From Mycobacteriales bacterium (GTDB lineage Bacteria; Actinomycetota; Actinomycetes; DATLTS01), in contig DATLTS010000022.1 of assembly GCA_035533475.1 (NCBI GenBank), positions 1-53,151 on the forward strand: 53,151 nucleotides of DNA, given 5' to 3'. The translations under genes were made by a program, and so were the position numbers. The notes beneath the pieces were generated by a model. It did not search any database, had not been told where the DNA came from, and was given only the letters and a program-made list of their open reading frames with translations. This document shows positions 1 through 53,151 of this stretch, piece after piece; the stretch's first letter is position 1, and every line of letters begins with the position of its first letter.

Positions 1-235
1 TCCCGGGAAAGCAGGGCGCGGTGGCGGTGGGGATTCCACGGTTGGTTGCGACTGAAGCCGTCCCGGATGGCCCGTCGCGTTGGGGGTGTTGACCCGGCCG
101 TAGCGCCTGCGATCGGCACCAGGGAGGTCCGCGACACCGGACGGGACGTTTCGCCCGCTCTATAACGGCGCGCTCTCGTGCACCGACAGCTTGATCCACT
201 CAGAGTGCCGGCGTGATTATCCGGCGCTCGCGTTC
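1..235. other. no gene recognised
   Basis: I see no convincing coding frame, RNA gene or repeat here. It is the GC-rich upstream region of the XRE regulator gene. A gene entering from the left edge cannot be excluded. Confidence 0.4.
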
Positions 236-253
236 GATAGCGAATGCGCTATC
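236..253 (+). promoter_or_regulatory. inverted repeat over the promoter of the XRE gene (candidate autoregulatory operator)
   Basis: GATAGCG (236-242) and CGCTATC (247-253) are perfect arms around AATG. The right arm overlaps TATCAT (250-255), a plausible -10 box that would place the transcript start at about the GTG codon at 262. An XRE protein binding here would repress its own gene. A related palindrome, CGCTA-TCAG-TAGCG, occurs at 869-882. The binding itself is inference. Confidence 0.45.
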
Positions 254-261
254 ATACAGTC

Positions 262-597
262 GTGGCGGAGATGGGTCCCAGCCGGCTGGAGGCGAGTCAG
301 CGGTTAGCCGGCAACTTGCTGCGGCTGGCCCGGCTGCGCCGCGGATTGACCCAGCGGCAGCTCGCGGATCTCGCCAGCGTGCCGCAGTCCACGATCGGGC
401 GGATCGAGACCTACCGGCAGCAGCCGACCCTGCCGTTGCTGGCCAAGTTGTTGGCGGCGGCGGATCTGGAGTTGCGGACCCGGATCGAGGACTACGACCG
501 CCACGACGACGTGTTGGACGCGGAGCTGGCCCGGATGAGCGAGGCGCAGCGTCGTCGGCTGCGTCGGGCGCAGGACCGGTTCGCCGCGGCCCGGTAG
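262..597 (+). CDS. XRE-family helix-turn-helix regulator, antitoxin-like
   Basis: A small protein of about 111 residues with a lambda-repressor-type helix-turn-helix in its first half; LTQRQLADL and VPQSTIGRIE mark the two helices. The C-terminal half is charged (RMSEAQRRRLRRAQDRF). I chose the GTG at 262 because the ATG at 244 lies inside the palindrome and upstream of the predicted transcript start; starting at 244 adds six residues. The stop codon overlaps the start of a nucleotidyltransferase-like frame (TAGTG). This arrangement is typical of two-gene toxin-antitoxin or abortive-infection modules, with this protein as antitoxin and autorepressor. The family call is firm; the antitoxin role rests on the neighbour. 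Confidence 0.75.
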   Translation: MAEMGPSRLEASQRLAGNLLRLARLRRGLTQRQLADLASVPQSTIGRIETYRQQPTLPLLAKLLAAADLELRTRIEDYDRHDDVLDAELARMSEAQRRRLRRAQDRFAAAR

Positions 598-821
598 TGG
601 TCAACGAGTTGGATCCGGAGCGGCTGCTCGCGGTCTTGGTCGACGAGGGAGTCGAGTTTGTGTTCGTGGGCGGCTACGCCGCGCTGGTGCATGGGTCGAG
701 CCAGCCGACTCAGGACGTCGACATCACGCCGTCCAGCACGGCGAACAATCTGAGCCGGCTCACGCGGGGCTGCTCCACACGGTGCCGACCCAGGCGGAGC
801 CCGACACCGTGCTACCGCTAA
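597..821 (+). pseudogene. truncated nucleotidyltransferase-fold (DUF6036-like) toxin partner
   Basis: Read from the GTG at 597, the first about 50 residues look like the start of a minimal nucleotidyltransferase: FVFVGGYAALVHG is the usual GG-A-HG segment and TQDVDITPS holds the DVD metal-binding acidic pair. After NLSRLT the frame turns into arginine-rich residues and stops, giving about 74 residues where such proteins are usually well over 150. The other forward frame downstream reads LLHTVP, a piece that would fit later in this fold, so an internal deletion plus frame change is likely. The module has probably lost its toxin activity. Confidence 0.55.
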
Positions 822-868
822 CCGCTAATGGTAGCGTTGAGATACCGCTCACTGGAGCTTTAGCTATC

Positions 869-882
869 CGCTATCAGTAGCG
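869..882 (+). promoter_or_regulatory. inverted repeat upstream of the DUF4143 ATPase
   Basis: CGCTA-TCAG-TAGCG is a perfect 5-bp inverted repeat sharing the GCTA/TAGC core with the palindrome at 236-253. TACTAT at 883-888 could be a -10 box for the ATPase gene at 972. The same XRE protein might bind both sites; this is inference only. Confidence 0.3.
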
Positions 883-971
883 TACTATTCCCTTGAAACG
901 TAGCGTCCAGGGGTCCATGCCTGATTGCTGGGGCTTGCGCCCTGGCCTGACCGCGATGAAGGAGCTCCCCG

Positions 972-2273
972 GTGACCCACCCGCAGCTGCCTCCAGCTGA
1001 TTTCACCTCCGGGTACGTGCCCCGCGTTATCGACGACGAGCTGGACGAGCTGCTCCCGCAGCTGCCTGCAGTACTCCTCGACGGGCCCAAGGCCGTGGGC
1101 AAGACCGCCACCGCGTCCCAACGTGCTCGCACCGTCTGGCGGCTGGACCGGCCGGAGGAACGCGAGATCGCCGAGGCAGACAGTGAACTGGTCTTGACGG
1201 GCGACCGACCCGTGCTCATCGACGAGTGGCAACGGGTGCCCGCGGTCTGGGAGGCGGTCAGGCGCGCGGTCGACGCGTCCCCGCTCGGTGGGCAGTACCT
1301 CCTCACCGGTTCCGCTCCGTCCGGCGGCACGCACTCTGGCGCCGGGCGGATCAGCGCACTGCGACTCCGCCCGCTCACGCTCCCCGAGCGCGGTGTGGTG
1401 CGACCGTCGGTGAGCTTGCGGACGCTGCTCGCCGGTGAGGTCGCCGAGGTAGCCGGCGCCTCGGCCGTGCGCGTGGCGAACTACACAGACCTCATACTCG
1501 GCTCGGGCTTTCCCGGCTTCCAGGGCCTGGCCGGTCGGGCGCTGACAGCGCAGCTCGACGGCTACGTGGACCGCATCGTGGATACGGACTTGGAGGAGGC
1601 CGGACTGAAGGTTCGCCGGCCCACCACCGTCCGGGCATGGCTGCGTGCCTACGCCGCCGCGACCGCGACCACCAGCTCATGGGAGACGATCCGCAACGCG
1701 GCAACCGGTGGGATGCACGACAAGCCCGCGAGAACGACGACGCTTCCGTATATCGACGCGTTGACCCGGCTTCGCATCCTCGACGAGGTGGACCCGTGGC
1801 TGCCCGGGAACAACCGCTTCAAGCGCTTGGCGCAGGCGGCCAAGCACCACCTCGCCGACCCTGCGCTTGCCTGCCGGCTCGCGGACGTCAGCCGAGCCGA
1901 CTTGCTCCGCGGGCGGGGCGGGGCAGTCGCGATCCCGCGGAACGGAACGTTCCTTGGCGCCTTGTTCGAGTCGCTGACCGCCCTGTCGGTGCGGGTCTTC
2001 GCCCAGGCAGCAGATGCTCGCGTCGCGCACCTGCGGACCCGCGACGGTGATCACGAGGTAGACCTGATCGTCGAACGCAACGACGGCCGGGTGCTAGCCA
2101 TCGAGACGAAGCTGTCCGCGACGGTGAGCGACCGGGACGTCCGACACCTCCGCTGGCTCCGAAACGTCATCGGTGACCAACTCCTCGACGCCGCAGTCGT
2201 CACGACGGGCTCGCACGCCTACCGCCGCTCCGACGGGATAGCGGTCCTGCCCCTCGGCGTGCTCGGCCCCTGA
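972..2273 (+). CDS. AAA-family ATPase with C-terminal DUF4143 domain
   Basis: A 433-residue protein. Near residue 43 GPKAVGKT is the Walker A motif and near residue 83 VLIDEWQ is the Walker B motif, as in the AAA_14 family. The C-terminal half carries the DUF4143 region, ending in a nuclease-like segment (DHEVDLIVE, then IETKLSA) that resembles a PD-(D/E)XK core with E-V-D and E-x-K. A good Shine-Dalgarno, AAGGAG, precedes the GTG start. These standalone ATPases are scattered in bacteria and often sit near toxin-antitoxin genes, but their role is poorly known. The family is clear; the function is not. Confidence 0.85.
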   Translation: MTHPQLPPADFTSGYVPRVIDDELDELLPQLPAVLLDGPKAVGKTATASQRARTVWRLDRPEEREIAEADSELVLTGDRPVLIDEWQRVPAVWEAVRRAVDASPLGGQYLLTGSAPSGGTHSGAGRISALRLRPLTLPERGVVRPSVSLRTLLAGEVAEVAGASAVRVANYTDLILGSGFPGFQGLAGRALTAQLDGYVDRIVDTDLEEAGLKVRRPTTVRAWLRAYAAATATTSSWETIRNAATGGMHDKPARTTTLPYIDALTRLRILDEVDPWLPGNNRFKRLAQAAKHHLADPALACRLADVSRADLLRGRGGAVAIPRNGTFLGALFESLTALSVRVFAQAADARVAHLRTRDGDHEVDLIVERNDGRVLAIETKLSATVSDRDVRHLRWLRNVIGDQLLDAAVVTTGSHAYRRSDGIAVLPLGVLGP

Positions 2274-2276
2274 CAA

Positions 2277-2290
2277 CCCTGCCGGCAGGG
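2277..2290 (+). terminator. GC palindrome after the ATPase stop codon, possible terminator
   Basis: CCCTGCCGGCAGGG is a perfect 14-bp palindrome starting 4 bp after the TGA of the ATPase gene. There is no T tract, so it would be at best a weak, actinobacterial-type terminator. Confidence 0.3.
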
Positions 2291-2670
2291 CCAACGTCCC
2301 TGCGGGTCCACCTCGCCCGCCGGCGCTACCTCCCGCACTCCCGATACGACGACGCCCCCAGGTGGGGCGGATTCGGCAAGGAGCAGCACCGCAGAAGTGG
2401 GGGGCCAAAACGTGATCGTCTTTGCGGGTCTGCTCGAAAGCTACCTTCAAGATCACATAACGCTCAGCCGGCCTCCGGTTCGAGGATGCTGTCGACCCGG
2501 GGAGCGCTCCGATCAACGGCGCGGTCGTTTACTCACACCTGCCGTTCCCAAGCTGGCGGATGGGCCGACACCCCCGGACCCGCCCCTCCCCGTGCCCCCT
2601 TCCGCGCGGTGAGTGGGCGTTCGTGCCGGGGCAAACCGCCCACTCGGAGCCTGGGCGATCAGCCGATTCG

Positions 2671-2716
2671 CCCACTCGGCGTCCGGCGTCCGCCCCACTC
2701 GGCGTCCGGCGTCCGC
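2671..2716. repeat. two perfect 23-bp tandem copies
   Basis: Two adjacent identical units begin at 2671 and 2694, each starting CCCACTCGGCGTCC. A shorter GCCCACTCGG copy lies at 2638-2647. There are no unique spacers, so this is not a CRISPR. It is most likely local slippage or duplication. Confidence 0.7.
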
Positions 2717-2766
2717 CCCGCCCCGCCCGGCCCGGCCCAGCCCGGCCCGACCCGGGGACTGCCCCC

Positions 2767-4419
2767 TCAACGCCGCCGACTCGGCCGCACGTTGCGGCTG
2801 GAGAGCACGACCCGGGCGATCAGCGCCAGCCCGCACAACGCGGCCCCGATGAACACGCCGAGCGCGATGCTCGAGGTCCGCCCGCCGGTGGTCCGGGCGA
2901 GCACCGCCGTCCCCAGGATGATCGCGGCGAGCACCAGCCCGGCGGCCGCGACGTTCGCCAGCTTGTGCAGCCCCTTGAGGAACTCGACCTCGTCGAACGC
3001 CTGCACCCGCAGCTCGAAGTGCCCGCTGCCGAGGGCGTCCATCGCCCGGTTGACCCGGCCGGGGAGGGCCTCGGCGAACTCCCGGGTCTCGAGCAGGCCG
3101 CCGAGCAGGCGGCTCGGGGTGGTCTTCATCCCCTGGGTGAGGATCTCGGCGGTGTGCTTGCGCAGCGCCACCTCCGGCGCGAAGTCCGGGTCGAGGGTGA
3201 CCGCGACCTGGTCGAGGTTCAGCAGCACCTTCCCGAGCATGGACAGCTCCGGGGCCGGTCGCAACCCGGCCTCCGCGGAGGCCCGGGCCAGCTCGAGGAC
3301 CGCGGTGCCGGCCGGAAGCGACGGGCCCCCGGACACGGCGACGCGCGCCACGATGTCCGCAACCGCCCGGCCGAACGCCGCCTCGTCGTAGTCGTCCAGC
3401 TCGGTGCCGAGCTGCGCGAGCATCCGGGCCACCTCGTCGGAGCGGCCGTCGGCGAGCCCGACGAACATCTTGACCAGCCGCTCCCGCAGCCCGGGGGCGA
3501 TCCGCGCCACCTGCCCGAGGTCGATGAGGGCGAGCCGGCCGTCGGTGGTGACCAGCACGTTCCCGGGGTGCGGGTCGGCATGGAAGACGCCCGCGGCGAG
3601 CACCTGGGTGAGGTACCCGCGAAACAGCGCATCCGCGAGCCCGGCGCCGTCGAGGTCGAGCCGGCCGAGCGGGGAGATGTCGGTGACCTTCCGGCCGTCG
3701 ATGTAGTCCATCGTCAGCACCCGTCCGGTCGACAGGTCGTCGTAGGAGCGCGGCACGACGAGCCGGGGATGCTCGGCGAGGATCTCGCCGATCGAGGCGA
3801 GGTTCGCCGCCTCCCGCCGGTAGTCCAGCTCCCCGAGCATCGCCACCCGGAAGTGGGTGACCAGTTCGGCAAGGGCATAACGTCGACCGCGGTCGGTGTG
3901 CTCGTCGAGGAAAGTCGCGATCTGCTCCACCGCTTCGAGATCTTCAACGACCTGGCGGCGGATCCCGGGGCGCTGCACCTTCACCGCGACCAGCCGGTTC
4001 CCGCGCAGCGTCGCGCGGTGCACCTGACCGAGGGAGGCCGCCGCCAGCGGCTGCGGGTCGAAGTCCTCGAAGACCCGGGACAGCCGGACCGCGAGCTCCG
4101 TCTCGATGATCTCCTCGACCTCGGCGAAGCCGAACGGGGCGACGTCGTCCTGGAGCCGGGCCAGCGCATCGATGTAGGTGCCCGGCAGCAGGTCGACCCG
4201 GGACGCGAGCAGCTGCCCGAGCTTGACGAAGGTCGGCCCCATCGCCTCCAGCTCGTTGGCGAGCGCCTCCGCGTCGGCCTGCTGCCCCGGCGCGTCGGTC
4301 TCGTCGAGGATCTGGTCGAGACCCTGCGCGCGGACCAGTCCAGGACGGGCGTGGCGGAGCAGCAGCCCGGCGATCTGCCGGTAGCGGCGCAGGTGGGCGG
4401 GGTGCAAAGCGAGGGCCAT
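2767..4419 (-). CDS. AarF/ABC1/UbiB-family atypical protein kinase-like protein
   Basis: A 550-residue protein of the UbiB/ABC1 family, whose members support isoprenoid quinone synthesis or lipid homeostasis at the membrane. The family signature KxGQ is present as MGPTFVKLGQLLASR near residue 60, followed by AAASLGQVHRA (the alanine-rich nucleotide loop), AVKVQRPG (VAIK-type lysine), FHADPHPGN (catalytic loop) and LIDLGQV (DFG-like). Two hydrophobic segments lie at the C terminus (AAAGLVLAAIILGTAVLA and a second one after TSSIALGV), so it is membrane-anchored. The ATG at 4419 lies 42 bp from a divergent glycosyltransferase gene, so the two probably share a promoter region. Whether it acts in menaquinone synthesis here is unknown. 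Confidence 0.9.
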   Translation of the reverse strand: MALALHPAHLRRYRQIAGLLLRHARPGLVRAQGLDQILDETDAPGQQADAEALANELEAMGPTFVKLGQLLASRVDLLPGTYIDALARLQDDVAPFGFAEVEEIIETELAVRLSRVFEDFDPQPLAAASLGQVHRATLRGNRLVAVKVQRPGIRRQVVEDLEAVEQIATFLDEHTDRGRRYALAELVTHFRVAMLGELDYRREAANLASIGEILAEHPRLVVPRSYDDLSTGRVLTMDYIDGRKVTDISPLGRLDLDGAGLADALFRGYLTQVLAAGVFHADPHPGNVLVTTDGRLALIDLGQVARIAPGLRERLVKMFVGLADGRSDEVARMLAQLGTELDDYDEAAFGRAVADIVARVAVSGGPSLPAGTAVLELARASAEAGLRPAPELSMLGKVLLNLDQVAVTLDPDFAPEVALRKHTAEILTQGMKTTPSRLLGGLLETREFAEALPGRVNRAMDALGSGHFELRVQAFDEVEFLKGLHKLANVAAAGLVLAAIILGTAVLARTTGGRTSSIALGVFIGAALCGLALIARVVLSSRNVRPSRRR

Positions 4420-4461
4420 GCTCGGTCTATGCCCCGCCCGGCGGCAGGCTACCGTCGCCGG

Positions 4462-5583
4462 GTGAACGACCGGCTCGATGTCGTCGTCCTGCACGGGGCG
4501 ATCTGGGCGGAGCTGGAGACGGCCGCACTGCGCTGGCGGTTCGTCGCCCCCCGCCTGCTTTCGCTCGGCCTCGCCGAGCGGGTCACCGTCGTCGACTTCC
4601 CGCACTTCCGGCGCCGGGCGATGCTCGACCCGAGGTTCCCGCTGGTCCGGGAGCTGGGTCGGGACGCCACCGGGTTCCGGGTGCTCGACGCCACCGTCCC
4701 GGGTGGCGACCGGCCCAGGCCGGTCGATCGGGTCGGCTGGGCGAGGGTCGGCCGAGCCATCGCCGCGGCGCTCGGCCCGGCGGCGGGTCGGCGGATCGCC
4801 ATCTCGGCGAGCCCGCTGTGGGTGCCGGTGCTGGCCCATCTCGACGTCGACCGGCGCGGCTTCGACGCCGAAGACGACTGGCGCTGCTACGACGGGGTGG
4901 CCCACCTGGCCGGCCGGGTCGGCGACGGTTACCGGCGGGCCGCCGGCCTCGATGCGGTGACCGCGAACTCGGGAGAGCTGGTCGCGCGGCTGTGGGCCGA
5001 CTTCGGCCTGGCCGTCACCCACGTCGGCAACGGGGTCGACCGCGGCGCGTTCGCCCACCCCGGCCCGCCCCCCGCCGGGCTGCCGGACCGCCCGTTCGCG
5101 GTCTACGTCGGAACGATCCAGTCCCGGGTCGATCTGGGGATGCTGGAGGCCGCCGCCCGCCGGCTCGGCGCGGAGCTGCCGGTCGTGCTCGCCGGTCCGG
5201 CCGGACCGGAGTTCACCGCCCGGCTCGACGCCGGACCGTGGACCTGGCTGGGCCCGGTGCCGCACGAGCAGGTCCCCGGACTGCTCGCCGCCGCCGCGGT
5301 CGGGTTGCTCCCGCACCGGCGGAACGCGTTCACCGACAGCATGGAGCCGCTCAAGCTGCTCGAGTACCTGGCCGCCGGCCTGCCGGTGGTGGCTTCCCGG
5401 GTGGCCGGCGTGAACGGATGGGGGCCGGCGGTGACCGTCGTCGACAGCGGCACGGAGATGGCCGACGCGGTGCGCGCCGCGGCGCAGGCCCCGCCCGACC
5501 CGGCCAGGTCCCGCCAGCTGGTCGCGGACCGCGATTGGGACGACGTCACCCGCCGGCTGCTCGCCCGGCACGCGGGGGGATGA
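4462..5583 (+). CDS. glycosyltransferase, GT-B fold
   Basis: About 373 residues. The first third has a Rossmann-like start (DVVVLHGAIW); the last third has the GT4/GT1-type donor-binding region (FAVYVGTIQSRVDL, then HRRNAFTDSMEPLKLLEYLAAGLPVVAS), in which the glutamate pair binds a nucleotide sugar. It probably adds one sugar to a lipid-linked surface glycan on the cytoplasmic side of the membrane. The GTG at 4462 gives a natural N terminus; an ATG at 4429 would add 11 arginine-rich residues. It opens a run of same-strand polysaccharide genes, followed after 4 bp by another glycosyltransferase. Donor and acceptor sugars cannot be told from sequence. Confidence 0.8.
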   Translation: MNDRLDVVVLHGAIWAELETAALRWRFVAPRLLSLGLAERVTVVDFPHFRRRAMLDPRFPLVRELGRDATGFRVLDATVPGGDRPRPVDRVGWARVGRAIAAALGPAAGRRIAISASPLWVPVLAHLDVDRRGFDAEDDWRCYDGVAHLAGRVGDGYRRAAGLDAVTANSGELVARLWADFGLAVTHVGNGVDRGAFAHPGPPPAGLPDRPFAVYVGTIQSRVDLGMLEAAARRLGAELPVVLAGPAGPEFTARLDAGPWTWLGPVPHEQVPGLLAAAAVGLLPHRRNAFTDSMEPLKLLEYLAAGLPVVASRVAGVNGWGPAVTVVDSGTEMADAVRAAAQAPPDPARSRQLVADRDWDDVTRRLLARHAGG

Positions 5584-5587
5584 CCGG

Positions 5588-6718
5588 GTGCGGCCGGTCG
5601 TCTGGGTGACCTCCGAGGCGAGCCCCCAACCCCGCTCCGGCGGGACGATCCGCACCCAGCGGCTGCTCGCCGCGCTGGCCTCCGCGACCCCGGTCGACCT
5701 CGTCGTGATCGGCGACGAGGTCGACGCCGACGCCCTCGCCGCAGCCACCGGCGCCGCCTCGGTCCGCTGGTTCCCGACCCTGCGGGCCCCGGTCAACCGC
5801 CCGGTCGCCGCGCGACACGGCTGGCCCGTGCCGACCGCCCGCTGCTGGCACCCGGCCGCGGTCCGCCTGGTCCGCGGGCTTCAGGCCGGCCGGCTCACCG
5901 TCGTCGAGCACTCCGCGCTGGCCCCCTACCGGCCGCTGCTCGGTCCCTACGTCTTCCACCTACAGAACGCCGAGGCCGCCCGGCTGGCCAGCCTGCCGGC
6001 GCCGGCCGGCCGGTGGCGGCGGGTCGAGCGGCGCTGGGACATCGCCCGGATGCGCCGGCTCGAACGGGCCGCCGCCGGCGACCCGCGGGCCCGCACCGTC
6101 GTGGTCAGCGAGATCGACGCGGCACTGGTCGGGGCCGGGGCCGCCACGGTGATCGCGAACGGCACCGACCTTCCGGCGAACCCGCCGCCCCCGCCGCCGG
6201 GAGCGGATCCGCTGTTCGTCGGCAGCCTCGACTACCCGCCGAACCGCGACGGGCTGGCCTGGTTCGCCGAGGCGGTCTGGCCGCTGCTCGGGCCCGACCG
6301 GCGGCCGGTCACCGTCGTCGGCCGGGGCGGCCCGGCGGCCCTCGGCTCGCTGGCCCGCCATCCCGCGCTGCGGGTCGTCGGCGAGGTCCCCGACGTCGGG
6401 CCGCACCTCGCCGGCGCCGGGTGCGTCGTCGTGCCCCTGCACGCCGGTTCCGGCAGCCGGCTCAAGGTGCTCGAGGCGCTGGCCTGGGCCCGTCCGGTCG
6501 TGTCGACCACGAAGGGCGTCGAGGGGATCCCCGACGCCGAGGGGGTGCTGCTCGCCGACCGGCCGGTCGACTTCGCGGCGGCGCTGACCCGGCTGCGCGC
6601 CGACCCGGGGCTCGCCGGTGCGCTCGGCTCGGGGGGCCGGCGGGTCGCCGAACGCTACGCGTGGCCGAGCCTGGCCGCGCGCTTCGTCGGGGTGTGCGCC
6701 GAGCTGCCCGGCGGGTGA
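5588..6718 (+). CDS. glycosyltransferase family 4
   Basis: A 376-residue GT-B glycosyltransferase. The N terminus WVTSEASPQPRSGGTIRT contains the acceptor-side loop with the glycine pair, and the C-terminal half has DPLFVGSLDYPPNRDG followed by VVVPLHAGSGSRLKVLEALA, the GT4 donor-sugar motif with the S-R-K-E pattern. HLQNAEA in the middle is shared with the second half of the fused glycosyltransferase downstream, so the two are paralogues. The start is a GTG with GGGGGGA upstream. It is likely to be co-transcribed with the preceding glycosyltransferase and to act in the same glycan pathway. Confidence 0.85.
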   Translation: MRPVVWVTSEASPQPRSGGTIRTQRLLAALASATPVDLVVIGDEVDADALAAATGAASVRWFPTLRAPVNRPVAARHGWPVPTARCWHPAAVRLVRGLQAGRLTVVEHSALAPYRPLLGPYVFHLQNAEAARLASLPAPAGRWRRVERRWDIARMRRLERAAAGDPRARTVVVSEIDAALVGAGAATVIANGTDLPANPPPPPPGADPLFVGSLDYPPNRDGLAWFAEAVWPLLGPDRRPVTVVGRGGPAALGSLARHPALRVVGEVPDVGPHLAGAGCVVVPLHAGSGSRLKVLEALAWARPVVSTTKGVEGIPDAEGVLLADRPVDFAAALTRLRADPGLAGALGSGGRRVAERYAWPSLAARFVGVCAELPGG

Positions 6719-6793
6719 CCCGCGCGCCCCGGTTGCCGATGAGTTCACCCAATGTTTGCCTGCCGCAGCCCGGGGAGCTGGTATGCCTGGGGC

Positions 6794-7042
6794 ATGGCTA
6801 CTTCCCCCCAGACCGCCCTCCGCCGCTCCAGCCGGCTCGCCCTGCGGGTCGGGGCCGCCTCCGGCGTCGCCACCATGGGCTACCTCGGGGTGGCCCTGAG
6901 CTGGGTCGAAAGCCGACGCTGGACCTGGCGCTACGCCCGCGCGACCAGCGCCGCCCCGGCCTACCCCGCGGACCCCACCCACGCCCGCCGGACGCGCGGC
7001 AAGGCGGCGGCGAACCGGGCGGCCCGGCCGACCGGGCGCTGA
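6794..7042 (+). CDS. small membrane-associated hypothetical protein
   Basis: An 82-residue protein that I do not recognise. The ATG at 6794 gives MATSPQTALRRSSRLALRVG, then one moderately hydrophobic stretch (GAASGVATMGYLGVALSWV) that could be a single membrane segment, then a basic tail rich in Ala, Arg and Pro. It lies between a glycosyltransferase gene and the GDP-mannose dehydratase gene on the same strand. Codon use matches its neighbours. It could be a small partner of the glycan machinery, but nothing directly shows this. Confidence 0.5.
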   Translation: MATSPQTALRRSSRLALRVGAASGVATMGYLGVALSWVESRRWTWRYARATSAAPAYPADPTHARRTRGKAAANRAARPTGR

Positions 7043-7142
7043 CCCCGGCGGGCCGCTAGCGTGTCGTGACCGCCCGCGCCGTCGGGCACGGAAGACCGGG
7101 AGTCCGTCGTGTGCGGGTGTGCTGGGCCTCGGCCGGCCGCGG

Positions 7143-8147
7143 ATGCCTAGGGCGCTGGTCACCGGGATCACCGGGCAGGACGGGCTGTACCTCGCGGAGC
7201 TCCTCGTCGCGAAGGGCTACGACGTGTTCGGCCTGGTCCGCGGGCAGGGCAACCCGAAGCTCGCGAACGTCGAGCGGCTGGTCCCGCAGGTCCGGCTCGT
7301 CGAGGGGGATCTGCGCGACCTGCCGAGCCTGATCGGCGCGATGGAGGTCGCCCAGCCCGACGAGGTGTACAACCTCGGGGCGGTGAGCTTCGTCGGAACC
7401 TCGTGGCGGCGGGCGGAGCTGATCGGCGACGTCACCGGGATGGGAGCCCTGCGGGTCCTCGAGGCGGTTCGCGTGGTCTTCGGGAACGACCCCGGCCGGG
7501 TCCGGTGCTACCAGGCGTCCAGCTCGGAGATGTTCGGGAAGGCCCGCGAAGTGCCGCAGGTCGAGACGACGCCGTTCCACCCGCGGTCCCCGTACGGGGT
7601 GGCCAAGACCTACGGGCATTACATGGCCCTGAACTACCGCGAGTCCTACGGGATGTTCGCCTCCTGCGGGATCCTGTTCAACCACGAGAGCCCGCGGCGC
7701 CCGACCGAGTTCGTCACCCGCAAGGTGAGCCGCGGGGTGGCCCGGATCGCCCTCGGTCTGGACTCGACGATCAGTCTGGGGAACCTCGACGGCCGCCGGG
7801 ACTGGGGGTTCGCCGGCGACTACGTCGCCGCGATGTGGTCGATGCTCCAGCAACCCGCCCCCGGGGATTTCGTCGTGGCCACCGGTGTCACCCACTCGAT
7901 CCGCGATCTCATCGACGTCGCGTTCGCCCGGGTCGGCATCGAGGACTGGGGCCCGTTCGTCCGCCAGGACCCGTGCCTGTTCCGTCCCGCCGAGGTCGAG
8001 CTGCTCGTCGGGGACGCCGGGAAGGCCCGGGCGGAGCTGGGATGGGAACCGACGGTGGCTTTCCGCGAGCTCATCGCGATGATGGTCGACGCGGACCTGG
8101 CGGCCGAGCGCGCGCTGCTCGCCACGTCGCCGCGACTCGTCGAGTAG
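7143..8147 (+). CDS. gmd: GDP-mannose 4,6-dehydratase
   Basis: Converts GDP-D-mannose to GDP-4-keto-6-deoxy-D-mannose, the precursor of fucose, rhamnose and perosamine nucleotide sugars. The 334-residue protein has the NAD(P)-binding motif TGITGQDG at the N terminus, the SSSEMFG segment with the catalytic Ser/Glu region, and the active-site tyrosine in SPYGVAKTYGHYMA (Y-x-x-x-K). NHESPRR is another family hallmark. I chose the ATG at 7143 because MPRALVTG is the usual start; a GTG at 7119 would add 8 residues. It follows a small membrane-protein gene and precedes the fused glycosyltransferase. No fucose synthase or 4-aminotransferase is visible in the window, so the final 6-deoxysugar is unknown. 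Confidence 0.93.
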   Translation: MPRALVTGITGQDGLYLAELLVAKGYDVFGLVRGQGNPKLANVERLVPQVRLVEGDLRDLPSLIGAMEVAQPDEVYNLGAVSFVGTSWRRAELIGDVTGMGALRVLEAVRVVFGNDPGRVRCYQASSSEMFGKAREVPQVETTPFHPRSPYGVAKTYGHYMALNYRESYGMFASCGILFNHESPRRPTEFVTRKVSRGVARIALGLDSTISLGNLDGRRDWGFAGDYVAAMWSMLQQPAPGDFVVATGVTHSIRDLIDVAFARVGIEDWGPFVRQDPCLFRPAEVELLVGDAGKARAELGWEPTVAFRELIAMMVDADLAAERALLATSPRLVE

Positions 8148-8160
8148 CTGCGGAGACGTC

Positions 8161-10203
8161 GTGGCAGGCAGTCCCACCGGCCCGGAGCGGGCGAGCGACG
8201 GGCTGGCCGGGGTGGGCGTCGTCGTCGTCGCGTACGCCTCGGCCGCCACGCTGCCGGCCTGCCTGCGGGCGTTGCCGGTCGGCCGGTTGCACGGTGTCGT
8301 CGTCGTCGACAACGCCTCCCCCGACGACACCGCCGCGGCCGTCGCCGGGTGCGGCGGGGTGCGGGTCGTGCGGCTGGCCCGCAACGTCGGCTTCGGCGCC
8401 GGCGCGATGGCCGGCGCGGCGGCGCTGCCGGACGCCCGGCTGCTGTGCTTGCTCAACCCGGACGCCCGGATCGACGCCGCCAACCTCGAAGCGCTGGTGC
8501 GCTACCTCGACCGGCGCGACGGCACCGGGCTGGTCGCGCCCCGCCTGTTCGCCCCGGACGGGACCCCCCTGACCTCCTCCGGCGAGCGGGCCACGCTGGC
8601 CAGCGAGCTGCGTTACGCGCTGCCGCGCCGGCTGGCCCGGTTCACCCCGGACCGCCGCCACCCGCCGGGGCGGGCCGCCTCCGGTCCGGTCGGCTACGTC
8701 GAGGGGGCGTGCCTGCTCGTCCGGGCCGACGCGTTCCGCGCGGTCGGCGGCTTCGACCCGGGGTTCTTCCTGTTCTTCGAGGAGCTCGACCTGGCCGAGC
8801 GGCTGCGCGCGGCCGGGCACGGCGTCGAGCTGTGCGCCGGCGCCCGGGCGGTGCATTCGGAAGGCGCCAGCCGGGCGGCCCTGCCCGGCGCCGGTCGGGT
8901 GCACTACGTCGCCTCCACCGTCCGCTATCTGCGCCGGCACCGGGGACGGCCCGCCGCGCTCGCCTACCGGCGCATCGCCGGCGGCTGGTGGTATCTCGCC
9001 GGGCTGACCGGTCGGCTCGACCGGGCGGAGACCCGGGCCTGGCGGGCGGCGCTGCACCTCGCGCCCCCCGCCCCGGCCCGCCCTGGTCACCCCCGGGTGC
9101 TGCTCGTCGCCGTCGAAGCACCCTGGCCGGCCCGGACCGGAGCCCAGCGCCGGCTCGGCGCCCTCAGCCGCCAGCTCGCCGGACGCGCCGACCTGGCGGT
9201 GCTCGCCGCGGTGCGCGACCCCGCCGCGCTGGACCCGCCGGGCGGATTCCCGGTGTGGGCGGTCCGCCGCTCGCCGAGCCGCTGGCGCTCCGCGCTGGCG
9301 ATCGCCGCGGCGCTGCCGGGGCGCCGGCCGCTGTTCGCCGGGTTCTACCGGCGACGCAACGTGCGGACCGCGCTGCGCCGGGCCCTGGCGCTGCACCAGC
9401 CGCGGGTCGTGCTCACCCACGAGATCGGCGGCACCGCGGTGTGCCGCGGCGTGGTCGGACCGGCAATGACCGTGCTCGACCTGCACAACGCCGAGCACGA
9501 CCTGTTCGCCGACCTGCCCGGCCTGCGCTGGCGGGTCGACGCCGGGCGGCTGCGCGGCTGGGCCCGCCGCGAGCTGCCCGGCTACGCCGCCGCGGCGGTG
9601 GTCTCCGCGGCCGACGCGGACAGCTACCGCCGGCTCGCCCCGGCCGCCCGGCTGGTGCTCGCGCCGAACGGCGCCGACCTGCCGGAGCGCGCGCGACCGG
9701 ACCCGGGGGGCGCCCGGCTGCTGCTCCTCGGGGATCTCGGCTACCCGCCGAACGCGGAGGGGCTCGCCTGGCTGCTGCGTAACGTGGTCCCGCTGCTCCG
9801 CCAGCCGGTGACGATCCGCCACGTCGGCGGCGGCAAGCCGCCGCCCGGTTCGGGTGTCGAGGCGGCCGGTGTCGTCGACGACCTCACCCCGGAGTGGGCG
9901 CAGGCGGCGATGCTGCTGGTGCCGCTGCGCACCGGGGGCGGCACCCGGCTCAAGGTGCTCGAGGCGTTCGCGGCCGGCGTGCCGGTGGTCTCGACGAGCG
10001 TCGGCGTCGCCGGGCTCGACGGCGCGGCGGCCAGGGTGGCCGACGAGCCGGCCGCTTTCGCCGCGGCCGTCGACGCCCTGCTCGACGAGCCGGGGACCCG
10101 GGCGGCGCTCGCCGACGCCGGCCGCCGGCTGGTCGAAGACCGCTACACCTGGGACCGGACGCTGCGCCCGCTGGTCGACACCGTCACCGATCTCGCCCGC
10201 TGA
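8161..10203 (+). CDS. bifunctional glycosyltransferase, GT2 domain fused to GT4 domain
   Basis: A 680-residue fusion. Residues about 15-240 form a GT2 (GT-A fold) domain of rhamnosyltransferase type: VVVDNASPDDT, then LLCLLNPDARI (DxD-like metal site) and FFLFFEELDLAERLR. Residues about 315-680 form a GT4 (GT-B) domain with RTGAQRRLGAL, LDLHNAEHDLF, LLLGDLGYPPNAEG and PLRTGGGTRLKVLEAFAAG. Its partner is presumably the same growing lipid-linked glycan, with two consecutive sugars added by one polypeptide. The GTG start follows GCGGAGA. The last 20 bp overlap the 3' end of a convergent glycosyltransferase gene. The GT4 half is clearly related to the enzyme at 5588-6718, suggesting duplication and fusion. 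Confidence 0.85.
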   Translation: MAGSPTGPERASDGLAGVGVVVVAYASAATLPACLRALPVGRLHGVVVVDNASPDDTAAAVAGCGGVRVVRLARNVGFGAGAMAGAAALPDARLLCLLNPDARIDAANLEALVRYLDRRDGTGLVAPRLFAPDGTPLTSSGERATLASELRYALPRRLARFTPDRRHPPGRAASGPVGYVEGACLLVRADAFRAVGGFDPGFFLFFEELDLAERLRAAGHGVELCAGARAVHSEGASRAALPGAGRVHYVASTVRYLRRHRGRPAALAYRRIAGGWWYLAGLTGRLDRAETRAWRAALHLAPPAPARPGHPRVLLVAVEAPWPARTGAQRRLGALSRQLAGRADLAVLAAVRDPAALDPPGGFPVWAVRRSPSRWRSALAIAAALPGRRPLFAGFYRRRNVRTALRRALALHQPRVVLTHEIGGTAVCRGVVGPAMTVLDLHNAEHDLFADLPGLRWRVDAGRLRGWARRELPGYAAAAVVSAADADSYRRLAPAARLVLAPNGADLPERARPDPGGARLLLLGDLGYPPNAEGLAWLLRNVVPLLRQPVTIRHVGGGKPPPGSGVEAAGVVDDLTPEWAQAAMLLVPLRTGGGTRLKVLEAFAAGVPVVSTSVGVAGLDGAAARVADEPAAFAAAVDALLDEPGTRAALADAGRRLVEDRYTWDRTLRPLVDTVTDLAR

Positions 10204-11155
10204 GCGCCGCGGTCAGCGCCGCGAGCTCCCCCGGCCAGGCAGCCAGACGTTCGGCGTGCAGCGCGGCCATCGCCGCGGACAGCTCCGCCGGCCGGCGAAG
10301 CGCCTCGGTGACCGCGGCGGCGATCCCGGCGCCGTCGGCGGTGGTGTAGACGGCGGCCGGCCCGAAGAAGTCGCGGAGCACCGCGGTGTCGCTGGTCACC
10401 AGCGGCCGGTGGCAGTCCAGCGCCTCGTAGCCGCCGCGCTGCATGGTGAGTTCCCGGGTGGTCAGGGCGACGACGACGTCGGCGCCGGCGATCTGCGCCA
10501 GGTAGTCGGGCTCGGCGAGCCAGCCGGTGAGCTCGACCAGGCCGGCGAGGGCGTCCCGCGCGGCCGGGGGCGGGGCGCCGGTGACCAGGATCCGGATCCC
10601 GTCGAGCCGCCGGGCGGCGTCGGCGAGCGCGGCGACCGGCTCGTCGTTGTTCCAGCCGGCGGCGACCACGACGGTGGGCCGGGCGTGCGCGCGCCCCGCC
10701 GGGGTCGCGGCGAGCGGCGGGTCGTGCACGGCCGACACCCGGATGCCCTGGGCCCGCAGGTGCTCGGCGAGCCGCTCGGTGGTGACCACGGTGAGCCGGG
10801 CCCGGCGGGCGACGGCCCGGACCGCCGGCCACGACCAGGTCCACTTCGGGTCGTTGACCGCCCCGGTGTGCAGGTCGAGGACCAGCGGGATCCCCCGGCG
10901 CCGGGCCAGCAGCCAGCCGGTGACCGCCGCCGGGGTCGGCGGCACCATGACGATGAGGCTGGCGGGTGCCGACCGGCGGACCGCCCGCCAGGTACGCCAG
11001 GTCGAGCGCAGGTAGCGCAGCGGGGAGCTGACCGGGCGCAGGATCGCGTCGGCGACGAACAGGATCTCGGCGTCGAGGGCGGCGGCCAGGGCGGTGCTGC
11101 GCGCGTGGCCGCGGGTCCAGCACACGAACAGCGGCCGGCCGGCCGGGCCGGGCAT
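10184..11155 (-). CDS. glycosyltransferase, GT4/GT-B type
   Basis: A 323-residue protein with a short GT-B layout. An N-terminal Rossmann-like region (LFVCWTRGHARSTALAAAL) is followed by a membrane-associated acceptor segment (VMVPPTPAAVTGWLLARRRG) and LVLDLHTGAV. The C-terminal domain has VVAAGWNNDEPVAALADA and a TMQRGGYEALDCHRPLV stretch where the E corresponds to the donor-binding glutamate. Its ATG overlaps the stop codon of the upstream WecG/TagA-type gene by one base (TGATG), so the pair is translationally coupled. The 3' end overlaps the convergent GT2-GT4 gene by 20 bp. Substrates are unknown. Confidence 0.8.
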   Translation of the reverse strand: MPGPAGRPLFVCWTRGHARSTALAAALDAEILFVADAILRPVSSPLRYLRSTWRTWRAVRRSAPASLIVMVPPTPAAVTGWLLARRRGIPLVLDLHTGAVNDPKWTWSWPAVRAVARRARLTVVTTERLAEHLRAQGIRVSAVHDPPLAATPAGRAHARPTVVVAAGWNNDEPVAALADAARRLDGIRILVTGAPPPAARDALAGLVELTGWLAEPDYLAQIAGADVVVALTTRELTMQRGGYEALDCHRPLVTSDTAVLRDFFGPAAVYTTADGAGIAAAVTEALRRPAELSAAMAALHAERLAAWPGELAALTAALSGRDR

Positions 11156-11961
11156 CAGCCGGTGCGGCGACGGACCAGGACCTCGCGGGCGGCCAGGGCG
11201 ACGAACCGCGGGTTGCCGACCAGGTATCGGCCGGCCATCCGGCGCGGCTCCTGCCACAGCCGGTAGCTCCATTCCAGCCCGGCGCGTTGCATCCACACCG
11301 GGGCCCGGCGCCGCACCCCGGAGAGCACGTCGAAGGACCCGCCGACCCCAACGATGAGCGGCGCGCCGAGCGCCTCCCGCTGGCGGACGGCGAACAGCTC
11401 CTTGGTCGGGCTCGGCATGCCGAGGAACACGACGGTGGGCTCGGTCGCCGCGATCTCGGCGACCACGTCGTCGGCGTCGGCCGGCGCGAAGTAGCCGTCC
11501 CGCCAGCCGGCGACCCGCAACGCCGGGTGCCGGGCGGTCACGGTCTCGGCCAGTTGGTCCACGATGGGGGCGGTGCCGCCGAGGAAGTACACCGACCAGC
11601 CGGCGGTCTCGGCGTGGCCGAGCAGCGCCGACATGATGTCGATCCCGGCCACCCGACCGGGCACGTCGAGGCCGAGCCGGCGGGCCGTCCACACGCACGA
11701 CATCCCGTCCAGGCTGCACATCGTCGCGGCCTTCAGCGCGGCCCGCAGCTCGGTGTCCTCGCGAATCATGAGCACGGTGTGCGCGTTGAGCCCGAGGTGC
11801 ACATGCGAGCCGCCGGAGCGGACCAGCGTGTCGAGCCGGTCCAGCGTGTCCGGCAGGTCGAGCAGGTCAAGCGGCACGTCGAACAGCTGCGGCCGGCCGT
11901 CGAGGGTGGCGACGGCCGGGGTGACGATCGGGGAGGCGCTGACCGCTACGTAGCTCGCCAT
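11155..11961 (-). CDS. WecG/TagA/CpsF-family glycosyltransferase (GT26)
   Basis: A 268-residue member of the family that adds N-acetylmannosamine or its uronic acid (TagA, WecG), or glucose-type residues, to a lipid-linked acceptor. Diagnostic stretches are HLGLNAHTVLM, CSLDGMSCVWTARRLG (active-site aspartate loop), YFLGGTAPIVDQL, VVFLGMPSPTKELF and VGVGGSFDVLSGVRRRAP. The C terminus (ARMAGRYL-like region with basic residues) is the usual membrane-contact tail. GGAGGTGGG precedes the ATG. It diverges from the UDP-GlcNAc 2-epimerase gene, which makes UDP-ManNAc; the pairing supports a ManNAc transferase, though that is inference from context. Confidence 0.9.
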   Translation of the reverse strand: MASYVAVSASPIVTPAVATLDGRPQLFDVPLDLLDLPDTLDRLDTLVRSGGSHVHLGLNAHTVLMIREDTELRAALKAATMCSLDGMSCVWTARRLGLDVPGRVAGIDIMSALLGHAETAGWSVYFLGGTAPIVDQLAETVTARHPALRVAGWRDGYFAPADADDVVAEIAATEPTVVFLGMPSPTKELFAVRQREALGAPLIVGVGGSFDVLSGVRRRAPVWMQRAGLEWSYRLWQEPRRMAGRYLVGNPRFVALAAREVLVRRRTG

Positions 11962-12120
11962 CCCACCTCCGCGGCGCCGTCCACAGTCGCCCCTCGTGTT
12001 CCCGAGACATCCGTAAGCTTCTCGCGTTTACGCTGTGTACGCGCGCCCGCCATGCGGATCCAGCCTAGCCTCCCGTCCGAACCGGACGGGATCGGACATT
12101 TCACAACGGAGGGAGCTGCC

Positions 12121-13245
12121 GTGCCGGCCCCCGACGTCGCCGTGGTCTTCGGTACCCGCCCGGAAATCGTCAAACTCGCCGGCATCGTGCGCCGGCTGGG
12201 CTCCCGATCGTGGACGCTGCACACCGGACAGCATTACGACGACGCCCTGGCCGGGACCTTCCTGTCCGACCTGGGTTTCGGGCGACCGTCGGTGACCTTG
12301 GGGATCGGCGGCCTGAGCCGCGGCGCGCAGATCGGCGCCGCCACCGCCGCGCTCGCCGAGCGGCTCGCCGCCGAACGGCCGGGCGCGGTCGTCGTCCAGG
12401 GCGACACGAACTCCACGCTGGCCGGGGCGCTGGCCGCCAACGCGGCCGGGGTTCCGCTGGTGCACGTCGAGGCCGGCCTGCGCAGCTTCGACCGCAGCAT
12501 GCCCGAGGAGCACAACCGGCGGCTCGCGGACCATCTCGCCGACCTGTGCCTCGCCCCGTCGGAGACCGCGGTCGGCAACCTGCTCGCCGAAGGCATCCCC
12601 GCCGAGCGGGTCGTGCTCACCGGCAACACCGTCGTCGAGGTCACCACCGACCTGATGCCGAGCTCGCGGCAACGGGCCGCCCACCTGGACCGGCACGGGC
12701 TGGTCGCCGAGAACTACATCCTCGCGACCTTCCACCGCCCGGAGAACGTCGACGGGCCGACGCTGGAGATCATCCTCGACGAGCTGGCGTCGCTGCCGCT
12801 GCCGGTGGTGCTGCCGCTGCACCCGCGGACCCGGGCCCAGGTGGCCCGCCGCGGGCTGGAGGACCGGCTGCGGGCGCTGCGGGTGCTGGAGCCGCTGCCC
12901 TACCCGACATTTCTCGGCCTGGTCGCCGACGCCGCCCTGCTCGTGTCCGACTCCGGCGGCATCCAGGAGGAGGCCAGCGTGCTCGGGCGACCGGTCGTCG
13001 TCGTCCGCAACGCCACCGAGCGGCCCGAGGTCCTCGGCGGGGTGGCGACCCTCGTGCGAGCCGAGCCGGGCGCGATCGGCGGCGGCGCGCGGGCCATCCT
13101 CGACGACCTCGACGCGACCCTGGCGCGGCTGGCCAAGCTGCCCTGCCCGTACGGCGACGGGACTGCGTCGAAGCGGTCGGTCGAGGCGATCGAGCTGCTG
13201 CTGGAGGGCCGGCTGCCCGCGCCGGCAGCCCCGGCCGCCCGCTAG
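12121..13245 (+). CDS. wecB: UDP-N-acetylglucosamine 2-epimerase (non-hydrolysing)
   Basis: Interconverts UDP-GlcNAc and UDP-ManNAc in the cytoplasm. The 374-residue protein has all family blocks: VVFGTRPEIVKLAG at the N terminus, LHTGQHYD, VVQGDTNST, HVEAGLRSFDRSMPEEHNRR with the catalytic acidic and histidine residues, FHRPENVD and SDSGGIQEEASVLGRP. The GTG at 12121 is preceded by GGAGGGA at good spacing; an ATG at 12052 lacks such a site. It is divergent from the WecG/TagA-type gene and upstream of the APS kinase gene, and probably supplies UDP-ManNAc to the glycan made by this locus. Confidence 0.95.
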   Translation: MPAPDVAVVFGTRPEIVKLAGIVRRLGSRSWTLHTGQHYDDALAGTFLSDLGFGRPSVTLGIGGLSRGAQIGAATAALAERLAAERPGAVVVQGDTNSTLAGALAANAAGVPLVHVEAGLRSFDRSMPEEHNRRLADHLADLCLAPSETAVGNLLAEGIPAERVVLTGNTVVEVTTDLMPSSRQRAAHLDRHGLVAENYILATFHRPENVDGPTLEIILDELASLPLPVVLPLHPRTRAQVARRGLEDRLRALRVLEPLPYPTFLGLVADAALLVSDSGGIQEEASVLGRPVVVVRNATERPEVLGGVATLVRAEPGAIGGGARAILDDLDATLARLAKLPCPYGDGTASKRSVEAIELLLEGRLPAPAAPAAR

Positions 13246-13280
13246 CGTGCTCGCCCGGACCACCCCGGCGAAGGCCACCG

Positions 13281-14549
13281 ATGCCGGCCGCTGAGCGCCC
13301 GACGGTCGGCTGCGACGAGCGGCTCGCGGCGATCGTCGCGCTGCTCGGGGCGCGCGCCTGGGGTCCGATCGACGGTTTCCTCGCCGGACCGGACGTGGCC
13401 GCGGTGTCCGCCGGCTTCCGGCTGCGCGACGGCACGCCCTGCCCGGTGCCACCGACCTGCGAGGTCCCCGGATCACCGGGGATCACCGCCGGGGTCACCA
13501 CCGAGCTGCGGGACGGCGAAGGGCGCCTGCTGGGCACCGTCGAGGTGCGCGCCGTCGAACCGCTGCCCGACGGTCGGGTCCGGATCGCGGGCCCGGTGCG
13601 CGTGCCGGGCGCCGGGCCGCCGGCCGGGCCGGGCGCCGCGCACGTCGTCGTAGTGCCCGAGGACACCGATCCCGCCGCCGCCGCGGCCACCCGGACCGGG
13701 TCGGTCGTGCAGTTCGCCATCGGGCCGGCGCCCCTCGACGACGCCCGGGCGCACCGCCGGCTGGCCACGATCCGCCGGGCCTGCGGACCGGATCGGGTGC
13801 GCGTGCTGCGCACCCCGTGGGCCGGCCGGACCCCGGCCGAGCTCGCCCACCAGGCCCTCGCCGCGCGTTCCGCCGGCGCCACCGAGGTCAGCCTGCCCCC
13901 GCACGCGGTCGCGTTCGTCGGCGAGCTCCTCCCCGACCTGCGGCTGCGACCGGCCCCCGAGCTGGACCGCCGCGGGCCGGCGGAACCGCGCCCCGGGCTC
14001 ACCTTCTTCTTCACCGGACTGTCCGGATCCGGCAAGTCGACCATCGCCCGGGCGCTGGTCGACCGGCTCCTCGACGCCGGGCGGGCGGTCACCCTCCTCG
14101 ACGGCGACGTGGTGCGCACGCACCTGTCGGCCGGCCTGGGCTTCACCCGCGCCGACCGGGAGACCAACATCCGCCGGGTCGGGTTCGTCGCGGCGGAGGT
14201 GACCAAGCACGGGGGGGTCGCGGTCTGCGCACTGATCGCCCCGTACGACGGGCCGCGGCGCTCGGTGCGGGCCATGGTCGAGCGGGAGGGCAGGTTCGTC
14301 CTCGTCCACGTGGCGACCACGCTGGAGGTCTGCGAGCAGCGCGACGTCAAGGGCCTCTACGCCCGGGCCCGCCGCGGCGAGCTCACCGAGTTCACCGGCG
14401 TCTCCGACCCGTTCGAGCCGCCGGCGGACGCGGACGTGGTCGTCGACGCGGGGACCGGGTCGGTCGAGGACGCAGTCGACCGGATCCTCGCCGCGGTGCC
14501 GGTCGGGCGCGGCGACCCGTTTTCGGTACCCGGGCTCGGTACCGTCTGA
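13281..14549 (+). CDS. cysC: adenylylsulfate (APS) kinase with N-terminal ATP-sulfurylase-like domain
   Basis: A 422-residue two-domain protein. Residues about 235-410 are a complete APS kinase, which phosphorylates adenylyl sulfate to PAPS: FTGLSGSGKSTIA (P-loop), DGDVVRTHLSAGLGFTRADR, NIRRVGFVA, and FVLVHVATTLEVCEQRD with KGLYARARRGELTEFTG. Residues about 1-230 resemble a reduced ATP-sulfurylase domain (GPIDGFLAGPD near the start, then a segment with AHRRLATIRRA), but the usual HxxH nucleotide motif is not obvious, so it may be regulatory or structural. Placement in a polysaccharide locus suggests PAPS for sulfation of the glycan; no sulfotransferase is visible here, so this stays a hypothesis. 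Confidence 0.9.
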   Translation: MPAAERPTVGCDERLAAIVALLGARAWGPIDGFLAGPDVAAVSAGFRLRDGTPCPVPPTCEVPGSPGITAGVTTELRDGEGRLLGTVEVRAVEPLPDGRVRIAGPVRVPGAGPPAGPGAAHVVVVPEDTDPAAAAATRTGSVVQFAIGPAPLDDARAHRRLATIRRACGPDRVRVLRTPWAGRTPAELAHQALAARSAGATEVSLPPHAVAFVGELLPDLRLRPAPELDRRGPAEPRPGLTFFFTGLSGSGKSTIARALVDRLLDAGRAVTLLDGDVVRTHLSAGLGFTRADRETNIRRVGFVAAEVTKHGGVAVCALIAPYDGPRRSVRAMVEREGRFVLVHVATTLEVCEQRDVKGLYARARRGELTEFTGVSDPFEPPADADVVVDAGTGSVEDAVDRILAAVPVGRGDPFSVPGLGTV

Positions 14550-14551
14550 CG

Positions 14552-14974
14552 GTGCCCCTCACCGGCCCGCTCGCCGTGCTGGCACTCGTCGGTGCGTCCG
14601 CCCTGGCCGGCTACTCGCTGGAGAACGCCCCGCCGCCGGTCGCGAGCACCCTCGCGGCGGAACCCGTCGTCGTATCGCCCGCCCCGTCGGCCCCGCCGCG
14701 CCCGGTCACGGTGGTCAGCCCCACCGCCACGGCGTCGCCGACGCCGGCGCCCAACCCCGCGGCGCTGGTCGCCCCCTACCGGAAGCTGATCCTCGTTCCC
14801 GGCAGCCGGGGGCCGGCCGTCTCGGTGGTCCAGCACCTGCTCGGCATCCCGGCGACCGGCGTCTTCGACGCCGCGACGGTGACCGCGGTCAAGCAGTTCC
14901 AGGGCAGTCACGGCATCGGGCGAACCGGGAACGTGGGGCCGTACACCTGGACGGCGCTGTCCCAGCTGCGCTAG
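14552..14974 (+). CDS. secreted or membrane-anchored peptidoglycan-binding domain protein
   Basis: About 140 residues. A hydrophobic N terminus (GPLAVLALVGASALAGY) acts as signal or anchor, followed by a low-complexity Pro/Ala/Thr linker and, from about residue 80, a PG_binding_1 domain: LVPGSRGPAVSVVQHLLG, TGVFDAATVTAVKQFQ and GNVGPYTWTAL. The GTG start lies 2 bp after the APS kinase stop. Its stop TAG shares the tetranucleotide CTAG with the convergent sugar-transferase gene. It probably tethers something to the cell wall near the surface glycan. No catalytic domain is present. Confidence 0.85.
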   Translation: MPLTGPLAVLALVGASALAGYSLENAPPPVASTLAAEPVVVSPAPSAPPRPVTVVSPTATASPTPAPNPAALVAPYRKLILVPGSRGPAVSVVQHLLGIPATGVFDAATVTAVKQFQGSHGIGRTGNVGPYTWTALSQLR

Positions 14975-16452
14975 TAGGCGCCGCGACCCCTGAGCACGGC
15001 GAACAGCGTCTTCCACAGGATCAGCACCTCGAGCGCTGGTGACCAGTTCTCCACGTAGTACAGGTCGAGGCGGACGCTGTCCTCCCAGGACAGGTCCGAC
15101 CTTCCCGAGACCTGCCACAGCCCGGTGATCCCGGGTTTCACGAGCAGGCGGCGCCGGACGTCGTCGGCGTAGCGTTCCACCTCGCTGGCCAGCGGCGGCC
15201 GCGGCCCGACCAGGGCCATGTCGCCCTTGACCACGTTCCACAGCTGGGGCAGCTCGTCGATGGAGAACTTGCGGAGCCACCGCCCGAGGGTGGTCACCCG
15301 GGGGTCCTGGCGGATCTTGAACAGCAGCCCGTCGGCGGCCTCGTTTCGGTGTTGGAGGGACTCCAGGTCCGATTCGGCGCCGGCCGACATCGTGCGCAGC
15401 TTGAAGAGGGTGAACGCCGCCCCGTGCTGCCCGACGCGGCGCTGGCGGAACAGCGCCGGGCCGGGGCTCGTCGCCCGGATGCCCAGCGCGAGCAGGCCGA
15501 GCACCGGCGAGCACACCAGAAGAAACAGTCCGGCGGCGACCCGCTCGACGAAACGCGTCGCGGTCGGGATCGGCCCGGAGAAGTCGGGCTCCTCGACGTA
15601 CAGCAGCGGCAGGCCCGCCACCGGGCGGATGCTGATCCGCGGGCCGGCGACGTCGGTGAGCCGGGGGGCGACCACCAGGCTCGTCCCGGATCCTTCGAGC
15701 TGCCAGGACAGCCGGCGCAGCTCGAGGGAGGACACGTGCGGCCCGGCGGTGACCGCCACCGTGTCGGCGTGGACCGCCGCGACGGCGGCCCGCACGTTCG
15801 CCAGCGAACCGACGATCGGAATCCCAAGGCCGTCGAGCAGGTCGGACGCGGCGTCGGGCACGCAGGCCGCCACGATCACGAACCCGGCGTAGGGCTCCCG
15901 CTGGACCTGGCGGTACAGCTCGAGGACGGAGGGCGGATCGCCGACCGCCACGACCCGGTGCACGCACCGGCCGACCGCCCGGTAGCGGTGCAGCACCCGC
16001 CGCGCGAGGTAGCGGTCGAGGAGGAGCAGCAGGACACCCAGCGGTAGCGCGTAGGCCAGGTAGCCGCGGGCGATGTAGAACTTGAGGGCGAACGCGACCC
16101 CGGCGATCAGGGCCACCATCCGCACCGAGGCGTTGATCACCCGCTTGAACTCGACCGACCCGGTCCCGAGGTGGCGCACGTCGTAGGCGCCGCTCAGCGC
16201 CAGCATGGCCACCCACACCGGAGCGAGCGCGCAGGACACCCCGAGGTAGGGGATGCCTTTCACCGAAACGTGAGCCTGCAGCCCGAACCGGGCCCCGATA
16301 GCGACGGCCGCAGCCGCGAGCACCACCAGCAGGTCCGCCGCGACGAGCGCCGCCCGGTACCGACGGCCCCACCGGGACGGTCGGGTGGCCCCGCCCGGCT
16401 CGACGTCGGACGTGGGCCTGCCGCGCGTGGCCACGAACTGTGTCGTCGGCAC
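14971..16452 (-). CDS. exopolysaccharide polyprenyl-phosphate sugar-1-phosphate transferase (WbaP/WcaJ type)
   Basis: The initiating membrane enzyme that transfers a sugar-1-phosphate from a nucleotide sugar to undecaprenyl phosphate. Four or five N-terminal membrane segments (for example AALVAADLLVVLAAAAVAIG) are followed by a CoA-binding-like cytoplasmic domain, then another membrane hairpin (AAGLFLLVCSPVLGLLALGI). The C-terminal catalytic domain has FRQRRVGQHGAAFTLFKLRTM, KFSIDELPQLWNVVKGDMALVGPRP and KPGITGLWQVSGRSDLSW. I prefer the GTG at 16452 because GCAGGG sits at good spacing; GTG 16458 or TTG 16467 would add 2 or 5 residues. It would start assembly of the glycan built by the neighbouring glycosyltransferases. 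Confidence 0.92.
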   Translation of the reverse strand: MPTTQFVATRGRPTSDVEPGGATRPSRWGRRYRAALVAADLLVVLAAAAVAIGARFGLQAHVSVKGIPYLGVSCALAPVWVAMLALSGAYDVRHLGTGSVEFKRVINASVRMVALIAGVAFALKFYIARGYLAYALPLGVLLLLLDRYLARRVLHRYRAVGRCVHRVVAVGDPPSVLELYRQVQREPYAGFVIVAACVPDAASDLLDGLGIPIVGSLANVRAAVAAVHADTVAVTAGPHVSSLELRRLSWQLEGSGTSLVVAPRLTDVAGPRISIRPVAGLPLLYVEEPDFSGPIPTATRFVERVAAGLFLLVCSPVLGLLALGIRATSPGPALFRQRRVGQHGAAFTLFKLRTMSAGAESDLESLQHRNEAADGLLFKIRQDPRVTTLGRWLRKFSIDELPQLWNVVKGDMALVGPRPPLASEVERYADDVRRRLLVKPGITGLWQVSGRSDLSWEDSVRLDLYYVENWSPALEVLILWKTLFAVLRGRGAY

Positions 16453-16570
16453 TGGCACCCTGCCCAACCGCGTGACGTCGGCTTACCCGCAGATCGTACG
16501 GAACGCGGGGCAGGCTGGGAACCGAGGTGAGTCTCCCGGCCACTGCCCCGCGACTCGTAGGCTGCCCACC

Positions 16571-16948
16571 GTGGGCGACGGCGACGAGCACCTCAGCGAC
16601 CGGCTGGCCAACGACCGCACCTACCTGGCGTGGCTGCGGACCGGCATCGCGCTCGCCGGGCTGGGCTTCGTTGTGGCGAAGTTCGGGGTGTTCCTGCGCG
16701 AGTTCGCCCGCACCGGCGTGCCGCACAGCGGTCTTTCCGGGGTGGTCGGGATCCTGCTCGTCGCGGCCGGCGCCGCGCTGATGGTCGTCGGCTATCTGGA
16801 GCATCGCCGGGTCGCCGGGCACATCGACCGCCGCACGGGATCCGCGAACCGGCCGGTTCCCGCGTGGCCGGTGGGGGTCTCGGTCGGCGCGTGCCTCGGT
16901 GCGAGCGCGGTGCTGGTGGTGCTCCTCGCCGTCACCGGCTCAGCGTGA
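16571..16948 (+). CDS. DUF202 (YidH-like) inner membrane protein
   Basis: A 125-residue protein. The N terminus LANDRTYLAWLRTGIALAGLGF is the classic DUF202 start (NxRTxLAWxRT), followed by two further hydrophobic segments (VVGILLVAAGAALMVVGYL and VGVSVGACLGASAVLVVLLAV), giving three membrane helices. The gene is divergent from the sugar-transferase gene. The GTG at 16571 precedes the conserved motif directly. No biochemical role is established for the family. Confidence 0.88.
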   Translation: MGDGDEHLSDRLANDRTYLAWLRTGIALAGLGFVVAKFGVFLREFARTGVPHSGLSGVVGILLVAAGAALMVVGYLEHRRVAGHIDRRTGSANRPVPAWPVGVSVGACLGASAVLVVLLAVTGSA

Positions 16949-16982
16949 GCGCGGCCTCGCCCGAGGAGCCGGAAGCCGATCC

Positions 16983-17282
16983 GTGACGGCGGCCAGCCGA
17001 TTCGCGCCGGGCTTGCCGGACCTCATGGGCCGACTCTCGACCGAAGCCATGGGATCAGACCTCCGCTATGCCGTAACGGGCACGCTCGCCGCAAAGCGAT
17101 GGGCGCCGTATGCTCCGGCGCGCAACGCGATGATCTACGCGAATGATCCGCCCGCGTTCGCCGAGCGCCTGGGCCTGCGCGAAGTCGATGCGGGCGCGAA
17201 CGTCCTGCTTGCCAAGAACGCCTATCGGCTTCTCGTGCCGTGGACACGGCCGTCCTCGGCGCGTCTCTCACCGGACTGCTAG
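16983..17282 (+). pseudogene. remnant of an AbiEi-like regulator or antitoxin gene
   Basis: A frame of about 99 residues. The middle part, LRYAVTGTLAAKRWAPYAPA followed by RNAMIYANDPPAFAERLGL and ANVLLAKNAY, resembles the core of AbiEi-like type IV antitoxin or transcriptional-regulator proteins, which are usually about three times longer. The N-terminal winged helix is absent and the C terminus ends in unrelated residues. I therefore treat it as a fragment. It lies in a stretch of toxin-antitoxin debris and has lower GC than the polysaccharide genes to its left. Confidence 0.45.
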
Positions 17283-17516
17283 ACGATGATCTTGCCGGTG
17301 CCGTTACCGAGTCGGCGTCGATCTATTCGCGCGACTTGTTTGCCGCCGGGCCCGATGCGCTGGGGTCGACCATGGCCGGCCGAGTCGAGGAGGGCGTGGG
17401 AGAACCCCCTACCGTTGCGACGGCCTGCGCTGCTCTGGCATCGGACCTGCTACAGATTGTGAGCCGGAGCGAGCTGATGGTCTAACTTTCAACCTATCTG
17501 GACTAGGACGCAGCCG

Positions 17517-17810
17517 ATGAGCGCAGCATCTACGCCGGTCCCGCTGTCCGAGGCGAAGACCCACCTGTCCGAGCTCACTCGGCGGGTTCGCCAGCAACAC
17601 GAGCGGATAACCCTGACCCGCAACGGCGAACCGGAAGCGGTCCTGCTCTCGGTCGATGACCTCGACGGTCTCGAGATGACCCTGGAGATCCTGGGCGATA
17701 CCGAGGCGGTCGCGCGCGTGTCCGAAAGCCTCAGCGCGCTCGAGCGGGGCGAACCCGGCGTGGACTTGGCCACCGTCCGGCGGGAACTCGCCCGTCGGCG
17801 CCACCGGCGC
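17517..17810 (+). CDS. Phd/YefM-family type II antitoxin
   Basis: The first about 98 residues are a clear antitoxin: VPLSEAKTHLSELTRRV, ITLTRNGEPEAVLLSVDDLD and a helical C terminus (ILGDTEAVARVSESLSALE) that would wrap the toxin. The ATG follows a short AT-richer leader. There is no stop codon at the expected end: the frame runs straight on into the toxin region and ends only at 18116, so the present product is an antitoxin with a foreign C-terminal tail. Antitoxins of this type repress their own operon and neutralise a RelE/YoeB toxin. Function may persist if the tail does not disturb folding. Confidence 0.75.
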
Positions 17811-18100
17811 GTGACCCGAGCGTCCGACGATCGCTACGACCTCCGATTCCAGCCTGCCGCTCGGCGAACAATCTCGAGCCGGCTACCGGAACCGTCGCCG
17901 CCGCGGTGCTCGAGTTCTGCGACGGCGCACTGGCAGTCAGCCCGCACCGCATCGGCAATCCGTTGTTTGGTCCGCTCGCCGGCTGCCACGGCGCCCGCCG
18001 CGGCACCTATCGGATCATCTACCGCATCGACGAGACCAGCAGAATCGTGCACAACCTCGATATCGACCACCGTGCCGACATCTACCGGCCCAAGCGTTAG
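17811..18100 (+). pseudogene. RelE/ParE-family toxin gene broken by a one-base frameshift
   Basis: From the GTG at 17811 the frame reads RYDLRFQPAARR and SSRLPE, the start of a RelE-family mRNA interferase. After the GAA codon at 17889-17891 the homology jumps to another frame: TVAAAVLEFCDGALAVSPHR, then RRGTYRIIYRIDE and NLDIDHRADIYR, ending at TAG 18098-18100. Adding one base after 17891 would restore a continuous protein reading LPEAVAAAVLEF. The deletion inactivates the toxin as sequenced. A sequencing error is possible because the break lies in a GC-rich stretch, so raw reads should be inspected. Confidence 0.75.
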
Positions 18101-18215
18101 GACCTCCGGAAGCTGATCCGCACGACCGGTCGATCCAGACGGCCCGCTGCGGGGAACCCGCCGGGAGTTGTTGCGTCCCCGCGGGCCGCGACTCGTCGGA
18201 CCCCGCCGGGATGGG

Positions 18216-20423
18216 TCACGACGTGGCGGAGTCGGGCAGGCCGTGCCGGGATTCCCCCCAGCCGCTGCACCCGGGCGCGGCGTCACCCGCGTGGGCCGGA
18301 TCGCACCCGTGGGTGGCGCCCGGGAAAGCATTGATCGTGGTCGTGATAGTCGCGACGTCACCGGTGCCGTCGACAACGGTGAGGGTGACCGTTCCGCTTG
18401 ACGGCGCCTGCACGGTCGGTCCCCACGCCGAGGTCCCGTCCGGCATCGTCCACTGGTAGAACAAGACCCGGCCGCTGCCGCCCGTCACCCGTGCGGTCAG
18501 CGTGTCGCCGTTGCTGGTGATCGAGGGCTGCACGGCGGGATACACCGTTACGGGCAGCGTTTCGCTGTCCTGCTGCCCGCGGCTGTCCGTGGCGGTGGCG
18601 GTGACCCAGTACACGCCGGGCCGGTGGTAGGTGTGGGTGAAGTAGTCGTTGCTGGCGTGTCCACTGGTACCGGTGGTCCCGTCGCCGAAGGTCCAGCTGA
18701 TCGCGCCCATCGTCGTCGGGCTGGGGCCGAAGCGGGCCGCGGTCGCGAAACCCTGGAGCGTGGTGGTGAAGTTCCCGGAACTGTCCAGATCGCCACTTTG
18801 CGGGAAGGGAATCAGCTGGACCCCTGGCCGGAGGATGCGGGTGTAGTCGTTGTCGAGGGCCGTCACCTCGGCGTTGCTGGTGTAGTCGACCTGGAAGCCG
18901 AGCGCCTGCGCGTCCTGCTCGCCCGCCGTCACCACCTGGTCCCCCAGCGTGAGGCTGGGATTGAACAGTTGCTCGTCCGCCGACCATTGGGTCGAGGGAT
19001 ACGCATACGCGGGATAGTTGTAGCCAAGCTGATCTTGGCCCATCCCGATTGCGACCACGTCGGCCGCACCCTTGATCCCGGCGTCCCACGCCTGGTGGAT
19101 GCTCGGGAAGAACTCACCCGGTTCGGAGAGCAGCAGGACGTCTCCGAGCCGAATCCCGGTGACCCAGGTGCCGACCGCGTCGCCGACGGCGTAGGGCGGT
19201 GACGAAGAACGGTCGACCGGGTAGGCGAGCTGGTCGCCGAGCCCGGCCTGGTCCCAGGGCTGTCCGCCGTCGACCGGCGCCACGAACAGCAGGGCGATCA
19301 GCGCGGGGTTGTACACCGGGGTCAGCACGTACTGTTCGGCCGCCGCCACGACCGGGCTGGTCAGGTAGTGGCCCGAGGCCAACGCCTCGCTGATCAGGTT
19401 GCCTTCGACGATGCCCATGTGAATGGCATCGTCGAAGGCGGTCGCCTGCTGGCAGCTGACCGGGGAGCCGTTCACCGTAACCGTCTGCGGCGGCAGGTCC
19501 TTGCTGATCGAGGTGTCGTCCTGCATCGGACCCGGCTGGCTCCCGAGCGTCCCGTCGGCCACCATGGCCACCCCGCCCAGGCGGGCCTCCAGGTAATTCT
19601 GGGTGTAACTGGGGAAGTCGGTGCTGAGCACCGCCGCGGCTACTCCCCCCGGGCAGACCAGGTCGTTGGGGCCCTTGACGATGTTGGGGTAGCCCGGCTG
19701 GACGACGTACGTGGCGATGGTGGCCCCGGTGCTGGCGTCCCGGGCCCACAGCGTGAACAGCGAGCCGTCCGGCGGCCAGCCCTCCTGGGTATTGCCCCGC
19801 GCGATCACGGTGGAGGCCAGCCATGGGGCGTCCCCCCTGCCCCAGGTGATGGTGGCGCGGCGCTCGGCCAGGAAAGCCTGCTCAAGGGCCTGCCGCGTGG
19901 CGGCCGCGACCTGCTCGAGGTAAGGCAGTGCGGGAGCGGGCGGAGCCCAGACCCCCATGATGGTCGGCGTCGCATGCTCGTGCAGGGTCGAGACGATGAT
20001 GTTGGCCTCGGTTGCCCCGGGAACGCCGTGCGTCTGCAGGAAACTGGCCGCGGCCTGGCGCGTGTCGCTGATGCCGTAGGGACCCTCTTCGTATCCGGCG
20101 AACCAACCCTGGGAATCGACTCGCGCGAGCTCCACGACACCGGTCGCGGACTGGATCGAGATCGCGCGCACCGTCAGGTCCTCGGGCTGCCCGGTCAGCG
20201 GGTTGGTGTGCCGGGTCATCGTCCCGCTGGCGGGACCGGGGCCGTATCCACCCATGGCAAGGGGGTAGCCGGGATCGATCGTGACGCTCGCGGCGCCGAC
20301 CCGAAAGATCGCCGGCGCAGAACCGTCCGGATGGGTCGGTCGGTCGGCCCCGGCGAGCGCGGGCAGCACCGGTCCGGCCGTCGCCAGCAGGGCGGCAACC
20401 GCAAGCAGGGCACGGTGTCTCAC
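18216..20423 (-). CDS. secreted neutral-ceramidase-like protein with C-terminal PKD domain
   Basis: A 735-residue protein with a signal peptide (LLAVAALLATAGPVLPALAG). The first about 500 residues resemble the neutral/alkaline ceramidase superfamily: an early IDPGYPLAMGGYG block and the metal-type motif STLHEHATPTIMG (H-x-H). The position matching the second histidine motif of its neighbour reads VQPGYPNIV, so part of the zinc site may be lost. A PKD domain follows (ISWTFGDGTTGTSGHA, then FTHTYHRPGVYWVTATATD), then a beta-rich tail with a cysteine pair. GTG 20423 overlaps the upstream stop (GTGA), with AGGAGAGGGGA before it. It is probably an extracellular hydrolase or a binding relative; the substrate is unknown. 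Confidence 0.75.
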   Translation of the reverse strand: MRHRALLAVAALLATAGPVLPALAGADRPTHPDGSAPAIFRVGAASVTIDPGYPLAMGGYGPGPASGTMTRHTNPLTGQPEDLTVRAISIQSATGVVELARVDSQGWFAGYEEGPYGISDTRQAAASFLQTHGVPGATEANIIVSTLHEHATPTIMGVWAPPAPALPYLEQVAAATRQALEQAFLAERRATITWGRGDAPWLASTVIARGNTQEGWPPDGSLFTLWARDASTGATIATYVVQPGYPNIVKGPNDLVCPGGVAAAVLSTDFPSYTQNYLEARLGGVAMVADGTLGSQPGPMQDDTSISKDLPPQTVTVNGSPVSCQQATAFDDAIHMGIVEGNLISEALASGHYLTSPVVAAAEQYVLTPVYNPALIALLFVAPVDGGQPWDQAGLGDQLAYPVDRSSSPPYAVGDAVGTWVTGIRLGDVLLLSEPGEFFPSIHQAWDAGIKGAADVVAIGMGQDQLGYNYPAYAYPSTQWSADEQLFNPSLTLGDQVVTAGEQDAQALGFQVDYTSNAEVTALDNDYTRILRPGVQLIPFPQSGDLDSSGNFTTTLQGFATAARFGPSPTTMGAISWTFGDGTTGTSGHASNDYFTHTYHRPGVYWVTATATDSRGQQDSETLPVTVYPAVQPSITSNGDTLTARVTGGSGRVLFYQWTMPDGTSAWGPTVQAPSSGTVTLTVVDGTGDVATITTTINAFPGATHGCDPAHAGDAAPGCSGWGESRHGLPDSATS

Positions 20424-22072
20424 CGGTCGCTCCCCTCTCCTGGATCCGATCCCGGCGGGCACTGCGGCGCCGGGCCCGCCTGGTCCTGGTAGGGAGGGGC
20501 GGGGGTGTCCTGGTTCGGCGGCGGTAGGACCGGACCGGCGGTGGCGCCGTTGTAGTCCGGCCCGGTGCTGAAGCCCAACCGGCGGGCATTGGCGAGTTGG
20601 GCGTTGATGTTGTCGTCCCCGATGTTGGGGTTCAGCGTGAAGATGCCCTCGTCCCCGGTGTAGTCGAGGGCGACGGCGTACTCGTCCAGGGTGGGGGTGT
20701 AGCCGATCTGATCGTTGGTGAGGCTGAGCGCGAACACGTGCATCGGGTCGCCGCAGACGTCCCCGCCGGGCGGGGTGACCCGGGCTTGCAGCTCCGCCTG
20801 GATCTCGGGGTAGGCCTCGCCGGGGGCGCCACCCAGGAACAGGTCCCCGACCCGGAACGCGTTGAGGTCGGTGGTGACCGCAGCCCCCAAGGAGTACGGC
20901 GGAAGGTCGCTGCGCATCAGCCCGCCGACGACGCCGGGGACGGCGGTCTTGGTGTAGAACAGCGGCAGCATGACCGGGTTGGTGATCGGCTGCACCCATC
21001 TCGCGCCCACCGCGGCAACGGTGGGGTCGATCACCGGACGCACCCGGTTCAGCGCGGCATCCACGCGACCCACGACCAGCTGGGCGTAGTCCGCGAGGAC
21101 GGTCTGCCAGGTCGAACCCGCCGGCGGCGGTGGCATGGTGGGCCAGGTGCGGCCCAGCGCCCCGGGCGCGACGATCGTGGTGCCGGCGCCATAGCGCGCA
21201 TCCAGGTCCTGGGCCACCTCGCCGGGCCAGTCGGGGGTCAGCGTGGTGATTTGGCCGACCACGGTCGGGTGGACTGCGTAGTTCACCAGGGTGGCCACCA
21301 CCCGGCCTTCCTGGTCGCGGGCCTGCAGCACCCGGACCATCCGGTCCATCGGGTAGGTAGCGGGGTTCCCCCGGACCTGCCCGACGGTGTCTTGGTATAG
21401 GCGACCGTCGGCCCGGCCGACCACCAGGGTCGCCCGGCGACGGCTGCTGAGCGCCTCCTCGATCGACTTGATGGCACCGGCTCGCACGACCGCCAGGTAC
21501 GCCTCGTTGCGGGGATCGTCGCCGCCGCCCCAGATGCCGATGGTGTCCGGCGAGTCATGGGTGTGGGTCGTGCCCACAATCACATGCTCGGGATCGAGTC
21601 CGGTGTCCTGCTGCACCTGGGCCCGGATGCCGTCCGTCCCGAAATATCCCGGCTGCCCGAGCGGATCCTCCTTGTAGGCGATGAAGTAGCCCTGAAGGTC
21701 GAGCTCGGTCAGCACCACCGTGTGGGCCATCGACCCGTCGGCGGAGGAGATGGCGATCGAGCGGGCCATCAGCGGGTGGCCCGGCTGGGAGCCGGTGCTA
21801 ACCCGGTAGGTCCCGTAGGCGGCCATCGTGACCGGCGTGGTCGGCATGATGTCCACCGCCCCGGTTCCGACCAGGAACCAGGTTCGACGACCGTCCGCCA
21901 CCAGCGGCAACGAGAGCCCTTCCGGTGCTGAAGCGTCCCGACCGGCCCGGCTGATCGCGGGATGCCCGGCCGCGTGTGCGGGAACCAGGCCCAGCGGCGA
22001 GATCATCACCGCCGACGCGACGACCAGCAGCAGCCATCTGCGCCGAGCGGGCCGGGGCCAGTCGTTCGCCAT
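20420..22072 (-). CDS. secreted neutral-ceramidase-like hydrolase
   Basis: A 550-residue paralogue of the downstream gene. The signal peptide runs RRRWLLLVVASAVMISPLG with a likely cut after PAHA. Ceramidase-type blocks are VDIMPTTPVTMAAYG, IVGTTHTHDSPDTIG (H-x-H) and LVNYAVHPTVVG (histidine). All three parts of a zinc site thus look present. A Pro/Asp-rich C terminus follows. Family enzymes cleave N-acyl bonds of sphingolipids, but bacterial homologues of unknown substrate are common. ATG 22072 is preferred over further upstream codons because the signal peptide starts there. Gene order and the GTGA overlap indicate an operon with the PKD paralogue; a PucR-type regulator diverges 264 bp away. 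Confidence 0.78.
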   Translation of the reverse strand: MANDWPRPARRRWLLLVVASAVMISPLGLVPAHAAGHPAISRAGRDASAPEGLSLPLVADGRRTWFLVGTGAVDIMPTTPVTMAAYGTYRVSTGSQPGHPLMARSIAISSADGSMAHTVVLTELDLQGYFIAYKEDPLGQPGYFGTDGIRAQVQQDTGLDPEHVIVGTTHTHDSPDTIGIWGGGDDPRNEAYLAVVRAGAIKSIEEALSSRRRATLVVGRADGRLYQDTVGQVRGNPATYPMDRMVRVLQARDQEGRVVATLVNYAVHPTVVGQITTLTPDWPGEVAQDLDARYGAGTTIVAPGALGRTWPTMPPPPAGSTWQTVLADYAQLVVGRVDAALNRVRPVIDPTVAAVGARWVQPITNPVMLPLFYTKTAVPGVVGGLMRSDLPPYSLGAAVTTDLNAFRVGDLFLGGAPGEAYPEIQAELQARVTPPGGDVCGDPMHVFALSLTNDQIGYTPTLDEYAVALDYTGDEGIFTLNPNIGDDNINAQLANARRLGFSTGPDYNGATAGPVLPPPNQDTPAPPYQDQAGPAPQCPPGSDPGEGSDR

Positions 22073-22336
22073 TACCACCGACTCATCCACGTTGCTCGTC
22101 GACCTTCCTTCCGCGGCTTGGACTCGGCTTGGTTGCAGTTCGTGCTCGGCCACATCGGGCCGGGTGCAGGCGCAGGGCAACCCGCCGGCGCCTCCTCACG
22201 AGCGGGCCGACAAACTCGTGCGGCCGGGACCCGTGCACCGCTGAAGCCGGAAACCGCATCAGCGTCACTCTCCTTATCGGCGCGCGTGTGCAGTAGGATT
22301 CGCCAAGCCGGCCGGACCTCCTTTGGGGGGAGATCC

Positions 22337-23626
22337 ATGGCTGCGGAGGTTTCGTTGTCTGACCCAACAACGGAGCCGGTCGAAAGCTGGGCGGCGATTC
22401 GGCAGGCCACCGGTTCCCTGGGCGAGCGCGTCTGGGATCATGCGACGCAGATCGCCGATGTTCTGCAGGCTCGACTACCCGAATACGCGGGTCTCACCGT
22501 CGCCGAGTTGACCCCGGGCGTCTCGGCCAGCATCAGCGCCGGCATGTCCGCGCTCGGCGAGCGCCGGGGGCCGCTGCCCGCGGAGCTGGAAAGAGTCCGG
22601 GAAGTCGCGGAGACCCGCGCCCACCAGGGCGTCCCCCTGTCGGCGATGATCAGCGCTTACCAAGTCGGCGCGGAGGAGATCTGGCGGCAGGTCCGCGAGA
22701 CGGCCGGCGGCCTCGGTGCGCCGACCACGATCCTGCTCGAGGCGGCCGAACTGCTCTGGCATTGGACCGACGCGGTGACCACTGAGGCTGCCGAGGCGCA
22801 CCAGCGCGCCGGCATGCAGCTCGTGCGGCACGACCAGCAGAAGCGAACCGATTTCCTGCGGGCGCTGCTGTTTGGTTCCGTCAGCTCAACCGAGCTGCGC
22901 GCGCAGGCGGGGGCCTACCGGCTGGTGACCGACCGCCCATATCGCGCCTTTCAAGCCGAGTTTTCGGCCGATCTGGATTTGTACACCGCCGAGAAGCTTG
23001 TCGCGGCCGGAGGCTCCCTGCCCGGGCAGCCTGCGCTGGTTGGCCTGATCGAGGGTGGTCTCGCCGGCGTGGTCGCCCGGGTGCCGGAGCTTCCGGCGCC
23101 GCAACTCACCATCGGCCTTGGGCCCGCCGTGCCATTGAGCGAAGCCGGCAAGTCCTACCAGCTCGCCGGTCGGGCACTGACCGCGGCCTGGGGCTTCGGT
23201 CTAGTAGGCGCATTCCCGTTCGATGCCCTGTCACTTCAGATCGCCGTCGCCACAGACCACGAAGTCGGCGAGCAACTGGTCGGTCGGTACCTGCAGTCGC
23301 TTCCGACGTTGCGCGGCCTGGCAGCGGAGATCGAGGACTCCTTGCGCGTGTTCTTGCGGGCCGGGATGCGCGTGGAGACCGCCGCGCGCGAGCTGTTCAT
23401 CCATCCCAACACGCTTCGACACCGGCTACGGCGCTTCGAAGCGGCAACCCACTGCGATTTGAGCAACATCGAAGATCTGTTCGGCATTTGGTGGGCCCTG
23501 GAACGGCGAAGCTTCGACGCGCGCGGCCGGCGCGGGACCCACCGCGGCTCACTGTCCACCTCAGTCGGCCGAGCCCCTGCCGCGGCCGCGCGGCACCAGG
23601 TGACACCCGACGAAATCCTGACCTAA
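22337..23626 (+). CDS. PucR/CdaR-family transcriptional regulator
   Basis: A 429-residue regulator. The N-terminal half is an all-helical RsbR/PucR-like sensor region (VPLSAMISAYQVGAEEIWRQ), the middle a GGDEF-like CdaR domain, and the C terminus the PucR helix-turn-helix ETAARELFIHPNTLRHRLRR. The ATG at 22337 follows GGGGGGAGA. It diverges from the two ceramidase-like genes and lies upstream of, and convergent with, the first enoyl-CoA hydratase gene of the catabolic island. It most likely controls the ceramidase-like pair; a link to the island is possible but the island has its own TetR. Confidence 0.88.
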   Translation: MAAEVSLSDPTTEPVESWAAIRQATGSLGERVWDHATQIADVLQARLPEYAGLTVAELTPGVSASISAGMSALGERRGPLPAELERVREVAETRAHQGVPLSAMISAYQVGAEEIWRQVRETAGGLGAPTTILLEAAELLWHWTDAVTTEAAEAHQRAGMQLVRHDQQKRTDFLRALLFGSVSSTELRAQAGAYRLVTDRPYRAFQAEFSADLDLYTAEKLVAAGGSLPGQPALVGLIEGGLAGVVARVPELPAPQLTIGLGPAVPLSEAGKSYQLAGRALTAAWGFGLVGAFPFDALSLQIAVATDHEVGEQLVGRYLQSLPTLRGLAAEIEDSLRVFLRAGMRVETAARELFIHPNTLRHRLRRFEAATHCDLSNIEDLFGIWWALERRSFDARGRRGTHRGSLSTSVGRAPAAAARHQVTPDEILT

Positions 23627-23801
23627 AGGGCTAACCTCACCGCGCCAAACTGATAATCGACATCTGTTGCGCGCGGATGGGAATGTCCGACATTGGCCCG
23701 GCGACCAGGCGGTCGCCATTGTCATGACGCGCCGGCTGGAGCGCGTGTCGCCTACCGCCCTCGCATTCCACGGCAAACGTTGCAGCCCTACTTTCCTACT
23801 G

Positions 23802-24533
23802 TCACCCAGGGGCGCGGACAAACGATAGCCACTGCCCCGCCTGTTCGGCGCGAATGGCCGCCCACATAGGCATTCTGCCGATCTCAGACTGGGCGCGAAA
23901 GGTCGCCACGGCGTCCCGGATCAGTTCCGGTGCCGAGGCCCGGGCGGCCAGCTCAAGAGCGCGAGATTCGACGGCCTCATCCTCCAGGGTCTCCCAGGCG
24001 AGCCCGAGTTCGACCATTCTCCTACCGTCGATTTCTTCGCCGAGGAGAGTCATCGCGACCGTCGCTTGGGCGCCGCCCGCGCGTTCCAACAGCCGGAAAT
24101 GGCCGCCTCCGGGGTGCAGGCCAATTCGCAGGAAACCGGAAATGATCCTGGCGTCGCGCGCGACGACGCGGACGTCCGCTGCGAGAGCAAGGTTCAAACC
24201 GGCCCCAACAGCTGCCCCGCGAATAGCAGCGATCGTAGGCACGCGCAGGGTTGCAAGACGCTGAAAGGACTCGTATATCGCGGCCAACGCTCCGATTACC
24301 TCAGGATCGTTGGGCCGCTCACGCGCCGCCGCAAGCAGACCTCGGTCCGCGCCGGAGCAGAATTGCCCGTCCGCGCCACGGACCACCAGGGCGCCGACAT
24401 CCTGGTGAGCGTCGACCTCGTCGAGGCAGGCGAGGAGTTCCCGTGCGGCATCGCCCGTCAAGGCGTTCCGGGTGGTGGGTGGGCCGATGGTGATGATGGC
24501 GACCGAATTGGTCACTGTGAGCGTCGCTCCCAT
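23802..24533 (-). CDS. enoyl-CoA hydratase/isomerase family protein
   Basis: A 243-residue crotonase. The oxyanion-hole segments are GALVVRGADGQFCSGAD and AIRGAAVGAGLNLALAADVR, and the family block FLRIGLHPGGGHFRLLERAG follows. It should hydrate or isomerise a 2-enoyl-CoA in the cytoplasm. AGGGAAGTGAG precedes ATG 24533. The gene is the leftmost member of the island and is divergent from the CoA-ligase/ABC operon; the perfect TetR-type palindrome at 24577-24600 lies between the two starts. The exact acyl-CoA is unknown. Confidence 0.9.
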   Translation of the reverse strand: MGATLTVTNSVAIITIGPPTTRNALTGDAARELLACLDEVDAHQDVGALVVRGADGQFCSGADRGLLAAARERPNDPEVIGALAAIYESFQRLATLRVPTIAAIRGAAVGAGLNLALAADVRVVARDARIISGFLRIGLHPGGGHFRLLERAGGAQATVAMTLLGEEIDGRRMVELGLAWETLEDEAVESRALELAARASAPELIRDAVATFRAQSEIGRMPMWAAIRAEQAGQWLSFVRAPG

Positions 24534-24576
24534 GCAGCTCACTTCCCTGAGGCTGGGCGGCATCCGCCAGCGTTCG

Positions 24577-24600
24577 CCTGTCAACGTGATCGTTGACAGG
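24577..24600 (+). promoter_or_regulatory. TetR-type operator A
   Basis: Perfect inverted repeat with arms CCTGTCAACG and CGTTGACAGG around TGAT, core TCAACGTGATCGTTGA at 24581-24596. It lies between divergent hydratase and ligase genes. This is the longest-armed of eight copies in the island. Confidence 0.85.
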
Positions 24601-24621
24601 CTCGGTGGAAGCGCCTAGCCT
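24593..24621 (+). promoter_or_regulatory. promoter of the ligase-livG-ligase-livF operon
   Basis: TTGACA (24593-24598), 17-bp spacer, TAGCCT (24616-24621). The -35 hexamer is the right arm of operator A, so bound repressor would block RNA polymerase. Confidence 0.65.
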
Positions 24622-24683
24622 ACGCGGACAGGAAGAAAAGCAGTCTTGGCCCAATCGGGGGCCAGCCTCAGGAGCGTTCCGCC

Positions 24684-25898
24684 ATGGACCCCGTTCGCCT
24701 TGCCGAGCAGACGGTAGATAGGGCCCAGCTCCAGGCCCTGATCGCCCGTGCGCTCGAGACGCCGGCTTATGCGAGTGAATGGGAAGGCGTCGATCTTGAC
24801 GACTGGGAGAGTTTGCCGCTCCTAACGAAAGAGCGTCTTGTAGAGGCGTCCTCCGGTGCCGACCCTTTTGGCGGACGCCTGGCCGTGGACCCGGCCGAGC
24901 TGGCCTACGTGTTCGTTGCGGCGGGTCCGCTGTACATGCCATTCACCGCGGCGGACCTAACCGCGATGGCCAAGTCTTACGCGCATGCGTTCACGAATGC
25001 CGGGCTGACCGACGCGGATCTCGTCGATCAGACCACGATGTACAACTGGGTGATCGCGGCAACGGTGATCACCGAAGGCCTTCGAATGGTCGGCTGCGGC
25101 GTCGTGCCCGGCGGAGTAGGCCGGACGGAGCTGCATCTAGACACCATCCGCGCCCTCGGCGTAACGGGCATAGTGGCCTTTCCGACCTTTCTGGAACACC
25201 TGCTCCGGCAAGCCGACGCGGCCGGCATCGAGTTACCGCTCCGCAAGGCCGTGCTGATGGGGGAGCTCAGCAACCCGAACCTCGAGCGCCACTTCGAAGA
25301 CGCCTACGGACTAGTCGCCCGCGAGTTCTACGGAACAGCCGACGTGGGGGTGGTCGCGTCAGAATGTGCAGCCGGTCAGGGTATGCACCTGCGCTCGGAC
25401 CTAGTGATCGAATTCATCGATCCGGCGACGGCGGTGGCCGCCCTGCCTGAACCTGGCCACCCGATGGAACTTGTGGTCAGTGATCTTTCGCGTCGCGCCA
25501 TGCCAATCGTCCGGCTCCGCACCGGCGACCTCGTCGACTCGGTCTTTCGGGATGCGTGCCGGTGCGGTGACGATCAGCCCCGCATCGCACGCATCGTCGG
25601 GCGCTCCACGGAAATCACCAAGATCAAAGGAATGTTCCTCGTCCCCTCCACCATCACCCGGGCGCTCGCGAGCGCGAGTCTCGACTGCGCCTTTCAGGTG
25701 ATTATTCAGCGACGACCTGGCGGGCAGGACGATCCGCGCTTAGCCCTGGCGTCACCCAAGCCTGCGAATGCCCTCGCCATCGAGGAAGCCATCGAACGGG
25801 CTGCTCGCATGAAGATTCCGCTCGAGTGGGACGCCGTGATAGCCGAGAACTCGCCGCTGGTTCTCGACCTGCGCGACGAGGCCGTGGGCTCCCGCTGA
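24684..25898 (+). CDS. phenylacetate-CoA ligase (PaaK)-like adenylate-forming protein
   Basis: A 404-residue relative of PaaK, which joins aryl or acyl acids to CoA via an acyl-adenylate. Family blocks: FYGTADVGVVASEC, MPIVRLRTGDLV and IVGRSTEITKIKGMFLVP. The phosphate loop, normally SSGTTGKP, reads VAAGPLYMPF, lacking Ser/Thr/Lys, so activity is doubtful or the chemistry differs. CAGGAGCG precedes ATG 24684. It is first in a four-gene operon with the two Liv ATPases and a second ligase, each overlapping the next. It may act on the imported substrate, or be a non-catalytic partner of the second ligase. Confidence 0.8.
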   Translation: MDPVRLAEQTVDRAQLQALIARALETPAYASEWEGVDLDDWESLPLLTKERLVEASSGADPFGGRLAVDPAELAYVFVAAGPLYMPFTAADLTAMAKSYAHAFTNAGLTDADLVDQTTMYNWVIAATVITEGLRMVGCGVVPGGVGRTELHLDTIRALGVTGIVAFPTFLEHLLRQADAAGIELPLRKAVLMGELSNPNLERHFEDAYGLVAREFYGTADVGVVASECAAGQGMHLRSDLVIEFIDPATAVAALPEPGHPMELVVSDLSRRAMPIVRLRTGDLVDSVFRDACRCGDDQPRIARIVGRSTEITKIKGMFLVPSTITRALASASLDCAFQVIIQRRPGGQDDPRLALASPKPANALAIEEAIERAARMKIPLEWDAVIAENSPLVLDLRDEAVGSR

Positions 25899-26761
25899 TG
25901 GGCACCCTCTACGCATCACCGACGCCCCGCTTCTTCGAGCCGGGAACCGGCTCCGAGCCGGGAACCGGCTCCGAGCCGGTTCTGAGCGTCGAGAAGCTAG
26001 GTCTTTCATTCGGTGGTGTCGTGGCCATCGACGATCTAACCCTCGACGCGCGCGCCGGAGAGGTTTTGGGGATCGTCGGCCCCAACGGGGCCGGGAAGAG
26101 TTCTCTGCTCAACTGCATCAGCGCCTACTACCGACCGACATCGGGACGGATTCTTGTCCAGGGGCACGATGTGAGCCGCCTCTCACCTCACCAAGTCGCG
26201 CGCAGAGGAGTCGGCCGGACGTTTCAAAATGCCCGGCTCTTTCTGGGTCTATCGGTGCTCGACAACCTCATGGTTGCGGCCGCGTCCGCACAGGGCTGGC
26301 TGGTGGCGGCCGCGGTCATCAGGCCCTGGGGACTACGCCGGGAAGCTAAACTCCGGCGGGGAGTAGAGGAGATTCTCGATTTTCTCGACCTGTCAGCCTA
26401 TCGAGACCAGGCCTCAGGGCTGCTGGGATACGGACTGCGCAAACGCGTGGACCTGGGCCGCGCCATCGCCCGCAACCCACACCTTCTGCTGCTCGACGAG
26501 CCGATGGCCGGGATGAACCAAGACGAGAAGGCAGACATGGCCCGCTTCATCATCGAGCTCAATCGTGATGCGGGCCTGCCGGTAGTTCTCGTGGAGCACG
26601 ACATGGCCGTGGTCAGTGATCTTTGCGATCGAGTCGTCGTGCTGGACTGGGGAAAGCTGCTCGCCGAGGGACGCCCCGACGAAGTCCTTCAGCGCCCCGA
26701 TGTCGTCGCGGCATACATCGGCACCGGCCCGGTGGTCAGCGGTGGAACGGACACCAATTGA
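25898..26761 (+). CDS. livG: branched-chain-type ABC transporter ATP-binding protein
   Basis: A 287-residue ABC ATPase of LivG type. Walker A is GPNGAGKSS near residue 65, the LivG-specific GVGRTFQNARLF follows, then the signature region LGYGLRKRVDLGRAIA (an LGYG form of the usual LSGG) and Walker B LLLLDEPMAG. The switch histidine is in VLVEHDMAVV. ATG 25898 overlaps the upstream stop by one base. The N terminus carries a short GTGSEP repeat before the ATPase domain. It should energise the permeases at 30353-32319 together with the LivF-type ATPase at 28722. The substrate is inferred from context to be an organic acid, not necessarily an amino acid. Confidence 0.92.
   Translation: MGTLYASPTPRFFEPGTGSEPGTGSEPVLSVEKLGLSFGGVVAIDDLTLDARAGEVLGIVGPNGAGKSSLLNCISAYYRPTSGRILVQGHDVSRLSPHQVARRGVGRTFQNARLFLGLSVLDNLMVAAASAQGWLVAAAVIRPWGLRREAKLRRGVEEILDFLDLSAYRDQASGLLGYGLRKRVDLGRAIARNPHLLLLDEPMAGMNQDEKADMARFIIELNRDAGLPVVLVEHDMAVVSDLCDRVVVLDWGKLLAEGRPDEVLQRPDVVAAYIGTGPVVSGGTDTN
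25937..25980 (+). repeat. in-frame 18-bp tandem repeat in livG
   Basis: Two perfect copies of an 18-bp unit starting GAGCCGGGAACC at 25937 and 25955, plus a partial third copy. They encode EPGTGS twice, then EP. This is an unusual N-terminal extension for LivG and may be slippage-prone. Confidence 0.8.
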
Positions 26762-28725
26762 CCGACGATGAGCTCACCCTCCCCCGGCTGATTCGGCGGA
26801 ACGCCGAAATCCGCGGCGAGCAAATAGCGATGCGTTACAAGCGATTCGGGATCTGGCACACCTATACCTGGGGAACCGTCTGGGGGCAGGCGTCCGCCCT
26901 GGCGGCGGGGCTGGAGCTGCGCCTGCCCGCGAACGACTCATGCCTAGCGATCATCGGGGACAACGAACCCGAGCTGTTCTGGGCGGAATACGCGGCGCTC
27001 TGCTTGGGTCGGCCCGTGATGTGCCTCTTCCCGGACATCTCTGCAACCGAACTCGCCGAGTTGCTCCAAAGATACGCGATCACTGCAGTCATATGCGAAG
27101 ACCAAGAACAGTGCGACAAGGTTCTAGACGCAGCTGAGTCTACCGACGTAGGAATGCTCGCGTACTGGGATGAGCGCGGCATGCGCACATACGACGACAA
27201 GCGGTTGGTCAGCTTCACTGAACTTATCGCCGATGGTCAGGCCCGCTTGAGCGCCGATCCGCATCTGATCGACGCCCGCGTCGACCGTGTCGGACTAGAC
27301 GACCTGGCGGTCGTCATCCTCACCTCGGGAACGAGCTCAGAACCCAAGGGCGTGATGGGAACCCATCGCTACCTGATCGACTGCGCGTCGAGATGGCGGG
27401 ACGTCCTCGATGCAAAAGCGCAGGCTGACTATGTGAGCTACATATCTCCTGCCTGGGCCACCGAGCAATACCTCGGCGTCACGCTCGGCGCCATGCTTCC
27501 GCTGGTCGTCAATTTCGTCGAGGAACCAGAGACGGTCGAGCGAGACATTCGGGAGATCGGAGCCCACTACGTCTTCTTTGGCCCGCGCCAGTGGGAGGGA
27601 ATCGCATCGTCGATAGACCTCCAGATCCGCGACGCCGGCCGCCTGGTCCGCGCGATTTACCGTTGGTCGATCCAGATCCTGCACGGAGACGCAGGGGGCG
27701 GCGCGTCCCGGCTGCTACCGCTGAAGCGCCTGCTCGCCTGGCAGCTGATCGGACGCCCGGTCCGTGATCGACTGGGCTTCTCGAGACTGCGAACCGCGAT
27801 CAACTCTGGTGGTGCGCTCGGACCTGAGCTGTTCGAACTGCTGCAGGCACTTGGGGTGTCCGTTCGCAACGTGTACGGATTCACCGAGGTCGGCATCATT
27901 ACTTCCACCGCGGACGGACAGCGTTTCGAGACGGTAGGTCAGCGTCTAGCCAGTAAATACGGCGACCCGATCGAGATACGCATCCATGAGGGCGAGATTC
28001 AGGTGCGCGGCGGCGTTCCATTCGTTGGCTACTATCTCGAGGAGGGCGTTGCGGCATCGGGCAAACTGACGCCCGATGGCTGGATCCGAAGCGGCGACGG
28101 CGGGTACCTCACCGATGACGAGTACCTGGTCTACCTCGACCGACTCGAGGACATGATCACAACCGCCGATGGGGAAATCCTCGCGCCCGGCTTTTTCGAG
28201 ACGAGGCTCCGATTGAGCCCATACATCCGGGATGTCGCGGTGGTAGCCCCGGACGGCGCCTCGCTCGTTGCCCTGGTCGAGGTCGACGAGGGCGTGGTTG
28301 GCAACTGGGGTGAGCAGCGGCACGTAGCCCTCGGTGACTTTGCCACCATGAGCCAGCACCCTGGGGTGATCGAGCTCGTGCGCGAGGAGATCGCAGGCGT
28401 TAACCGCCTGGCCGCGGAAGGTGCGAGAGTTCAGCGGTTCGCCAACCTCTACAAGAAACTCGACGCTGATGACGGTGAGATGACGCGGAGTCGCAAACTG
28501 CGCCGCAGCGTGGTGACCCGAAAGTACGCCGAACTGCTAAGCGCGCTCGCTAGAGGGGACGCCGAGGTAGACAGCGTCTCGGAAGTGCGGCTGACCAACG
28601 GCGCGACAACGTCCGTGCGCGCGCGTGTGTGTCTCAACGACGTCTTGGAGTGCCCGCGCAGCGGAGATGGGCCGGGACCGGCCGGAACATACGTCAAGCA
28701 GCGCAAGGCCGGAGTGCGACTATGA
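26758..28725 (+). CDS. acyl-CoA synthetase, AMP-dependent (long-chain FadD-like)
   Basis: A 655-residue adenylate-forming ligase that should convert a carboxylic acid to its CoA thioester. Motifs: phosphate loop VVILTSGTSSEPKG, NVYGFTEVGIIT, GWIRSGDGGYLTDD and RLEDMITTADGEILAP. The start is inferred as TTG 26758, overlapping the livG stop as TTGA with GGTGGAACGG upstream; the first in-frame ATG (26830) would remove 24 residues of the domain start. It sits between the two Liv ATPase genes, an arrangement that suggests CoA activation coupled to uptake. An approximately 650-residue FadD-like enzyme of this type often handles long or bulky acids; the substrate is unknown. Confidence 0.88.
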   Translation: MTDDELTLPRLIRRNAEIRGEQIAMRYKRFGIWHTYTWGTVWGQASALAAGLELRLPANDSCLAIIGDNEPELFWAEYAALCLGRPVMCLFPDISATELAELLQRYAITAVICEDQEQCDKVLDAAESTDVGMLAYWDERGMRTYDDKRLVSFTELIADGQARLSADPHLIDARVDRVGLDDLAVVILTSGTSSEPKGVMGTHRYLIDCASRWRDVLDAKAQADYVSYISPAWATEQYLGVTLGAMLPLVVNFVEEPETVERDIREIGAHYVFFGPRQWEGIASSIDLQIRDAGRLVRAIYRWSIQILHGDAGGGASRLLPLKRLLAWQLIGRPVRDRLGFSRLRTAINSGGALGPELFELLQALGVSVRNVYGFTEVGIITSTADGQRFETVGQRLASKYGDPIEIRIHEGEIQVRGGVPFVGYYLEEGVAASGKLTPDGWIRSGDGGYLTDDEYLVYLDRLEDMITTADGEILAPGFFETRLRLSPYIRDVAVVAPDGASLVALVEVDEGVVGNWGEQRHVALGDFATMSQHPGVIELVREEIAGVNRLAAEGARVQRFANLYKKLDADDGEMTRSRKLRRSVVTRKYAELLSALARGDAEVDSVSEVRLTNGATTSVRARVCLNDVLECPRSGDGPGPAGTYVKQRKAGVRL

Positions 28726-29567
28726 CGGCCACGGAGGCCGCCACAAGTGCGCTAGACGGTCCCGCGCGGCCGTTGCTGGAGCTGAATAACGTCGAGGTCC
28801 GGTACCAGGGCACGATCCTCGCGCTCAAGGGGATCTCGTTGCAGATCCGCAGCGGGGAAGTCCTCGGGCTGCTCGGCCCCAACGGGGCAGGCAAGACGAC
28901 GCTCCTCCGAGCTATCTCCAACCTCCTTGCTCCGCAGAAGGGGCGCGTGTCGGAAGGCACCATTACCTTCAATGGCTCCTCGATTGTCGGTTGCACTCCG
29001 ACGGAGACCGTCAACCGAGGTGTGGTACAGGTCCTTGAAGGCCGGCGGGTGCTCGAGCATCTAACCGTCGAACAAAACCTGCGCGCTGCCGCGGCCGCGG
29101 TCAAACTCCGCCGCTCCGAGACCGCAGACGCGATCTCGGACACCTACTCCTTGTTCCCCAAGCTTGCGGTACTGCGAACGCGAAGCGCGGGGTATCTGTC
29201 GGGCGGGGAACAGCAGATGCTTGTTCTCGGTAGAGCCTTGATAACCCGCCCCAAGCTGCTGCTCCTAGATGAGCCGTCGCTGGGGCTCTCGCCCGTTATG
29301 ACCGACTTCGTCTTCGAAACCATCCGTGTCCTCAACACCCGGGGGCTCACCATCCTCGTCGTCGAGCAAAACGCACACCACACCCTCGCGATCTCGGATC
29401 GCGGACATGTGCTCGATACCGGGCGGATAGTACTGAGCGGAACCAGCGAGGAGCTCCGGCGGAATCCTGACCTGCAGGAGTTTTACCTCGGCCTGAACCG
29501 GGATGGCGCTCGCCGGGACTTGCGGGAAACGAAGAATTACAAGCGGCGTCGACGCTGGCTGGGCTGA
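28722..29567 (+). CDS. livF: branched-chain-type ABC transporter ATP-binding protein
   Basis: A 281-residue LivF-type ATPase: Walker A GPNGAGKTTLL, the LivF segment RGVVQVLEGRRVLEHLTV (usually VPEGR), signature YLSGGEQQMLVLGRAL, Walker B LLLLDEPSLGLSP and VVEQNA. ATG 28722 overlaps the ligase stop (ATGA). The 3' end overlaps the convergent TetR gene by 31 bp, so this operon runs toward the repressor gene. It pairs with LivG for the permeases encoded beyond tetR. A C-terminal basic tail (YKRRRRW) is unusual and may reflect the overlap. Confidence 0.92.
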   Translation: MTATEAATSALDGPARPLLELNNVEVRYQGTILALKGISLQIRSGEVLGLLGPNGAGKTTLLRAISNLLAPQKGRVSEGTITFNGSSIVGCTPTETVNRGVVQVLEGRRVLEHLTVEQNLRAAAAAVKLRRSETADAISDTYSLFPKLAVLRTRSAGYLSGGEQQMLVLGRALITRPKLLLLDEPSLGLSPVMTDFVFETIRVLNTRGLTILVVEQNAHHTLAISDRGHVLDTGRIVLSGTSEELRRNPDLQEFYLGLNRDGARRDLRETKNYKRRRRWLG

Positions 29568-30235
29568 ACAGCAGGCTCGCGTCCATGTCTCGGCGCTGGC
29601 GCAGCGGAAATGCCATGGAGGATCATCTCCATGAAGACCCGCGCTATCTCCTCGCCGGTAGGACCCTTATCGGGCTTGAACCAGCGATGGGTCCAGTTCA
29701 CGGCGCCTAGCACGCCGAACGAGATCAGCTCCGGGTCCAACCCCGGTTTGAACTCGCCGGAGACCAGGCCGGCACGGATTATCCGCTCGACAGCCGTGTT
29801 GTAGCGCCGGTGCAGATCGCGTAGCTTCCGTGAAGAACGTCGATCGTCATGCGCGAGCTTGGTCATGTCCTCCTGGACGTAGACGAACAGGTACGGGTAA
29901 TGGCGCTCGTAAGATCGCAACAAAGCGCTTACAAGGTCCGTGAGCATCTCGGCGGCGGTGAGATCACTCGCCGCGATGGCCTCTGCGGTTAGCACGTTGC
30001 GCTCGACCGCGTCGACGATGACCTCGTGAAAGACGTCGCGCTTGTCAGCAAAGTAGTAGTAAACCGTCGCTCTGTCAGTCCCCGCGGCTGCCGCTATTTC
30101 GTTGATGCTCGCGCCGTCGTAGCCGCGATCCCGGAAGACGCCCGCAGCCGCATCCACCAGTGCCGCGCGCTTTTCGACATATTCGCGACTGGGCTCCGCC
30201 TGCGCCTGCTGGCGACGTTCGTTGATCCGACTCAT
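29537..30235 (-). CDS. TetR-family transcriptional regulator, predicted repressor of the island
   Basis: A 232-residue TetR protein. Residues about 20-70 form the DNA-binding domain (VDAAAGVFRDRGYDGASINE, then GTDRATVYYYFADKRDVF); the C-terminal helices should bind a ligand, probably a CoA thioester of the pathway, and dimerise (TetR_C). GGAGGG precedes the ATG at 30235. It is the only TetR gene in the window, and an operator copy lies in its own promoter region, so autoregulation is likely. Eight copies of the same palindrome in six intergenic regions suggest that it controls uptake, ligase, oxygenase and beta-oxidation genes together. The ligand is unknown. Confidence 0.92.
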   Translation of the reverse strand: MSRINERRQQAQAEPSREYVEKRAALVDAAAGVFRDRGYDGASINEIAAAAGTDRATVYYYFADKRDVFHEVIVDAVERNVLTAEAIAASDLTAAEMLTDLVSALLRSYERHYPYLFVYVQEDMTKLAHDDRRSSRKLRDLHRRYNTAVERIIRAGLVSGEFKPGLDPELISFGVLGAVNWTHRWFKPDKGPTGEEIARVFMEMILHGISAAPAPRHGREPAVQPSQRRRRL

Positions 30236-30283
30236 CTCGTCCCTCCGGATGCAGGTCTAGCACGTAGCCGCACGCAGCCGCTT

Positions 30284-30299
30284 TCAACACTACCGTTGA
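30284..30299 (+). promoter_or_regulatory. TetR-type operator B
   Basis: TCAACACTACCGTTGA, between divergent tetR and livH. It matches the island consensus with one changed base next to each half-site core. Confidence 0.8.
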
Positions 30300-30324
30300 C
30301 AAGCGCGCATACGTAGGTTAAAAA
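30296..30324 (+). promoter_or_regulatory. livH promoter
   Basis: TTGACA (30296-30301), 17-bp spacer, TAAAAA (30319-30324). The -35 hexamer overlaps operator B. Confidence 0.6.
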
Positions 30325-30352
30325 GTTGCAAGGGCTTCTGGGTGGAGGTTGA

Positions 30353-31237
30353 GTGGCAACTCTGCTGCAGATCCTCGTTGTCGGCATGCCCATCGGGGTT
30401 GCCTACGCAGCCGTCGCGCTGGGCTTCAACGTCATCTACAGGTCCGGGCGCGTATTCAACATCGCTCTCGGCGAGATGTTCGCCCTGGCGGCGTTCTTCA
30501 TCATGTGGCTCCTCAACCGGGGCGTGCCGGCGTGGCCCGCGGTCGGCATCACGGGGCTCCTCATGATCGCGGTCGGGTTGCTCATCCAGCGACTCGCTCT
30601 GCGACCGCTGCTCGGTCAATCGGCACTCAGTCTATTTATGGCGACGCTGGGCGTCTTGCTCCTCCTCAACGGGGCCGACACCCTGGTGCTTAACACGCCA
30701 ACCGGGACCTTTCCCCAGCTCTTCGGGGCCGGCGCCATCAGGCTGCCCTATGCGGTCCAACTGCCAGTAGCATCAGTGGTGGGCGTGGCGGTCGTCGTCA
30801 TCATCGTCCTGGGCTTTGTCGCATTCTTCTCCCGTACGCAAACCGGGATCGCCATGACCGCGGTGGCCGAGGACCACGAAGTGGCTCAGTCGCTCGGCAT
30901 CAATATCGAGCGGAGCCTGGCCCTCTCCTGGGCTATGTGCGGTCTGCTCAGCACGGTGGCCGCCGTCGTCTACCTTGCCGGGCAACAAGTTACCTCTGAC
31001 ATCGGCTCTGTCGCATTTCTGGCGTTGCCGGTAGTGCTCCTGGGTGGCCTGGAATCCATCGGCGGGGTAATCCTTGCGGGGCTGGTGGTTGGCCTTGGGC
31101 AGACCTCGGCAGCCGAATGGCTGGACCCGCACTTCCACGGAGGTGCAAGCGAGGTCTTCCCCTACCTGCTCATGTTGCTGATCCTCCTGGTTCGGCCCGA
31201 GGGATTCTTCGGGTGGAAGAGGGTGGAGCGGGTATGA
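30353..31237 (+). CDS. livH: branched-chain-type ABC transporter permease, LivH type
   Basis: A 294-residue integral membrane protein with about eight hydrophobic segments. GVAYAAVALGFNVIYRSGRVFNIA, split here after GVAYAAVALG, is the LivH N-terminal pattern, and the coupling region TAVAEDHEVAQSLGINI faces the ATPases. GTG 30353 has a strong GGTGGAGG site. It overlaps the next gene by 4 bp (ATGA). The permeases and binding protein form a transcription unit separate from the two ATPases, but both have the same operator. Confidence 0.92.
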   Translation: MATLLQILVVGMPIGVAYAAVALGFNVIYRSGRVFNIALGEMFALAAFFIMWLLNRGVPAWPAVGITGLLMIAVGLLIQRLALRPLLGQSALSLFMATLGVLLLLNGADTLVLNTPTGTFPQLFGAGAIRLPYAVQLPVASVVGVAVVVIIVLGFVAFFSRTQTGIAMTAVAEDHEVAQSLGINIERSLALSWAMCGLLSTVAAVVYLAGQQVTSDIGSVAFLALPVVLLGGLESIGGVILAGLVVGLGQTSAAEWLDPHFHGGASEVFPYLLMLLILLVRPEGFFGWKRVERV

Positions 31238-32319
31238 GCGTCGCGCGATCCTGCGGTGACTTTTCGCAGAGCTACGTGGCCGACCGACGGCTTCTCCGTA
31301 CCCCGCCGCAGCGGGTGATGCTCGGCGTGCTGGCGCTGGTCCTGATCGCTTACCCGTCCATGACCAACGGCGAATGGCTGCGCTTCGGAACGGTGACGGC
31401 CACTACCCTCATCGCCGTAGTCGGCTTGCAGCTCCTGGTGGGGCTCACCGGACTCGTTAGCGTCGGCCAGTCGGCATTCATGGGCGTTGGCGCTTACTTC
31501 GCTGGAGTAGCTGCAAACTCACTACACCAGAGCCTACCCGTATGCGTCGTCATAGGGGCTGTTGGCTCGATGATGGTCGGCCTCGCATTCGGACTCCCGG
31601 CGGCCCGGATCAAGGGCTTTTACCTTGCGCTCACGACCCTCGCCGCGCAATACGTCTTCGCGTTCGTGATCGTGCGCCTCCCGCAGCAAGAGTTTGGCGG
31701 CGATGCCGGTTTGACGATGCCCACGCCATCGCTTTTCGGCCTCAATTTATCGAGTCCGTGGCGCCTTTACTATCTCACGATTGCACTCGCGATCATCCTC
31801 GTCACAGCCGCCCTGTTCATCCAGGAAAGCGTGGCCGGGCACCTCTTCGTGGCGGTGCGCGACGACGATCTCGCTGCCTCTATGACCGGGGTCGCGGTAA
31901 CGCGGTACCGAGTGCTCGCCTTCGGCATCTCGGCCCTGTACGCGGGGGTCGCTGGTGCACTGCTTGCCTACCAGGATGGCTTCGTAAACGCCCAGGCCTT
32001 TAGCGTCTTCGACTCCGTGTTCTTCCTCGGGATGATCATCATCGGCGGGATGGGGACCGTCCTTGGAGCGATCCTCGGAACCCTGATGCTTAGCTTCATT
32101 CAGGAGGCGGTGAACCTCTGGGGTGGATCTGTCGCCGGCGTTTTCGGATACCACTTGAACGGGCAGACCGGGCCGGTAGTGAACATCGTCACCGGCCTTG
32201 CGATCTGTCTGATGCTCATCTACGAACCCCGTGGGCTCGCTTTTCTATACCGAAGATCCGAAAGCTTCTTCCGACTATGGCCATTCCCCTATGCGCTTAC
32301 CAGAGCAAGGACGACATGA
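31234..32319 (+). CDS. livM: branched-chain-type ABC transporter permease, LivM type
   Basis: A 361-residue permease with about nine membrane segments. LVGLTGLVSVGQSAFMGVGA is the LivM signature and AVRDDDLAASMTGVAVTRYR the cytoplasmic coupling loop. ATG 31234 overlaps livH. The tail (LFRLWPFPYALTR-like, basic) is cytoplasmic. It forms the transport channel with LivH. The binding-protein gene follows after 43 bp. Confidence 0.92.
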   Translation: MSVARSCGDFSQSYVADRRLLRTPPQRVMLGVLALVLIAYPSMTNGEWLRFGTVTATTLIAVVGLQLLVGLTGLVSVGQSAFMGVGAYFAGVAANSLHQSLPVCVVIGAVGSMMVGLAFGLPAARIKGFYLALTTLAAQYVFAFVIVRLPQQEFGGDAGLTMPTPSLFGLNLSSPWRLYYLTIALAIILVTAALFIQESVAGHLFVAVRDDDLAASMTGVAVTRYRVLAFGISALYAGVAGALLAYQDGFVNAQAFSVFDSVFFLGMIIIGGMGTVLGAILGTLMLSFIQEAVNLWGGSVAGVFGYHLNGQTGPVVNIVTGLAICLMLIYEPRGLAFLYRRSESFFRLWPFPYALTRARTT

Positions 32320-32362
32320 GGCAGGCCAACCCGGGTTGCCGCGACACGAACAAGGTGGAAGC

Positions 32363-33604
32363 ATGAATATCCGATCCAACAGACGAACCTTCGTAGGAGT
32401 GCTCGCCGCCGCGGCCGTCGTCGGCGTCAGCGCCTGCGGAGGGTCCAGCACACCCCCCTCGGGATCGAAGAGTTCCGCGCCGAGTGGTGGGGGCTCTGCG
32501 AGCACCGCCACCTACACGATCCCGAGCCTGCTTGATTTCTCGGGCCCATTCGCGAGCCGCGGCAAGCCGGTCCTTGGCATGCAGCAGACGCTCGTCAACT
32601 GGTTCAATGCGAACGCCGGTGCCGCCGATCACATCAAGCTGGTGATCAAGCCATATGACACCGGCTTTGATGTGAACAAGACATTGACGGCTTACAACCA
32701 GGCCATCAGCGACAGCAACAACGTCCTAGCCATGCTTCTGTTTGGAGACCCGAACGTCTTCGCCCTCGCCGGCAAGTTGCCCGGCGCGAAGATCCCTGCA
32801 GCCTACGGAGGGCCAACCGACGCGGCTATCAAGTCTGGGTCATGGGTCTTCTCGCCGCTCGGAGACTTCGGCGACTACTACGCCGCCGTGGTGAAGTGGC
32901 GGTTGTCGACTTGGACTCAGAGCCGTCAGCTCAGAGTGGCGTTCGCCTCGTTCGACGGGATCCCGGCTCAGGGCTGGATTGCGACGCTGAAGAAGGACTT
33001 GCAAGGAACGAACGCGACGATCGTCGATGAGGAGTACCCGTCGCCAACCGCGACCTCCGTGACGGTAAACGTCAACCGGATCGTCGCTTCCAAGCCGGAC
33101 GTGGTGATCGTCGCGGGGACGGACGGCTCGCAACCTCTCTACCTAGCGGGACTGCACGCGCAAGGCATTCCGGCACAGGACATCGTGAACTCGCAGCATG
33201 AGGGCTTCGGCTTGATGCAGGCTCTAAAAGTCAGCCCGGACCTCCTCAACGGTACCTACGAGGTAACGACCGAGCGGTACCAGGACCACACCACCCAGGC
33301 GTATCAGATCTATTCCCAGTACTCCGCTGGCCAGAACACCAGGTGGGCGGAAGACACCCTGCTGCACTTCCCATCGGTAAGCATCATGCTTCAGGCGATC
33401 GATCGCGCCGCCAAAGCCAAGGGCAGCAATCAGATCACCGGACAGGATGTTTACAACCAGCTGACGAACGGAACGTTTGACGGCTACGGCCTACTGTCAC
33501 AGCTGACCTACCACAACAGCCTGGGCGGGCCTACATCCGTGTACGTGCTCAAGGACGAGAATGGCACGCTGACCCAAGTTGCGACGCTGCCGCTCGGCGG
33601 CTGA
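32363..33604 (+). CDS. livJ: ABC transporter substrate-binding lipoprotein, LivJ type
   Basis: A 413-residue type 1 periplasmic-binding-fold protein. The N terminus has a signal peptide with the lipobox GVSAC, so it is a membrane-anchored lipoprotein on the outer face of the cell membrane. A Ser/Gly linker precedes the binding domain (TYTIPSLLDFSGPFASRG onward), which includes VVIVAGTDGSQPLYLAGLHA. AAGGTGGAAG precedes ATG 32363. It delivers the substrate to LivHM. Binding proteins of this class carry amino acids, amides, aromatic acids and other acids, so the class alone does not give the ligand. A strong terminator follows. Confidence 0.92.
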   Translation: MNIRSNRRTFVGVLAAAAVVGVSACGGSSTPPSGSKSSAPSGGGSASTATYTIPSLLDFSGPFASRGKPVLGMQQTLVNWFNANAGAADHIKLVIKPYDTGFDVNKTLTAYNQAISDSNNVLAMLLFGDPNVFALAGKLPGAKIPAAYGGPTDAAIKSGSWVFSPLGDFGDYYAAVVKWRLSTWTQSRQLRVAFASFDGIPAQGWIATLKKDLQGTNATIVDEEYPSPTATSVTVNVNRIVASKPDVVIVAGTDGSQPLYLAGLHAQGIPAQDIVNSQHEGFGLMQALKVSPDLLNGTYEVTTERYQDHTTQAYQIYSQYSAGQNTRWAEDTLLHFPSVSIMLQAIDRAAKAKGSNQITGQDVYNQLTNGTFDGYGLLSQLTYHNSLGGPTSVYVLKDENGTLTQVATLPLGG

Positions 33605-33612
33605 CCTGGCTG

Positions 33613-33653
33613 AGAGGGCCGCGCCACCTGCGATGGGTGGCGCGGCCCTCTTT
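33613..33653 (+). terminator. intrinsic terminator after livJ
   Basis: A perfect 16-bp stem (33613-33628 with 33636-33651) with loop TGCGATG and three following Ts. It ends the livHMJ unit. Confidence 0.85.
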
Positions 33654-33760
33654 CGATGAGGTTGCTCCTGCACCGGGCAGCGTCGGCAGACTTCGATTTG
33701 GGCTGTCCGCGGACTCAGCGACCCAGGCCCCGGACTGCCGAGGACATCTGCCCAGGAGAC

Positions 33761-34339
33761 TCAGTCGCTGGCCTCGGGTGAGAGCCGGCCCAGAACAGGG
33801 CCGCCCTTGCGCAGGGAGAAGCACGCGTCGGCAAGCTGCGGGGCGAATTTCAGACCAGCGCCTAGCCAGCTGCCGTCGGCGCGATTCTGCGCGGTGAACG
33901 GCACCGATTCGTTCATTTTGAGGAAGAAGATGAGCGGCTGTACCTCGCTCAGCCCGAGGACAAGAGTGTTCACGTGCGTGCAACCACGGACGCCACCAGC
34001 GAAGGCCAGCACGCGTTTGCGCCAGCCGGACCCGAGGCGCGTGCCAACGAGCTCTTGGGCGACGTCCAGCACGAAGGGGCAGGAGTCATAGGGATGAGTA
34101 ACCGCATGTGCCTGTAGCCGGACGACTTCGAGCGTGGACCCCATGAGCGCCCCCTCGAGACCAAAGTCATGGATGACGACGGAGGAGGCATTGTCGTCTC
34201 CGTACGCACCCCCGAAGGACTCGTCGATAAGGCGGGCGGTGAAGCCGAACTCGTCGTGGCCGAGTGGTGTGATCTCCATCGTCTTGATGCGCCGGACCCT
34301 AGGCTTGGCCGGCTCCCCCTGATCATCCACGGCGGTCAC
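33761..34339 (-). CDS. DUF2889-family protein
   Basis: A 192-residue protein. Features of DUF2889 are HPYDSCPFVLDVAQELVGTRL and FAGGVRGCTHVNTL, where the cysteines and histidines could bind metal. The function is not established; relatives often occur near acyl-CoA catabolic genes. The GTG at 34339 lies one base after the stop of the cyclase gene, so the two are translationally coupled. Neither a signal peptide nor a membrane segment is visible. It could be a metal-dependent accessory factor or an enzyme of the pathway. Confidence 0.75.
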   Translation of the reverse strand: MTAVDDQGEPAKPRVRRIKTMEITPLGHDEFGFTARLIDESFGGAYGDDNASSVVIHDFGLEGALMGSTLEVVRLQAHAVTHPYDSCPFVLDVAQELVGTRLGSGWRKRVLAFAGGVRGCTHVNTLVLGLSEVQPLIFFLKMNESVPFTAQNRADGSWLGAGLKFAPQLADACFSLRKGGPVLGRLSPEASD

Positions 34340-34340
34340 T

Positions 34341-35210
34341 TTAGATAATCGCCACTGGGGCGACAGGACTGCCGACGCCGCCTCGAATTGCCAGCGGAGA
34401 GACTACGAGAAGGAAGGAGGATTGCCCGGTAGCGGCCAGGGCGGCCAAGTCGAGGAGCTCACAGAAGTACACCCCGTAACCGCGAATCAAGGCAACATGA
34501 AGAGGGATCTGGCACCCTTCATCAGTGGACGGAAAGGCCTCCACGCCGAGGTTGTCGGCCCCGATCAGGGCCACCTGTCGCTCGACGAGAAGTTCGGAAC
34601 AGTCCGCACCGAGGCCGGGCCACGCTGTCGCGTCCGCTTCCCCGGCCATCCACGCCTGCATCCATCCGGTCCGTACCAGCAGCGCGTCCCCCGGCTCGAG
34701 CGTCACTTCCCCCCTGCCGAGCTCGCGCTCGAGACTGGCTGCGTCGATGACATGATCGGACGGCAGCCAGTCCTTGCCTGCCGGTACCAAGTCCGCGATC
34801 ACCCCCCGGGTCACGATGGGGCCTGCCTTGTCGATTCCGCATCTCGCTGCGCCACGGCTGGTCACGGTGTCGGCCGAAAACCCGTTGTACATCGTCCCGT
34901 TCTGCCAGACGTGTGCGAGTGCGTCGATATGGCTGACAGCATGCGTCGGCAGTGACAAGTAGTCGTCCGCGAAGCCGAAGCCAGCACGCTCCTCCAGTCC
35001 CGCCGCATAGTCTCCACCGTCCCGGAGCATGAAATGCTGTGGCGCCGGCCGACCCACGACACCCGGACCACGATTGGAGACGATGGGCGCGCCCAGGCCG
35101 ATGGCCTGCATCTGCGTTACCGCTCGAAGGCCCCGCTCGACGGCTCGCTCATCGATGAGGTTCGCAGCCCCGCGCTCGTCCGTACTACCCCACTGTCCCC
35201 AGTTGTCCAC
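34341..35210 (-). CDS. cyclase-family metal-dependent hydrolase (kynurenine formamidase-like fold)
   Basis: A 289-residue protein. The family metal motif (HxGTHxDxPxH) appears as LPTHAVSHIDALAHVW, with the G-T replaced by V-S, followed by QNGTMYNG. Later blocks are PGDALLVRTGWMQAW and the core segment LIGADNLGVEAFPS. Family members hydrolyse amides, lactones or cyclic substrates. The GTG at 35210 has GGAG at good spacing, with a predicted promoter overlapping operator C1. Divergence from the P450 operon under the same paired operators suggests that it opens a ring or lactone produced by the oxygenases; this is inference. Confidence 0.8.
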   Translation of the reverse strand: MDNWGQWGSTDERGAANLIDERAVERGLRAVTQMQAIGLGAPIVSNRGPGVVGRPAPQHFMLRDGGDYAAGLEERAGFGFADDYLSLPTHAVSHIDALAHVWQNGTMYNGFSADTVTSRGAARCGIDKAGPIVTRGVIADLVPAGKDWLPSDHVIDAASLERELGRGEVTLEPGDALLVRTGWMQAWMAGEADATAWPGLGADCSELLVERQVALIGADNLGVEAFPSTDEGCQIPLHVALIRGYGVYFCELLDLAALAATGQSSFLLVVSPLAIRGGVGSPVAPVAII

Positions 35211-35258
35211 CCTTGGCTCCTCACCGCGTTCGGATCATTCGGGCGAAGACGTCAGTCC

Positions 35259-35287
35259 CTTATGTCACATGCGCCGGGCCTAGTCAA
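35259..35287 (-). promoter_or_regulatory. promoter of the cyclase-DUF2889 pair
   Basis: Read on the minus strand: TTGACT (35287-35282), 17-bp spacer, CATAAG (35264-35259). The -35 overlaps the left arm of operator C1. Confidence 0.5.
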
Positions 35288-35299
35288 CAATACCGTTGA
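35284..35299 (+). promoter_or_regulatory. TetR-type operator C1
   Basis: TCAACAATACCGTTGA. The first of two tandem sites whose centres are 18 bp apart; it sits on the leftward promoter. Confidence 0.82.
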
Positions 35300-35301
35300 C
35301 G

Positions 35302-35317
35302 TCAACGATGGCGTTGA
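35302..35317 (+). promoter_or_regulatory. TetR-type operator C2
   Basis: TCAACGATGGCGTTGA, 2 bp after C1; its right arm forms the -35 of the P450 promoter. Confidence 0.82.
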
Positions 35318-35343
35318 CAGACGGCTGGATGCGCCTCTAGAGT
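35314..35343 (+). promoter_or_regulatory. promoter of the P450 operon
   Basis: TTGACA (35314-35319), 18-bp spacer, TAGAGT (35338-35343), a TANNNT -10 box. It overlaps operator C2. Confidence 0.6.
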
Positions 35344-35372
35344 CGGCGATACCCTTACCGGACGGTGATGTA

Positions 35373-36620
35373 ATGACGAAAGCGCCTGTCGCGGACGGAC
35401 GGGCAGATTTAGATGACCTCCTGAGCAGAGAGGCGGTCGATCGTCCGGCCGCTTACTACGCCAAGCTCCGCGACATCCACCCTGTCTATTGGAACCAGCG
35501 GTGGAACGGCTGGGTGGTAACGGGTTACGACGAGGTCCTCAGCGGCTTCCGGGATCACCACAGGCTCTCCTCTGACCGCTTCGCCGGGCCATTCGGCGAG
35601 GAGTTACAGCGGGCTGCTCACTCCGGGACCGACCAGCTGATCAGCTTCCTCTCGAAATTCTTCGTCTGGAAGGACCAGCCCTACCACACCAGAGTTCGAG
35701 CCCTTGTCAACAAGGCGTTCACGCCGCGGAGCGTGGAGCAGCTGAGACCACGCGTGCAGAATCTGGTGCGAGAGCTGCTCGAGAGCTTGCGGAGCCAAAA
35801 CGTAACGGATTTCCTCGCTGATTTCGCGTTCCAAGTGCCCGTCATCGTCATCGCCGAATACATCGGCATCCCTGCCGAAGCGCGACAGCAGGTGCGGGCC
35901 TGGTCGGATGATCTCGGTGGGGTGATATTCGTTCGTGGCGACGACGCCGAGCGCATGCGTCGCGGCGAAGCCGCGATGAACGATCTCGTGGAATTCCTGC
36001 GCCCGATCGTCCGATCTCGACGCCAGCACCCTCAGGACGACCTCCTCACCGGCATGGTCCAGTCGGAAGAACGCGGTGACTTCCTTTCGGAGGATGAAGT
36101 CATCGCCAATGTGATTCTCATGGTCTTTGCCGGCCACGAGACGACCATGAACCTGATCGCCAACTCGATGATCGCTTTCGCAGACTGGCCGGACGAGTGG
36201 GCGCGACTCCAGCGTGGTCCGGAGTTGGTGGCGACCGCCACCGAAGAGGTACTGAGATATGACGGCCCGATTCGCGCGATGGCCCGATGGGCTACCGAAC
36301 CGTTCGAACTGTCCGGCCAGAGCGTGCAGCGCGGCGATCGTGTCCTGCTGGCGCAGCATGCCGCCAACCGGGACCCCGCCGCGTTCAAGGATCCAGACCG
36401 GCTGGACATCGCCAGATGGCCGAATCGGCATGTGGCATTCGGCCAAGGGATCCACACCTGTCTCGGTGCTCCACTGGCTCGCCTGGAGACGCAGGAGGTC
36501 CTGCAATCCTTGACGTCCGAGCTGCGTGGCGTGGAGATCTTGGAAGAAGAACTGCACTACAACCCCAATATGGTCTCTCGAAGCCTTCAGCAATTACATG
36601 TGCGATTCCATAACCGATGA
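35373..36620 (+). CDS. cytochrome P450
   Basis: A 415-residue soluble bacterial P450 that would hydroxylate the substrate using O2 and electrons from a ferredoxin. I-helix oxygen-binding motif FAGHETT, K-helix EEVLRY (ExxR), and the haem-ligand loop FGQGIHTCLGAPLARLE are all intact. ATG 35373 follows the paired operators. It starts a long operon whose first seven genes (P450 to second dehydrogenase, thiolase-fold protein) mostly overlap by 1-4 bp. The ferredoxin gene immediately downstream supplies its partner. No ferredoxin reductase is present in the window. The substrate is unknown. Confidence 0.95.
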   Translation: MTKAPVADGRADLDDLLSREAVDRPAAYYAKLRDIHPVYWNQRWNGWVVTGYDEVLSGFRDHHRLSSDRFAGPFGEELQRAAHSGTDQLISFLSKFFVWKDQPYHTRVRALVNKAFTPRSVEQLRPRVQNLVRELLESLRSQNVTDFLADFAFQVPVIVIAEYIGIPAEARQQVRAWSDDLGGVIFVRGDDAERMRRGEAAMNDLVEFLRPIVRSRRQHPQDDLLTGMVQSEERGDFLSEDEVIANVILMVFAGHETTMNLIANSMIAFADWPDEWARLQRGPELVATATEEVLRYDGPIRAMARWATEPFELSGQSVQRGDRVLLAQHAANRDPAAFKDPDRLDIARWPNRHVAFGQGIHTCLGAPLARLETQEVLQSLTSELRGVEILEEELHYNPNMVSRSLQQLHVRFHNR

Positions 36621-36844
36621 TGGCTAGCGCAGCGCGAAGGATCTCCGCGGTCGTGAATCACGATCTCTGCGCGGGGGTGGCGATGTGCACCCAGCACGCC
36701 CCCGGCCTGTTCCACCTGGACGAAAACGGCCAATCGATTTTTGACGTGGGGGGGACAGGCGACTCGGAACAGATCCTGGAAGCCATCGATGCCTGTCCGA
36801 TGACAGCCATTCGCGAAGTCGACGACGCCGATGAGGCTCGGTGA
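36617..36844 (+). CDS. P450-type ferredoxin, probably [3Fe-4S]
   Basis: A 75-residue ferredoxin. DLCAGVAMCTQHAPGLF gives C-x5-C with a non-cysteine in the third position of the usual cluster motif, and DACPMTAI gives the last C-P. Three cysteines fit a [3Fe-4S] cluster like other actinobacterial P450 redox partners. Its start overlaps the P450 stop (ATGATGA) and its own stop overlaps the next GTG. It transfers single electrons to the P450 in the cytoplasm. Confidence 0.9.
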   Translation: MMASAARRISAVVNHDLCAGVAMCTQHAPGLFHLDENGQSIFDVGGTGDSEQILEAIDACPMTAIREVDDADEAR

Positions 36845-37902
36845 CCGGGTATGCAACGGGGGCCGCGACCCCGATGGGGTGGGAGGACTCCGGACCTGAG
36901 CAGGTGGCAGCCGCCGTCTACCGCATACCGTTGCCCATGCGCGATGACGGATTGCGCGCAGTCAACGTCTATGCGATAGAGGCAGACGTTGGGCTTGTCC
37001 TCATCGATGCGGGCTGGGCATTGATCGAATCCCGGAAAAGACTCGAGCTCTCCCTCGGGACTCTGGGTTACCCGATCAGGACGGTTCGCCGCATCTTGGT
37101 AACCCATGCGCACCGCGATCATTACACGCTCGGAGTTGTGCTTCGCCGCGAGTTCGGCTGCCGGCTCGAGTTAGGTGAAGGCGAACGCCCCGCTATCGAG
37201 CGGCTGCTCGCGACCCCAACTCGCCTGGTCGAGCAGGTGGACCAGTTGCGCCGAGCCGGGGCAGAGGCTCTGGCTGATGCAATAGCCGCCAAGGCTCGTT
37301 CAACGGTCGAGTCCGACGAGTGGGAGCGCCCGGACGCCTGGTTGAAAGCCGGTTACGTCGACCTGGGATCTCGAGTATTACAGGTTCTCCACACCCCCGG
37401 GCACACGCAGGGCCACATGGTCTTCATCGACGCGGCAGCCGGCTTGATGTTCTCCGGAGACCACATCCTTCCCCACATCACTCCGTCGATCGGTTTCGAA
37501 CCGGGCCCGACGAGGAACCCATTAGCGGACTACCTAGCCTCGCTCGATGCCGTCCGGCAGCTGCCGGACATGCGCATGCTCCCTGCGCACGGTCCCGTTC
37601 GGGAAAGCGTTCATGCGCGAGTCGATGAGCTGGTTATGCATCACGATGCCCGTCTTGCGGACACGATGCGCATCGTAGGTGAATCCGGCTCGATCACCGC
37701 CCTTGGCGTCGCCCGCCAGCTAACCTGGACACGCCGCTCCCGCCGGCTGGCAGAGCTGGACGAGTTCAACCAGATGCTGGCCATCATCGAGACGGCGGCT
37801 CACCTAGACCTCCTCGTGTCGACCGGTCGACTACTTGGATCCGCTGACGAGATCGCCCACTACGCCCTGGCGGCCGCTGCGAAGCGGGGCTCCGGCGAAT
37901 GA
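36841..37902 (+). CDS. MBL-fold metallo-hydrolase
   Basis: A 353-residue metallo-beta-lactamase-fold protein. Motif VTHAHRDHYTLG gives the H-x-H-x-D-H zinc ligands; HTPGHTQGHMVFID and FSGDHILP supply the later histidine and aspartate, and MLPAHGP the last histidine. A helical C-terminal extension (residues about 270-350) resembles that of RNase-Z-unlike hydrolases acting on thioesters, lactones or glutathione adducts. GTG 36841 overlaps the ferredoxin stop (GTGA). In context a thioesterase or lactonase step is likely, but not proven. Confidence 0.88.
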   Translation: MTGYATGAATPMGWEDSGPEQVAAAVYRIPLPMRDDGLRAVNVYAIEADVGLVLIDAGWALIESRKRLELSLGTLGYPIRTVRRILVTHAHRDHYTLGVVLRREFGCRLELGEGERPAIERLLATPTRLVEQVDQLRRAGAEALADAIAAKARSTVESDEWERPDAWLKAGYVDLGSRVLQVLHTPGHTQGHMVFIDAAAGLMFSGDHILPHITPSIGFEPGPTRNPLADYLASLDAVRQLPDMRMLPAHGPVRESVHARVDELVMHHDARLADTMRIVGESGSITALGVARQLTWTRRSRRLAELDEFNQMLAIIETAAHLDLLVSTGRLLGSADEIAHYALAAAAKRGSGE

Positions 37903-39011
37903 CCCACCCAACTACCCTCGAGGACCCCCGGCGCGAGGTCCGAATATTTCTGGCCGAGCAGCTTGCGCTGGGCGCCTTCAGGCCAAGCTGCGACAGCTGG
38001 CTGTCTGGATTCTCGGCGGAGTTCAGCCGGTCACTCGCCGAACGTGGCTGGCTTGGCATGACCTGGCCCTCACGCTACGGAGGTCATGAGCGCAGCGAGG
38101 TCGAACGGTTTGCCGTCACTGAGGAGTTACTTGCGGCGGGAGCACCGGTGGCCGCGCATTGGTTCGCTGACCGTCAGGTCGGGCCCGCCTTGCTGAAGCA
38201 CGGGACCGAAGATCAGCGGCAGTCACTGCTTCCGGCGATGGCGCGTGGGGAATGTTTTGTGGCGATCGGGTTGTCCGAACCTGACAGCGGGTCGGATCTC
38301 GCGTCTGTGCGGACGACTGCCGCCCCCGTGGCCGGTGGCTGGAATGTGAATGGCACGAAGGTCTGGACAAGTCATGCTCAGCACTGTCAGTACATGCTGA
38401 CATTGCTCAGGACCGCGCCGCACGACAATCTCGACCGGCACACTGGTCTCAGCCAGGTCCTGATCGACCTGACATCACCGGGCGTCAGCGTTCGCCCGAT
38501 TCCACTTCTCGACGGGCATCCGCACTTCAACGAGGTGTCGCTGACCGATGTCTTCGTGCCTCACGAGCATCTTCTCGGGAAGGAGGGCGCCGGTTGGCAG
38601 CAGGTGATCTCCGAGCTTGCATACGAGCGCAGCGGCCCCGAACGCATCCTCTCGACTTTCCCCCTACTCGCGGAAGTCTTCCAGCGGGAGCATCACGCCG
38701 ATGAGTTCATCGGCCCGCTCCTTGCCGAACTCATGACGTTGCGCCACATGTCTGTCGGGATCGCCCGACAAATCGAGCGCGGCTCGGCGCCCCCGGTGGA
38801 AGCGGCACTTGTTAAGGACCTCGGCACCCAATTCGAGAACCGCGTCATCGAGGTGAGCCGACTGATCGCAGCGGTGGAACCCGACGTGCGCTCCCCCGAC
38901 ACACTCGTTCGACTGCTGGCCGAGGCTGTCTTGCACGCGCCGGCATTCACCTTACGCGGAGGCACCAGCGAAGTTCTTCGCGGCATCGTCGCAAAATCGG
39001 TGGTCAGGTGA
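37899..39011 (+). CDS. acyl-CoA dehydrogenase, catalytic-type subunit
   Basis: A 370-residue FAD enzyme that introduces an alpha,beta double bond in acyl-CoA. Family blocks are RGWLGMTWP-like (ERGWLGMTWPSRYGG), FVAIGLSEPDSGSDLAS (FAD site), GWNVNGTKVWTSHA and the C-terminal LRGGTSEVLRGIVAKSV. It overlaps both neighbours by 4 bp. The next gene encodes a degenerate dehydrogenase, as in actinobacterial heteromeric FadE pairs for steroid side chains, so the two probably form one alpha2beta2 enzyme. Electrons would pass to ETF. The substrate is likely bulky or branched. Confidence 0.9.
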   Translation: MTHPTTLEDPRREVRIFLAEQLALGAFRPSCDSWLSGFSAEFSRSLAERGWLGMTWPSRYGGHERSEVERFAVTEELLAAGAPVAAHWFADRQVGPALLKHGTEDQRQSLLPAMARGECFVAIGLSEPDSGSDLASVRTTAAPVAGGWNVNGTKVWTSHAQHCQYMLTLLRTAPHDNLDRHTGLSQVLIDLTSPGVSVRPIPLLDGHPHFNEVSLTDVFVPHEHLLGKEGAGWQQVISELAYERSGPERILSTFPLLAEVFQREHHADEFIGPLLAELMTLRHMSVGIARQIERGSAPPVEAALVKDLGTQFENRVIEVSRLIAAVEPDVRSPDTLVRLLAEAVLHAPAFTLRGGTSEVLRGIVAKSVVR

Positions 39012-40084
39012 ACACCGGCGCGATCGATGAGGCCGTTCGGCGCTCGGTCGGCACGGTGGACTCCCGCTCTGAAGAGGAGGCCCGCGACGCGTACGGGCGT
39101 CTGGTCGACGGCGGGTGGTCTCAGGTCGGGGTACCCGAGTCATTTGGCGGCGGTGGCGGCACCATCGCTGATGCGGCAGAGGTGACCGCAGCGGTGGCGC
39201 GATCGGGGATAGGGATGCCCATCGCGGAGTCCACCATGATTATGGGTTGGTTTGCCGAGGTCGCCGGTTTGGCGCTGCCCAGCACTGCTCGCTGCGTCAT
39301 CCCGGTCGTGCCCTCTTCCGTTTTCTCGCGAGCATCAGACGGGCTGCTGACCGGCAGGGCGCCCCGCGTCGCCTGGGCCAGCTGGGCAACTCACCTGATG
39401 GTCCCGCTCCCCGCTGGGAACCAGCGGCTCATGATCGCGTGCGTGGAAGCATCGCAGGTGCGCCTGTGCGCGGGGACAAACCTCGCTGGAGAACCACGCG
39501 AGGACGTGTGGATCGACAGCGTCCAACCGTCCACCGTGAAGGTCCTCGACATTGAATACGCGAACTTCGTGGACGAACTTCTCGCCGTCGCCGCGCTGGC
39601 ACGCTGCGTGCAGATGGCGGCAGTCATTCCAGAGCTCCTCACCATGTCGGCTCGATACGGCGCCGAACGCGAGCAATTCGGTAGACCGATCGCGGCCTTC
39701 CAGGCTGTCCAGCAGATGCTGTCCACGCTGGCCGCGGAGTCGGCCGCAGCGGCAGCCTCGGTCGATCTCGCCATCGCCGCATGGCGCGGCGGACCCCAGA
39801 TGACCGCCGTAGCCGTTGCCAAGGCGAGATGCTCGAGTGCCGCTGGTGTTGCCGCCCGGGTGGCGCACCAAATCCACGGCGCGATCGGGCTCACCGAGGA
39901 GCATCATCTGCAGCGTTACACCCGAGCCCTGTGGGCATGGCGTGAGGAATATGGCGCGGAGCAGTTCTGGGCGCGGCGGCTGGCGGAGGCCTTCCGGCAA
40001 GAGAGCGGCACTCCATGGGAGCGGATCCTCGCCTTGACTGACCGCCGAGCACGTCTTGTCGCGCCGCGAGGGAGCGACGTCTGA
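39008..40084 (+). CDS. acyl-CoA dehydrogenase-like second subunit
   Basis: A 358-residue homologue. It has an N-terminal helical domain (DGGWSQVGVPESFGG) and a C-terminal domain with FGRPIAAFQAVQQML and VAHQIHGAIGLTEEHHLQRY, but the middle domain has no TEPxxGSD-type FAD stretch. That is the pattern of the non-catalytic partner in heteromeric FadE dehydrogenases. GTG 39008 overlaps the upstream gene; its stop overlaps the next ATG (TGATG). It should assemble with the product at 37899 to make one active site per pair. Confidence 0.85.
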   Translation: MNTGAIDEAVRRSVGTVDSRSEEEARDAYGRLVDGGWSQVGVPESFGGGGGTIADAAEVTAAVARSGIGMPIAESTMIMGWFAEVAGLALPSTARCVIPVVPSSVFSRASDGLLTGRAPRVAWASWATHLMVPLPAGNQRLMIACVEASQVRLCAGTNLAGEPREDVWIDSVQPSTVKVLDIEYANFVDELLAVAALARCVQMAAVIPELLTMSARYGAEREQFGRPIAAFQAVQQMLSTLAAESAAAAASVDLAIAAWRGGPQMTAVAVAKARCSSAAGVAARVAHQIHGAIGLTEEHHLQRYTRALWAWREEYGAEQFWARRLAEAFRQESGTPWERILALTDRRARLVAPRGSDV

Positions 40085-41151
40085 TGACTCGACCCGGCAA
40101 AAAGACCTTCACCGGAGGGCACATGAACCCCGTGTATGTGCATGGCACTGCGGTGCACAAGTCGTGGGCAGATGAGTCCGCGAGCCTCTCCGACCTGATT
40201 TACCGGGCGACGCAGGATGCGCTGACGGCGGCGGCCACAGATATAGACCAGATCGATTCGGTTGTTCTCTCGGCACACGACCTTGTCGATGGTCGATCGC
40301 TGTCGAGCATGGTGACCGCGCCGGCGGCCGGCGCCTATCTCAAGGACGAGGTCCGGCTCGGTGATGACGGAGCGATGGCCTTCGTCGTGGGCGCTGCTCG
40401 TATCCGGTGCGGGGAATCGCGGCGCTCGCTCATTGCCGCGTATGGACGTGCGAGCGAGGGTGACCAGGATCGAATCTCGAATGCACTCTTTGATCCGTTC
40501 TTCATGCGCCCACTCGCGCTGACCGAGCTCTCGGTGGCCGCGTTGCGGGCCGGAAGCGCGCTGGGCAACTATGCGGAGTACAGCATGTGGCGTGATCGTG
40601 CTTCGAGCCTTCGGGTTGCTCAAGCTGGTGGCCAGCCCGGCGCGCGGTCAGCTGCGCCATACCCGCTACTCGATGGGGAATTGCCCACCTGGTGCGACCT
40701 AGTGGCCGTCGCGGTACTTTCGGCAGACCCTGCCCCGGTGCGACTACGGGGGGTGGGAATGTCGACCGAGCCCTACCAAATCGGGGATCGCGACCTGCTC
40801 GCCCTTCCGGCACTTCGGCGGGCAAGCCGTCAAGCATTCGAAGCCGGCGAGCTAACCATCGAGGACGTGGACGTTCTCGAGGTCGACGGACTAACCTTGT
40901 TCGACGAGGCGCTGGCTCTCGAGGCCGTCGGAGCCGCAGCCACCGGCGCGGGCATGCGCGCGCTGGCCGAGCGTCGGGACGTGAACCCCGATGGCGGCTT
41001 CGCTGCTGGTTACTGCGCTCCCGCCATGGGCCTGGTTCGCATTTGCTCCGCGGCGACACGTCTCATGAGCTCAGGCGCGGTTGCGCTCGCGACGGGTAGT
41101 TCAGTCGTCGCGGCGCAGTCACAGACCGCCGTTGTTTTGGCGTCAGCGTGA
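40084..41151 (+). CDS. thiolase-fold protein (lipid-transfer/Ltp-like), cysteine-less
   Basis: A 355-residue thiolase-superfamily protein. The overall pattern is present: AATDIDQIDSVVL, an LSVAALRAGSALGNYAEYS helix and the C-terminal FAAGYCAPAMGLVRICSAAT corresponding to the usual GGxxxxGHPxGATG stretch, here degenerate. No cysteine is found at the usual catalytic position. It is therefore unlikely to act as a normal thiolase alone. A DUF35 protein gene follows after 57 bp and a second thiolase-fold gene lies beyond an SDR, so a heteromeric retro-aldolase or thiolase-like complex is likely. ATG 40084 overlaps the previous stop. Confidence 0.75.
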   Translation: MTRPGKKTFTGGHMNPVYVHGTAVHKSWADESASLSDLIYRATQDALTAAATDIDQIDSVVLSAHDLVDGRSLSSMVTAPAAGAYLKDEVRLGDDGAMAFVVGAARIRCGESRRSLIAAYGRASEGDQDRISNALFDPFFMRPLALTELSVAALRAGSALGNYAEYSMWRDRASSLRVAQAGGQPGARSAAPYPLLDGELPTWCDLVAVAVLSADPAPVRLRGVGMSTEPYQIGDRDLLALPALRRASRQAFEAGELTIEDVDVLEVDGLTLFDEALALEAVGAAATGAGMRALAERRDVNPDGGFAAGYCAPAMGLVRICSAATRLMSSGAVALATGSSVVAAQSQTAVVLASA

Positions 41152-41208
41152 TGGCCCGGAAGACAACGCCTACCAGGCACCACCCACTCTCGAACGGAGC
41201 TGGTTGAA

Positions 41209-41691
41209 GTGACGAGCGGCACGCAAGATCAACCGGTGACCGGGCTGATGATCCCCGGACACTGGGATTTCCGGTACAACTACTTCGCCGGAGACGCCGC
41301 CAGCCGCTTCTTCCACGAGCTGGGGAATCGGCGCCTGATGGGCACGCGCTGCCCATCGTGTCAACGTGTACTTGTCCCAGCCCGCAGCTTTTGCGATGCG
41401 TGCTTCGTCGACACCACGGAATGGGTAGAAGTAGGCCAGCGGGGTCGCCTGGAAACTTTCACGATTCTCGCAACGAAATTCCCTGGACTTCCAGATCCAC
41501 CGGTGGTTATCGGCTACGTCACGCCGGAAGGCGCCAGTACGGCCTTGCTCAACTTTGTCCTGGGCATAGATCTCGGCGATATCGATGCCGCAGCTGAGAA
41601 ACTTCTGGGGCGGCCCTGGGTGAATGTTCGATTCCGCGATCAACTGGAAGGGAGAATCACCGACTTCTTCTTCGAGGTGGAGCAAGAGTGA
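41209..41691 (+). CDS. DUF35 OB-fold protein with rubredoxin-like zinc ribbon
   Basis: A 160-residue protein. FFHELGNRRLMGTRCPSCQR and FCDACFVDTTEW give the two C-x2-C zinc knuckles; an OB-fold follows with GRLETFTILATKFPG and PPVVIGYVTPEG. Proteins of this family bind thiolase-fold enzymes and are needed for their activity, for example in Ltp2-ChsH2 aldolase of steroid side-chain degradation and BbsAB of toluene degradation. It should bridge the thiolase-fold products encoded on either side. GTG 41209 is weakly spaced; its stop overlaps the SDR start (GTGA). Confidence 0.9.
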   Translation: MTSGTQDQPVTGLMIPGHWDFRYNYFAGDAASRFFHELGNRRLMGTRCPSCQRVLVPARSFCDACFVDTTEWVEVGQRGRLETFTILATKFPGLPDPPVVIGYVTPEGASTALLNFVLGIDLGDIDAAAEKLLGRPWVNVRFRDQLEGRITDFFFEVEQE

Positions 41692-42437
41692 ACAGGCCAG
41701 CGGGTGCCGCGGCGATCGTGACTGGGGCGGCAGGTGGACTCGGGATGGCGATCGTGCGCCGTCTTGTCGAAGACGGGTTCGGGGTCTGCGCGGTGGATAT
41801 CGATGAGCCAGGGTTGAGCCGCGTCGTCGAGCTCGCCCCATCCGGCGGCGTGTATCCGGTGACGGCGGACGTCACGGATGCTGCGGCGGTGGTGCGTGCC
41901 GTTCGCGAGACGGCTCGCTCTCTCGGACCGCCGCTGGTTCTCGTCAACAACGCAGGGATAACCGACAAGGCATCCAGGCTTCCCGCGTTGACAGACGAGC
42001 TGTGGCAGCAGGAGTTGGATGTTCACGCGACAGCCGCCTTCAGGTGGACGCGTGAGTGTTTTGCGGGCATGTGCGATGCGCGATGGGGTCGGATCGTCAA
42101 CGTTTCCTCGGTCGCGGCCAGCCGGGGCGACTTTGCGCACGCCGCATACTCATCCGCGAAGGCGGCCCTGCTAGGCCTTACACGATCAACTGCTCTCGAG
42201 GGTGCCCGGTTCGGGGTGACCGCAAATTCTGTCCTCCCCGGAATGATCCGCACACCCGCATACGACCGCATCAGGCCCGACATCCGGTCGCGGGTCGAGG
42301 CACGTACCGCAATGAAACGCCCAGGTGAACCGGATGAGGTCGCGTCGGTCATCGCGTTCCTTGCTTCCGGGTCCGCTTCGTTCCTAACCGGGGAAGCGAT
42401 CACGGTCGACGGGGGGCTGGGCCTTTTTGTTTTCTGA
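41688..42437 (+). CDS. short-chain dehydrogenase/reductase
   Basis: A 249-residue classical SDR. Cofactor motif IVTGAAGGLGMA, VLVNNAGITDK, catalytic serine in VNVSSVAASRG, and the Tyr/Lys pair in AAYSSAKAAL are all present. The acidic residue in VDIDEPGL suggests NAD rather than NADP. It probably oxidises a 3-hydroxyacyl-CoA or an alcohol to the keto compound used by the thiolase-fold complex. GTG 41688 overlaps the DUF35 stop. Confidence 0.92.
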   Translation: MNRPAGAAAIVTGAAGGLGMAIVRRLVEDGFGVCAVDIDEPGLSRVVELAPSGGVYPVTADVTDAAAVVRAVRETARSLGPPLVLVNNAGITDKASRLPALTDELWQQELDVHATAAFRWTRECFAGMCDARWGRIVNVSSVAASRGDFAHAAYSSAKAALLGLTRSTALEGARFGVTANSVLPGMIRTPAYDRIRPDIRSRVEARTAMKRPGEPDEVASVIAFLASGSASFLTGEAITVDGGLGLFVF

Positions 42438-42484
42438 CGTGATCTCTGAGCGCCGGTCCGGTTCAACCAGGGAGGCTTCCGCCC

Positions 42485-43657
42485 GTGAGTTTGCATGAGC
42501 TCGGCATTATTGGAGTCGGCCAGACGCCATACCGGCGTCGTCATGAAGCCTCGACCCCAGACTTGGTCCACCAGGCCGTTACCGAAGCGCTCCTCGACGC
42601 ACGGATCGAGATGCGCGACGTCGATCTCGTTATTGGTGGTTTCGCGCCCGATGGACTAGCGGGTGAAAACTGTCCGGACAAGAGCTTTTTGCCAGCGGCG
42701 GGAGCCGTCGGACGCTGGAGCATGCGGATCAACACGGGCGGGACAACTGGAATAGCAGCCGCATATACCGCTATGGATCTGCTCGAGGGCGGCTTCGGGG
42801 ATATCGCGTTGGCGGTCGGGGTCGAACGGATGGCACAGGCGGTCGACGTGCCGGCGGTGTTCAACTCCATCTTCGACCCGATCTACGAGCGAGACACCGG
42901 CTTGTCCACTATCTCGATGGGCGCGCTCCGGGCGTCGCGGATGATGATGCGTTGGGGGTACACCCAAGAGCAGTGGGCGCAGGTGGCGGTACGAAATTTC
43001 GAGCACGCAACTCGCAATCCATTGGCGCAGATCAACCGGCGAATCACCGTCGACGACGTGCTGGGTTCTCGACTGCTGTCCTGGCCGATCCGGCAGCTCG
43101 ACGCCTGCCCTATCTCGGAAGGCGTCTGCGTGATCGTCTTGGCACGCTCGGAGGTTATCCAGGCAACGGGTCCTCCAGTTGCATGGGTACGCGGCCGAGG
43201 CTCGACCACGGATACCTACGCGATGGGGGATCGCTTCAACCGACCAGACGCTGACCTCGTGGACCTGCTCAGCCTGAGAACATCTGCTGCACGCGCCTTC
43301 GCGGCAGCCGGGATCAGCTCCGCCGCCCAGGCGGACGTGATCGAGATCCACGCGCCTTTCACCCATGCCGAGACCATGGCTTACGCACCACTGCGACTAT
43401 GCGAGGCCAGCGAGGGCCCTGACCTGGTCGCCTCGGGCTTCGGAAGAGGTCCGACCGGCACCATCATCAACCCTTCAGGCGGTCCCCAAGCCGCGAACCC
43501 GGTCGGCGCCACCGCGCTAGTTCGGCTAGCCGAGTGCGCGCTTCAGGTGCGCGGAACAGCCGATGAGCGCCAAGTCGGCCCGGTCTCCATGGCGGTTGCC
43601 ACCGGTCAAGGAGGTGCGAGTCAGTTCTCGACGTGCACGGTGCTGACGTCCACGTAA
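42485..43657 (+). CDS. thiolase-fold protein (acetyl-CoA acetyltransferase-like), cysteine replaced
   Basis: A 390-residue thiolase-superfamily protein. LGIIGVGQTPYRRRH opens the fold; the nucleophile loop reads MRINTGGTTGIAAA, so the cysteine of the N-x-C-x-S/T-G pattern is a glycine. The C-terminal NPSGGPQAANPVGATALVRL keeps the glycine-rich CoA region, and VIEIHAPFTHAE the mid-domain. GTG 42485 follows GGGAGG. Together with the degenerate paralogue and the DUF35 protein, this is probably a C-C lyase or aldolase complex rather than a simple thiolase. It is the last gene of the P450 operon. Confidence 0.82.
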   Translation: MSLHELGIIGVGQTPYRRRHEASTPDLVHQAVTEALLDARIEMRDVDLVIGGFAPDGLAGENCPDKSFLPAAGAVGRWSMRINTGGTTGIAAAYTAMDLLEGGFGDIALAVGVERMAQAVDVPAVFNSIFDPIYERDTGLSTISMGALRASRMMMRWGYTQEQWAQVAVRNFEHATRNPLAQINRRITVDDVLGSRLLSWPIRQLDACPISEGVCVIVLARSEVIQATGPPVAWVRGRGSTTDTYAMGDRFNRPDADLVDLLSLRTSAARAFAAAGISSAAQADVIEIHAPFTHAETMAYAPLRLCEASEGPDLVASGFGRGPTGTIINPSGGPQAANPVGATALVRLAECALQVRGTADERQVGPVSMAVATGQGGASQFSTCTVLTST

Positions 43658-43685
43658 CTCTGACCGCCGAGTGTCGGCGGGTGCA

Positions 43686-43701
43686 TCAACGCTAGCGTTG
43701 A
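43686..43701 (+). promoter_or_regulatory. TetR-type operator D
   Basis: TCAACGCTAGCGTTGA, a fully palindromic 16-mer, followed by CAGG as in operator A. TTGACA at 43698-43703 would be the -35 of the monooxygenase gene; TTCAAT at 43721 is a weak -10. Confidence 0.85.
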
Positions 43702-43754
43702 CAGGCTCGCCCATCCGGCATTCAATATCTGGTGACGCGCTCGAGAGGATTTGC

Positions 43755-45542
43755 ATGACCATCCTTCAGTCCCCACTCACCACGGCGACCGCGGTTTTCT
43801 CGGCATGGTTGGAGAGATTCGGTACCGCCCTCGAGGGCGGGGATACCGCGGGCGCCGGCAACTGTTTCGTTGCGGATGGGTACTGGCGCGACATCCTTGC
43901 CTTCACCTGGTCCTACCGAACCTTCGCTGGGCCGGCCGGGATCGCGCAGGCGCTCGGGAACGTCCTTGCCGATGTCCAGCCGCACTCGTTTCGCGTGTCA
44001 CCTGACCGGCTTGCCCCAAGACGCATGCGCCGTTCGGCTCGCGAGGTCGTCGAGGGTTACTTCGACTTCGAAACGAAACTGGGCCGTGGGGCCGGCTTTG
44101 TGAGGCTCGTTCTCAACGAGACGACGCCGGAGGATTCCAAAGCCTGGCTATTCCTGACCACCATGCAGGAACTGCGTGGCCACGAAGAAGCCGTCGGTGA
44201 TCATCGTCCAACCGGTGTCGAGCATTCGACGAACTTCGCAGGACCGAACTGGCTTGACCAGCGGATCGAGAGCAGCAAATTCAGTGATCGCGACCGTCCA
44301 GTCCTCATCGTCGGCGGCGGTCAGTCCGGCCTCGCACTCGGCGCAAGACTCCGTGCGTTCGGTGTTGATGCTCTGATCGTGGAAAAGAACGACCGCATCG
44401 GCGACAACTGGCGGAATCGGTACCATTCCCTTACTCTGCACAATGAAGTTTGGGCTAATGGCCTTCCATACATGCCGTTCCCTCCGACGTGGCCCACGTT
44501 CCTCCCGAAGGACAAGCTTGCCGGGTGGTTGGAGGGCTACGCGGAGGCCATGGAACTCAACGTATGGACCGGGACGGAACTGATAGGAGCCGCGTTCGAT
44601 CAGGAAGCCCAGACCTGGACGGTCCAACTAAAGCAGTCCGACGGAGCGCAGCGAGAGCTACGCGTCCGGCATGTGGTGCTCGCGACCGGAGGGGTCAGCG
44701 GAGTACCCAATCTGCCCTCGCTGCCGGGCCTCGACATATTCGACGGCGAAGTCATCCATTCCGGCGGCTTCGGCAGCGGAATCCCGTACCAGGGCAAACG
44801 TGCGATCGTTATCGGCACTGGAAACAGTGGGCACGATGTTGCTCAGGACTTGCACGACAATGGCGCCGCCGACGTAACTATCGTCCAGCGCAGTCCGACC
44901 TGTGTCGTGAGTCTTGTACCTAGCGGGACCATGGTCTATGCCGTCTACTCGGAGGGCCCCGCGGAAGACATCGACCTGATCACCGCAGCGATCCCGTATC
45001 CGGTGCTGCAGGAGACCTATCAGTGGCTGACCAAGAAGACGTGCTCGCTCGACCGGGACCTTCTCGACAGACTTGAAGCCGTTGGGTTCGAGATCGACAT
45101 GGGGCCGGACGACACAGGCTTCCATATGAAATACCTCCGGCAAGGTGGGGGGTATTACATCAACGTGGGTTGTTCCGACCTCATTGCCGAAGGCAAGGTC
45201 CACCTTCTCCACGCCCGAGATATCGCCGAGTTCACCCCCGGCGGATTGCGCCTCGCGGACGGCCGGATCATCGCTAGCGACCTTGTAGTGCTTGCCACTG
45301 GATACGAGAACCTACAAGAGGGCATACGTCGGATATTCGGTAGCGACGTAGCGGACAAGGTGGGCCCCGTGTGGGGTTTTGATAGCGACGGGTTCCTAAA
45401 GAACATGTGGACGCGGACCCCTCAGCCTTCCTTCTGGATCATGGGTGGTGCCCTCATGGAATGCCGCCTATGGTCCAGATTCCTTGCCCTGCAGATCAAG
45501 GCGGATCTAGAAGGGATCGCCACGACCCCCTGCTTGAATTAG
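43755..45542 (+). CDS. NTF2-like domain fused to flavin-containing monooxygenase
   Basis: A 595-residue protein. Residues about 15-140 form an NTF2/SnoaL-like domain (FVADGYWRDILAFTWSYRTF). Then comes an FMO-type core: FAD loop VLIVGGGQSGLALGARL, FMO-identifying FDGEVIHSGGF (FxGxxxHxxxF), NADPH loop AIVIGTGNSGHDVAQDL and VLATGYENL. It would oxygenate a carbon, ketone or heteroatom using NADPH and O2. The gene has its own operator and promoter, with GAGAGGA before ATG 43755. It may carry out the Baeyer-Villiger or hydroxylation step; the two are not distinguishable from motifs alone. Confidence 0.88.
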   Translation: MTILQSPLTTATAVFSAWLERFGTALEGGDTAGAGNCFVADGYWRDILAFTWSYRTFAGPAGIAQALGNVLADVQPHSFRVSPDRLAPRRMRRSAREVVEGYFDFETKLGRGAGFVRLVLNETTPEDSKAWLFLTTMQELRGHEEAVGDHRPTGVEHSTNFAGPNWLDQRIESSKFSDRDRPVLIVGGGQSGLALGARLRAFGVDALIVEKNDRIGDNWRNRYHSLTLHNEVWANGLPYMPFPPTWPTFLPKDKLAGWLEGYAEAMELNVWTGTELIGAAFDQEAQTWTVQLKQSDGAQRELRVRHVVLATGGVSGVPNLPSLPGLDIFDGEVIHSGGFGSGIPYQGKRAIVIGTGNSGHDVAQDLHDNGAADVTIVQRSPTCVVSLVPSGTMVYAVYSEGPAEDIDLITAAIPYPVLQETYQWLTKKTCSLDRDLLDRLEAVGFEIDMGPDDTGFHMKYLRQGGGYYINVGCSDLIAEGKVHLLHARDIAEFTPGGLRLADGRIIASDLVVLATGYENLQEGIRRIFGSDVADKVGPVWGFDSDGFLKNMWTRTPQPSFWIMGGALMECRLWSRFLALQIKADLEGIATTPCLN

Positions 45543-45580
45543 GGAGAAGACCCCAGCCGCCTGAGGTCGAGCAGCAGGGG

Positions 45581-47236
45581 TCAACCGTGCGGTCGTAGGG
45601 CCTCTCCTAAAGCCTCGCGGGTTAGGCCCTCGCGCTTCACCCTCCAGCCATGCGCCTCCCGATCCCAAGTGGCGGGAGTCAGTCCCTCGGCGCGAAGCTT
45701 GTATTTCTCGACCTTCGCCGTCGGAGTGCGGGGCAGGTCGTCCACAATGTCGATATAGCGCGGGACCATGAAGTACGGCATTGTTGTTGAGCAGTGCTGC
45801 AGAAGCTCCTCCGGGGTCATGCTTTCCCCCTCACGGAGAATGACCAGCACCCGCACTTCGTCTTCACCGATCCCGGACGGAGCCGCCACGGCGACCGCCT
45901 CGGAAACAGCCGGATGCTGTGTCACGAGGGATTCCACCTCGAACGAGGAAATGTTTTCGCCGCGACGGCGCAGCGTGTCCGTCGCGCGGTCTTCGAAATA
46001 GAAGTGGCCGTCCGTGTCCACCCGACCGCGGTCCCCCGTGTGGAGCCACAGGTTCCGCCAAGCACGGATCGTTTGCTCCGGCATACCTACGTACCCAGAC
46101 CCGACGAGGAACGGAAGCTTTGGGCGGACAACGAACTGCCCCGACTCGCCAGCTGGGACTTCGTTGTCGTAGTCATCGACCACTCGGACCTCGTAATACG
46201 GGCTGGCCCGGCCACAAGATCCGGCCCGGTAGGCGTCAGTCACCCCTCGCCAGATGGGCAGCCCCGCCTCGGTCGAGCCGTACACGGTCGTCACCCGGCA
46301 GCTAAATCGCTGCTCGAGCTCATCATGACTTTCCGCCGGATCGGGCACCGCATAGACGGTGCGAATCGAGGCTTTCGCGTCATCTTCTCGCGCGGGTTTT
46401 GAGAGCAGCATGTTGCATATACCACCGACTCCGACGAAGTTAGTGATCCCGTGGGCGCGCACTTCGTCGGCAAATGTCGAGATCGAGAGCCTCGGCGCCA
46501 AGCGCATCATTCCACCGCAAACAAGCGTGGCTATCGTGAGGAATTTCGCGCCCATATGGAAGAAGGGCATGAAGTTGAACACGACGTCGTCGCTCGCAAG
46601 CCCGTTGACCTCGGCGTACATGTAGCCATACGCGGCTAGATAATGGTGACTGAGGAGCACCCCTTTGGACGGTCCGGTGGTTCCTGACGTAAAAATGATG
46701 CCAGCGGTAGTGTGGTGCGCTGGCCGGCTCGAGGGGGCGAACGCGGGGCCGTCGCTCAGCAGCGAGGAGAAGTCGTGCCTGCGTAGCGAGCCGGCGCCGA
46801 TCTCGGCCGGCCCCCTGACAACCAGCGTCTCGAGCATGGTGGCGTCGGCTTCTATGGCCGTTATCCTGCTGGCATATGCGGCATCAACGACGGCGACGGT
46901 CGCCCCACTTGTAGTGAGCTGATGCCGCAATAGGTCCCCGAGGTAGGCAGTGTTGATCGGAACTTCCACCGCGCCCAGCTTTGCCAGCGCGAACCACAGA
47001 GTCAGGTAATCCGGTGAGGTGTCCATGAGAACGGCGACGTGGGTGCCGGTCGAGATACCGAAGGCCTGCAGGTTCCCTGCCATACGATCGACGGCTTCGT
47101 CGAATGTGCCGAGCGCATAGCGCTCCTCGCCCCACGTGAAGAAAGTTCTAGCGGCATCCTCGGCGGCTCGCGATTCCAGCAACGCGACCATGCTGACGCT
47201 TTCGGGCGCCACGTCCCGCAGGTAAATCGTCGTCAC
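45581..47236 (-). CDS. acyl-CoA ligase, AMP-dependent (CaiC/crotonobetaine-CoA ligase-like)
   Basis: A 551-residue ligase with intact motifs: phosphate loop IIFTSGTTGPSKGVLLSH, VYGSTEAGLPIW, WLHTGDRGRVDTDGHFYF, and the catalytic lysine in RTPTAKVEKYKLR. It should activate a carboxylic acid to CoA. I chose GTG 47236 because TGGAGG is six bases upstream; TTG 47242 would overlap the ribosome site. It is the last gene of a four-gene operon with the racemase, hydratase and lyase-like genes. It is convergent with the monooxygenase gene. Confidence 0.9.
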   Translation of the reverse strand: MTTIYLRDVAPESVSMVALLESRAAEDAARTFFTWGEERYALGTFDEAVDRMAGNLQAFGISTGTHVAVLMDTSPDYLTLWFALAKLGAVEVPINTAYLGDLLRHQLTTSGATVAVVDAAYASRITAIEADATMLETLVVRGPAEIGAGSLRRHDFSSLLSDGPAFAPSSRPAHHTTAGIIFTSGTTGPSKGVLLSHHYLAAYGYMYAEVNGLASDDVVFNFMPFFHMGAKFLTIATLVCGGMMRLAPRLSISTFADEVRAHGITNFVGVGGICNMLLSKPAREDDAKASIRTVYAVPDPAESHDELEQRFSCRVTTVYGSTEAGLPIWRGVTDAYRAGSCGRASPYYEVRVVDDYDNEVPAGESGQFVVRPKLPFLVGSGYVGMPEQTIRAWRNLWLHTGDRGRVDTDGHFYFEDRATDTLRRRGENISSFEVESLVTQHPAVSEAVAVAAPSGIGEDEVRVLVILREGESMTPEELLQHCSTTMPYFMVPRYIDIVDDLPRTPTAKVEKYKLRAEGLTPATWDREAHGWRVKREGLTREALGEALRPHG

Positions 47237-47278
47237 GACCAACCTCCAGAAGGTCCCTTCGGCACCGCTAGCGGCCGA

Positions 47279-48478
47279 TCAACCGTCGCTTCCATTGGCC
47301 GTGTCCTTGCCTTTTGGATCGCGGAAAGCGATAGATCCGGCATCCACCAGACGCGCAATCTCAGCAGCAGTCCGTCCGAGCTCACGTAGGATCTCCTCGG
47401 TATGTGCGCCCGACACAGGGGGCGGTGCGAGGCGAGCAGGAGGCCCGCCGTCGAATCGCGGAGCTACCGCCGGCTGAGTAACCCCACCGATATCGATGTG
47501 CAGACCCCGTGCGCGGTTATGGGGGTGTTCCCGAGCCTCAGCGAAGGTGAGGACGGGAGTCAGACAAGCATCGCTATCCGCGAAGCGCCGTTCCCAGTAA
47601 GCCCGGTCCTGGGTGGCGAAGATGCGCTCCAGCTCCGGCCCGAGTGCGCGGACGGTCGAAGGCTTATCTCGATCGTGAGTTGCTGGATCGAGATTCAGGC
47701 CTCTGAGAAGGGCCGCATAAAACTTGGGCTCCAGAGCTCCTACGGCGACGTATTGCCCGTCCCGTGTCTCGTACGTCCGGTACCACGGCAGGCTGCCATC
47801 GAACGCATTGGTGCCTCGCGCGCCCCAGTCACCGCTGGCGATCATTCCCCACGTCGCGGCGGTCAAGGAAGTCACGCCATCAATAATCGCCGCATCCACG
47901 ATCCTGCCGCACCCGGACTGGCTCCGCTCAACTAGGGCCGCCAGGACCCCAAGCACCAGGAACAGGCCTCCGCCGGCATAATCTCCCAGCAGATTCAGGG
48001 GGACAGGGGGTGGCTGGGTGGGCACCCCCATCGCATGCAAGGCGCCGGTGAGACCCACGTAGTTGATGTCATGGCCGGCGGTTGCCGCGAGGGGGCCCTC
48101 CTGGCCCCATCCGGTCATCCGGGCGTAGATGAGCCGCGGATTCAGTCGGCGGTATCTGTCCGGACCAATGTCCAGGCGCTCGGCGACGCCCGGCCGCATG
48201 CCTTCTATCAGCACGTCGGACTCGGACACCAGGTCATCGAGTACTTTTCGTGCGGACTCCTGCGTCAAGTCCAGCCGGATACTGCGCTGACCACGACGGC
48301 GCGGATCCCGGTCAGGCGGTACAGAGGTCCACGACGGCACGGTCCGATCCACGACAATGACCTTGCACCCGAGATCAGCGAGCAACATGGCCGCATAGGG
48401 TCCGGGTCCGAGCGATGCCAGGTGCAGAACGCGGGTCCCAGCGAGCGGCGGGGGGGAAGAGGAGGCCTGCGGGCTCAC
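47279..48478 (-). CDS. CaiB/BaiF-family CoA protein, probable alpha-methylacyl-CoA racemase
   Basis: A 399-residue protein of the type III CoA-transferase fold. The sequence follows the alpha-methylacyl-CoA racemase branch: RMTGWGQEGPLAATAGHDIN (its histidine is the proposed base), LNLLGDYAGGGLFLVLG (aspartate) and IVDAAIIDG. It would convert between R and S 2-methylacyl-CoA so that a stereospecific dehydrogenase can act. This is the best evidence that the island handles methyl-branched acids. GTG 48478 overlaps the hydratase stop (GTGA). A CoA-transferase role remains possible. Confidence 0.88.
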   Translation of the reverse strand: MSPQASSSPPPLAGTRVLHLASLGPGPYAAMLLADLGCKVIVVDRTVPSWTSVPPDRDPRRRGQRSIRLDLTQESARKVLDDLVSESDVLIEGMRPGVAERLDIGPDRYRRLNPRLIYARMTGWGQEGPLAATAGHDINYVGLTGALHAMGVPTQPPPVPLNLLGDYAGGGLFLVLGVLAALVERSQSGCGRIVDAAIIDGVTSLTAATWGMIASGDWGARGTNAFDGSLPWYRTYETRDGQYVAVGALEPKFYAALLRGLNLDPATHDRDKPSTVRALGPELERIFATQDRAYWERRFADSDACLTPVLTFAEAREHPHNRARGLHIDIGGVTQPAVAPRFDGGPPARLAPPPVSGAHTEEILRELGRTAAEIARLVDAGSIAFRDPKGKDTANGSDG

Positions 48479-49233
48479 GACGTGTCGCCGCTCCGATCGG
48501 CGAACGCGCGGAAGGCTTCCAGAGCCTCGGGGCGGCGGTAACTTGCTGCCGTCACCTCCGCCTCCCAGGCGAAAGCTTCGGCGAGCGGCAGATGTTGACC
48601 TTCGTAGACCAGCCGCTTCGTCATGGACACCGCCCATGGGTCGAAGCTGGCGATGGTCCGAGCCCAGTCCATCGCGGTCGGGATAACGCCGGAGTCTTCG
48701 ACCACGGCCTGCACCAGCCCCATCGCAGCAGCTTCTTCCCCAGTGACGTACTTCGAAAGCAACAGGAGCTCGAGCGCCTTGCTCGCGCCGATCAGCCTCG
48801 ACAGCCGCTGGCTCTGCTGCGCACCCTGAACCACATTGCGACGCAGCCCCGAGGGCCCCATTGTCGCGCCTCGCCCGGCAACCCGAAGGTCGCATGCGAG
48901 GGCGAGCGCGAAACCCCCGCCGACCGCGTACCCGGAGATTGCGGCAATGAACGGCTTCCAGATCGGCCATGGCCGAGGGACAGGCGGCGGTCCCGTCCCG
49001 TCGGGGCCAAAGGCATTTCCGGCGATATACCCATCGATCGAGCCGCCTGCCGAGAACGCCCCGGCACCCTCCCCGGTGATGACCGCGACGCGAATCTCGT
49101 CATCGTGTTCGACTCTGGAGTAGGCATCGGTCAGTTGCTCCCGCATCGCTGCGTCCACGGCGTTACGCTTTGCCGCATTGGCGAGCGTGATGGTGGCCAC
49201 GTGATCAACCACGGCGAAGTCGATTCTGCCCAT
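48475..49233 (-). CDS. enoyl-CoA hydratase/isomerase family protein
   Basis: A 252-residue crotonase. VAVITGEGAGAFSAGG and ISGYAVGGGFALALACDLR form the oxyanion hole; GPSGLRRNVVQGAQQSQRLS covers the usual second acid region, where the typical glutamate is not obvious. It might be a hydratase, a dehalogenase-like or a C-C hydrolase member. ATG 49233 overlaps the lyase stop by one base (TGATG). It belongs to the leftward four-gene operon under the E operators. Confidence 0.9.
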   Translation of the reverse strand: MGRIDFAVVDHVATITLANAAKRNAVDAAMREQLTDAYSRVEHDDEIRVAVITGEGAGAFSAGGSIDGYIAGNAFGPDGTGPPPVPRPWPIWKPFIAAISGYAVGGGFALALACDLRVAGRGATMGPSGLRRNVVQGAQQSQRLSRLIGASKALELLLLSKYVTGEEAAAMGLVQAVVEDSGVIPTAMDWARTIASFDPWAVSMTKRLVYEGQHLPLAEAFAWEAEVTAASYRRPEALEAFRAFADRSGDTS

Positions 49234-50216
49234 CAGCTCTCCTGACCGACCGGGGTCGGGGGGCTCGTGCGCTGGAGCTTGCTGTGCAACTGCACGCCAA
49301 GGATCAGTTCCGCGAGGGCGCCCGCGTCGATCAGGGCAGGAAGATCGACTCCGGTCGCGATCTCCATCCGTTGGAGGATGGCCACCAGATCCTCGGTGAC
49401 AACATTGCCCCCCTCGCCGACGAAACCCTGATCGACGCTCGCGGGCTCGCCACCCACCCCTCCGAGACTCGCGTCGACGGTGCCAGCTCCGAAGGCGATG
49501 GCCGTGAGCGCATTGGCGATGCCGCAACCGCGGTTGTCATGGAAATGCGCCACAAACCGCAGGTCCGGCCATGTGGTCGTCGCCTCGTGAAACAGACTCG
49601 CCACAGATCTCGGATCGGCAACCCCTGTCGTGTCCCCGAGCATGATCCGACCTATCCCGATCGAACGACCCCACTCCACCAGGGACAGAACGACGTCGCG
49701 GTCCACGGCCCCTTCGATTGGACAGCCGAATGCCGTTGCCACTCCGAGCAATGGCTGGATCCCAGCGGCGTTCAGTGTATCGGCCATGCGCGCCACTTCG
49801 ACTCGGTGAGCGGAATGGTCCTTGTGCAGGTTGACCAGATTATGGGACTCGCTCGCGGAAAAGGGTATGCCGCAGATATCTATCGGGCGCAACCGGTTGT
49901 GGGCATCGACTGCACGATCGGCCCCCCGGGCATTGGCGGCCAGCACCCGTACCCGGACGGGTTCAGCTATCGACGCCAGCACGTCTTCCGCATCCGCGAA
50001 CTGTGGCGTCACCCGTGGCGATACGAGCGACGTCACATCGATCTCTCGCACCCCCGCGCGCACCACAGCCTCGAGAACCCTGAGCTTTTCACCGAGTGCC
50101 AACACCGTCGGCCATCCTTGAAGACCGTCCCGGAACCAGGTCTCGCAAACCTCCACCGCCATCGTTCTGCGCGTAGCCCGCGGCCAGTCACTTAGCACAG
50201 GTCGGCTGTCGTCCAT
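49233..50216 (-). CDS. HMG-CoA lyase-like protein (HMGL/DRE-TIM family) without the family cysteine
   Basis: About 327 residues of TIM-barrel lyase. WFRDGLQGWP is the RDGLQ catalytic start, AHFHDNRGCGIANAL the metal-binding H-x-H, and DASLGGVGGEPASVDQGF the position of the usual GGLGGCP loop: the cysteine is glutamate here. Canonical HMG-CoA lyase makes acetyl-CoA and acetoacetate; loss of the cysteine suggests an altered substrate. It is first in the leftward operon. ATG 50216 is preferred; GTG 50255 would add 13 residues with no usable ribosome site. A link to the acetoacetyl-CoA synthetase gene nearby is plausible. Confidence 0.78.
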   Translation of the reverse strand: MDDSRPVLSDWPRATRRTMAVEVCETWFRDGLQGWPTVLALGEKLRVLEAVVRAGVREIDVTSLVSPRVTPQFADAEDVLASIAEPVRVRVLAANARGADRAVDAHNRLRPIDICGIPFSASESHNLVNLHKDHSAHRVEVARMADTLNAAGIQPLLGVATAFGCPIEGAVDRDVVLSLVEWGRSIGIGRIMLGDTTGVADPRSVASLFHEATTTWPDLRFVAHFHDNRGCGIANALTAIAFGAGTVDASLGGVGGEPASVDQGFVGEGGNVVTEDLVAILQRMEIATGVDLPALIDAGALAELILGVQLHSKLQRTSPPTPVGQES

Positions 50217-50280
50217 TAGGTCTGGACGCTCCTTGGTTTCGAGCAGCGCTTCCACTTCCCTGAGCTAGCGTCCAAGGTTA

Positions 50281-50296
50281 TCAACATGGGCGTTGA
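50281..50296 (+). promoter_or_regulatory. TetR-type operator E1
   Basis: TCAACATGGGCGTTGA, nearest the leftward lyase operon. A lone half-site TCAACG lies at 50300-50305 between E1 and E2. Confidence 0.82.
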
Positions 50297-50310
50297 CGGT
50301 CAACGCTTAG

Positions 50311-50326
50311 TCAACGCATACGTTGA
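50311..50326 (+). promoter_or_regulatory. TetR-type operator E2
   Basis: TCAACGCATACGTTGA, centred 30 bp from E1, nearest the dehydrogenase gene. Confidence 0.84.
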
Positions 50327-50351
50327 CGCGCTGCAAAGGGAAGGGTACGGT
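50323..50351 (+). promoter_or_regulatory. promoter of the acyl-CoA dehydrogenase gene
   Basis: TTGACG (50323-50328), 17-bp spacer, TACGGT (50346-50351). The -35 overlaps operator E2. Confidence 0.6.
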
Positions 50352-50384
50352 GGGTTGGGCTTCTAGACCGCTCCCTGGAGAGCT

Positions 50385-51554
50385 GTGTTCGATCTCGACT
50401 TAACCGATGCGCAGCGCGACCTGGTCTCCGCCGTAGAGTCGGCGTGCGGGGGCTTCGCCGACGACTACTGGACAGCGCACGATCAAGGCCACCTGTTCCC
50501 GCACGAGTTCTTTGCGGCCATGGTCGAGCTCGGCATCGTCGGCATGCTGGCTCAGCCGGAATACGGTGGGGGCGGCGGATCCATCGAGGATGCTGCCTTG
50601 GCGCTGCAGGCTATTGCGGCGAGCGGTGCCGGGATCAATGGGTGCTCCGCGATTCACCTGTCCATGTTCGGCTTCCATCCTGTTGTGCGTTGGGGAAGTC
50701 CCGCGCTTCAAAAGAAGTACCTCCCTCGGGTGGCAGCCGGAGAGATCCACGTCTCTTTCAGCATCACCGAACCAGATGCGGGTAGCGACACTGGGCGCAT
50801 TTCGACCCGGGCGGAACGCACTACGGACGGCTGGCTGATTCGCGGCAGAAAGGTCTGGATGACGAAGGGGCTGGAGTCTTCGGCGGCCTTGGTGCTCGCG
50901 CGGACGAGCGGGATCGGTGAAACCCCACGGCCGATCGACGGGTTGTCACTGTTCGTCGTAGATCTTGATCCGAATTACGTGCAAATACGGCCTATCGACA
51001 AGATGGGTCGTAACGCCGTCGCGAGCTGCGAAGTTGTGTTCGACGGCCTCCCTGTTCCAAGTGAGAATCTTGTCGGTGAAGTCGGGAAGGGCTTCTACCA
51101 TCTGCTCGACGGCCTTAACCCTGAACGTATCCTGGTCGCGGCAGAGGCCGTGGGCTTGGGCCGGGCGGCTCTCGCAAGAGCGAGCAGCTACGCGAGAGAT
51201 CGGGTGGTCTTCAACCGTCCGATCGGGCAGAACCAGGGAATCCAGCATCCATTGGCCGATGCCCACATGCAACTGCTCTCGGCTGGGGCGATGGTCCGGG
51301 TGGCGGCGCGCCTCTATGACAAGGGGGCATCCTGTGCGGCCGAAGCAAATACCGCCAAGTTTCTGGCCGGACGGGCGGCGTTTTTTGCCTGTGATCGAGC
51401 CCTTCAGACCCACGGCGGCATGGGGTACGCCGTCGAATTCCAGGTAGAGCGCTTCTTTCGCGAGTCCCGCTTGCTGCGGATCGCCCCTGTCAGTGAGGAG
51501 CAGATTCTGAATTACATCGCTGAACGGGAGTTGAGACTGCCCAGATCCTACTGA
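50385..51554 (+). CDS. acyl-CoA dehydrogenase
   Basis: A 389-residue, full-length acyl-CoA dehydrogenase. Blocks: FSITEPDAGSDTGRIS (FAD site), GWLIRGRKVWMTKG, VGKGFYHLLDGLNPERILVA, and LQTHGGMGYAVEFQVERFFR near the C terminus. It does not need a partner subunit. GTG 50385 follows TGGAGAG. It is the third dehydrogenase of the island, with its own operator, and could serve a shorter or branched intermediate. Electron acceptor ETF is not in the window. Confidence 0.93.
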   Translation: MFDLDLTDAQRDLVSAVESACGGFADDYWTAHDQGHLFPHEFFAAMVELGIVGMLAQPEYGGGGGSIEDAALALQAIAASGAGINGCSAIHLSMFGFHPVVRWGSPALQKKYLPRVAAGEIHVSFSITEPDAGSDTGRISTRAERTTDGWLIRGRKVWMTKGLESSAALVLARTSGIGETPRPIDGLSLFVVDLDPNYVQIRPIDKMGRNAVASCEVVFDGLPVPSENLVGEVGKGFYHLLDGLNPERILVAAEAVGLGRAALARASSYARDRVVFNRPIGQNQGIQHPLADAHMQLLSAGAMVRVAARLYDKGASCAAEANTAKFLAGRAAFFACDRALQTHGGMGYAVEFQVERFFRESRLLRIAPVSEEQILNYIAERELRLPRSY

Positions 51555-51602
51555 CCTCCATCATCTGCCCTCCCATCGGCACCATCGGTGTCTAGTCGGT
51601 CG

Positions 51603-52022
51603 TCAGACGTCTTGAGCAATACAGTCAACATGGCCTGCAGCATCTGCAGGCGACACTCGAGATTTTGGTGCAAGGTGGCCAGAGAAGGCAGCCCGAGCGA
51701 GCGCCACTGCTTGGGGCGAGGCTGCGGTCAGTTCTTCAAGCAATCGTTGCACGGCCTTTCCCAATTCGGCGTGCGGCGACACCTCTGTAACGAGCCCTGC
51801 GTGCAACGCCTCGTCCGCCCCAAGTCGCTTGCCCGTGAGCATCATCTGGAGCGCCATTTTTGCTGGGATTGAGTTGAGCAGCGGGATGGTGATCATGTAC
51901 GGCCAAGGCCAACCCTCGCTTCCGGAAGGTTCCGAGCGGTTGATCGTGAGCCTTCCGGCAGATCCCTGACGGTTGGTGACGACAGCGTCCACTGCGCCGC
52001 CTCTCTGGAGACGGACCCTGCT
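51603..52022 (-). pseudogene. enoyl-CoA hydratase gene with internal deletion
   Basis: Only the C-terminal part is good crotonase sequence: WPYMITIPLLNSIPAKMALQ, LTGKRLGADEALHAGLV and ASPQAVALARAAF. Just before it the frame has about 40 residues of jumbled N-terminal-like sequence (VRLQRGGAVDAVV, GRLTINR), and the whole middle with the oxyanion hole (about 100 residues) is missing. No proper start codon exists: the only upstream candidate is a TTG inside operator F. I consider the gene dead. It was once divergent from the acetoacetyl-CoA synthetase gene. Confidence 0.75.
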
Positions 52023-52033
52023 ACAGTCAGTTA

Positions 52034-52049
52034 TCAACGTCCACGTTGA
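52034..52049 (+). promoter_or_regulatory. TetR-type operator F
   Basis: TCAACGTCCACGTTGA, between the hydratase pseudogene and the acetoacetyl-CoA synthetase gene. TTGACT (52046-52051) overlaps its right arm, but I see no good -10 at 17 bp. Confidence 0.84.
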
Positions 52050-52078
52050 CTAGTGACCTGTGATCGAGGCGGCCAGCA

Positions 52079-53014
52079 GTGAGCGTGCAGCGGGGGGATG
52101 AACTGTGGGCTCCGCCGGCGCAAAGACGGCGAGAGGCTCGGATCACAGACTTCATGCGGTGGCTCGCCGACCGACACGGCGTGCATACCGCGGAGTATGA
52201 GGATGTTTGGCGTTGGTCGGTCGGCGACCTCGAACAATTCTGGTCGTCATTCGCCGAGTGGGCTCGAGTACGGTGGCATACCGAACCCGGATCAGCGCTA
52301 ACCGATCGAACGATGCCCGGCGCTCGATGGTTTCCCGGTGCTCGCCTGAACTATGCCGAGCATCTCCTCTTCCCCCCGGGTGCGGACGCCCCCGGCGACC
52401 TCGCGGTGATCTTTGCGCGCGAAGACGGCCTGAACCGGGAGCTATCACGGCGGGAGCTTCGCGATGAGGTGGCCGCGGTGGCGGGTTGGTTGCGAGCTCA
52501 GGGCGTATGCCCCGGAGACCGGGTCGCCGGGTTGCTACCCAACTGCCCGGAAGCCCTAATCGCCATGATCGCGACCACCGCCATAGGTGCCATCTGGTCA
52601 TCGTGCTCCCCAGACTTCGGCCCGCGAGCGGTGGTCGACCGCTTCGCGCAGATCCAGCCAACGATCCTGATCGCCGTGGACGGGTACCGATACGGCGGCC
52701 GGTCATTCACGATCCTCGACCGGATCCAAGCGCTTTGCGACGAGCTGCCGTCGTTGCAGGCCACGGTACTGCTACCCTACCCGGACGCCAATGCGGCCCT
52801 GCCGGGCGCCACCACGTGGGCTGATTTGCTTACCTCGCCAGCCTCAATTGCTTTCGAATCGATGCCTTTTGACGCGCCCCTTTGGATCCTCTATTCCTCG
52901 GGGACCACCGGGCTTCCAAAGCCGATCGTGCACAGCCACGGCGGCATCCTCCTCGAGCACATGAAGCAACTCGCTCTGCACCTGGATATCGGGCCGACCG
53001 ATCGCTTCTTGTAA
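52079..53014 (+). pseudogene. acetoacetyl-CoA synthetase, truncated by an insertion sequence
   Basis: The N-terminal 311 residues of an enzyme that activates acetoacetate to acetoacetyl-CoA and is normally about 650 residues long. The N-terminal cap (WRWSVGDLEQFWSSFAEWAR), the ATP-grip region and the phosphate loop LYSSGTTGLPKPIVHSHGG are intact. The frame ends at DRFL followed by TAA, whose bases belong to the GTAA end of the element starting at 53011. The C-terminal domain with the catalytic lysine is therefore missing, at least on this side. GTG 52079 lies just after operator F. The rest of the gene may lie beyond the element. Confidence 0.82.
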
Positions 53015-53151
53015 CTACTCAGCCGCCCGCTCAGGCGATGGCGGGGATCCAGGGCCCACTGTCGTGGAGCATGCGTAGGACGGCCAGAGCTGGTTGGCCT
53101 TGTTTGCGGGCGGTGTCGAGGTAGGAGCGCAGCCGGCAGAAGGCTTTCGCG
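53011..53151 (-). mobile_element. end of an IS66-family-like insertion sequence
   Basis: Sequence unrelated to the interrupted gene begins with GTAA at 53011, the usual first bases of IS66 ends, followed by a transposase reading into the element. The window ends inside it, so its length, other end and target duplication cannot be seen. The 8 bases CGCTTCTT at 53003-53010 are the candidate target duplication. Confidence 0.65.
53031..53151 (-). CDS. IS66-like transposase, C-terminal end (partial)
   Basis: Read leftward from the window edge, the last 39 residues include AFCRLRSYLDTARKQGQPAL and LHDSGPWIPAIA, ending with TGA at 53033-53031. The R-S-Y-x-x-T-x-R-K-Q-G pattern and the short Trp/Pro end match C termini of IS66-family transposases. 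The catalytic part lies outside the window, so the family call rests on this tail and on the GTAA end. Confidence 0.6.
   Translation of the reverse strand, partial: AKAFCRLRSYLDTARKQGQPALAVLRMLHDSGPWIPAIA

Follow-up and report, generated by a model that had tools for sequence, protein, structure and literature searches.

A mosaic gene island with a thiolase-fold/DUF35 triple lacking the thiolase cysteine and a possible role in the catabolism of branched or alicyclic acids

Bacteria cut branched or ring-bearing side chains, which are beyond the reach of beta-oxidation, with pairs of thiolase-fold and DUF35 proteins. To our knowledge, only the steroid versions of these pairs are understood. The window analysed here, a 53,151-nucleotide stretch of DNA from a Mycobacteriales bacterium, contains an island (positions 23802–53014) in which a DUF35 protein is encoded together with two thiolase-fold proteins. 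An earlier note had read the island as a possibly undescribed catabolic system for a methyl-branched or alicyclic acid. The question is whether the genes form such a system, and whether they belong to one pathway at all.

Pfam and NCBIfam scans found every listed family in the island and confirmed the previous assignments of a Liv-type importer, CoA ligases, cytochrome P450 with ferredoxin, NTF2-FMO fusion, cyclase-family and MBL-fold hydrolases, and a DUF2889 protein. The importer and approximately twenty enzymes are encoded by densely packed, in most cases overlapping, open reading frames with coding-type GC3. The GC content of the island is 0.635, compared with 0.733 in the remaining window and 0.667–0.741 in ten sampled contigs. 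A chimeric contig as the source of this step is not supported, since the GC content declines gradually between 20 and 25 kb, and the tetranucleotide profiles overlap those of other contigs. The island is composed of three conserved modules. Module 1 contains the Liv importer and CoA ligases; module 2 the P450/ferredoxin, a heteromeric acyl-CoA dehydrogenase, and the DUF35 protein with the two thiolase-fold proteins; and module 3 a Baeyer-Villiger-type monooxygenase, a ligase, an alpha-methylacyl-CoA racemase, a crotonase, an HMG-CoA-lyase-like protein, an acyl-CoA dehydrogenase, and an acetoacetyl-CoA synthetase (AACS). The island is not a single pathway but a mosaic, since its right third stands alone on the Rhodococcus plasmid pR8L1.

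The thiolase-fold proteins of module 2 are thi1 (40117–41151, +), which is short and reaches 70.8 of the 419 bits of the NCBIfam family PRK07937, and thi2 (42485–43657, +), which reaches 233.6 of the 514 bits of PRK08313. The DUF35 protein (41209–41691, +) consists of a zinc ribbon and an OB fold (zf-ChsH2 and OB_ChsH2_C; alignment). As the earlier note had claimed, the catalytic cysteine is missing from both thiolase-fold proteins. Alignments extend this to the entire catalytic set of thiolases and SCP2-thiolases: thi1 has lost the nucleophilic Cys, the Cys of the HDCF motif, and the His of the GHP motif, and in thi2, which was also aligned by profile with 6hsj, the nucleophile is replaced by Gly, HDCF by [HYQ][AS][PA]F with Pro or Ala in place of Cys, and the GHP His by Asn. 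Because the Cys nucleophile is absent, the triple is not expected to perform thiolysis. The catalytic motifs YDHF of Ltp2 and YDCY of Sal (as defined in PMC12329534) are also absent from the thi1 and thi2 alignments. The predicted model of thi1 (pLDDT 86) was matched by Foldseek to 6et9 (4.4e-22) and to Sal-Shy 9myr (3.5e-17), and its nearest folds are those of DUF35-partnered or Sal-type proteins. The arrangement resembles Ltp2-ChsH2(DUF35) and Sal-Shy(DUF35), in which a thiolase-fold lyase and its DUF35 partner adjoin a heteromeric acyl-CoA dehydrogenase, and the Gly of thi2 matches that reported at the nucleophile position of CtSal. However, unlike these systems, the island encodes two different thiolase-fold proteins, its DUF35 is a separate protein, and no MaoC hydratase is linked to it.

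A search of other genomes for the conserved set, as the earlier note had proposed, found thi1, thi2, and the DUF35 gene together in 15 of the 16 other thi1-bearing genomes; at the sixteenth locus, the contig ends inside thi1. The DUF35 gene adjoins in all 15 complete loci, so that a DUF35 partner is a feature shared with Ltp2 and Sal. The togetherness of the triple across independent loci is beyond chance. Cyclase, NTF2-FMO, P450 with ferredoxin, SDR, acyl-CoA dehydrogenase, DUF2889, and Liv genes recur alongside it with 40–76% identity. The thi1 profile, searched across the phylum, retrieved mostly distant multi-copy thiolase-like proteins with scores of about 200 bits, compared with 513 for the window, and this result therefore provides little information on true orthologues.

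Upstream of the triple are the genes for the two subunits of the heteromeric acyl-CoA dehydrogenase, alpha (37899–39011, +) and beta (39008–40084, +; domain and NCBIfam scans), which had been recognized previously. The alpha subunit retains the Glu of the ELxxERSGP motif and lacks the FAD-binding RxQFG motif, whereas beta retains RxQFGRP..FQA and lacks the catalytic Glu; the roles of these motifs are general knowledge of the family. The division of the two motifs between neighbouring genes is that of ChsE4-ChsE5 and ChsE1-ChsE2, and from its sequence the pair belongs with the heteromeric dehydrogenases of the steroid type (closest PDB entry for alpha 4x28, 1.8e-41; also near 6wy9). It is nearest to enzymes for hindered, alpha-methyl, or ring-attached side chains. 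However, dehydrogenases of the ChsE type also occur in non-steroid clusters of Peribacillus, Azospirillum, and Pseudonocardia plasmids, and therefore the type does not fix the substrate. Module 2 and its surroundings further include a cyclase-family (PF04199) hydrolase (34341–35210, −; 5ibz 5.3e-42, isatin hydrolases weaker), which adjoins the triple module in 9 of 17 loci, a cytochrome P450 (35370–36620, +; p450 4.2e-24 and matches to bacterial P450 structures), and a Fer4_13-type ferredoxin (36617–36844, +; domain scan). Five loci contain P450 copies with 59–74% identity, adjoined by ferredoxins with 42–52% identity, and SDR copies of 53–63% identity to the dehydrogenase at 41688–42437 (+; adh_short_C2 2.4e-54) are also present in five. 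The MBL-fold hydrolase (36841–37902, +; Lactamase_B 4.9e-24) has no copy of at least 40% identity in the relatives; a homologue with 26% identity adjoins the remote thi1/thi2/DUF35 set of locus L050.

The host genome contains steroid-type genes on a separate contig, C46, a possible connection outside the window. There, P450, DUF35, Ltp-like, and acyl-CoA dehydrogenase genes are located near genes for FadA5 (662.8 of 515 bits) and an EchA20-type protein (PRK07938, 407.7 of 260 bits), both above cut-off. The island could thus be an accessory cluster for sterol or bile-acid side chains, comparable to the actinobacterial Ltp3/Ltp4/DUF35 sets and working with the C46 genes. The best families of thi1 and thi2, which comprise thiolase-domain/lipid-transfer proteins and which we take to be of the Ltp4 (PRK07937) and Ltp3 (PRK08313) types, respectively, point in this direction, as does the similarity of the dehydrogenase pair to ChsE4-ChsE5. 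Ltp3 and Ltp4 function in C24-branched sterol degradation (Wilbrink et al. 2012, cited in PMC10398937). However, the scores of thi2 and thi1 amount to only 45% and 17% of the cut-offs of these families, the cluster context differs, the importer is Liv and not Mce4, and no MaoC domain was found among the island proteins in the domain scans. A steroid pathway suggested by the ChsE, DUF35, and Ltp likenesses was disfavoured by the absence of HsaA from the host genome, reopened by FadA5 and the EchA20-type protein, and lowered again by co-occurrence: among the 16 other thi1 carriers, a score above the cut-off is reached in one for PRK07938 and in one for FadA5, whereas 3 of 15 sampled non-carriers pass for PRK07938. 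Because the other carriers have hardly any steroid markers, in contrast to what is expected for a steroid catabolic pathway, the island is probably not a steroid accessory, and we consider this explanation unlikely.

Module 1 provides the candidate uptake and activation functions. The importer consists of LivG-type (25898–26761, +; ABC_tran and BCA_ABC_TP_C, NCBIfam LivG 7.3e-68) and LivF-type ATPases (28722–29567, +; ABC_tran 2.9e-29), LivH (30353–31237, +; BPD_transp_2 3.9e-29) and LivM permeases (31234–32319, +; BPD_transp_2 2.9e-35, NCBIfam LivM), and a LivK-type lipoprotein binding protein (32363–33604, +; Peripla_BP_6 7.8e-24) with a lipobox-like SACGG in its translation. A FadD11-like acyl-CoA ligase lies within the Liv operon (26758–28725, +, start approximate; AMP-binding 5.1e-37, NF038343 1.3e-46), and a PaaK/FlxY-like adenylate-forming CoA ligase (24684–25898, +; FlxY 9.3e-35 and PaaK 3.8e-33, all below NCBIfam cut-offs) has a 51% identical copy in locus L028. 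A TetR regulator (29537–30235, −; TetR_N and TetR_C_24) is 66% identical to a copy in L022. The crotonase-fold protein crot1 (23802–24584, −; ECH_1 2.6e-36) has copies in the clusters of L022 (67%) and G034 (56%). Placement of the DUF2889 protein (33761–34339, −; PF11136 7.7e-17, alignment) by its predicted fold (pLDDT 80) failed, as it had no PDB match at E ≤ 0.001, the best Foldseek E being 0.025.

In module 3, the NTF2/SnoaL-FMO fusion (43755–45542, +) matches JsFMO (8acs) over 573 residues (1.1e-133), including the SnoaL-like N-terminal extension of type II, Baeyer-Villiger-type, FMOs. JsFMO is a type II FMO with catalytic His216, Asp217, and Tyr458, and enzymes of this type oxidize cyclic ketones (PMC10028610). 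The fusion retains the His and Tyr but has Asn at the Asp217 position, as do all seven relatives read. Copies with 49–67% identity are present in 10 of 17 loci. On the reverse strand follow the acyl-CoA ligase lig3 (45581–47242; PRK06155 2.1e-155) and the racemase (47279–48475), which is nearer to MCR (1x74, 2.5e-99) than to CoA-transferases (3.9e-33 or worse) and has the His and Asp of GHDINY aligned. By sequence, it is a genuine alpha-methylacyl-CoA racemase, in agreement with the previous assignment. The crotonase-fold protein crot2 (48475–49236, −; domain scan) was aligned together with crot1: the canonical Glu pair of hydratases is replaced by Asn/Phe in crot1 and Ala/Gly in crot2. Hydration by either was rejected on this basis, and because MaoC is also absent, no gene can be assigned to hydration; hydratase-type crotonases with the canonical residues adjoin the triple in L025, L023, and L031. 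The enzyme described earlier as HMG-CoA-lyase-like (49233–50255, −) is a relative that retains the TIM-barrel lyase motifs RDG and HxH, but it reaches 189.5 of the 246 bits of PRK05692, contains an extra insertion, and has GGVGGE where HMG-CoA lyase has GGxGGC. Homologues from similar blocks of Rhodococcus and Pseudonocardia share the insertion and the Glu, whereas the Peribacillus homologue has Cys. The module further includes the homomeric-type acyl-CoA dehydrogenase ACAD3 (50385–51554, +; three Acyl-CoA_dh domains) and an interrupted AACS.

Based on the observed gene identities, the conservation of the modules, and the loss of canonical residues, reactions, their order, and a substrate can be proposed. 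We consider it plausible, although somewhat short of probable, that the island, modular and spread by horizontal transfer, serves the catabolism of a carboxylic acid with methyl branching or an alicyclic ring through retro-aldol-type cleavage followed by Baeyer-Villiger oxidation. The Liv-type importer would take up the acid, and the ligases would convert it to a CoA ester. The P450/ferredoxin may hydroxylate a non-activated carbon, the racemase set the alpha-methyl stereocentre, and the heteromeric dehydrogenase introduce alpha,beta unsaturation at a hindered site. Once water has been added, the thi1/thi2/DUF35 complex would cleave the C-C bond in a retro-aldol-type reaction, with a ketone and a short acyl-CoA as products. 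Oxygen could then be inserted beside the ketone by the type II FMO, and the resulting ester or lactone opened by the cyclase-family or MBL hydrolase. A ligase, ACAD3, a crotonase, and the Glu-variant lyase would shorten the remainder to a keto acid, with AACS as the activator. The canonical hydratase-type crotonases beside the triple in other loci and the grouping of racemase, crotonase, HMG-CoA-lyase-like, and AACS genes both on pR8L1 and on Pseudonocardia pBCI1-2 favour the route. The Asn at the Asp217 position of the FMO, the presence of the racemase in just 3 of 17 related loci, the unassigned hydration, the lack of the Ltp2 and Sal motifs, and the truncation of AACS count against it. The analysis supports a CoA-dependent catabolic set with an importer, for which the substrate class suggested earlier is a candidate. 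Of the two arguments for methyl branching, the racemase indicates a CoA ester with an alpha-methyl branch, but the acetoacetate branch has been reduced to a broken AACS and a Cys-less lyase relative. Abscisic acid was considered as a substrate and is chemically attractive, since its retro-aldol cleavage would yield dehydrovomifoliol, a known bacterial product (PMC7996341); the literature that we looked at contains no gene cluster for it, and it is a candidate only.

The same genes could belong to two or three unrelated catabolic modules placed side by side by separate transfers, with no pathway using them all. On pR8L1 of Rhodococcus sp. 008, about 18 kb encode ACAD3 (77% identity), crot2 (64%), the FMO (64%), lig3 (60%), the racemase (59%), the HMG-CoA-lyase-like protein (57%), a full-length AACS (45%), the cyclase, and DUF2889, the overall range being 45–77%, but the triple, the acyl-CoA dehydrogenase pair, P450, and Liv genes are absent. 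Conversely, most loci with the triple lack the right-hand module, and the AACS of the island is already broken. However, FMO, cyclase, and DUF2889 accompany both modules, and homologues of AACS or the racemase adjoin the triple in L025, L026, and L029, which makes a set of unrelated modules somewhat unlikely. A natural-product pathway, in which the triple would be a C-acyltransferase like PhlABC or MucABC and the P450, FMO, and cyclase tailoring enzymes, is very improbable. The PhlABC complex is indeed built from two thiolase-fold proteins and DUF35, and Foldseek placed the thi1 model near components of MucABC and PhlABC, but the PhlC-type subunit has a catalytic Cys, and this acyl-transfer nucleophile is missing in thi1 and thi2. 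Furthermore, the importer, racemase, several acyl-CoA dehydrogenases, crotonases, and ligases are catabolic signs, and no PKS, NRPS, or exporter was found in the window.

The gene combination, which the earlier note had not recognized as any standard pathway, is not described in any of the open literature that was searched. It is possible, although less likely than not, that the triple represents a new two-subunit class of thiolase-fold C-C lyases, with an active site unlike those of thiolases, Ltp2, and Sal, which passes a ketone to an Asn-variant Baeyer-Villiger enzyme, that the Glu-variant relative of HMG-CoA lyase performs a new cleavage downstream, and that this route for methyl-branched or alicyclic acids is common to soil actinobacteria and freshwater proteobacteria. 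Conserved across unrelated phyla alongside a Baeyer-Villiger enzyme, and lacking every known catalytic residue, the triple is a candidate second solution to side-chain cleavage. It could explain the consumption of terpenoid-like or other alicyclic acids in soil and lakes.

The family of the AACS (52079–53014, +; TIGR01217 8.8e-103) had been named correctly, but the gene is an N-terminal fragment of 311 codons that covers positions 4–310 of the 652 of the model and lacks the C-terminal domain; the remaining part was not found in the genome. The gene is cut at 53,010, where a multi-copy repeat starts. The repeat end in the window (53010–53151, no strand assigned), probably an insertion element, is identical at five other contig ends, so that the repeat is present at six contig ends including that of the window.

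Scans of the open reading frames between 23.8 and 53.0 kb returned the same families that the earlier note had listed for the island (23802-53014). Its genes are packed head to tail, with frequently overlapping ends. The GC content of the island is 0.635, lower than the 0.733 of the first 23 kb of the window and than that of ten sampled contigs of the same genome (0.667-0.741), which comprises 3.27 Mb in 68 contigs; one of these, of 53,151 bp, is the entire window. No tRNA genes were detected in the window by ARAGORN, and no integrase by Pfam scans. To the left of the island lies an exopolysaccharide-type cluster (5588-16467) encoding glycosyltransferases, GDP-mannose dehydratase-type and UDP-GlcNAc 2-epimerase-type enzymes, and a bacterial sugar transferase.

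The island contains a triple of genes for two thiolase-fold proteins, thi1 (40117-41151) and thi2 (42485-43657), and a DUF35 protein (41209-41691). The VNTGGATG segment of thi2 aligns with VNNNCSTG of the SCP2-thiolase 6hsj; therefore, the nucleophilic cysteine is replaced by glycine, as reported for CtSal. Alignments also showed that the HDCF segment of thi2 is changed to [HYQ][AS][PA]F and the histidine of the GHP motif to asparagine. The aligned thi1 retains none of the nucleophilic cysteine, HDCF, or GHP histidine residues, and both proteins thus lack the catalytic cysteine, as had been read from the sequence. Neither the YDHF nor the YDCY motif, which define Ltp2 and Sal (PMC12329534), was found in the thi1 alignment. 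The folds closest to the thi1 model (mean pLDDT 86) are 6et9, MucABC, PhlABC, TbSLP, and Sal-Shy; 6et9, MucABC, PhlABC, and Sal have a DUF35 partner, whereas TbSLP does not. Because the canonical residues are lost and the nearest folds belong mostly to DUF35-partnered proteins, thiolysis by the triple is unlikely, and retro-aldol-type cleavage by thi1, thi2, and DUF35 can reasonably be inferred. The DUF35 partners in the mostly proteobacterial loci L026, L027, L028, L030, and L033 have lost most or all of their zinc-ribbon cysteines, unlike that of the window.

The gene for thi1 is present in three of 297 genomes of the class, including the host's own, and a scan of public genomes identified it in 14 loci of actinobacterial and proteobacterial MAGs and in one isolate, Sphingobium phenoxybenzoativorans SC_3, the contig of which breaks off inside thi1. 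Counterparts of window genes (at least 40% identity over at least 40% of the length) were counted in 16 loci plus the Rhodococcus sp. 008 plasmid pR8L1. The search for a conserved set bore out the triple, since thi1, thi2, and DUF35 are each present in 15, followed by the NTF2-FMO fusion (10), the cyclase-family hydrolase (9), the P450, ferredoxin, and SDR (5 each), DUF2889 and the alpha subunit of the acyl-CoA dehydrogenase pair (4 each), and the Liv permeases and racemase (3 each). A control region with similar enzyme classes on contig C46 of the same genome contained no counterparts. The nearest relative, in a Nocardiopsaceae MAG, is a single run of crotonase, TetR, ligase, DUF2889, cyclase, P450, ferredoxin, dehydrogenase pair, thi1, DUF35, thi2, and FMO, 48-76% identical to the window's genes except for the ligase (25% to lig3, the acyl-CoA ligase at 45581-47242, minus strand).

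Several loci differ in their surroundings. Two Pseudonocardiales MAGs encode E1-alpha, E1-beta, and E2 of a 2-oxoacid-dehydrogenase-type complex directly upstream of thi1 (L024:801-4050, where the domains were tested, and L035:6740-9986, of the same layout). A betaproteobacterial contig carries the set in two tandem copies followed by two P450 genes (L030:9986-17770). A Simplicispira suum plasmid has a distant set (30-36% identity) with a Liv transporter, ligase, MBL hydrolase, and SDRs, which is a related but separate system. One record (L023) is titled Bordetella parapertussis, yet the GC content of the stretch is 0.71, and the MAG label looks doubtful.

The right-hand third of the island occurs on pR8L1 without the triple (ACAD3, a homomeric-type acyl-CoA dehydrogenase, 77% identical; crot2, 64%; FMO, 64%; lig3, 60%; racemase, 59%; HMG-CoA-lyase-like protein, 57%; cyclase, 48%; DUF2889, 48%; acetoacetyl-CoA synthetase, 45%) and is missing from most triple-bearing loci. 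The FMO, cyclase, and DUF2889 accompany both. Therefore, the island, which the earlier note had taken for one catabolic system, does contain genes that recur with the triple, but is best described as a mosaic of repeatedly combined modules rather than one fixed pathway.

The racemase is securely assigned, with a best match to the MCR structure 1x74 (2.5e-99, versus 3.9e-33 for the best CoA-transferase) and an aligned GHDINY segment. The dehydrogenase pair is securely heteromeric: the ELxxERSGP glutamate is kept by the first subunit (eight aligned sequences) and the FAD motif RxQFGRP..FQA by the second (seven). The closest solved relative of the first subunit is 4x28, the ChsE4-ChsE5 structure. 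The NTF2-FMO fusion aligns with 8acs over 573 residues (1.1e-133). The latter is the structure of JsFMO, which belongs to the type II FMOs, accepts both linear and cyclic ketones for oxidation, and has the catalytic residues His216, Asp217, and Tyr458 (PMC10028610). Positions placed by hand on the alignment indicate that the window's FMO and seven relatives keep the histidine and tyrosine, whereas the aspartate is replaced by asparagine. The HMG-CoA-lyase-like protein is a relative of that family but scores below its cut-off (189.5 versus 246 bits), and its catalytic loop reads GGVGGE, against GGLGGC in a Peribacillus homologue. The glutamate variant is shared by homologues from Rhodococcus sp. 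008 and Pseudonocardia, which adjoin acetoacetyl-CoA synthetase, crotonase, and CaiB-family genes. The subfamily with this glutamate and a short insertion (49233-50255; L047:1530-2534; L085:14956-15918) has those same genes adjoining or close by at each of these three loci. In the alignment, the canonical pair of glutamates is missing from the window's two crotonases but is retained by those adjoining the triple in L025, L023, and L031. The model of the DUF2889 protein (33761-34339; pLDDT 80) had no PDB match at E<=0.001; its GCTH segment, with invariant cysteine and histidine residues, points to an enzyme or binding fold not yet recognised.

Searches of the open literature on DUF35/thiolase aldolases, on DUF2889, on this combination of genes, and on isoprenoid breakdown by retro-aldol reactions yielded only steroid systems or nothing relevant. 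The proposal of a possibly undescribed system thus stands within the open literature searched. A steroid-specific role of the window's module has to be considered alongside the steroid-type catabolic genes on C46 (L096-L098, 36-80.6 kb), which include FadA5 (662.8 bits, cut-off 515), EchA20-type PRK07938 (407.7 bits, cut-off 260), an IpdE2-like dehydrogenase below cut-off, a fused double dehydrogenase, a ligase, and a further set of P450, DUF35, Ltp-like protein, SDR, and acyl-CoA dehydrogenase. Nothing in the host genome scored above the cut-off for HsaA. When PRK07938 and FadA5 were searched in 16 other thi1-bearing genomes, each exceeded its cut-off in one, a different genome in each case, although several carriers are incomplete MAGs, so that single absences are weak. 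PRK07938 was above cut-off in three of 15 sampled non-carriers, and carriers show it no more often. This marker pattern argues against a steroid-specific role.

Based on the observed gene identities and conservation, a route with putative reactions and substrate can be proposed. An acid would be imported, activated with CoA, hydroxylated by the P450, and racemised. Desaturation by the dehydrogenase pair and hydration by some enzyme would precede retro-aldol cleavage by the triple. The resulting ketone may undergo Baeyer-Villiger oxidation, and its product would be hydrolysed by either the cyclase-family or the MBL enzyme. Next, lig3, ACAD3, crot2, and the glutamate-variant lyase would shorten what is left of the acid, and acetoacetyl-CoA synthetase would activate a keto acid. 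Among candidate substrates, 2-(cycloalkyl)propanoates, derived from terpenoids by oxidation of their isopropyl groups, are an attractive class, because their breakdown would call in turn for a racemase, a hindered dehydrogenase, a retro-aldolase, and a Baeyer-Villiger enzyme. Alternative candidates include abscisic acid and beta-methyl isoprenoid acids.

The acetoacetyl-CoA synthetase was named correctly as to family but is partial, matching only positions 4-310 of 652 of TIGR01217. Its frame stops at the start of a repeat end (53010-53151) that interrupts the gene and recurs unchanged at five further contig ends, six in all. The minus strand of the repeat end encodes AKAFCRLRSYLDTARKQGQPALAVLRMLHDSGPWIPAIA*, by eye presumably the C-terminus of an IS66-type transposase. 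Since the remaining half of the gene was not found in the host genome, the synthetase appears to be disrupted in this host, unlike the full-length copies on pR8L1 and the Pseudonocardia plasmid pBCI1-2.
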